A stretch of DNA of 27,241 nt from a virus. Under the pieces are notes generated by a model. That model was not told the origin of the DNA, did not search any database, and was given only the letters and a program-made list of their open reading frames with translations. The DNA lies in IMG/VR virus record IMGVR_UViG_3300050821_000369, positions 1 to 27,241 of that record; one strand, written 5' to 3'. Positions 1-27,241 of this stretch are shown here, piece after piece; positions within the stretch are counted from its first letter, which is position 1, and each line of letters opens with the position of its first letter. Both the position numbers and the translations under genes were made by a program.

Positions 1-91
1 GTTACTTGACTTGTTTAGTTGTTACTTGACCTATTCTAGTTAATTCTTTCTAGCTCTAGTTAAACTAGAACTTATATAAACTCTAGTTCAT
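1..91. repeat. Left-edge repeats: GTTACTTGAC direct repeat and TCTAGTT half-sites
   Basis: GTTACTTGAC occurs at 1-10 and again at 21-30. Downstream, TCTAGTT/AACTAGA half-sites recur: TTCTAGTT near 34-41, a perfect inverted pair TCTAGTT-A-AACTAGA at 55-69, and CTCTAGTTC near 81-89. This set differs from the TAGTGA palindromes found elsewhere in the window. Its position upstream of a strong promoter suggests a protein-binding cluster, but no protein can be named. I see no gene in 1-154. Confidence 0.5.
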
Positions 92-154
92 CAACCGCGA
101 GGCGAACGGCCCGAAAATCGCTAACCCATTGATTTATTTGAGAAAAAATATCGC

Positions 155-182
155 TTGACAGGCCCGGCGAAACCACTATAAT
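155..182 (+). promoter_or_regulatory. Consensus sigma70 promoter (TTGACA-16-TATAAT)
   Basis: A perfect -35 box TTGACA lies at 155-160 and a perfect -10 box TATAAT at 177-182, with a 16-bp spacer. Transcription would start near 188-190 and read the small gene at 232. The -10 box sits inside palindrome site S1, so a protein bound there would block RNA polymerase. It is the best host-type promoter I see in the window. Confidence 0.85.
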
Positions 183-187
183 AGTGA
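173..187 (+). promoter_or_regulatory. Palindrome site S1 over the -10 box
   Basis: CCACTATAATAGTGA: half-sites CACTA and TAGTG with a 3-nt centre (15-bp version of the dispersed motif). It overlaps the TATAAT box at 177-182, the classic position for a repressor operator. Of the 17 copies this one most directly suggests transcriptional control. Confidence 0.8.
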
Positions 188-189
188 TC

Positions 190-214
190 GTCGGCCAGCG
201 ATTTTCGCCCCGAC
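190..214 (+). promoter_or_regulatory. 5'-terminal mRNA hairpin
   Basis: GTCGG (190-194) pairs with CCGAC (210-214), and inside it GCGA (198-201) pairs with TCGC (205-208) around a TTT loop. The stem begins at the predicted transcription start. A hairpin at the very 5' end is known to protect some bacterial and phage messages from decay; that role here is inference. Confidence 0.6.
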
Positions 215-231
215 AAACTGGAGCTACTCTA

Positions 232-546
232 ATGACTGTTGCTACTTTCAACCTGCCCTCCACCAAGTCTAACAGCAAAGATATCGAATGGGAGCAAATG
301 GAGCTTACTTCATTGCCCCCAGTACTTGCGAAGCAAGTTACTACTATTCATGAAATGGAACAGGCTGTTAAAGCCGCAAAGACTAAGTTTGCGGAACAGT
401 TCAACGATTCGTATAGCGAAGCTATTCCGGCTGGAATGGTTCGCCGGTTTAGTTTCAAGTTTGACGGACTATCCTTTGGTAATGCTGTTCCCAATACAAA
501 GAATGGCAAGACCAAGGTTTCCTTTACTGCAAAGAAAGGCAAGTAA
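232..546 (+). CDS. Small leader-region protein, unknown function
   Basis: This 104-residue protein is the first gene in the window. I chose ATG 232 over an upstream in-frame start at 184 because GGAG at 220-223 lies 8 nt before it and the upstream start would precede the predicted transcription start. The protein has a helical middle (about residues 30-60) rich in Lys, Glu and Ala and a basic C-terminus ending in KKGK. I see no membrane segment or known catalytic motif. It is a single-gene unit with a consensus promoter overlapped by a palindrome operator and a strong terminator just after the stop. Strong, probably repressible expression fits an early or immunity-type gene, but the sequence does not prove a role. 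Confidence 0.75.
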   Translation: MTVATFNLPSTKSNSKDIEWEQMELTSLPPVLAKQVTTIHEMEQAVKAAKTKFAEQFNDSYSEAIPAGMVRRFSFKFDGLSFGNAVPNTKNGKTKVSFTAKKGK

Positions 547-557
547 GTTAACTATAG

Positions 558-586
558 CGGGGAGCTTAATGCTCCCCGTTTTCTTT
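558..586 (+). terminator. Rho-independent terminator
   Basis: CGGGGAGC (558-565), loop TTAAT, GCTCCCCG (571-578), then a T-rich tail (TTTTCTTTT). A perfect 8-bp GC-rich stem 11 nt after the stop of the preceding gene. The sequence just before the stem (AACTATAG) looks like half of the dispersed palindrome. Confidence 0.92.
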
Positions 587-599
587 TGGAGTTGAGCTA

Positions 600-770
600 A
601 TGAAAACTATCTCTTGTGATCCTCAGACCAAACAACAGTGGAGTGAGTTACTTGCTTACTTGTATTGCCATTGGGTCAAGTCTAACCTACCTGTTACTAT
701 CTGCCCGCCCATGTATTGTCGCGGCGCTTTACGTTTACATGGTTTGGTTAATCATAGTCGTATTGCGTAA
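600..770 (+). CDS. 56-residue Cys/His-containing small protein
   Basis: ATG 600 is preceded by GGAG at 588-591 (8-nt spacing), the frame stays open to TAA at 768-770, and a terminator follows 9 nt later, so this short frame is credible. The product has four cysteines (6, 23, 35, 40) and histidines at 47 and 52. The pattern C35-x4-C40-x6-H47-x4-H52 could bind a metal, but it does not match a zinc-finger family I can name. It sits between two terminators, so transcription must either read through the first or start locally. Function unknown. Confidence 0.65.
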   Translation: MKTISCDPQTKQQWSELLAYLYCHWVKSNLPVTICPPMYCRGALRLHGLVNHSRIA

Positions 771-779
771 TAGCTATAG

Positions 780-806
780 GCGCAGCCACATGCTGCGCTT
801 TCTTTT
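780..806 (+). terminator. Rho-independent terminator
   Basis: GCGCAGC (780-786), loop CACAT, GCTGCGC (792-798), then TTTCTTTTT. A perfect 7-bp stem ends the 600-770 transcription unit. Confidence 0.9.
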
Positions 807-900
807 TATTCTCTCAGTGTTATGTTATAACATTGCATCGGACCCGGCCCCACCCCCAGTTGGACAGGCCGGTGGGGGGCGACCGGGCGCTATTAGGTCT

Positions 901-930
901 TTGACTATTATAGGATAAAAAAAGTAAAAT
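901..930 (+). promoter_or_regulatory. Possible sigma70 promoter
   Basis: TTGACT at 901-906 and TAAAAT at 925-930 with an 18-bp spacer. Each box is one mismatch from consensus. It would drive the A-rich leader towards the terminase. Confidence 0.4.
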
Positions 931-1030
931 AGTACACTCCCGAAATATTAGATTCTAAAAATCCGAAAAAAGTACAAACCCAAATAACCGCACCCTCGAA
1001 AAATAAAAAACCAATATACTGTAAATCCCA

Positions 1031-1059
1031 TTGACAATACTAATACAATACTGTACCCT
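1031..1059 (+). promoter_or_regulatory. Possible sigma70 promoter upstream of the terL leader
   Basis: TTGACA is perfect at 1031-1036, but the -10 box at the right distance is poor (TACCCT at 1054-1059, 17-bp spacer). A better box, TATACA, lies 22 bp away, which is too far. A transcript from here would meet the hairpin at 1092-1139 after roughly 25 nt. Confidence 0.35.
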
Positions 1060-1091
1060 ATACAACAGTGAGCAAAGTCCATCGGCTCGCT

Positions 1092-1145
1092 TAGGAGGGT
1101 GCTGCATTCATGAGCCCCCCAGCTAGTAGCGCCCTCCTACTTTTT
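1092..1145 (+). terminator. Terminator or leader attenuator
   Basis: TAGGAGGGTGCT (1092-1103) pairs with AGCGCCCTCCTA (1128-1139) over 12 bp with one G-T wobble, and TTTTT follows at 1141-1145. The 24-nt loop is long for a terminator. AGGAGGG in the 5' arm is also a perfect ribosome binding site for an ATG at 1110 opening a 31-codon frame that ends at 1205. Folding could therefore hide or expose that site, so a leader-peptide or attenuator arrangement before terL is possible. Confidence 0.6.
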
Positions 1146-1192
1146 AAAAAAACCGTGGTCAGTGCCGTACATGCATACAACCACCAACACGC

Positions 1193-1208
1193 TCACTATA
1201 TATAGTTA
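1193..1208 (+). promoter_or_regulatory. Palindrome site S2, ends at the terL start codon
   Basis: TCACTATATATAGTTA. The last base abuts the ATG at 1209. It is the only copy whose weaker half (TAGTTA) is on the right, so it is inverted relative to the other asymmetric copies. Confidence 0.8.
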
Positions 1209-2675
1209 ATGGGCACACATATAAAATATGACGCTCCGCTTACCATCGGTTTGTTCATGGCAAGCCCGAGCTTTGGGCGTTTAATACTTGGGCCAATAGG
1301 AAGCGGGAAGACTACAAGCTGTATAATGGAGCTTGTTAGGCGTGCCGCTATGCAAGCTCCGGGAGATGACGGGTTACGGCACACAAGGTTTGCTATAGTA
1401 CGCCAGACTTTATCGCAACTTAAGATGACAGTTCTTAAAGACTGTATGATGTGGTTGGAAGAGATAGCTGAGTGGAAAGTAAGTGAGAGTACTTTATATA
1501 TAAATTTCGATGACATACGAAGTGAATGGTTGTTCCTGCCGTTGGATGAGCCTTCTGACGAAAGACGTTTATTGTCTACCCAACTTACTGGGGCATGGAT
1601 AAATGAGTTTTCTGAAGTTAATGTACACCTTATGGACCCTTTGGGCGGTCGTTGTACTCGGTACCCGCGAGGTCGCTTTGGTGTGCCTACTTGGTCTGGT
1701 ATTATTGGCGACAGTAATTTCCCTACTGAGCATAGCGACTGGCACGAGTTTTTAGAAAACGCGCCTAATCAGTTTGAGGTGTTCAAGCAACCGGGTGGTA
1801 GAACTGAGATAGCAGAGAATATACCGCACCTGAACCAGAATGCTGAGAGTATATTACTACCACTTGACCACCCAGTTAGGTTACAAAAGGGGAGGGAGTA
1901 TTATGCTCGTGCCGCACAAACCAAGAATCAGGACTGGGTTCGTCGATATGTTGACGCTGAATATGGACGCGATCCTTCGGGTACTGCTGTGTTCGCTAAT
2001 ACTTTTGTTAGGCGGTATCACTGTGCACCAAATGTTGAACCCGTACAAAACAAAATGCTCCTCGTTGGACAGGACTTTGGTCGTAGTCCGTGGAGCTTGA
2101 TTACCCAAGTAGATCACCGCGGTAGGTTCCTGATACTTGAGGAGGCGTCGGCAGAGGACATTGGTATTGTATTTCACGTTAAATCAACACTCCGGCCCAT
2201 GCTGCTCAACCCGTTGTATATGGGCAAGAGTATTGTAATAATTGGCGACCCGAGTGGTGAGTATAAAAACGACCAGTTTGAAGTAAACAACTTTAAAGTA
2301 TTGAACCAACTTGGGTTTAAGCACGCATATCCTGCACCAACAAACGACATTGAGTTACGTATTCAAGCTGTCGAGTATTGGCTTGGTTTGAGTATTGACG
2401 GTGGCCCCGGTATGCTCATAAGCGAGTTGGGGTGCCCGAACTTGATCGCAGCACTTAATGGTGGGTATAGGTATACGAAATTAAAAACAGGTATAAGCAA
2501 ACCTGTACCCGACAAGAACGAAAGCTCACATATAGCGGATGCGCTGGAGTATGCTGCGCTTGTAGCACGTAACGCTAGCGCATACAATTGGGTTGAGAAT
2601 ACCACTCGCAGTGATATAAGAAGGCGAGAGGCGCTAGAGAGAAGGGGGAGGATGCCATCGCAGGCTTGGACTTAG
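1209..2675 (+). CDS. terL: Terminase large subunit
   Basis: The 488-residue product is the packaging motor that pumps DNA through the portal and cuts it. Visible motifs are Walker A GPIGSGKT at 28-35 and a Walker B-like strand LTGAWINE at 126-133 with E133 as likely catalytic acid (E136 follows). The RNase H-like nuclease carries acidic residues in VGQDFGRS (D289), IIGDPSG (D347) and HIADALEY (D444). Length and domain order match TerL proteins of podoviruses. ATG 1209 follows palindrome S2 with no clear Shine-Dalgarno; M17 (ATG 1257) is an alternative but also lacks one. Unusually, about 3.7 kb separates it from the portal gene. Confidence 0.95.
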   Translation: MGTHIKYDAPLTIGLFMASPSFGRLILGPIGSGKTTSCIMELVRRAAMQAPGDDGLRHTRFAIVRQTLSQLKMTVLKDCMMWLEEIAEWKVSESTLYINFDDIRSEWLFLPLDEPSDERRLLSTQLTGAWINEFSEVNVHLMDPLGGRCTRYPRGRFGVPTWSGIIGDSNFPTEHSDWHEFLENAPNQFEVFKQPGGRTEIAENIPHLNQNAESILLPLDHPVRLQKGREYYARAAQTKNQDWVRRYVDAEYGRDPSGTAVFANTFVRRYHCAPNVEPVQNKMLLVGQDFGRSPWSLITQVDHRGRFLILEEASAEDIGIVFHVKSTLRPMLLNPLYMGKSIVIIGDPSGEYKNDQFEVNNFKVLNQLGFKHAYPAPTNDIELRIQAVEYWLGLSIDGGPGMLISELGCPNLIAALNGGYRYTKLKTGISKPVPDKNESSHIADALEYAALVARNASAYNWVENTTRSDIRRREALERRGRMPSQAWT

Positions 2676-2719
2676 TACGCGTAGGAGCGTTACATGCGCG
2701 CAGCTATCATATGTAAGAG

Positions 2720-2735
2720 TAACTATATATAGTGA
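2720..2735 (+). promoter_or_regulatory. Palindrome site S3
   Basis: TAACTATATATAGTGA, 35 nt upstream of the PEP-CTERM-like gene and 44 nt after the terL stop. Its TATATA core might also serve as a -10 element, though no good -35 box lies upstream. Confidence 0.8.
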
Positions 2736-2770
2736 CGCGCACACGGAAAGGCGACATAGGAGTGAGACAA

Positions 2771-3490
2771 ATGCGACGACTTGTAGGTACTTTATTGGGA
2801 GCGACACTGTTAAGCGCCCCCGCAAATGCTACGTTACAGATTGCGCTTCAGGTTGGACCTGATGCGTTCTTCTGTGCCGATAACACTTCGTGCGATACCA
2901 ACCCTGCACTTGGTATTGTTCAGGTTGGTAATGTCGTTGTTGACGGTATTGCAGTTGACGGCTCTATTCAGGCATCGGATCACGGTCCTCCGTTTCCGAG
3001 TTTGAACACGTCATCTCTCGATATCATTAACACGCTAGCCACTCCCATTGTGGCTACTGTTGCCGTGAGTGATACAGACTTTCCGAGTATTGCAGCTTTG
3101 TTCACTGCTGCGGGGTCTGGTACTTGGCAAGGGCCGAGTGGCTCAGCCATCACGATGGGCTGGTTCGTCGATCCGGCGAATGCTCAAGGTGCAGACAATG
3201 CCTTTGACACCCCCGGTGTGTTACTAACCACGTTCAGTAATGCGTCAGTTGGGCGTACTAGTGCGTTCAGTACTAATGGTAGCTTTATCCAAACATTAGC
3301 TGCTCCGTTCTCTATGACCCTTCAATCGACGCTCACTCTGTCTCCGGGAGAGGCGTTGATCAATAGAGGTCAGGCGTTGGTAACGAGTGAGGTGCCTGAG
3401 ACTTCTACTTGGGCTATGATAGCTATTGGCTTTGGGTTTATGGCGTGGGGTGCAGCGACACGCAAGCGTATGCGTGATATCGTAGCCTGA
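2771..3490 (+). CDS. Secreted protein with PEP-CTERM-like (PEPxxWA) sorting signal
   Basis: This 239-residue protein is unlike a virion protein. It starts with a signal peptide (MRR, then a hydrophobic stretch, likely cut after ANA at residue 20). The middle is Ser/Thr/Ala/Gly-rich and beta-type with cysteines at 35 and 41. The tail has the tripartite exosortase signal: VPETSTWAM at 208-216, a hydrophobic segment (217-229) and a basic end (RKRMR, 231-235). The usual motif is P-E-P; here it is P-E-T, but the S-T-W-A-M context fits the PEPxxWA subclass. ATG 2771 has GGAG at 2759-2762; a GTG at 2732 lies inside palindrome S3 and would spoil the signal peptide. It is flanked by S3 and by hairpins plus a tRNA, so it looks like a cargo (moron) gene of host origin. 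Confidence 0.8.
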   Translation: MRRLVGTLLGATLLSAPANATLQIALQVGPDAFFCADNTSCDTNPALGIVQVGNVVVDGIAVDGSIQASDHGPPFPSLNTSSLDIINTLATPIVATVAVSDTDFPSIAALFTAAGSGTWQGPSGSAITMGWFVDPANAQGADNAFDTPGVLLTTFSNASVGRTSAFSTNGSFIQTLAAPFSMTLQSTLTLSPGEALINRGQALVTSEVPETSTWAMIAIGFGFMAWGAATRKRMRDIVA

Positions 3491-3517
3491 CAGCCCCCGT
3501 TAGGCTATGATGGGGGC
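3483..3517 (+). terminator. Competing hairpins after the PEP-CTERM-like gene
   Basis: Two stems share sequence and cannot form together: TAGCCT (3483-3488) with AGGCTA (3502-3507), and GCCCCC (3493-3498) with GGGGGC (3512-3517). No T tract follows, so this is a weak terminator at best. It may instead be a 3'-end stability element or a switch. Confidence 0.4.
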
Positions 3518-3631
3518 GGACTGGGTGCTTTAAATGCAGCATCGGGTTCGCCCCAACGGGGTGTGCGGTGCGACGTGTTATCCGTACTTAAATGGACACT
3601 CACGGACTACAAAACGGAGCCAGCCCCTTGG

Positions 3632-3716
3632 GGGAGCGTATCCAAGCGATGAAGGAGCCAGACTGTAAATCTGGTGGCTATGTCCCACGTAGGTTCAAAT
3701 CCTACCGCTCCCACCA
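3632..3716 (+). tRNA. tRNA-Tyr (GTA anticodon)
   Basis: The acceptor stem GGGAGCG (3632-3638) pairs with CGCTCCC (3706-3712), followed by discriminator A and an encoded CCA (3714-3716). The anticodon arm is CCAGA-CTGTAAA-TCTGG, giving GTA. A long variable arm (about 14 nt) and a T arm GTAGG-TTCAAAT-CCTAC complete a class II bacterial tyrosine tRNA of 85 nt. The D loop (AAGCGATGAA) lacks the usual GG pair, so tertiary folding may be altered. The encoded CCA overlaps the left end of palindrome S4. Confidence 0.9.
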
Positions 3717-3729
3717 CTAACTATAGTGA
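3714..3729 (+). promoter_or_regulatory. Palindrome site S4 at the tRNA 3' end
   Basis: CCACTAACTATAGTGA. Its first three bases are the tRNA's CCA tail, and it ends 6 nt before ATG 3736. A protein bound here would sit between the tRNA and the next operon. Confidence 0.8.
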
Positions 3730-3735
3730 GCACAC

Positions 3736-4038
3736 ATGAGCGAGCATAAACAAAGAGAACGCGGACTTGGGGAGTGGAAACTCGGCGATGCTCCGATAGA
3801 GAAAGAATATATAGTAATGATGAACTCTATGGCTGTTGCACTCAATGAGATGTTCAACGGTCAAGCTAAAGGGAAGGATCGTAAAACTGGCTTCGTTCTA
3901 ATGGTATTTCCTTTTGAAGGATTTGATGGACGTTGTAATTACATTTCTAATGGTGCAGACCGTAGGGACGTTGTAACGCTTATGAAGGAAATGATTGCTC
4001 GTTTTGAAGGGCAACCAGAAATAAGTGGGAGAGCATGA
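3736..4038 (+). CDS. Conserved-type small phage protein, unknown function
   Basis: This is a 100-residue protein. The central part (about residues 50-95) holds the pattern GFVLMVFPFEGFDGRCNYIS, then ADRRDVVTLMKEMIARFEG. I recognise this style of sequence from small uncharacterised phage proteins; I cannot give a function. A short hydrophobic strand is followed by a C-terminal amphipathic helix. There is no membrane anchor or signal peptide. ATG 3736 lies 6 nt after palindrome S4 without a clear Shine-Dalgarno, and the gene overlaps the next by 4 nt (ATGA). It opens a run of tightly packed small genes. Confidence 0.75.
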   Translation: MSEHKQRERGLGEWKLGDAPIEKEYIVMMNSMAVALNEMFNGQAKGKDRKTGFVLMVFPFEGFDGRCNYISNGADRRDVVTLMKEMIARFEGQPEISGRA

Positions 4039-4232
4039 CGACAGTTGAGACATTATATTGGGAGGAGACAGAGGAAATAGGGTTTCGTATTTTATGGGCA
4101 GGTGAAGAGAAAATGAATGGTGCATACATAAAATTTTCATATGACTGTCCTGTCGATAGAATGATTATAAAGTTACGTATTATGGCAGATGAACTTGAAG
4201 AACAATTGAGGATGGAAAACACTCATGATTAA
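4035..4232 (+). CDS. Small acidic protein, unknown function
   Basis: A 65-residue acidic protein (many Glu), beginning MTTVETLYWEE and ending in a charged helix DELEEQLRMENTHD. Start ATG 4035 overlaps the upstream stop as ATGA and has GGGAGAG shortly before it. It overlaps the next gene by 8 nt, so translation is probably coupled. No domain is recognised. Base composition is AT-rich like its neighbours. Confidence 0.7.
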   Translation: MTTVETLYWEETEEIGFRILWAGEEKMNGAYIKFSYDCPVDRMIIKLRIMADELEEQLRMENTHD

Positions 4233-4473
4233 AGCAACAGCAGTTCAACCAGATGGACGTACATTATTAATTCTTGGGTTAAGTTTTGGCAATCTTGCTA
4301 AGTTTCGTGATGAGCCGGGAGATACGTTCATTAAAGTTAATGGTGCATTAATGGATTTGCCAATTGATGTATTAATATTCTCTGGTAAAACTGAAGCTCA
4401 TTTAGCTGAACTTATGAAGGATGCTATCGGTCCTAACACCATAGTACATATAGACTCAAAGCTCAAGAGCTAA
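4225..4473 (+). CDS. Small protein, unknown function
   Basis: An 82-residue protein with alternating hydrophobic strands (TLLILGLSFG, DVLIF) and an amphipathic helix (HLAELMKDAIG). Its order of strands and helices suggests a small alpha/beta fold. No family is recognised. It overlaps the previous gene by 8 nt. Its TAA stop is the first three bases of palindrome S5, whose inner ATG starts the next gene. Confidence 0.7.
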   Translation: MIKATAVQPDGRTLLILGLSFGNLAKFRDEPGDTFIKVNGALMDLPIDVLIFSGKTEAHLAELMKDAIGPNTIVHIDSKLKS

Positions 4474-4486
4474 CTATGAATAGTGA
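4471..4486 (+). promoter_or_regulatory. Palindrome site S5 holding a stop and a start codon
   Basis: TAACTATGAATAGTGA. The TAA (4471-4473) ends the previous gene and the ATG (4476-4478) starts the next one, encoding M-N-S-D. A protein or hairpin here would directly affect translation initiation. Confidence 0.8.
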
Positions 4487-4685
4487 CCCGACGAAACCCA
4501 CCGTGGTAGTTGCACCGCTTCATACGTTTGGTTGGCAACGGCGGGCTGATTTGGATTGTTCATTGGGTCAAGTGTGGGAAAGCCCAGATGGTAAATTACA
4601 AATGTTCTCACATAATACAAAACCTGTAATGGCTATACTTAAACCATTGCGTTTAAAGTTGGGAGATAAAGATGCCAATGGATAA
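4476..4685 (+). CDS. Small protein starting inside palindrome S5
   Basis: A 69-residue protein, moderately basic, with two Trp. No domain is recognised. The start codon lies within the palindrome and there is no Shine-Dalgarno, so initiation probably depends on coupling to the upstream gene, which ends 2 nt before. It overlaps the next gene by 14 nt. The frame is fully open and codon use matches its neighbours. Confidence 0.6.
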   Translation: MNSDPTKPTVVVAPLHTFGWQRRADLDCSLGQVWESPDGKLQMFSHNTKPVMAILKPLRLKLGDKDANG

Positions 4686-5058
4686 ACAAGTTGTTGGAAA
4701 GGATGTAGATGGCAACGATGTAGTAATGGTATGGGGTGATGACCTCAATTGGGCGCATGGTTATGTAAAGGGACCAGAGCACCAACAGCGTGAATACTAT
4801 CGTGCTCAGGGTAAAGGTGGCGCACACTATGCGGTTGCGCGTGATCTTGCGGAGAAGCTCGATGACAAGAAACGTCCTATATTTAGGTACTGGTACGTTG
4901 TTACTCATATTGATGGTAAGACTGTTCATTTACCTACTGAGTTTATGAGTGCGTATGAGGGACAGGAGGTTTGTCAGATAATTGAAAGTGAACGCGCGCA
5001 TGTAATATCAAAGAACGCGCACGCGCGTATAGAGGACAAAGCAAATGACAAAACGTAA
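4672..5058 (+). CDS. Hypothetical protein, 128 residues
   Basis: A soluble, charged protein with many aromatic residues: a Trp-rich segment near residues 21-28 (WGDDLNWAHG), a helical stretch (AVARDLAEKLDDKKR) and then strands RYWYVVTHIDGKTVHL. No family is recognised. GGGAGA at 4661-4666 supports ATG 4672; ATG 4678 is possible. It overlaps the previous gene by 14 nt and the next small gene by 14 nt. Confidence 0.75.
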   Translation: MPMDKQVVGKDVDGNDVVMVWGDDLNWAHGYVKGPEHQQREYYRAQGKGGAHYAVARDLAEKLDDKKRPIFRYWYVVTHIDGKTVHLPTEFMSAYEGQEVCQIIESERAHVISKNAHARIEDKANDKT

Positions 5059-5176
5059 GCTAAAGAAGCTATTACGTAAATGTCAGAAGGTGCGTGACGA
5101 GTGGTGTGAAGAGTACACTAAAGTATGTGATAAACTTGCGATCATACGCAGGATAGTACAACATGAGGGAGAGTGA
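5045..5176 (+). CDS. 43-residue basic helical peptide
   Basis: ATG 5045 follows an AGAGGA ribosome binding site and the frame runs to TGA 5174-5176, just before the next start. The peptide (MTKRKLKKLLRKC...) is strongly basic at its N-terminus and predicted helical throughout, with three Cys (13, 21, 28). Spacing of 7-8 residues would put the cysteines on one helix face. It lies in a row of overlapping genes, which supports translation. Function unknown; nucleic-acid binding would fit the charge. Confidence 0.6.
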   Translation: MTKRKLKKLLRKCQKVRDEWCEEYTKVCDKLAIIRRIVQHEGE

Positions 5177-5177
5177 G

Positions 5178-5735
5178 ATGACAAAGCATGAGTTTCTAAA
5201 TATCATGCGCCGACTTATGGTGGAGGCGCGTCGTGCTGAGTTACTAGGTAAAATCACTGATGCTTGTGGTGCCGCTGGATATGACGATGTGGGTGACTTT
5301 ATTGATAGTCTTTGGGAAGGTAATAAAAAAGAGAATGTAGAAACTACTGGCCCAATAGTAGAAGAATATGATTTCTTACTAGGCCCGATTATGAAAGAGA
5401 TATGGGAGAGTGGATATAGGTTCTGGGATTGTACTAACCCTAAAACACTTACTGGGTTCATTGATCCTTATAATGGTCATTGGACTAAATATTTTTCTGA
5501 TTTTGTGGGTAGACAACCAGATACTTGGGGGTTTATCTATCGTAGATATAGAGAAAATAAAGAGGCAGGAACACTACTAGGTCCGAAAGGAAAACCGAAC
5601 CTTCGTAGTGTGGCAACTGTAGATGAGGCAATGCAAGCGTCAGATGAAATAGACTACGTGGCAAACACTATTACGGGTGCGCTTAACGATGCTGTAAGGA
5701 AGAAAGCCCGTGAAGCAGGTGAAGATTCCGCTTAA
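5178..5735 (+). CDS. Hypothetical protein, 185 residues
   Basis: I chose ATG 5178 rather than 5163 because GGGAG at 5168-5172 is well spaced for it and it follows the preceding stop by one base. The protein has a helical N-terminus (EFLNIMRRLMVEARRAELLG), an aromatic-rich centre (residues about 65-125 with many Trp, Tyr and Phe) and a helical C-terminus. No motif points to a function. It overlaps the following gene by 26 nt. A structural or packaging-accessory role is possible from position only. Confidence 0.75.
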   Translation: MTKHEFLNIMRRLMVEARRAELLGKITDACGAAGYDDVGDFIDSLWEGNKKENVETTGPIVEEYDFLLGPIMKEIWESGYRFWDCTNPKTLTGFIDPYNGHWTKYFSDFVGRQPDTWGFIYRRYRENKEAGTLLGPKGKPNLRSVATVDEAMQASDEIDYVANTITGALNDAVRKKAREAGEDSA

Positions 5736-6267
5736 TGATGAGCAGGTAAAACTCTTTCATGCGCTTGCACAAGAAATTGTGCAGGCGTATCAAACGAAAG
5801 AGAACATGCTCAAGTCTCTAAACTTGACAGAGGAAGGGTATGAGTTAATTACTCATAACCCTACGTTCCAACGTATACTTCGCCAGATCATGGTGGAGTG
5901 GAACGGTGCAGTTAATACTGCTAAACGTGTAAAGATCAAATCTCAGTGGGCAATTGAAGAAGGTTTGCCTTATATATTTGAGTCAATGACAGACTCAAAT
6001 GAACCGTTAAGTGCCCGTGTTGAAGCATTCAAGGCTATAAGTAAGATAGGCCAATTGGACACTCACGATGCAATACATGGTGCTGATAAGAGTTTCAGAC
6101 TTGAAATTAACATCGGTGCCGGGCTTCCAACGGTAACTATAAATAGTGAGAAAATTATTGAACACGACCCTGAAGAGAGTGAATGGGAGGCAGATCGCGA
6201 GGATAATTACACCTCTGGACGCTTTGTTCCGGCCGATCCACCGACTTTCGGGCGCGAAGAAAAATAA
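5710..6267 (+). CDS. Helical protein, possible small terminase or packaging accessory
   Basis: A 185-residue protein read from GTG 5710, with AAGGA about 9 nt upstream; GTG 5719 is an alternative. The N-terminal two thirds are all-helical (EQVKLFHALAQEIVQAYQTK, later ARVEAFKAISKIGQLD) and the tail is acidic and disordered. Small terminase subunits often have this size and style, and the gene lies directly before the portal, but no helix-turn-helix is clear and TerL is far upstream. I therefore hold this call loosely. Palindrome S6 lies inside the gene and encodes V-T-I-N-S-E. Confidence 0.45.
   Translation: MKQVKIPLNDEQVKLFHALAQEIVQAYQTKENMLKSLNLTEEGYELITHNPTFQRILRQIMVEWNGAVNTAKRVKIKSQWAIEEGLPYIFESMTDSNEPLSARVEAFKAISKIGQLDTHDAIHGADKSFRLEINIGAGLPTVTINSEKIIEHDPEESEWEADREDNYTSGRFVPADPPTFGREEK
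6134..6149 (+). promoter_or_regulatory. Palindrome site S6 (inside CDS)
   Basis: TAACTATAAATAGTGA, identical to S17. It lies within the 5710-6267 coding region, read as codons ACT ATA AAT AGT. Confidence 0.8.
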
Positions 6268-6292
6268 ATTTTCGACTATTTTAAAATCCTAT

Positions 6293-6319
6293 TGACTTAA
6301 TTTTCAAAGAGAGTAAACT
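6293..6319 (+). promoter_or_regulatory. Possible promoter before the portal gene
   Basis: TTGACT at 6293-6298 and TAAACT at 6314-6319, with a short 15-bp spacer, lie in an AT-rich gap. An inverted pair CCACT (6339-6343)/AGTGG (6356-6360) follows just before the portal start. Weak evidence, but this is the only sizeable gap between 3736 and 14122. Confidence 0.35.
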
Positions 6320-6366
6320 GTAAAACCAGTATGCGGCACCACTAAAAGTTTAAAAAGTGGCGGCTA

Positions 6367-8718
6367 ATGCCACCTCTGGTGCCATTCAGAGTAGTTGGTA
6401 CAAACGAGACGGCTGCCCAGTTTGATCAGGCTGCCGCTCAACGTGCTCAAGCAATATATCCTCCTAATAGAACCCCAAATCTAACTGGGCTATCCGGTTA
6501 TATATGGGATCAGTGGCTTATTATGCGTCGCCACCGGGATACAGCAAGTTCCGGTTGGAGTTATAGATTGTTGCGTGCGTTACGTGCTTTCAATGGAGAG
6601 TATGAACCAGAACAGATATTAGCTATTAAGAAGTTCGGAGGATCAGAAGTTTATGCTAGATTGTTAGCGATGAAGTGTAGGGGCACTACTTCACTATTGC
6701 GCGATGTATACTTAGGCCCAGAACGTCCTTGGGGTCTTGAGCCGGATGATGATCCGCCTATTCCAGATGAAATAATTCAATCTATTCAAACTCTTGTACA
6801 TTCTGAATTGCAGGAAGCCACACAGGCTCACTACCAAGCCCTTATGCAGACTGCGGCTCACTTCCATGCCGTCTCGCAAGCTCACGCCTACGGACAACAA
6901 ACAGGACAATCTCAACAGCAGGTGGCTAGCTCACTACCACCTGAGCCACCTTCTCCTCCACCTATACCTGACGCAAATGCTATCCGCGACAGAATACTCG
7001 GACTTGAGACGGCTGCTAGAGATGCTGCTAAGAAAAAATGCGCCGAACAAACTAAAATCGCCGAAGATAAAATACAAGAGATATTAAGTGAAGGTGGGTT
7101 CTTTACAGCACTAGCAGAGTTTTTAGTTGATTTACCTTTGTTTCCTTATGGAGTTATTAAAGGTCCGGTCGTCCGTATTAAAACAAGTGTAGAGTGGATA
7201 CAAGCTCCTAGTCCATCTCCTCCCGCTTTAAGTAGAGCGCCACCCAATCCGAATGATCCTAGTCAGTTCCAAGGTCAAACAGTTTCAGGTTCTCCCGGTC
7301 AAACGGCACCAAGGGTTGGTGGACCTAAACAAGCAGTTGTTACAAACAAACCAATACTTTGTTGGGAGCGTGTTTCCCCTTTCGATATCTATTGGACCCC
7401 CGGTGTCTCAGACATAGCGAACGCCAATGTTATTGAGCGTATGCGTCTTACCCGTGCAGAAATCAACGATCTACTTGATATGCCCGGCTTCAATACAGAC
7501 GAAGTGCGTGCCGTTCTTGACGAGTACGGGTCTGGTGGTCTCGTGGATACTTGGGATCAGACAGATCAACCTCGAGCTATTCTTGAATCTCGTGAAGACC
7601 CTCGGTTTAACCAATCGGGATTGATTAGCTGTTTACAGTTCCAAGGTAATGTGCAAGGTAGTCATTTACTTGATATAGGTTTTCCACCGAACCAGATCAC
7701 AGACAAATCTAGAGATTATCATGTTCAGGCTTGGTTGATTGGTTCTCATGTCATTAAAGCGCAACTAACACCATCACCACGTAAGCGACACCAATACTAT
7801 GTCACCTCACTCGAAAAGGTTCCTGGTACTCCTGTTGGTAACGGTTTGCCTGACATTCTTACTGATATTACTACCGTTGCTAATGCTACTCTCCGGTCAC
7901 TTGTCAATAACCTTTCCATCGCTAGCGGACCACAAGTAATTGTTAATGATGATAGACTATCAGACGGTGAGGATGGAGAAGACCTATACCCGTGGAAGCG
8001 ATGGCATGTCAAATCTGATCCGTTTGGCAATAATACCGAACCTGCGATATCATTCTTTAATCCCGCTTCTAACGCTCAGGAATTGCTTGCGGTTTACCAA
8101 GCGTTCTCCCAATTAGCAGATGAGATAAGCGCCATACCTAAATTTATGACCGGCACACCTAGTGCTGGTGTTGGGCGTACTGCATCTGGTTTGTCGATGT
8201 TGATGCAGAACTCTGCAAAGATACTCCAGACTGTTTGTTCTAACATAGATCGCGATGTCATATCTGAAGTTCTAGATGGGCTTTTTGATATGATTATGAT
8301 GTTTGATAAGTCGGGTATACTCACAGGTGACGAAAAAGCTAGAGTTCTTGGAGTTGCTACCGCCATACAGCGAGAGACTGAGCGTTCCCGTCAGCTTGAG
8401 TTTCTACAGCTTACAGCTAATCCGATTGATATGCAGATCATTGGACCGAAAGGAAGGGCGCAGGTACTTAGGAGTGTGGCGGATAAAATTGGTTTACCGG
8501 GGGAGAACATTGTTCCTACAGAGGAACAGCTTGAAGCCCAACAGAAAGCCGCAGCTGCTATGGCGGCAAGCCAAGGTATTCCGGGCCACGCTCAAAGCCC
8601 GCCAGAACAACCATCACCGGGGGCACAAGCCCAAGGTAGTCAAGCTGGTCCGCCAACTAACAACCAACAAGGCCCAATGACTAACAACGTTGGAGCAGTC
8701 GCAGGAGGGGTGGGGTAA
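6367..8718 (+). CDS. Portal (head-tail connector) protein
   Basis: This 783-residue protein has the size and pattern of podovirus portals, which form the dodecameric ring at the capsid vertex where TerL docks. The N-terminal helical region (residues 40-120, WDQWLIMRRHRDTASSGW) precedes a Gln/Ala-rich and then proline-rich linker near 180-203. The wing/stem core carries the typical segment RTASGLSMLMQNSAKILQ near residue 603. The C-terminus (about 700-783) is Gln/Pro/Ala/Gly-rich and probably disordered. There is no strong Shine-Dalgarno at ATG 6367. Upstream is an AT-rich gap with a possible promoter; downstream lies palindrome S7. Confidence 0.9.
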   Translation: MPPLVPFRVVGTNETAAQFDQAAAQRAQAIYPPNRTPNLTGLSGYIWDQWLIMRRHRDTASSGWSYRLLRALRAFNGEYEPEQILAIKKFGGSEVYARLLAMKCRGTTSLLRDVYLGPERPWGLEPDDDPPIPDEIIQSIQTLVHSELQEATQAHYQALMQTAAHFHAVSQAHAYGQQTGQSQQQVASSLPPEPPSPPPIPDANAIRDRILGLETAARDAAKKKCAEQTKIAEDKIQEILSEGGFFTALAEFLVDLPLFPYGVIKGPVVRIKTSVEWIQAPSPSPPALSRAPPNPNDPSQFQGQTVSGSPGQTAPRVGGPKQAVVTNKPILCWERVSPFDIYWTPGVSDIANANVIERMRLTRAEINDLLDMPGFNTDEVRAVLDEYGSGGLVDTWDQTDQPRAILESREDPRFNQSGLISCLQFQGNVQGSHLLDIGFPPNQITDKSRDYHVQAWLIGSHVIKAQLTPSPRKRHQYYVTSLEKVPGTPVGNGLPDILTDITTVANATLRSLVNNLSIASGPQVIVNDDRLSDGEDGEDLYPWKRWHVKSDPFGNNTEPAISFFNPASNAQELLAVYQAFSQLADEISAIPKFMTGTPSAGVGRTASGLSMLMQNSAKILQTVCSNIDRDVISEVLDGLFDMIMMFDKSGILTGDEKARVLGVATAIQRETERSRQLEFLQLTANPIDMQIIGPKGRAQVLRSVADKIGLPGENIVPTEEQLEAQQKAAAAMAASQGIPGHAQSPPEQPSPGAQAQGSQAGPPTNNQQGPMTNNVGAVAGGVG

Positions 8719-8719
8719 C

Positions 8720-8735
8720 TCACTAACGTTAGTGA
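8720..8735 (+). promoter_or_regulatory. Palindrome site S7 (perfect 16-bp)
   Basis: TCACTAACGTTAGTGA is a perfect palindrome, identical to S9. It lies just after the portal stop, 29 nt before the next start. Confidence 0.85.
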
Positions 8736-8764
8736 CCTTCGGAGCGAAGCAAAGGAGTGATACG

Positions 8765-9037
8765 ATGGCAAGGAAAAAAGGTGGTGGTAAAGGCCCAGGC
8801 GCAATGTCAATGGGCGGCATCGGAAAGAAACCTAGCGGGCCTTCTACACCTATGGCTTCTGCTCCTATGGGGCCTCCCGGTGGTTTGGGCGGTCCCGGTC
8901 CTTCAGGACCATCACCGGGTCCATTGGGTGTAAAGAAGGGCGGTGCCGTTAAAAAGCACGCTCTAGGTGGTCCTGTTGGATATGAGAAGGGTGGCGATGT
9001 TAAAGGCCGCGTTCGTGCTGGTCGAGACAACTGCTAG
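8765..9037 (+). CDS. Gly/Pro/Lys-rich small protein
   Basis: A 90-residue protein with AAGGAG at 8752-8757 supporting ATG 8765. The N-terminal half is low complexity (KKGGGKGPG, then Gly-Pro-rich runs). The C-terminal half has a repeated GG pattern: VKKGGAVKKHALGG and GYEKGGDVKG. It is basic and probably disordered. Similar GG patterns occur in the 25305-26648 virion protein, so an attachment motif for virion assembly is possible. No enzymatic motif is seen. Confidence 0.7.
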   Translation: MARKKGGGKGPGAMSMGGIGKKPSGPSTPMASAPMGPPGGLGGPGPSGPSPGPLGVKKGGAVKKHALGGPVGYEKGGDVKGRVRAGRDNC

Positions 9038-9046
9038 GAGATTGCA

Positions 9047-9325
9047 ATGGGTCGAGTGGATAAACAATCAGACCGTCCTGACTTCTTTGCTCAGGGTGGT
9101 AAAACTTCTATGTTTGGTCGTGGTACTGCACATGAAGTTATTCCGGGCCAATCGGGTAAAACCGATAATGGTGGTGCTTCGGGCGAGAAGGCTGAACGTA
9201 AGGGTGAAGGCTCTTATGGTAAAGACGTTCGCTATGCTGAAGGTGGCTCAGGCCATATGTTTGGCAAGGGACATGCTGGTAAGAAAGTCCCATTCATAAG
9301 CGGGAAAGAATCTCAGGAAGGTTAA
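9047..9325 (+). CDS. Small repeat protein with FAxGG-MFG motifs
   Basis: A 92-residue protein with AGGAG about 9 nt before ATG 9047. It contains two imperfect copies of one unit: FFAQGGKTSMFGRGTAHE...PGQSGK near residues 13-38 and YAEGGSGHMFGKGHAGK...ISGK near 63-88. I recognise this kind of GG-x3-MFG-x-G repeat from small uncharacterised proteins next to phage portals. Function unknown; a minor virion protein is likely from position. Confidence 0.7.
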   Translation: MGRVDKQSDRPDFFAQGGKTSMFGRGTAHEVIPGQSGKTDNGGASGEKAERKGEGSYGKDVRYAEGGSGHMFGKGHAGKKVPFISGKESQEG

Positions 9326-9330
9326 CTCTC

Positions 9331-9858
9331 ATGGCCCTCGCAGCTCGTCCTAGAATTGACTTTGGTAGTCGGTTGGCTACTATCCGTGCGATATGCGAGG
9401 ATCTTGGCTTGCCTGTTAATCAAGTGCCTGATCAGAGTGCAGCAAATAGCCCGCGCGTATATTTGAAGTATATCAACTATTGTCGGGCTGCACTCTCATT
9501 GCCGTTGTTAAGTAGTTTGGACTATGGTTCATTTGTAACAGCGGTTAATGCTATAGCGGCAGCAGCAGGTGCAGCAAGACCGGAAATTGTTAATCCGCCG
9601 TTTGCTAGTAGTAATGCTACTCCGCCAGTGTTGGGTAGTATACTGAGCGTTACAAACGGTATATGGTTGAATGCTTCTGGTGCTACATTTACTTATCAGT
9701 GGCAGCGTGACAATGCGAATATTGCTGGTCAAACTACAGCAACTCATACCATTGTTGCTGCTGATCAAGGTGGACATGAGTTGAGTTGTCTTGTTGTTGC
9801 AACCACTGCGGCGGGTGCGAGTACTCCGTCACAGAGTAATTACATAGTGGTGCCATGA
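9331..9858 (+). CDS. Protein with helical N-module and Ig-like domain
   Basis: A 175-residue protein. Residues 1-85 are helical (IRAICEDLGLPVNQVP, then YINYCRAALSLP, SSLDYGSFVTAVNAI). Residues about 95-172 look like a bacterial Ig-like domain, with the pattern TYQWQRDNANIAGQTTATHT and ELSCLVVATTAAG. Ig-like domains on phage particles usually give weak surface adhesion. The N-terminal part resembles the proteins at 9855 and 10213, so the three look like paralogues with different C-termini. Position between portal and scaffold suggests a head or neck decoration; this is inference. Confidence 0.75.
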   Translation: MALAARPRIDFGSRLATIRAICEDLGLPVNQVPDQSAANSPRVYLKYINYCRAALSLPLLSSLDYGSFVTAVNAIAAAAGAARPEIVNPPFASSNATPPVLGSILSVTNGIWLNASGATFTYQWQRDNANIAGQTTATHTIVAADQGGHELSCLVVATTAAGASTPSQSNYIVVP

Positions 9859-10220
9859 GTATTTGGGAACGCAATTTCCCACCACCACTTGAGATCACTA
9901 TCCATAGTGATTGCGGTATCTCTGCGCGCACAGAGATAGTGGCGGGTATTTGTAATAAAATTAATGAGCTTATTGAGTTTGCGTTTGGACTTGAAGCTCC
10001 ACCTGTTAAAGTGCCAGCTCAAGGTAATTGTGATGAACGTATGCCGATGACATTCCTTCGGCCATGCATTCAAGCTATAAATCTTATTATATTTCAAAAG
10101 GAGTTCGATGTTGAACCTATACCGCAAATAGGTTCTAGTATGGATTATCATGCATTTGTTCCTGTATGTAAAAGGATTACTGAAACAATTAATAGAATTA
10201 TAGGAGTGTTGAATGGCTGA
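9855..10220 (+). CDS. Paralogue of the helical N-module, no adhesion domain
   Basis: A 121-residue helical protein overlapping the previous gene by 4 nt (ATGA). The end SSMDYHAFVPVCKRITETIN parallels SSLDYGSFVTAVNAI of the upstream gene, and both share an earlier IC..L...VP segment. It has five Cys in total. It stops where its neighbours continue into Ig-like or LamG-like domains. Palindrome S8 lies 40 nt inside the gene, reading T-I-H-S-D. Confidence 0.7.
   Translation: MSIWERNFPPPLEITIHSDCGISARTEIVAGICNKINELIEFAFGLEAPPVKVPAQGNCDERMPMTFLRPCIQAINLIIFQKEFDVEPIPQIGSSMDYHAFVPVCKRITETINRIIGVLNG
9895..9910 (+). promoter_or_regulatory. Palindrome site S8 (inside CDS)
   Basis: TCACTATCCATAGTGA; the symmetry extends one base each side (ATCACTAT-CC-ATAGTGAT, 9894-9911). 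Located near the 5' end of the 9855 gene. Confidence 0.85.
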
Positions 10221-11346
10221 CGCTCCCACTTCCATGCCACTTTTTGTTTCGATTGATTATCGTAACCATCAAATGGCATTTATGAAGACTTTTAATTATT
10301 TTCGAGCTTGGATAACATATTCTAACATACCACCAAAAAATGTTCCTACGCCTACTCGTGCTAATATGGTAGATAGTGAAGATAATATGACTGATTGGTT
10401 ACGTCAGCTAAGAGATTATATTGTGCAGTTTAAGCAAGCAGTTAATGTCACTACTGTTGCTGATCCAAATTCTTATGATCATATAGGTCGTAGCGCATAT
10501 ACTTCAGTATTAAATGAATATGTTACTGCAATAAATGATATAGGTGCAGCTAGTATTAATATTGCTCCTCCGTGGACCCCTACTTCTCTACCCAATCTTG
10601 TTGCATGGTATGACGCGCAAAATACGGCTTCGATCATCCTAAACGGCCCGACCGTGGCGCAGTGGAACGATCAGAGCGGGCATGGTCACAACGTACTGGC
10701 GACGGCAGGTATGCAGCCGACTTACAACGCGACAGGGTTGAATGGTAAGCCAACAATGATTTTTGGCGGCTCTCAAATTCTGTCTATCGACATGCCTGCT
10801 GGTTTGTTTAGTGAAGGGATTTCAATCGCGACTATTTCCAACATGCCGACAAGCAACCAGTGGGGTATTGTCAAGTTAAGTGGAATGGATGGGAGTGGTT
10901 ACGCTAACCCGTACTCTATATATAGTTCTATAACTATGTTTGGCGGTGGCGATAGTCAAACGTATGATTTAGGGACAAACGGGTTTGAAAGGGCTGGCGT
11001 TCCAGAGCTTTTCGGGCTGACGTATGTATTATCGACAAATCAATATAATGATTATTCTAATGGATCGTTATGGAGTACCCTTCCTACTTCGAATGATATC
11101 CCAGCTCATTATGGATCTAAGCCTGCTTATTGTGCCTTATGCGGGCTGCAATATTTGGGGGGATTTGGTCAGTTCGCTACAGGGAATGTCAGTGAGGTTG
11201 TTCTCTGTGCCTTAATTGCCGACGCTGACCGTCAGAAGCTTGAGGGTTATCTGGCGTGGAAGTGGGGGTTAGAAGGTAATCTTCCGACTAATCATCCTTT
11301 TTATAGTGGTCCGCCAGATACTAATGGCAAACCAATTCTTCCATAA
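10213..11346 (+). CDS. Protein with helical N-module and LamG-like domain
   Basis: A 377-residue protein; TAGGAG precedes ATG 10213 by about 8 nt. Residues 1-112 are helical and loosely resemble the two genes before it. From about 125 to the end it reads as a concanavalin/LamG-like jelly roll: LPNLVAWYDAQN, VAQWNDQSGHGHN and LNGKPTMIFGGSQ. The tail DRQKLEGYLAWKWGLEGNLP is a familiar end of such phage and bacterial domains. These folds commonly bind carbohydrate. The DNA turns clearly GC-richer from about 10610 to 10850, which suggests the LamG part was acquired separately. Likely a surface adhesin or decoration. Confidence 0.8.
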   Translation: MADAPTSMPLFVSIDYRNHQMAFMKTFNYFRAWITYSNIPPKNVPTPTRANMVDSEDNMTDWLRQLRDYIVQFKQAVNVTTVADPNSYDHIGRSAYTSVLNEYVTAINDIGAASINIAPPWTPTSLPNLVAWYDAQNTASIILNGPTVAQWNDQSGHGHNVLATAGMQPTYNATGLNGKPTMIFGGSQILSIDMPAGLFSEGISIATISNMPTSNQWGIVKLSGMDGSGYANPYSIYSSITMFGGGDSQTYDLGTNGFERAGVPELFGLTYVLSTNQYNDYSNGSLWSTLPTSNDIPAHYGSKPAYCALCGLQYLGGFGQFATGNVSEVVLCALIADADRQKLEGYLAWKWGLEGNLPTNHPFYSGPPDTNGKPILP

Positions 11347-11363
11347 AAGCAAAGGAGAATGAG

Positions 11364-11681
11364 ATGGATAAAAAATCAGAACAAACAAAAGATGCAAAGG
11401 CATGGGGTGATACCGATATTGGTATTCATGAGTATGGTCCCGGTAATAAACGAGAACAGCTTAATGGTTTGTGGGGTTTTACTACTATTACTGGCGGTTC
11501 TCGCGAGCAAAGGTTGGTAAACCAGCAGTACTGCAAAGACAAACATGCTGCTTACGAGAAGAATAAAGGAAATCCAGATTATACTATTGGTCAAACACTT
11601 GAGCGTATTGAAACTACTGGAGCGGCAAGGGAGAACACTTCTCAACCTCGTATCGTAGCTAAGTGGCCGGGGGGTTTATGA
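11364..11681 (+). CDS. Small charged protein, unknown function
   Basis: A 105-residue hydrophilic protein with AAAGGAG ahead of ATG 11364. It begins MDKKSEQTKDAKAWGD and has no hydrophobic core long enough for a membrane segment. No family is recognised. It overlaps the next gene by 4 nt (ATGA at 11678). Its place before the scaffold suggests a minor head gene. Confidence 0.7.
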   Translation: MDKKSEQTKDAKAWGDTDIGIHEYGPGNKREQLNGLWGFTTITGGSREQRLVNQQYCKDKHAAYEKNKGNPDYTIGQTLERIETTGAARENTSQPRIVAKWPGGL

Positions 11682-11947
11682 ACCCACGAGAAACATATCT
11701 AAGGACATTATATACAGTTTCTAAAACTACTCACCCTGATGTATGGATGAAATTTGTGGAAGCTTTAAGTGCTTATACACAAGATCAAATGGAACGAGTG
11801 ATTACAAGCGTTCCTACTAATGAAGCACTTTTGGCTATTGGCATGGTCAGACATATGCGGGAGTTCAGGGACGAAGTTAGAAATATTGACGATGCTATAA
11901 GAAAGATGGACAAGGAGAAGACCAACAAACAAGGTACGCAACCGTGA
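11678..11947 (+). CDS. Small helical protein, unknown function
   Basis: An 89-residue helical protein starting at ATG 11678, which overlaps the previous stop; an in-frame GTG at 11663 is an alternative. Sequence such as DVWMKFVEALSAYTQDQMERV and MREFRDEVRNIDDAIRKMDKE indicates two long helices and a basic tail. It overlaps the scaffold gene by 4 nt (GTGA). No function is recognised. Confidence 0.7.
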   Translation: MNPRETYLRTLYTVSKTTHPDVWMKFVEALSAYTQDQMERVITSVPTNEALLAIGMVRHMREFRDEVRNIDDAIRKMDKEKTNKQGTQP

Positions 11948-13011
11948 ACGATCAATCAAACCATCCAGACCCGAATGTAAGAATACCTCAACAAGTGCAG
12001 GATGCGGCCGCTCGGGCTAATGAGATTGCTGCTACACTTAGACCCCCGCCGCCCCCCGGTTCAAGAGGAAATGGTGCGGCCTCGGTCACTAACGTTAGTG
12101 ACATTTCCGAAGGTCCACCGTCAGACCCCGGTTGGGAACACAGATTTAATTCTATGAAAGGGCGGTATGATGCCGCTGAAGCTCGAACTAGACAGCAGTC
12201 ACAACAAATTTCTGAGCTACAACGATTGCTTGCTATGTCTGCTGGCCCTCCTGCCGCACCACCTGCCCCTTCTCAATTTGGTCCATCAAGTGATACAAGA
12301 TTTGGTGGTGGTCAGCCAGTTCATCAACCAGTTGTTCAGCCTAAGCTTATTTCTGATACAGAACGACAGGAGTACGGTAACGAAGTACTTGATATAATGG
12401 GTCGAAGGACTATGGAGATTGTTGGTCCTGAGATTGCAAAACTTAGTCAAGCTGTTAATCAATTGATGCAAGAGAATGCACAGCTCAAGCAGACTGTAGG
12501 TGGCGTCCGTAATGTTGTCACCCAAGATGCTACTGGGCGTTTTTACGATACTCTAGATCGTGAATTACCTGATTGGGAAGTAACCAATCATGACCAAGAG
12601 TTCGTTGGTTGGCTTGCGAATGTAGATCCATTCTCAGGTCGAGTGCGTAAAGACCTCTTAGCTGAAGCACACCGGAATAATGAAGCTTCCCGTGTCCTTA
12701 ACATCATAAAGGGGTATAGACAAGAGAGAGCCGCCGTTAACCCTGCTGGGAATTTGCAACCAACTGCGGGCAATGGTAATGGTGTAGACCGTTCACCACC
12801 CCCACAGTTTGAACTACAAAGCCTTGCAGCGCCGGGTCGGGCAAAATCAGGGCAGCCAGTTACGCCCCCTGATCAACCGTATATTACCCGTGATGACATC
12901 ACTAAATTTTATGCTGATGTTACCAAGGGTATGTATACGGGCCGTGACGCTGACAAGGCGGCTCTTGAGGCACAGCTATTTCAAGCTGCCAGAGAGGGTC
13001 GCATTCGTTAG
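11944..13011 (+). CDS. Scaffolding protein
   Basis: A 355-residue, Gln/Pro/Ala-rich protein from GTG 11944, directly before the major capsid gene, where the scaffold sits in podoviruses. Residues 1-60 are disordered with a poly-Pro run; a coiled coil covers about 65-96 and another about 160-186. The charged helical C-terminus (about 313-355, ITRDDITKFYADVTKG...) is the likely capsid-binding end. Scaffolds guide procapsid assembly and leave before packaging. Palindrome S9 lies in the disordered N-terminal part, encoding V-T-N-V-S-D. No protease motif is seen. Confidence 0.8.
   Translation: MNDQSNHPDPNVRIPQQVQDAAARANEIAATLRPPPPPGSRGNGAASVTNVSDISEGPPSDPGWEHRFNSMKGRYDAAEARTRQQSQQISELQRLLAMSAGPPAAPPAPSQFGPSSDTRFGGGQPVHQPVVQPKLISDTERQEYGNEVLDIMGRRTMEIVGPEIAKLSQAVNQLMQENAQLKQTVGGVRNVVTQDATGRFYDTLDRELPDWEVTNHDQEFVGWLANVDPFSGRVRKDLLAEAHRNNEASRVLNIIKGYRQERAAVNPAGNLQPTAGNGNGVDRSPPPQFELQSLAAPGRAKSGQPVTPPDQPYITRDDITKFYADVTKGMYTGRDADKAALEAQLFQAAREGRIR
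12086..12101 (+). promoter_or_regulatory. Palindrome site S9 (inside CDS, perfect 16-bp)
   Basis: TCACTAACGTTAGTGA, identical to S7 although S7 is intergenic. It lies within the scaffold gene. Confidence 0.85.
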
Positions 13012-13027
13012 TGTTAGTCATTAACAC
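13011..13027 (+). repeat. Small inverted repeat between scaffold and capsid genes
   Basis: GTGTTA (13011-13016) and TAACAC (13022-13027) flank a 5-nt loop directly after the scaffold stop. It may form a short hairpin upstream of the capsid ribosome binding site. It resembles the dispersed palindrome only loosely. Confidence 0.4.
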
Positions 13028-13048
13028 CTGACGTAATGAGGCATTCAA

Positions 13049-14122
13049 ATGGCACTAGGTCTTGCCGGTTCCGGCACAACCCCTGTAATCTATGCACCTG
13101 GTGGTTCGTCTACCACTAGTACTGACTATGTAGCTGCTGGTTTCGTACCGGAGTTATGGTCAGGTAAGCTGATTGAAAAGTTCTATGCCGCGACGGTGTT
13201 GGCGGCAATCAGCAATACCGACTACGAAGGCGAAATCAAGAGTTACGGCGACCGCGTTAAAATTCGTCAAAAGCCGACGATTGTCATTAATAACTATCTA
13301 GTCAATGGCGATCTGTCGCTTCAGCGTCCTGTTGGTAACTTCACTGAATTATACATCGACCAAGGCAAATATTTCTCGACCATCCTTGACGATGTGATCG
13401 AAAAGCAATCAGACATCAACAATCTTTCTATTTGGGCCGATGATGCTTCGGAACAAATGAAGATTGCAGTTGATACTGATGTCTTGTTGTATATCCTCAA
13501 TAAAGCGTATCTTGGTCCCGGCGGTACTCCTACTACCCCTACCGCTGGTGCTAATTGCGGTGCGACGGCAGGAGCTATCTCAGCTAACGTTAATCTTGGA
13601 ACGAACGCGGCTCCTATCAATACAGTTGGTCGCAATCCAACTACTGGTCAAGTTGAAATCATTGACGTTATCTTACGTCTTGGTCAAGTGCTTGACGAGC
13701 AGAATATCCCTGAGACGGGACGTTGGATTGTCATGCCTACATGGGCAACGTTCCAACTCAAGCGTTCAGAATTGCGTGAAGTGTTCGTGTCAGGAGATCA
13801 GACCTCTATCCTCCGTAATGGCCGATTTGGTCAGGTTGACCGTTTCACTATCTACGGGTCAAACTTGCTCCCCGGCAATGCTAGCGTTGGTTCGGGCTTG
13901 AGTGCTGGTGTGTGGCCTATCTATGCTGGTCATGCTCATGCCTTAACGTTTGCGTCACAGTTGACTAACGTTGAGACTATCCGTTCGGAACGTACATTCG
14001 GACAGATTTTGCGTGGCTTACAAGTGTATGGCCGACAAGTTCTCGCAAGTAATCCTTCCATCCCGGTTGGACAAAGTGAGGCACTAGCTCAAGCTTTGGT
14101 GTCTCAGGTCGTCGGATCGTAA
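13049..14122 (+). CDS. Major capsid protein
   Basis: A 357-residue protein in the position and size range of podovirus HK97-fold coats. Typical features are the N-terminal FVPELWSGKLIEKFYAATVLAAI segment, VKIRQKPTIVI, a helix-rich centre (EQMKIAVDTDVLLYIL), the conserved RWIVMPTWATFQLK strand/helix and the late domain YAGHAHALTFASQLTNVET. GAGG before ATG 13049 gives a good ribosome binding site. Base composition is more GC-balanced than in neighbouring genes, as expected for a very highly expressed gene. A strong hairpin follows the stop, a common way to raise capsid mRNA over downstream tail mRNA. Confidence 0.92.
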   Translation: MALGLAGSGTTPVIYAPGGSSTTSTDYVAAGFVPELWSGKLIEKFYAATVLAAISNTDYEGEIKSYGDRVKIRQKPTIVINNYLVNGDLSLQRPVGNFTELYIDQGKYFSTILDDVIEKQSDINNLSIWADDASEQMKIAVDTDVLLYILNKAYLGPGGTPTTPTAGANCGATAGAISANVNLGTNAAPINTVGRNPTTGQVEIIDVILRLGQVLDEQNIPETGRWIVMPTWATFQLKRSELREVFVSGDQTSILRNGRFGQVDRFTIYGSNLLPGNASVGSGLSAGVWPIYAGHAHALTFASQLTNVETIRSERTFGQILRGLQVYGRQVLASNPSIPVGQSEALAQALVSQVVGS

Positions 14123-14134
14123 GATGGTGGATGG

Positions 14135-14172
14135 GCGCTCCCGGTTTAAGCCGCATACTTAACCGGGAGCGC
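14135..14172 (+). terminator. Strong hairpin after the capsid gene
   Basis: GCGCTCCCGGTT (14135-14146) pairs with AACCGGGAGCGC (14161-14172); AAG/CTT extends the stem past one bulged T around a 7-nt loop. Only TTCT follows, so it is probably a partial terminator or an mRNA 3'-end stabiliser. Palindrome S10 begins 3 nt later. Confidence 0.75.
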
Positions 14173-14175
14173 TTC

Positions 14176-14191
14176 TCACTAAGGATAGTGA
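14176..14191 (+). promoter_or_regulatory. Palindrome site S10, directly before a GTG start
   Basis: TCACTAAGGATAGTGA. The AAGGA in its centre is the only plausible ribosome binding site for GTG 14195, so occupancy of the site, or hairpin formation, could shut off translation of the adaptor gene. Confidence 0.85.
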
Positions 14192-14194
14192 CCT

Positions 14195-14626
14195 GTGGCC
14201 CAGTTATACAACACAGTCACTGCATATGTTGTTTCTGCTAGAAACAGGATGCAGGATAGAGTACTGCCATATCGGTACACTGATGACCAGATTGTTGATG
14301 CTCTAAATGTTGCGCTTGAGGAAACACAGCGTATACGTCCTGATATATTTTTAGATTTAAAGTACCAACAGAAGATCCAACCAAACGATTTAGATGATGG
14401 TTTTATATCGGGTTATTACACTAGTTCTGACATTGTGTTTGATGGTAGTGATAACTATGTTCCTTCTGATGGGCCATTAGTTCCAATACCATCAAGGTAC
14501 AATGATCCTATATTATGGTATATGGGCGCTCACTTACAGTTCTTAGATGTTGACGATACAGAAGACCAGAGAGGTGTAGCATTCTTAACTAAGTTCATGC
14601 AACGAATGACACAGGCAGCATCATGA
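14195..14626 (+). CDS. Head-tail adaptor protein
   Basis: A 143-residue protein from GTG 14195. The segment DRVLPYRYTDDQIVDALNVALEETQRIRPDIF resembles the phage adaptor proteins that attach under the portal (of the kind annotated DUF6682), followed by a central loop and a C-terminal helix. Position right after the major capsid gene fits. It overlaps the next gene by 4 nt (ATGA). The start is controlled by the S10 palindrome, which contains the ribosome binding site. Confidence 0.75.
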   Translation: MAQLYNTVTAYVVSARNRMQDRVLPYRYTDDQIVDALNVALEETQRIRPDIFLDLKYQQKIQPNDLDDGFISGYYTSSDIVFDGSDNYVPSDGPLVPIPSRYNDPILWYMGAHLQFLDVDDTEDQRGVAFLTKFMQRMTQAAS

Positions 14627-15351
14627 GTGTATCAACAAGCTTAGTTAGATTGTTAGATACGGTACGCATGGATTGTCCGGGCGTAATGGATGGTATCTTA
14701 CGTAAGTTGTTATTTAATACATTGCGTGAGTTCTTTCGCCGTACAAATATTTGGTTGTTTGAGGTGCCGATTTATATATCAGGAGATACTAACGATTATG
14801 TGATCAATACATGTCAGAATGCTGACGTTATACGACTTATGTCGTTGGATAAACCACAGAATCTCCCGAGTGATCCAATTGAATATATTCCGGGTTGTCC
14901 TCCGCAGTTTATAAAGTACGCATCAATTGTACCGGGCGCTCAAACTAGTAACCCATTTCCACGCGCTCCAAGAGATGGTGGGTTATTAACTGCTGGTGTA
15001 AAGAACCCTATTCTACGTATTTTCTGGAACCCCGGCACTAATGACGTGTGGGTAGCATTAGTATCTCTTTCCATTGCTGATCCAGTTGATGGTAAGGGTT
15101 TACCGACTGAAATGCCCGATTGGATCATTGAGAAATATTTTGAGTATATAGCTCATGGTATGTCTGGTAAATTGATGTTATCGCCTAATAAGCCATACAG
15201 TTCTCCAAAAATGGCTGAGTATAATATGCGTAAGTTTCATGAAGGGGTTGGGTTAGCTCGTACTGAGAATAGACATTTGTTTGTTTATGGTAGTCAGAGA
15301 TGGATGTTCCCGCAAAACTTCGGCACCCCATTCAAGCATAAGGCGGTGTGA
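14623..15351 (+). CDS. Tail-tube/connector-type protein
   Basis: A 242-residue protein. The N-terminal segment LVRLLDTVRMDCPGVMDGILRKLLFNTLREFFRRTNIWLFEVPI and the C-terminal YSSPKMAEYNMRKFHEGVGLARTE / FVYGSQRWMFPQ are typical of a conserved podophage protein encoded after the adaptor. I infer a role in the head-tail interface or short tail, comparable in place to T7 gp11, but I do not claim homology. It overlaps the previous gene by 4 nt and the next start by one base. Confidence 0.65.
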   Translation: MSVSTSLVRLLDTVRMDCPGVMDGILRKLLFNTLREFFRRTNIWLFEVPIYISGDTNDYVINTCQNADVIRLMSLDKPQNLPSDPIEYIPGCPPQFIKYASIVPGAQTSNPFPRAPRDGGLLTAGVKNPILRIFWNPGTNDVWVALVSLSIADPVDGKGLPTEMPDWIIEKYFEYIAHGMSGKLMLSPNKPYSSPKMAEYNMRKFHEGVGLARTENRHLFVYGSQRWMFPQNFGTPFKHKAV

Positions 15352-16208
15352 TGAATTATCCCATACCATTCTCTCAAACTAATACAGCATACTATTATGT
15401 CAATAGTACGAACAAGATGGGTTCGTTCGATAAACCTCTTGATGGGCGCGTACAACTTACTATGGACTATAGCAAGTTAATTCCGACTGTTTCAGTTGAT
15501 AAAATTTGGTTTGAAATTGAACCGGGTGGAGTACCTCCACTCACTATAGATAGTGTTGTGGTTGCCGATCCACTAGTGACATTTTATGTTGATGGCGGCT
15601 ATTCAGATATGTCTTATAACGTTGTAGCTAATGCGGTACTTGATGATGGTTCTATACATAGTGATTTGTTAATAATTAATGTATTTGGTGAGGGTGGTTG
15701 TGCTTGTGGTTCTGAAGGAGATACATACAAAAACAATTTTATACAATATGGCACTCAAGAAGTTTTTGTTAATAAATACCCTAGATTTTTTGTTTCTGCT
15801 ATTGCACCAACAAATGCTAATTTACTTGATCGTTGGTATAATTTGATTGATCATGTTTGGTATGATTATGTTACTGACGGTGTGACTAACTTTTGGGCTA
15901 TATCTGGTGTGGGTACTCCTCCACCTGATACTGGTGGAGATAGTGGCGTAAGCGGCAATATTACAATTAAAAGAATGCAACCACTTGAGCTTGATGGGGT
16001 CACTACTACGTTCTCTCTTATCTCAACTGATTTGTTTATACCCAATGTTACAACTCCTAACTCATTGTTTGTATCTATTGATGGTGTATGGCAAGAGCCT
16101 ACAATACAGTTCGATGCATCTGGTGGTTCTATAACTTTCGCGACTGCTCCTGCTGTCGATAGTTATGTGTTCATACTATGGATATTTGGGGGAATAACGA
16201 GTGGCTAG
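15351..16208 (+). CDS. Fibre-tail adaptor-like protein (paralogue A)
   Basis: A 285-residue protein from ATG 15351 (a GTG one codon earlier is possible). Residues about 10-115 form a beta-type domain (YYVNSTNKMGSFDKPLDGRV, ...FYVDGGYSDMSYNVVANAVL). Residues 155-190 hold a DRWYN...HVWYDYVTDGVTNFWAI unit. Both parts recur in the gene at 17172. The C-terminal 75 residues form a beta repeat (LFVSIDGVWQEPTIQF..GGSITFATAP) common in phage tail proteins. A GGCACG-type CxC turn lies near residue 116. Likely joins fibres to the tail. Palindrome S11 is inside, encoding L-T-I-D-S-V. Confidence 0.7.
   Translation: MNYPIPFSQTNTAYYYVNSTNKMGSFDKPLDGRVQLTMDYSKLIPTVSVDKIWFEIEPGGVPPLTIDSVVVADPLVTFYVDGGYSDMSYNVVANAVLDDGSIHSDLLIINVFGEGGCACGSEGDTYKNNFIQYGTQEVFVNKYPRFFVSAIAPTNANLLDRWYNLIDHVWYDYVTDGVTNFWAISGVGTPPPDTGGDSGVSGNITIKRMQPLELDGVTTTFSLISTDLFIPNVTTPNSLFVSIDGVWQEPTIQFDASGGSITFATAPAVDSYVFILWIFGGITSG
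15541..15556 (+). promoter_or_regulatory. Palindrome site S11 (inside CDS)
   Basis: TCACTATAGATAGTGT, with one departure from the motif at the last base. It lies within the 15351 gene. Confidence 0.7.
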
Positions 16209-17175
16209 TCGTGTCCAAACTATACGATACTATACCACCCTAGAGCGGCCCCCCGTTACTGAGTTTTCGGGCGAGCTTTATATCAACTTTGCTGACATAC
16301 AAATAGGAGCTTTAGACACATCTAAATCTCCTGTTGACTTTGTTGCGGTAAGATATTACTCACAATTAGCTTTATATGTTGCAGGTGATTTTGTTATATA
16401 TAATGGTAGTTTATACCGCTGTCTCCAAAATAATACACAAGGAGCGTTTGATAACACTAAATGGTCTTTATTTGCAGACTTGCAAGAAATTCAAGTATTA
16501 ATAGCTATAGAAACACAGAACAGAATAAATGCTGATCAAGTTTTACAAAACGAGATCGACGCTGAGACAACAAGAGCGGAGTTAGCAGAACAGAATTTAC
16601 AAAATGAAATAAATGCTACAAATACTGCTCTTGCTAACGTATTTCCTCCCGGTGTATCTATGGATTATTATGGAGTTAATGCTCCTGCCGGTTGGTTATT
16701 GGAAGATGGTAGTGTATATAATATATCAACCTACCCGGCATTAGGTGCTCTTTTAGGTAATAGGTTTGGTGGAAATGGTACGACTACATTTGCGGTTCCT
16801 CCTTCTCTTAATCGTTTTGGTGTTACTGCTGGTTCTAGTTTTCCATTAGGGTCTATGGGTGGTTCGACTACTGCTGCATTAAATTTAACTAATTTACCAA
16901 GCCACACGCATACTATTCAACCACACGGGCATACTTCACAACCACATACCCATCAATTTTCATCGAATACTATTGGAATGAGTGTTACTGTTTCTTCGAT
17001 TGGTTTTGCTGCTGGTGTAGGCGCTCCTCCTGCTGTTAATTTGAGTGGCGATATACAACCTGCAACAGTTGTTATTAATAATAGTTTAACATTAACAACT
17101 GATCCAGTGGGTGGTGGTACTCCAATTAATATTCTTCCGCCATATATCTCTCGGACGAGGATAATAAAGACATGA
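16201..17175 (+). CDS. Tail fibre protein with collar domain
   Basis: A 324-residue protein from GTG 16201 with GGGGGA upstream. Residues 50-92 ([20 protein letters not shown]..) look like a small carbohydrate-binding-like module, and 95-145 form a coiled coil for trimerisation. Residues 151-212 match the phage tail-collar fold: [32 protein letters not shown]. Next comes NLPSHTHT and a His-rich stretch with three HxH motifs (234-253), like the metal-binding motifs of T4-type receptor-binding fibres. The end ISRTRIIKT is the usual collar-protein terminus. It overlaps the previous gene by 8 nt and the next by 4. Confidence 0.85.
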
Positions 17176-18395
17176 CATCTAATTATCTTCTTCCTGCTGG
17201 TACAGTAAACAATCGTACTGCATATTTTTATGCAGACAGCACAAAACAGTTTGGCCCTATAGTTAAAAAAGTTTCAGACCAAATTTTAGTTATTTTAGAT
17301 TTTACTACTATATTGGCTGGACATGTTATTGAGACATATAATTTTACTGCTGATGCCGAAACTAATCCACCGTTGTTCTTGACCGATCCAATATTAAATG
17401 CAACTGGTACTGTTCTTTCGTTTTTAATTTCGGGAGGTATTGATGGACAACAATATAACATTGTAATAGCAACTGAGATTGTCGGTTCAACAATTCCGCG
17501 GGATGATATATTAACAATTAATATGCCATCGAAATCTGCATGTGATGCATCTATACCTCCAGTTGTTAGCTTGCTACCCGGAAGTGCAGTCGTTAGTACT
17601 AATATTAGATATTTTTGGGGTCCAGACCCGCCGACTGGTCAACATGTATTAGATCAATGGTTTGATACAAATAACAATTTATTGTATGAATGGGCAACAA
17701 ATGGCATCAATTATTTTTGGGAGGAGATTGGTTTTAGTAACTCTACAACTAGTTATGTTATAGATGCGCCACTTGATGGCACTCTTTACAGTCGTAGGAA
17801 TGCTAATTGGATACCTGATCCTATTCAAGTTGATGCTACCTCTGATGGTAAGATATATGTCCGTAATAATGGTGGTTGGATACCTGACCCTCTTCAAGTT
17901 GACGCTCCCAATGATGGTGAAGTTTGGGGGCGGATGAACAACCAATGGGCTGTGCTTACTGAATCAGGAATAATACCGCCTTCAGGTGTTCCAGAAGCAC
18001 CAATTGATAATAATATATATGGGCGTAAGAATGCTACTTGGGTAGTTATTCCTGTTCCGATACCTTTTATTTATCCGGGGAAACCGCCCGCAAGTCAAGT
18101 CATTAACGTACCAATGCCAATAGGAATTAATGTCCCCGCTAATCTTGCTGGTGCATTAGTATATGATAGTACGCAAGCAACGGCAAACGCAGCATTTACT
18201 TTGAACAAAATAAGTGCTGGAGTGACTACTGCAATAGGCACTCTGACCGTTACACCAGCAAGCCATACATCAGTTACATTGGCAGGTAGCGGAGGGATAT
18301 TAGTGGTAGGCGATATACTTCAAATGGTTGCGCCAGCCACACAGGATGCAACGCTGGCTGACGTCAGCCTCACTATTTTAGTGACGAGGACGTAA
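17172..18395 (+). CDS. Fibre protein with four DAPxDGxxYxRxNxxW repeats (paralogue B)
   Basis: A 407-residue protein. The N-terminus (residues 15-118) and the unit around 157-187 (VLDQWFD...[17 protein letters not shown]) match the gene at 15351. Then come four tandem repeats near 198-217, 221-240, 244-261 and 275-292, such as [16 protein letters not shown]. The last ~105 residues are a beta domain often seen at fibre ends ([16 protein letters not shown]..., [20 protein letters not shown]). Likely a tail fibre or its adaptor. It overlaps the collar gene by 4 nt. Palindrome S12 is near its 3' end. Confidence 0.75.
18370..18384 (+). promoter_or_regulatory. Palindrome site S12 (15-bp version)
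   Basis: TCACTATTTTAGTGA: both half-sites are perfect but the spacer is 3 nt, as in S1. It lies at the 3' end of the 17172 gene, 13 nt before the next start codon. Confidence 0.75.
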
Positions 18396-18397
18396 CG

Positions 18398-19927
18398 ATG
18401 GCCTTCGTATTCGCTGACAGTTTTGATTTGTATCTAACCCAACAGCCCGCTAATGAGTTACTGTTGCCGGGCGGTTTGTGGAATACTGCGAACATAGGAA
18501 CGGCACTTGGAGGCCCAGTTGGAACAAGATTTAATTTAGGGAAGTATTGCTCTATTGTTAAAAGCGGTATTACAACTGGTGTATTAACTTCACAGCAATG
18601 GCCGCATGGTAATACTTCAGCTACTGTTTATGTAAATTTTGCTTTCTTCCAAAATGCTCCATTTGCTACAGTTAATGATACTTTTATGACGTTGCTTGAT
18701 ATTGCTACTACACAAGTAACAATTCATTTTAGTGCCGTCGATCAAAATATTTATGTTCGTACTGGTGGTACTGGTGGAACTATCGTCGCTACTTTCACAA
18801 ATGCATTTACACAGAATGTATGGAATCATTTTCAAATTAGGATTGTTTTTAATAATACAACGGGTGAAGTTCGTATTCGGAAGAATGGAGTGACAACTGA
18901 TACTTGGGTTCAAACTGGCATCAATACGCGCGGTGGAAGTGCTAATAATTATTGTAATGGTATTCAGTTTGTTAATGGTTCCAGTACTTCTTTCTCGGGC
19001 GAGATTGATGATCTATTAATTTTTGATGATAGTGGAGCGGCTCCGAATACTTGGGTTGGCGATGTGCGAGCTTGGATTTTATCTCCTGCCGCTCCGGGAT
19101 CAAATACGCAATTTACATCACAACCTACTCCTACTACTCCAATTTCGTCTACAGTGGGAACTTTTGCTGGCGTTGCAAATACTGTTCATTGGAGCGCAGC
19201 ACAAGCAGCTACATATACTGGAACTGTGCCGTCATTTACTGTTACTTTACAAGCTGCTATGACCGGGCATCTTATAGCTTGCGTTTATGCAGATACGGCA
19301 GGAGCACCCGGTGTTGTTCTTGGTACTTCTACCGCAGTTACAAATCCTGCATCAGGAGTTGTTACATTTACATTTCCGACACCAGTTAATGTTGTTGCTG
19401 GAGTTAATTATCATTTTGCAATTATGGGTGATGCAGCATTTTCGCTTGCTTATAATAACAGTACTGGTACTAACTGGAATAAAACAAATACTGGCGTTAC
19501 TTATCCTACATTCCCTGCTAATCCGGCTGGTGGAGTTGCTAGCGCACAATTTACTTTGACAATTAACTGGACACCAGCAAACTGGCAAAATGTCAATCAG
19601 CAAGTACAAGATGGCGACACCACAATGAACTATTCTAATATAGTTGGAGCTACCGATAGTTATCTTACTAATGGTTTACCAGTGTCACCACAATCTATTG
19701 TTGTTGCTCAGGTCAGAGAATTGGTGAGGATGTCTGATACTGGTGCAAGAACAATGCAGACTTATTTTAAGTCTGGTGCAAACGTTACTCTTGGTGCTCC
19801 AGTAATACTTGCAACATCATATCAGTATATGCCGTTTCAACAATATGCCACCGATCCAAATACAGGAGCCGCATGGACTGTATCAGGTATTAATGCTATC
19901 GAGGTTGGACTTAAGGTAGTCTCATGA
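18398..19927 (+). CDS. Adhesin-like tail protein with jelly-roll N-domain
   Basis: A 509-residue protein starting 2 nt after the previous stop. Residues 1-225 read as a concanavalin-like jelly roll (FADSFDLY, WNHFQIRIVFNNTTGEVRIRKNG, GEIDDLLIFD). A second beta domain spans about 245-390 (Thr/Val-rich, ACVYADTAGAPGVVLGTS). The C-terminus (405-509: QQVQDGDTTMNYSN, DPNTGAAWTVSGINAIEVGLKV) is a phage-specific region resembling the end of the next gene. Likely a receptor-binding or decoration protein. It overlaps the next gene by 4 nt. Confidence 0.7.
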   Translation: MAFVFADSFDLYLTQQPANELLLPGGLWNTANIGTALGGPVGTRFNLGKYCSIVKSGITTGVLTSQQWPHGNTSATVYVNFAFFQNAPFATVNDTFMTLLDIATTQVTIHFSAVDQNIYVRTGGTGGTIVATFTNAFTQNVWNHFQIRIVFNNTTGEVRIRKNGVTTDTWVQTGINTRGGSANNYCNGIQFVNGSSTSFSGEIDDLLIFDDSGAAPNTWVGDVRAWILSPAAPGSNTQFTSQPTPTTPISSTVGTFAGVANTVHWSAAQAATYTGTVPSFTVTLQAAMTGHLIACVYADTAGAPGVVLGTSTAVTNPASGVVTFTFPTPVNVVAGVNYHFAIMGDAAFSLAYNNSTGTNWNKTNTGVTYPTFPANPAGGVASAQFTLTINWTPANWQNVNQQVQDGDTTMNYSNIVGATDSYLTNGLPVSPQSIVVAQVRELVRMSDTGARTMQTYFKSGANVTLGAPVILATSYQYMPFQQYATDPNTGAAWTVSGINAIEVGLKVVS

Positions 19928-20949
19928 CCATTTATTTTGCAGGTACTGAGGATGTTGATTTTACTTTAGCAGGAACGGCTATCGGTTCAACTACTGGACC
20001 GTTTGATGCTGCATTGCGTGGTAATATACTTATGAATACTAGTAATGCAGCTTGGCCGCCTACTAGCTATGCTACCAATCCAGTTTCATTAGGCAATTTA
20101 TCGTCGTTCTGGTTTCATTGTGGGTTTGTTAGTTCGGCTAGTGGAGTTGGACAGATACTTAATACTATTCCATTTGCATTTGCTGATGCTGCTGGAGTTG
20201 CGCGTCTTTTAATCCGAAACACAGGCAACGTTGGACAATTTAAAATTTCTACTCGTAATGCGGCAGGAACGATTGTTGATCTTGTTACTGGAACTAATGG
20301 AGCCTTTGGTCAAGCTGTACTTGTCAAGATAGATATTTTTGTTAACTACTCGGCTACTGGGCGCGTGATAATTTATGCTAATGGTGTTAATATTTGCGAT
20401 ACTGGTGCTAGTATAAATGTTACGACTGATGGCGCAACCAGTCTTAGTTTTTTCTATCTTACTCCATGTCAAACTAACGTTTCTAATAATAACTTCTCGG
20501 AAGTTATTGTTGCTGATATTGATACTCGTTCAATGAAGTTGTGGTTATTGAACTCTGCAACTTCTGGCACACTTACTCAGTGGACAGGAACGGCAACAAA
20601 CGTTAATAAAGCAGTTATTGCTGATGGAACATTTGTTACTAGTCCAACTGCTGGACAAATTAATGATTATAAAACTGGCGGTATTACAGTCCCTACTGGC
20701 TCTTGGATTGTTAGGGCAGTAGTGACATCTATGCGTGCTCTTGCTTCGGTGGATGCTGGTCCACAGCATGTACAGTCAGGGTTTAACTTTAATGGTACAC
20801 GCTATTGGTCTTCAAGTTATGCACCTGGGGCTGCATTCGGTAATTTTCCTAATCTAGTGTGGCCCACTAACCCAAATACAGCAGCAGCGTGGACGATAGC
20901 CGATGTGACAGCAGCTACATTTAATTATGGCGTACAGAGTATAGCTTAA
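19924..20949 (+). CDS. Adhesin-like tail protein, paralogue of the preceding gene
   Basis: A 341-residue beta-rich protein. The N-terminal 200 residues look like a jelly roll (FWFHCGFVSSASG, VLVKIDIFVNYSATGRVIIYANG). The C-terminal ~100 residues (INDYKTGGI, MRALASVDAG, NPNTAAAWTIADVTAATFNYGVQ) correspond in order and pattern to the end of the 18398 product, indicating duplication and divergence. It overlaps both neighbours by a few bases. Function inferred as a surface or fibre component. Confidence 0.65.
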   Translation: MTIYFAGTEDVDFTLAGTAIGSTTGPFDAALRGNILMNTSNAAWPPTSYATNPVSLGNLSSFWFHCGFVSSASGVGQILNTIPFAFADAAGVARLLIRNTGNVGQFKISTRNAAGTIVDLVTGTNGAFGQAVLVKIDIFVNYSATGRVIIYANGVNICDTGASINVTTDGATSLSFFYLTPCQTNVSNNNFSEVIVADIDTRSMKLWLLNSATSGTLTQWTGTATNVNKAVIADGTFVTSPTAGQINDYKTGGITVPTGSWIVRAVVTSMRALASVDAGPQHVQSGFNFNGTRYWSSSYAPGAAFGNFPNLVWPTNPNTAAAWTIADVTAATFNYGVQSIA

Positions 20950-21281
20950 TGACTACCGAAGTTTCAAAAGTTAATGTTTATGCTGTTATAGATAATAATG
21001 CCGTAGAGGTTTCAAAGATTAATGTTTATGCTGTTATAGATATAGCTTTGGGTTCTACGATTGCTTATATAACCCAAGCCCAAGTAGAGGTTTGGGGGCA
21101 AGGAGCGCAAGGAGGTAATCCGAATGCTTGTGCAACTCAAATCCAAGTGGAAGTTTGGGGCGCATCGTTTATCGTTGGTAATCTTTCGGTCATCATTACT
21201 CAAGCGCAAACTGAAGTATGGACTACTACTGCTAACGTAATCCCGTCGCACATGCAACCGTATGCGATAGTCTTAGCGTAA
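20949..21281 (+). CDS. Beta-repeat protein (VSKxNVYAVID and TQxQxEVW repeats)
   Basis: A 110-residue protein made almost wholly of short repeats: EVSKVNVYAVID then EVSKINVYAVID, followed by ITQAQVEVWG, ATQIQVEVWG and ITQAQTEVWT. The pattern predicts stacked beta strands. Similar TQ-x-x-V-E-V repeats occur in phage structural proteins. ATG 20949 shares its A with the previous stop. The stop TAA (21279-21281) is part of palindrome S13. Confidence 0.7.
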   Translation: MTTEVSKVNVYAVIDNNAVEVSKINVYAVIDIALGSTIAYITQAQVEVWGQGAQGGNPNACATQIQVEVWGASFIVGNLSVIITQAQTEVWTTTANVIPSHMQPYAIVLA

Positions 21282-21294
21282 CTAACTATAGTGA
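21279..21294 (+). promoter_or_regulatory. Palindrome site S13
   Basis: TAACTAACTATAGTGA. Its first TAA is the stop codon of the 20949 gene, and ATG 21305 follows 10 nt later. Confidence 0.8.
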
Positions 21295-21304
21295 GGAAAA
21301 GAAC

Positions 21305-21508
21305 ATGTCAGCTCCGTTACCCCCCAGGCCAAAAAGTGACACACCAGAAGCTAAAGAACCTGCCAATCAATACTTGTCAGAAAAGACCTTACAAGAACAG
21401 CAAGCTGGAAAGGATGCGTTGAAACTCACTAAACAGAGATTTCAAGAAGAACAAGAGGCAGGCAGAAAGGCAGTAGAAACTAACCAGCAACGAGCAAGAC
21501 AAAGATAA
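21305..21508 (+). CDS. Small charged coiled-coil protein
   Basis: A 67-residue protein with a proline-rich start (APLPPRPKSD) and then a continuous charged helix (LQEQQAGKDALKLTKQRFQEEQEAGRKAVE) ending in RARQR. GAGGAAAAG upstream may act as ribosome binding site and partly overlaps palindrome S13. The next gene starts immediately after its stop. An assembly chaperone or minor tail role is possible but not shown. Confidence 0.65.
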   Translation: MSAPLPPRPKSDTPEAKEPANQYLSEKTLQEQQAGKDALKLTKQRFQEEQEAGRKAVETNQQRARQR

Positions 21509-24253
21509 ATGTCTGTAATTACTATACAAGATTTCTCTGGTATGATGCCACTTCGGGATGGAATACTCCTTCCCGATAGAAACGCGCAGTATGCGAAAAA
21601 TACATGGCTCTACAAGGGAGGCGTTAGAGGGTTTCGGCAGGCTCTTCAGGTCTACACAACTATCCATAGTGACACGCAGCAAGTGTATCGTATACCGGAA
21701 AGTGTTGCTGAACCCCCTGATTTTTCTGCTTCCAAATGGTTAGAGTTTCCTGATCCATATATGGCTGTAATACGCAACCCCGTTGTTGGGGATCAATGGA
21801 ATAGGTATTATTTTTTCCCATCTGATCAGTATGCTTCAACTGGTGATAATCCAGATTGGCCTACTATAAAGCCACCTCCTCAATACAGAACATATGATCC
21901 GGCAACTAATACACTTGGGCCTATGTTGGTCATTGGTATCCCCACTCCTACTGTTGCTCCTACTGTTGTACCGGCACCAACAACCCTAACAAAAACGGCT
22001 ACTGCTGCCGTTCCTGCTGGCGGCACAACATTAACTCTTAATAATACTACCGATCTTAGCGATGGCATGTCTATCACAGATAAGACTGCCACTACAGTAA
22101 CACATACGACAACTGCTGCTACTAATCCAAATTCGATTACGCCGACATACTCAGCTATTACTTCTACTAGTTTAGTTCCAACTGTAATAACTCAATCAAT
22201 AACTGTTGGAGCGCCTGCTGGTACTCCGTACTTAACTGTACCTAGTAGTGCTGGTATCACACAAGGTATGATACCTATAAATCCATCAAATCCATCTTCG
22301 ATCCCTACTGGTACTTTCGTGAGTATTGTATCGGGAATTAATATTACTTTAAGCCAAAATATGGCTGCTCTTATACCTCCAGGTACTGCAATAAATTTCC
22401 AATCCCCTCCGCCTAATGTTTTAGTATTAAGTAATACTGCTGGTGCTACAGTTGGCATGGCAGTTGCAAATCTTTCAAACCCATCTTCAATTACTGCTGG
22501 TACTACTATAATTGCTGTTTCAGGAAGCGAAATTACTTTAAGTGCAAACGTAGCTAGTACTGTTAATGCTGGAGATGCAATACAATGTGGAGCCACATCC
22601 CCTAATACTTTAGCTATGAATAGTGTTACTGGCATTGTTGCTGGTATGACAATTACGGATGTTACAAATTCGGCAGCACTTATTGTTAATACTACAGTGG
22701 CTAGTGTATCAGGGCTTAAGGTTACGATGAGCCAAGATGTAGCTAGCAGTGGTGTTGGTGCTGGTGATAGCATCCAATTCCAAAATATAGTGTTTCCCAT
22801 AGCTACACAGATTGATACTAAAGGGGTAGTAAACACAACAACGGTTAATATAACCGCGCCTACTGCTGGTGCCGGTGTGTTGGTTGGTGATCAAATTCAG
22901 TTTGATGTTACTGATATTGAGAACAGAGCATATGTTTATACATACGTTAGTGCATATGGTGAAGAGGGTGCAGCTAGTCCGCCGACAAATGAAACAGGAA
23001 ATCCTACTGGTACGTGGACAATAACTATACCTGCTCCCGCTGCTGGTATTACAACCAACCGAAATTTAGCCAAAGTACGCTTATATCGTACTGTCGTTGA
23101 TAGTTCTGGCAATGCATCGTACTATCAAGTGACAGAGTTTGGACCTCCGTTTCCGACCGGAGTAACTAACTATAGTGACTCGGCGTTGCCACAGGATGTC
23201 GTTTTTAATTCTCCACTGTCAAGCGAGCTTTATACAGCACCCCCCATTGATCTTCAGGGGGTAGTGATGATGGCAAATGGTATAGCCGCAGGGTGGAGTA
23301 ACGAACGGGAGATATGGTTCAGTGCTGCTTATCTGCCTCACGCTTGGCCTGCTTCTTATGCTCTCACAGTGGATTATCCAATTGTGGGACTAACTGCAAA
23401 TGGTGCTTCCTTAAACATCATGTGTAAAGGAACACCGTTCATTGCTACTGGTGTTACTCCTGATACGATGACTATTGGTAGAATATCATCCAATGAGCCA
23501 TGTATTAGTAGGGGCAGTGTAGTGTCATCTGGTGAAGGCGCTTACTATGCTTCACCTAACGGCATTATATTGCTGAACTCTAGCGGCACTGTAAGTATAA
23601 CTGAATTTGTTTATGAAAAAGAGTTTCACAATACGTTACAGCCTTGGAATTGGGCTGCTGGACATTTCGGATTAAACTATGTGGCTTTTATAAGAGGTAC
23701 AGGATTAATTGATGTTGATCCTGATGGAGCAGTACTACATGGTTTTGTCCTAGATAAAGAGGACAAGAATACTTCATTTACTTATCTTCATTTTTCTACT
23801 ACAGTTGAGAATATGTATTTCGATGAGATATCAGGTCAATTGTTTGAGATATTAAGTGATGGCAGAGTAATGCAGTGGAACCCACCAGTAGCTAATCCGG
23901 GTACTACTACATTATGGGATTGGACGTGGGAGTCCAAACCGTTTCGTATGGCGTTTCCAGCATCGTTCAAAGCCATTAAGATTATATTTGATGTACCGTC
24001 AGAAGTAACTATTATACCTATGACAAGAAATACTTCTCAAGATCAAGTCTTTGATCCTGCTACGCAATGGTTAATCATTAGAGTGTATGCAGATGATAGG
24101 TTTGTAATGGTAAAGGAAATACTAAGGAACGAAGAGGTTCTATTGATACCAGATGGGTTTAAGGCTACTCTGTGGGAACTTGAACTTCAAGGTCAAGTAA
24201 ATGTTGTGCATCTTAAGATGGCAACGAGTGTGAAGGAGTTGAGGAAAGCTTAA
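21509..24253 (+). CDS. Tail nozzle-like protein with inserted repeat domain
   Basis: A 914-residue protein. The start (SVITIQDFSGMMPLRDGILLPDRNAQYAKNTWLYKG) and the later segments ENRAYVYTYVSAYGEEG, KVRLYRTVV, GVVMMANGIAAGWSNEREIWFS and GEGAYYASPNGIILLNS indicate the beta-propeller-like podophage nozzle/tail-tube protein (same position and role as T7 gp12). Residues about 160-465 look inserted: three ~57-residue repeats (about 240-297, 304-360, 367-424) with the pattern GM, then NPSSIxxGT, VSG, ITLSxNVA, AGDAIQ. Palindromes S14 and S15 are inside. It shares one base with the next start. Confidence 0.8.
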   Translation: MSVITIQDFSGMMPLRDGILLPDRNAQYAKNTWLYKGGVRGFRQALQVYTTIHSDTQQVYRIPESVAEPPDFSASKWLEFPDPYMAVIRNPVVGDQWNRYYFFPSDQYASTGDNPDWPTIKPPPQYRTYDPATNTLGPMLVIGIPTPTVAPTVVPAPTTLTKTATAAVPAGGTTLTLNNTTDLSDGMSITDKTATTVTHTTTAATNPNSITPTYSAITSTSLVPTVITQSITVGAPAGTPYLTVPSSAGITQGMIPINPSNPSSIPTGTFVSIVSGINITLSQNMAALIPPGTAINFQSPPPNVLVLSNTAGATVGMAVANLSNPSSITAGTTIIAVSGSEITLSANVASTVNAGDAIQCGATSPNTLAMNSVTGIVAGMTITDVTNSAALIVNTTVASVSGLKVTMSQDVASSGVGAGDSIQFQNIVFPIATQIDTKGVVNTTTVNITAPTAGAGVLVGDQIQFDVTDIENRAYVYTYVSAYGEEGAASPPTNETGNPTGTWTITIPAPAAGITTNRNLAKVRLYRTVVDSSGNASYYQVTEFGPPFPTGVTNYSDSALPQDVVFNSPLSSELYTAPPIDLQGVVMMANGIAAGWSNEREIWFSAAYLPHAWPASYALTVDYPIVGLTANGASLNIMCKGTPFIATGVTPDTMTIGRISSNEPCISRGSVVSSGEGAYYASPNGIILLNSSGTVSITEFVYEKEFHNTLQPWNWAAGHFGLNYVAFIRGTGLIDVDPDGAVLHGFVLDKEDKNTSFTYLHFSTTVENMYFDEISGQLFEILSDGRVMQWNPPVANPGTTTLWDWTWESKPFRMAFPASFKAIKIIFDVPSEVTIIPMTRNTSQDQVFDPATQWLIIRVYADDRFVMVKEILRNEEVLLIPDGFKATLWELELQGQVNVVHLKMATSVKELRKA
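21657..21672 (+). promoter_or_regulatory. Palindrome site S14 (inside CDS)
   Basis: CAACTATCCATAGTGA. It sits 149 nt into the nozzle gene and encodes T-I-H-S-D, the same peptide as S8, with an identical TATCCATAGTGA core. Confidence 0.75.
22226..22780 (+). repeat. Three diverged repeats inside the nozzle gene
   Basis: Three units of about 170-190 nt encode the ~57-residue repeats described for the nozzle gene. They are clear at protein level, diverged at DNA level, and share stretches such as AATCCATCAAATCCATC-like Asn-Pro-Ser coding sequence. Confidence 0.6.
23163..23178 (+). promoter_or_regulatory. Palindrome site S15 (inside CDS)
   Basis: TAACTAACTATAGTGA, identical to S13 although S13 is intergenic. 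It reads V-T-N-Y-S-D within the nozzle gene. Confidence 0.8.
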
Positions 24254-24768
24254 TGCCAGTTGCTACTAAATATCCCTCGATACCAATACACTCCGGCGAT
24301 CTTAAAAGCATGGGTGATGCAGTCAATGCTATGCGTCAAACGGTGAGTTTGTTAATTGTAAATCAACAACAGCCATCACAACCGACGCTAACTAAAGCAT
24401 CGCAAGTATTTGCTACTACAGACCATGTGGCACAAGCGATATCTTCAGCAAGTGTAGCAGGTCCAGCAGGTCCGCCCGGTAAAGATGGTCCGCCCGGTAA
24501 AGATGGTCCGCCCGGTCCAGCAGGTGCTCCCGGTACAGGTTTCCCTGATGCACCTATTGACGGTTTCTATTATGCGCGTTTTAATAGAACATGGAATAAA
24601 GTGCTAGGATTGAGTGGTGGTGTAATGACAGGTTCATTGACTTTAGTTAATGCTGTGTTTTCTCCTTTACCAGTTGATGCTGCTAATGATAGTGCTGCTG
24701 CTACTGCTGGCGTTCCAGTTGGTGGTGTTTATAAGAATGGTTCAGTATTGATGGTGAGGGTAACATGA
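24253..24768 (+). CDS. Collagen-like tail fibre protein
   Basis: A 171-residue protein. A helical N-terminus (DLKSMGDAVNAMRQTVSLL) probably trimerises. Residues about 70-95 are a collagen-like Gly-x-y run (GPAGPPGKDGPPGKDG...), followed by one DAPIDGFYYARFNRTW repeat of the kind found four times in the 17172 product. The end (GVPVGGVYKNGSVLMVRVT) is a common phage fibre C-terminus. Collagen-like stretches give rigid trimeric rods in phage fibres. It overlaps the next gene by 4 nt. Confidence 0.8.
   Translation: MPVATKYPSIPIHSGDLKSMGDAVNAMRQTVSLLIVNQQQPSQPTLTKASQVFATTDHVAQAISSASVAGPAGPPGKDGPPGKDGPPGPAGAPGTGFPDAPIDGFYYARFNRTWNKVLGLSGGVMTGSLTLVNAVFSPLPVDAANDSAAATAGVPVGGVYKNGSVLMVRVT
24469..24516 (+). 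repeat. 18-bp tandem repeat in the collagen-like segment
   Basis: GGTCCGCCCGGTAAAGAT occurs at 24469-24486 and 24487-24504, and its first 12 bases again at 24505-24516. In-frame units encode GPPGKD. Near-identical tandem copies can change number by slippage and so vary rod length. Confidence 0.85.
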
Positions 24769-25286
24769 TCCGTATAAACGATGTTCATGCTATCAATGCT
24801 GTAGCAAGAGCGGCACGGGTACAATTCGTTCCGCATATACACCATTGTATTGCTGAGTATAACTCTCGTGATCAACTGGTAGGCGGTGTATTGTTTACAG
24901 ATTGGAATTATGGTTCTGTGATTACTCATATTGCTCTAGTTCCAGTTAAAGGTCTATTGTGTAGGCAATTATTATGGTTGACATGTCAATATGGATTTAA
25001 TCAATTACAGGCAAAGAAAATGATTGCTTTAGTACCAGAATGGAATATAGCTTCTCGTAATTTAGTTTTGAAGCTCGGATATAAAATAGAATATAAGATG
25101 GATGATGTATTTAATAATCCTCCTCCATTAGATAATGGTATGTACATTACAAGTATGGTGCGTCAAGATTGTAAATGGTTAAGAATGAAACCACCAGTTA
25201 TAGAATTTGCTCCGCAAGAACGAATGAACCATTTACCGACGATAGAAGAACTAGCTGCTATGCCAGTGGCTCCGGTTCTTCACTAA
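24765..25286 (+). CDS. GNAT-family acetyltransferase-like protein
   Basis: A 173-residue protein. The core VGGVLFTDWNYGSVITHIALVP is the GNAT beta-hairpin. It is followed by a helix in the acetyl-CoA region (GLLCRQLLWLTCQYGFNQL) and a late motif (ALVPEWNIASRNLVLKLGYKIEYK, about residues 88-110), as in N-acetyltransferases that end with N-x-x-S-x-x-L-x-x-x-L-G-[FY]. The Q/R-x-x-G-x-[GA] signature is not clean, so activity is uncertain. Such genes are common beside tail genes of podophages; target unknown. Its stop TAA is inside palindrome S16. Confidence 0.75.
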   Translation: MIRINDVHAINAVARAARVQFVPHIHHCIAEYNSRDQLVGGVLFTDWNYGSVITHIALVPVKGLLCRQLLWLTCQYGFNQLQAKKMIALVPEWNIASRNLVLKLGYKIEYKMDDVFNNPPPLDNGMYITSMVRQDCKWLRMKPPVIEFAPQERMNHLPTIEELAAMPVAPVLH

Positions 25287-25295
25287 CTATAGTGA
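25280..25295 (+). promoter_or_regulatory. Palindrome site S16
   Basis: TCACTAACTATAGTGA with both half-sites perfect. It contains the TAA stop (25284-25286) of the acetyltransferase gene and ends 9 nt before ATG 25305. Confidence 0.85.
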
Positions 25296-25304
25296 GAGAC
25301 GACG

Positions 25305-26648
25305 ATGGGTGGCGGTAAGGGCGGACAAGCAGACCAGTCTGGTATGATGCAGGCACTGGTCAGCGCGCAAGCTGCACAACAAGCTTATCAGTTAGGATCG
25401 CAAGAACTTGACTGGTCGAAGCAGCAGTGGGCGCAAGAATACCCATACATGCAGCAGATCGCCCAAGGACAAATTCAAACCCAAAACCAAACCGCGGACT
25501 TCAGTCGGAACCAACAACAGTTCTATGAGCAACAATATCAACCGATGGAGGCCCAATATAATAAACAAGCTGAGGAGTGGGCGTCTCCGCAGAACATAGC
25601 ACTACAGTCTAGTGAAGCATCAGCTAATGTTGCTGAAGGCATTAATGCTCAGAAGGCTAGCGCACAGCAACAATTAGAAGGTTACGGTGTTAACCCCGGC
25701 GCAACTAGATTTGCTTCCCTTGGTGCCGCTATGGGAGTTCAAGGCGGTGCGGCTGAAGCTGGTGCTGGTACGCAAGCGGCAATGGCAACTAAGATGCAAG
25801 GTATGCAGTTAGTTGGTGGTGCTGTTAATACTGGTCGTGGGTTCCCAAATGCAGTTGCTTCATTGTCTGGCGCATCAACAGGAGCAGGACAAGCTGGATC
25901 ACAAGGTATAACGAGTGGTATGCAAACTGGTTCAAATATGATGACTGCACCATCACAATGGTGGAATGCTGGTGCAAATAATATGAGTGTGTATACTGGT
26001 GCGGTTAATGGATATAACCAAGCACAAGTAGGATTTGCACAAGCCAATGCAAGTGAGATGGCAGGGTTTGGGTCTGCTGCTGGTAGCTTAATGGGGATGG
26101 CTATGTTCCATCCTTGGGCAGAGAAAGGTGGACCGATTGAGAGATACGAAGATGGTGGTACAGTAATTGCACTTCCTCGTAGACCTAATCCATATAGTTC
26201 AGGAGGGCACTATAGTCCGCCAATGGGCTTTGCGGATGGTGGAGCTATACCTCGTTATTTCCAAGCAGGACCGGCAGCACAACCAGTACAACCGGGGCAA
26301 CCACAACCACAACAACCTCCACCACCTATACCTCCACAGAATGGTACACCGGGAGGGATTATAACGCCGCAGATGTCTCCATCTAAAGGTCAAGTGCCTG
26401 ACGATGTGGATGCTAAATTAACTGTTGGTGAGTTCGTTATGCCACTAGATGTTGTGCGGTGGAAAGGTAAAGAGTATTGGTACAAACAAATTGACAGCGC
26501 AAGGAAGCAAGAGACAGAAGCTAACATGCGTGGGGATATTGGTGGTGAACCTGTAATGGGTATACCATCGCGTAATCCTCAGTTCGTATCTAGACCAAAT
26601 GCTATGCCGGGGCAACCGGGTGTTATGCCAGCGAGGGCGGTCGCCTAA
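25305..26648 (+). CDS. Internal virion-type protein, Gln/Gly/Ala-rich
   Basis: A 447-residue protein. Residues 1-120 are helical and Gln-rich; 120-260 are Gly/Ala/Met-rich with predicted helices. At about 270-320 it has GG turns (AEKGGPIERYEDGGTVI, GFADGGAIPRY), then a Pro/Gln-rich linker. A C-terminal conserved unit at about 364-390 reads VPDDVDAKLTVGEFVMPLDVVRWKGKE, known from podophage internal or ejected proteins. Together with the transglycosylase-bearing next gene it probably forms the ejectosome. The stop TAA is the first three bases of palindrome S17. Confidence 0.75.
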   Translation: MGGGKGGQADQSGMMQALVSAQAAQQAYQLGSQELDWSKQQWAQEYPYMQQIAQGQIQTQNQTADFSRNQQQFYEQQYQPMEAQYNKQAEEWASPQNIALQSSEASANVAEGINAQKASAQQQLEGYGVNPGATRFASLGAAMGVQGGAAEAGAGTQAAMATKMQGMQLVGGAVNTGRGFPNAVASLSGASTGAGQAGSQGITSGMQTGSNMMTAPSQWWNAGANNMSVYTGAVNGYNQAQVGFAQANASEMAGFGSAAGSLMGMAMFHPWAEKGGPIERYEDGGTVIALPRRPNPYSSGGHYSPPMGFADGGAIPRYFQAGPAAQPVQPGQPQPQQPPPPIPPQNGTPGGIITPQMSPSKGQVPDDVDAKLTVGEFVMPLDVVRWKGKEYWYKQIDSARKQETEANMRGDIGGEPVMGIPSRNPQFVSRPNAMPGQPGVMPARAVA

Positions 26649-26661
26649 CTATAAATAGTGA
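26646..26661 (+). promoter_or_regulatory. Palindrome site S17
   Basis: TAACTATAAATAGTGA, identical to S6. Its TAA ends the 25305 gene and ATG 26671 follows 9 nt after it. Confidence 0.8.
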
Positions 26662-26670
26662 GCAAATGAA

Positions 26671-27241
26671 ATGGCGAACTCGACAGTAGGCAGTCACGGC
26701 GGATCATTCGCAGGTGGATTTGCTAAAGCATTTTTAGCTGTCATGCAGATGTCGATGAGGAAACGGCAACTGGATGATATGCACGCTTTTTATAAGATGA
26801 TGATGATACAGATGCAGCATAATATGGCGCATCAAGATTTAGATGATACTATGAAAAGACGATTTATGAATGAGACAACTCCGTGGAAAGGTACGTCTCT
26901 TGAGGGTGGTGGTGATGGTTATGATACTAGCGGTACTGCTGATGCTAAAGGAAAATATTCGCTAGCTGATATGACTAAGATGGCTGAGAAAGCCGGGTTC
27001 AAAGGTGATGACGCAGCTCACATAGCTGCTATTGCTGCCGCTGAAAGTAATGGTAATCCTGATGCGGTAGGGAAAGCAGGAGAAGTTGGATTAACACAGG
27101 TTAACCCACATGCTTGGTCTGCGGAGGATGTTGCGAAAGCAAAAACTCCACAGGGTGCATTTGACGTTGCATTTAAGATTAAAAACACACAAGGTTGGGG
27201 TGCTTGGTCAACTGATCCATCTTCACCTAACTTTACTAAAA
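26671..27241 (+). CDS. Internal virion protein with lytic transglycosylase domain (partial)
   Basis: The frame is open from ATG 26671 to the right edge (190 codons), so the C-terminus is missing. ATG 26666 is not usable, as it hits a stop after seven codons. Residues 1-65 are Met-rich and helical, then a Gly-rich linker. From about 95 a goose-lysozyme/SLT-like domain begins: AAHIAAIAAAESNGNP with E125 as likely catalytic acid, then GEVGLTQVNPHAW (138-149). This fold cuts peptidoglycan so that DNA can enter the cell at infection. No good Shine-Dalgarno; palindrome S17 ends 9 nt upstream. Confidence 0.8.
   Translation, partial: MANSTVGSHGGSFAGGFAKAFLAVMQMSMRKRQLDDMHAFYKMMMIQMQHNMAHQDLDDTMKRRFMNETTPWKGTSLEGGGDGYDTSGTADAKGKYSLADMTKMAEKAGFKGDDAAHIAAIAAAESNGNPDAVGKAGEVGLTQVNPHAWSAEDVAKAKTPQGAFDVAFKIKNTQGWGAWSTDPSSPNFTK

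Follow-up and report, generated by a model that had tools for sequence, protein, structure and literature searches.

Inverted-repeat sites that are spread over a replicon and bound by a ParB-type protein are known from the dispersed centromeres of phage N15 and the KorB operators of RK2. In the searched literature, as far as its text was accessible, the best-known repressor arrays of genome-wide extent are those of cluster A actinobacteriophages, in which monomeric repressors bind directional sites. According to excerpts of two reports, L5 and other cluster A phages carry more than twenty and up to about 30 repressor sites per genome, some of them located in promoters and others in short intergenic spaces (PMC9283540, PMC6550527). 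Dispersed 22-bp repeats have been reported in T1-like phages, 16 in Stevie and 20 in T1; in the accessible text the authors assign no role to the Stevie/TLS repeats and liken them to stoperators (PMC4319613, PMC11447400). Cyanophages A-1 and N-1 contain 43 and 21 dispersed motifs, respectively, which typically lie between ORFs and are regarded as possible stoperators (excerpt of PMC4916379), and the repressor of Streptomyces phage R4 acts at many genome sites (excerpt of PMC10276819).

The window analysed here, a stretch of 27,241 nucleotides of viral DNA (IMGVR_UViG_3300050821_000369), carries an array of palindromes that the first-pass annotation had compared to L5-type stoperators. This parallel holds for the dozens of sites, for the location of some of them on promoter-like sequences and for the lineage-specific consensus, but not for their palindromic and non-directional nature, nor for the half of the sites that are intragenic in the isolated Rhizobium phage RHph_TM27A (TM27A). 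As in L5 and cluster A phages, the consensus is similar yet different between phages and motif distance tracks genome distance, whereas L5-type sites are 13 bp long, asymmetric, bound by a monomer and set in one orientation, and those described here are palindromes of 15-16 bp without orientation (excerpts of PMC9283540, PMC6550527). Further differences from L5 are the Rhizobium and Bradyrhizobium hosts, the widely varying spelling of the half-sites and a binder that is here a candidate only. The Stevie/TLS repeats are similar in being dispersed repeats of proteobacterial phages, but those of Stevie are asymmetric, mainly intergenic and set in one direction (excerpts of PMC4319613, PMC11447400). 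The A-1/N-1 motifs also differ from the palindromes in being asymmetric (excerpt of PMC4916379), and the R4 system differs in its Streptomyces hosts and the eight or more R4-type sites in the phages of that report, for which the excerpted text describes no palindrome (PMC10276819).

Results

The palindrome in the window and in the complete record

The palindrome was present at all 17 positions listed by the first-pass annotation, as 12 strict matches to T[AC]ACTA-N4-TAGTGA, three matches with one mismatch and two with a spacer of 3 bp rather than 4 bp. When either strand was considered, 11 of the strict matches were found on the plus strand and the one at 1193 on the minus strand only, and a backward control pattern of the strict motif gave no match in the window. 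A chance origin, already doubted at first sight, is disfavoured: with up to two mismatches on both strands the window gave 41 matches, whereas 100 dinucleotide shuffles averaged 5.1 and never exceeded 12.

At the left end, a site with a 3-bp spacer (CCACTATAATAGTGA, 173..187) overlaps the -10 box of a sigma70-like promoter that was read by eye on the plus strand (155..182; TTGACA at 155-160, 16 bp, TATAAT at 177-182) and at which the rightward arm would begin. The next site lies immediately upstream of the TerL ORF with its start at 1209 (1193..1208), followed by a strict match at 2720..2735, a one-mismatch site overlapping the 3' end of tRNA-Tyr at 3632-3716 (3714..3729), a strict match whose TAA terminates ORF 4225-4473 (4471..4486) and a strict match within ORF 5710-6267 (6134..6149). 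Perfect sites occur right behind the portal ORF (8720..8735), at 9895..9910, within ORF 11944-13011 (12086..12101) and 3 bp ahead of the ORF start at 14195 (14176..14191). Further to the right lie a one-mismatch site within ORF 15348-16208 (15541..15556), the second site with a 3-bp spacer (TCACTATTTTAGTGA, 18370..18384), 13 bp ahead of the ORF start at 18398, a strict match supplying the TAA stop codon of ORF 20949-21281 (21279..21294), a one-mismatch site and a strict match both within ORF 21509-24253 (21657..21672 and 23163..23178), a perfect site 9 bp ahead of the ORF start at 25305 (25280..25295) and a site whose TAA ends ORF 25305-26648, again 9 bp ahead of an ORF start, at 26671 (26646..26661). 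No strand is assigned to any of these sites.

The earlier statement that the copies extend across the genome was too broad, the window being only half of a larger viral record. It corresponds to the record G001 (IMGVR_UViG_3300021478_000036, 54,389 bases) with a constant offset at nine of nine probes. The scan of the full record and its relatives that had been suggested showed that the sites do extend over G001 and that relatives carry differently spelled arrays. Matrix scoring of G001 gave 42 spacer-4 sites and another count gave 44 spacer-4 sites (up to two mismatches) plus three spacer-3 sites; the total of 42-47 lies above the at least 20 dispersed sites per motif that we took as the mark of an L5-type array.

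Placement relative to genes and promoters

Both transcription arms carry about 0.6 to 1 site per kilobase, and in 10 of 11 genomes the sites are spaced more regularly than at random. In TM27A, 21 of the 42 sites are not wholly within a CDS, against an expectation of 10.8% (p 2.8e-10), the other 21 lie wholly inside genes, and 13 of the 42 end 3-7 bp upstream of a start codon. Promoter-like sequences under sites, all read by eye, include the one at 155-182 of the window and another, facing left, in the divergent region, as well as sequences upstream of the gene for an early protein (family 10) in five of 24 genomes, namely 45-55 bp before the start in G001, G026 and G027, 133 bp in G018 and 315 bp in G010. 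In eight of the 24 genomes the 400 bp ahead of this gene were free of sites. Consensus promoters were not generally enriched at sites, with 8 overlaps in 12 genomes and shifted means that sum to about 7, and no genome exceeded the maximum of its 100 shifts; one spacer was used per genome, so that the window site at 173 is left out of these overlaps.

Arrays in related phages

Of 37 records, five, belonging to the same lineage, carried the same motif, and one more had a single site. The sites proved to be kept in close relatives, a point on which the first proposal had depended: within alignable DNA, to which the count applies, eight of eight G001 sites are in place in G002 and six of eight in G004, against a null of 1-2%, and identity at the sites (0.95 and 0.88, respectively) is higher than in their surroundings (0.81 and 0.77). 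Over 12 records, with TM27A among the relatives, the count ranges from 18 to 66 sites, both 18-site records being 28-kb fragments. The half-sites differ by lineage (CAACTA, TAACTG, TTACTC, TTACCC, TTACCT and others) and motif distance tracks phylogeny, while the geometry is common to all 44 motifs, in which the gap from inner C to inner G is 7 or 8 bp. These 44 motifs represent 48 distinct loci minus four that were left out as too weak, and dinucleotide shuffles served as the control for motifs at polA loci. The motif had also been expected to be less frequent in unrelated phages; no such palindromes were found in the more distant ones examined, namely HMO-2011 and phiM6 (first 50 kb each), Pseudomonas phage KPP25 and seven bacterial-contig loci (L132-L137, L139). 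Rollin was left out of this set because of N runs in its sequence. The literature searched did not name RHph_TM27A, a search for HMO-2011 palindromes and Rhizobium phage repeats gave nothing on such sites among the matches listed, and PMC8631192, in the part available, deals with an Autographiviridae group and not with these phages.

Recognition as DNA and orientation of the sites

Single-arm changes (342 unpaired and 97 G-U) stand against 16 compensatory changes, which favours binding of DNA by a dimer over an RNA stem, as the first-pass annotation had argued, and the 22 double-arm changes observed are close to the roughly 19.5 expected under independence of the arms. Because the arms mutate independently, the palindromes are recognised as DNA, not as RNA. 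The reported bias of the left arm towards TAACTA was seen again, but it is mainly TAA read in the direction of transcription. Indeed, three of the six TAACTA sites in the window (4471, 21279 and 26646) provide the stop codon of the preceding ORF. Over 12 genomes, arm deviations number 276 upstream and 207 downstream (p 0.002), and 183 and 169 when TAA/TTA changes are excluded (p 0.49); G001 alone has 24 upstream and 6 downstream, or 13 and 5 without these changes. Directional sites like those of L5 were rejected as a general feature, since the bias is gone over 12 genomes once TAA/TTA changes are removed.

Hosts and lifestyle

The known hosts of motif-bearing phages are Rhizobium and Bradyrhizobium. 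In a Bradyrhizobium assembly of 8.7 Mb, the 60.6-kb phage contig holds 11 of the 19 occurrences of TTAC-N8-GTAA, and in a second assembly 18 of 26 fall within phage stretches. A host regulon is unlikely because the sites are rare in host DNA and concentrated on phage DNA. Temperate members exist: Bradyrhizobium sp. 139 harbours an integrated prophage that is split between two contig ends and has a serine integrase at one edge, and Bradyrhizobium SA-3 has an integrase-like fragment ending a phage-sized contig (PHROG E 1.4e-6; no Pfam match). The integrase profiles PF00589 and PF07508 matched none of 15 near-complete records, TM27A among them. Prophage silencing therefore cannot be the role of the array in all of these phages, and the lack of recognisable integrases weakens a purely prophage-silencing role.

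Candidate binding proteins

On structural grounds, the strongest candidate for the binder is an OmpR/PhoB-type winged-helix protein whose gene adjoins polA. The predicted protein has 111 aa and lies outside the window (G001, reverse-complement 15475-15810). Of 24 full genomes with the motif, 19 were found to encode it and, among polA loci of at least 15 kb, 37 of 47 motif-bearing loci and 2 of 11 others; the gene was not found in the motif-bearing G031, G049, G062, G063 and G052. A whole-record search found it in 16 of 45 records, many of the misses being short fragments, and gave weak matches in four of 27 further records (G051, G055, G056, G058). Among the misses, G021 and G029 are without polA and G031 has polA. 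Profile comparison with the PDB pointed to OmpR/PhoB effector domains (best E 6e-4), and the match to Pfam PF00486 (E 0.0012) was under the cut-off. The structure model (pLDDT 85) gave nothing at E 0.001 or better in Foldseek against the PDB (best E 0.055), and in VIA-align it scored Z of about 7-8 to OmpR/PhoB domains, tied with ArsR/MarR types, with an archaeal winged-helix protein scoring higher (Z 9.1). Partial Mantel correlations of motif with winged helix were 0.02 given polA (p 0.34, 44 loci) and -0.21 (p 0.97, 17 full genomes), so that the two do not covary beyond phylogeny. Covariation did not name the binder among 15 proteins either, as no p value survived correction for that number of tests; uncorrected p values were 0.008 for DUF927, 0.023 for TerL, 0.028 for VWA and 0.04 for group 19.

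In full genomes, the motif is tracked better by family 10 (24 of 24 motif-bearing, 0 of 4 others) than by the winged helix. At 58 polA loci, where its gene is often beyond the fetched flank, family 10 was found in 24 of 47 motif-bearing loci and 3 of 11 others. It is a helical protein without known fold, with no Pfam match at E 0.01, no fold match and, against PHROG, no match except one weak hit (E 0.027). Group 31, a second winged-helix family beside polA, was rejected as not general (8 of 28 genomes), as was a small Cro-type HTH protein that G001 has; the family of the latter occurs in 9 of 24 genomes with the motif and in 1 of the 4 others, and HTH_3 matched in 7 of the 15 records, two of them above cut-off. 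Group 23 follows the motif (22 of 24 against 0 of 4), yet was set aside since it has no visible DNA-binding features. The suggestion of N15-type centromeres fell away, and with it a ParB array: ParB_N (PF02195), the sole ParB profile searched, matched none of the 15 records and 10 of 14 control genomes, whereas N15 and RK2 use a ParB-type binder. As to promoters of a phage RNA polymerase, a palindromic site is a poor fit to a directional promoter; the RNA_pol profile matched none of the 15 records, and the control likewise gave no match.

Discussion

The best reading, to which we assign a probability of about 0.5, is that a dimeric regulator encoded by the phage uses the palindromes both as operators and as road-blocks to transcription dispersed over the genome. 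We infer alike the binding of a phage protein to the sites, the silencing of transcription by this binding and the identity of the protein. The regulator would bind the palindromes, the few sites located in promoters would serve as ordinary operators, and the remaining sites on both arms, often at gene starts, would halt RNA polymerase as road-blocks in a stoperator-like silencing. With road-blocks along both arms, the whole phage genome might be kept quiet by one protein. The spelling of the half-sites has shifted between lineages and their spacing has stayed constant to one base, a pattern that a divergence of specificity like that of immunity groups would produce.

A phage protein bound genome-wide might instead have an architectural role, in compaction, in packaging or in segregating an extrachromosomal prophage, rather than one in transcription, which we consider doubtful. 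The regular spacing in 10 of 11 genomes, the 21 of 42 TM27A sites within genes, the lack of an integrase match in 15 records and the helical family 10 without known fold, which tracks the motif in 24 of 24 against 0 of 4 full genomes, are consistent with such a role, and we also count for it three phage-sized records (L247, L251, L255) whose IMG numbers presumably resemble those of isolate genomes. However, sites are enriched at gene starts and some lie on promoter-like sequences, ParB_N is found in none of the 15 records, an integrated Bradyrhizobium prophage exists, and family 10 also occurs at 3 of 11 motif-negative polA loci. That the sites serve a repressor or activator of early and late operons, timing the lytic cycle without a role in lysogeny, appears unlikely: TM27A was isolated and, like 14 further near-complete records, has no integrase match, and promoter-like sequences of the early arm carry sites, but the sites far outnumber promoters and many of them are mid-gene.

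The phage-encoded binders are candidates only, which leaves some room for a host protein; this is nevertheless very improbable, as two Bradyrhizobium assemblies concentrate the sites on phage DNA and related phages differ in their half-sites. RNA hairpins acting as terminators, RNase sites or in translation control at start codons would suit the 13 of 42 TM27A sites that end 3-7 bp upstream of a start codon, but they are hardly credible given the independent changes of the arms (342 unpaired single against 16 compensatory). Equally little weight is given to recognition sites for methylation or restriction; the TM27A annotation contains a putative methyltransferase, but the arms are degenerate, spacer length differs by one base between sites of one genome, and the sites are enriched rather than avoided.

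A whole clade of tailed phages (54-66 kb records, kin to the Rhizobium phage) may share a regulatory array of about 20-66 palindromes per genome, through which a single dimeric protein, itself diverging, silences or marks the entire genome. We put this forward tentatively as a code for self-recognition among phages that mostly do not integrate; if true, it would be such a code rather than classical prophage immunity, since the array is also found in phages without a recognisable integrase. The literature searched contained no description of such a lineage-respelled palindromic array. The dozens of related phages form a natural series in which a palindromic array has been respelled whole several times with its geometry kept, so that it becomes testable how a regulator and its 40-60 targets change specificity together. 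An array of this kind, apparently of landing sites for one phage regulator, could make the evolution of such regulators accessible to experiment, and the cultured RHph_TM27A group (Rhizobium) and the Bradyrhizobium strains carrying relatives offer a laboratory entry. Other palindromes were noted at loci without the winged helix, with the half-sites TTGTTC (L251, L255), TTGATC (L267), TTAACC (L273) and CTAACA (L276).

Palindromes in the window and its parent genome

The window maps with a constant offset (nine probes) to a 54,389-base viral record (IMGVR_UViG_3300021478_000036, here G001) and encodes TerL (1209-2675), an SU10-type portal (6367-8718), the major capsid protein (13049-14122) and other virion proteins. 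The rightward arm of G001 is structural, and its leftward arm carries polA, an SNF2 helicase, a PD-(D/E)XK nuclease, a DUF927 protein and a VWA-like protein. Among isolated phages, the closest found were the Rhizobium phages RHph_TM27A (here TM27A), TM27B, TM29 and TM3_14A (capsid 59%, portal 50%); marine phages of the HMO-2011 type are much further away (capsid about 28-33%).

The first-pass annotation had reported 17 copies of the 16-bp palindrome T[A/C]ACTA-N4-TAGTGA, and we recovered the palindrome at all 17 positions: 12 of them follow the strict pattern, counting either strand, those at 3714, 15541 and 21657 have one mismatch, and the spacer is 3 bp at 173 and 18370. A backward control pattern had no match in the window. 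Allowing at most two mismatches on both strands gave 41 matches, against a mean of 5.1 and a maximum of 12 in 100 dinucleotide shuffles. The 3' end of a tRNA-Tyr gene (window 3632-3716) extends into the palindrome at 3714.

Matrix scoring over the whole of G001 gave 42 sites, or 0.77 per kb. Among 37 related records, its motif was found in five with a capsid identity of at least 85%; in the remaining 32 it was absent from 31 and present as a single site in G027. These other records have palindromes of their own, for example with the half-sites CAACTA in G007, TAACTG in G018, TTACTC in G011, G016, G023 and G026, TTACCC in G009, and TTACCT in G027 and TM27A, and the number of sites ranges from 18 to 66 per record (12 records). 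From 80 polA loci, the A4 loci and whole genomes, 48 distinct winged-helix/motif loci were taken and four with too few sites were dropped; the 44 loci kept have the common half-site n[TC]nAC[TC]n, and in every one of them the inner C and inner G of the two arms are separated by 7 or 8 bp, with the register set by the AC core, a choice which favours uniformity. No such palindrome family was found in the first 50 kb of HMO-2011 and of phiM6, in KPP25 or in seven bacterial-contig loci.

Placement and conservation of the sites

Half of the TM27A sites (21 of 42) are not wholly within a coding sequence, where 10.8% would be expected from the GenBank genes (p 2.8e-10), and 13 of the 42 end 3-7 bp upstream of a start codon. 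In all but one of 11 genomes the sites are spaced more regularly than expected by chance, the exception being G009 (p 0.25). At orthologous gene starts of genomes with differing half-sites, an upstream site is held in common above expectation (both have one in 70 pairs; odds ratio 2.0, p 1.4e-4, the pairs not being independent). Conservation of the sites in close relatives, whose lack would have counted against the first reading, was borne out: eight of 49 G001 sites lie in DNA alignable with G002 and eight of 49 in DNA alignable with G004, and 8/8 and 6/8 of these, respectively, are kept. Comparison with G007, which has another half-site, offered one alignable site, and it is not kept.

Read by eye, the site at window position 173 overlies the -10 box of the promoter-like TTGACA-N16-TATAAT, and the leftward site at G001 reverse-complement 28769 lies within a leftward promoter-like sequence. 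A site likewise overlaps promoter-like sequence (by eye) upstream of the family 10 gene, which is widely conserved and lies on the early-arm side of the divergent region; the distance to the start is 45-55 bp in G001, G026 and G027, 133 bp in G018 and 315 bp in G010. A site lies at most 60 bp upstream of the family 10 start in 11 of 24 genomes; in eight there is none within 400 bp, and two of these eight are cut by the contig end. A consensus-promoter scan found no general enrichment at the sites. The divergent control region itself, directly left of the window (G001 reverse-complement 28600-29158), contains repeated TTGTTACTTGACT-like units and is possibly an origin.

DNA rather than RNA as the target

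The first-pass annotation had argued for DNA binding over an RNA stem, and the arms do change independently. Across 12 genomes, 439 deviations affect a single arm, of which 342 leave an unpaired position and 97 a G-U pair, and 22 affect both arms, 16 of them being compensatory; about 19.5 double changes are expected if the arms are independent. We therefore reject an RNA stem as the target. The bias of left arms towards TAACTA was seen in part: the upstream arm is changed more often than the downstream arm (276 vs 207), but this excess vanishes without TAA/TTA changes (183 vs 169): TAACTA arms mostly reuse TAA, partly as a stop codon.

Candidate binders

Three proteins were considered. The gene of a roughly 100-aa winged-helix protein adjoins polA (G001 reverse-complement 15475-15810); in profile comparison the protein resembles OmpR/PhoB effector domains (E 6e-4), and it gave a confident model (pLDDT 85). 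Foldseek found no significant match of this model in the PDB, and a second aligner placed OmpR-type domains (Z about 7-8) level with other winged helices. Of the polA loci of at least 15 kb, 37 of 47 motif-bearing ones and 2 of 11 others contain the gene (Fisher p 3e-4, ignoring relatedness), as do 19 of 24 motif-bearing full genomes and one of four others, motif-bearing status of full genomes being judged by eye from repeat counts; it was not found in the motif-bearing G031, G049, G062, G063 and G052. In G031 the polA ORF (9529-13239, + strand) encodes about 1237 aa, twice the usual length.

Family 10 proteins (240-409 aa, predicted helical), for which no known relatives were found, occur in 24/24 motif-bearing and 0/4 other full genomes, a contrast which rests on three genomes, since G061, one of the four, is fragmentary and lacks TerL and portal. 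Among the polA loci, which are shorter, they occur in 24 of 47 motif-bearing and three of 11 motif-negative loci (L230, L262 and L272), the last being the 20-kb locus of G063, a genome with 15 sites and thus borderline for the motif. The third candidate, a small Cro-type helix-turn-helix protein, is found in nine of the 24 motif-bearing full genomes and in one of the four others. Motif distance follows phylogeny, and its comparison singled out no protein. The winged-helix protein is our preferred candidate, since no other has both a predicted DNA-binding fold and a wide distribution. Dispersed palindromes of a quite different kind (TTGTTC, TTGATC, TTAACC, CTAACA) occur in the loci L251, L255, L267, L273 and L276, where the winged-helix gene was not found, and a second type of binder may exist in such relatives.

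Possible function and lifestyle

Judging from sequence, we consider it most likely (probability about 0.5) that the palindromes serve a dimeric phage regulator, which would occupy sites at promoters and would also act as a road-block at sites all along the genome. A role of the sites in genome architecture ranks next and seems rather unlikely to us, and a role in lytic timing, ranked third, is somewhat less probable still. The first-pass annotation had drawn a parallel to L5 stoperators. Function may indeed be alike, but L5-type sites are described as asymmetric 13-mers that are monomer-bound and orientation-dependent (PMC9283540, PMC6550527), and by these defining features of asymmetry and orientation the present array is not a member of that system. 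Dispersed motifs with no assigned role are also described for T1-like phages and the cyanophages A-1 and N-1; the motifs of the T1-like phage Stevie and of A-1 and N-1 are asymmetric, whereas those described here are palindromic. The array was not described in the mainly open literature searched on stoperators, HMO-2011 palindromes, Rhizobium phage repeats and RHph_TM27A (for Rhizobium, among the matches listed).

A purely prophage-silencing role is disfavoured by the absence of matches to two integrase families (PF00589 and PF07508) in all 15 near-complete records searched, TM27A among them (controls positive in 14/14 and 3/14). The "putative integrase" annotated in TM27A (L126/L127, 42248-45331) is, going by gene order, the counterpart of the DUF927 protein of relatives. 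Two contigs of Bradyrhizobium sp. 139 hold matches to phage proteins: on C111 these extend from about 29 kb almost to the end, and on the 170-kb C166 from close to the start up to 23.0 kb. C166 then has a serine integrase at 23.4-25.2 kb, and the 15 kb fetched beyond it had no phage matches. If the two contig ends join, as we infer, this strain carries an integrated prophage. At the end of a phage-sized Bradyrhizobium SA-3 contig lies an integrase-like ORF (PHROG E 1.4e-6, on a fragment) with no Pfam match. Two Bradyrhizobium prophages have such a gene beside that for DUF927: a serine integrase in one (L197:3435-5162) and a different integrase-like ORF in the other (L160:19475-19999).

Two further ORFs of the window may be mentioned. 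ORF 2732-3490 has related ORFs in several relatives (protein group 24) and no match in family searches, and its C-terminal end resembles a PEP-CTERM sorting signal. The tail-region ORF 24253-24768 contains a short collagen-like GPP/GKD stretch.
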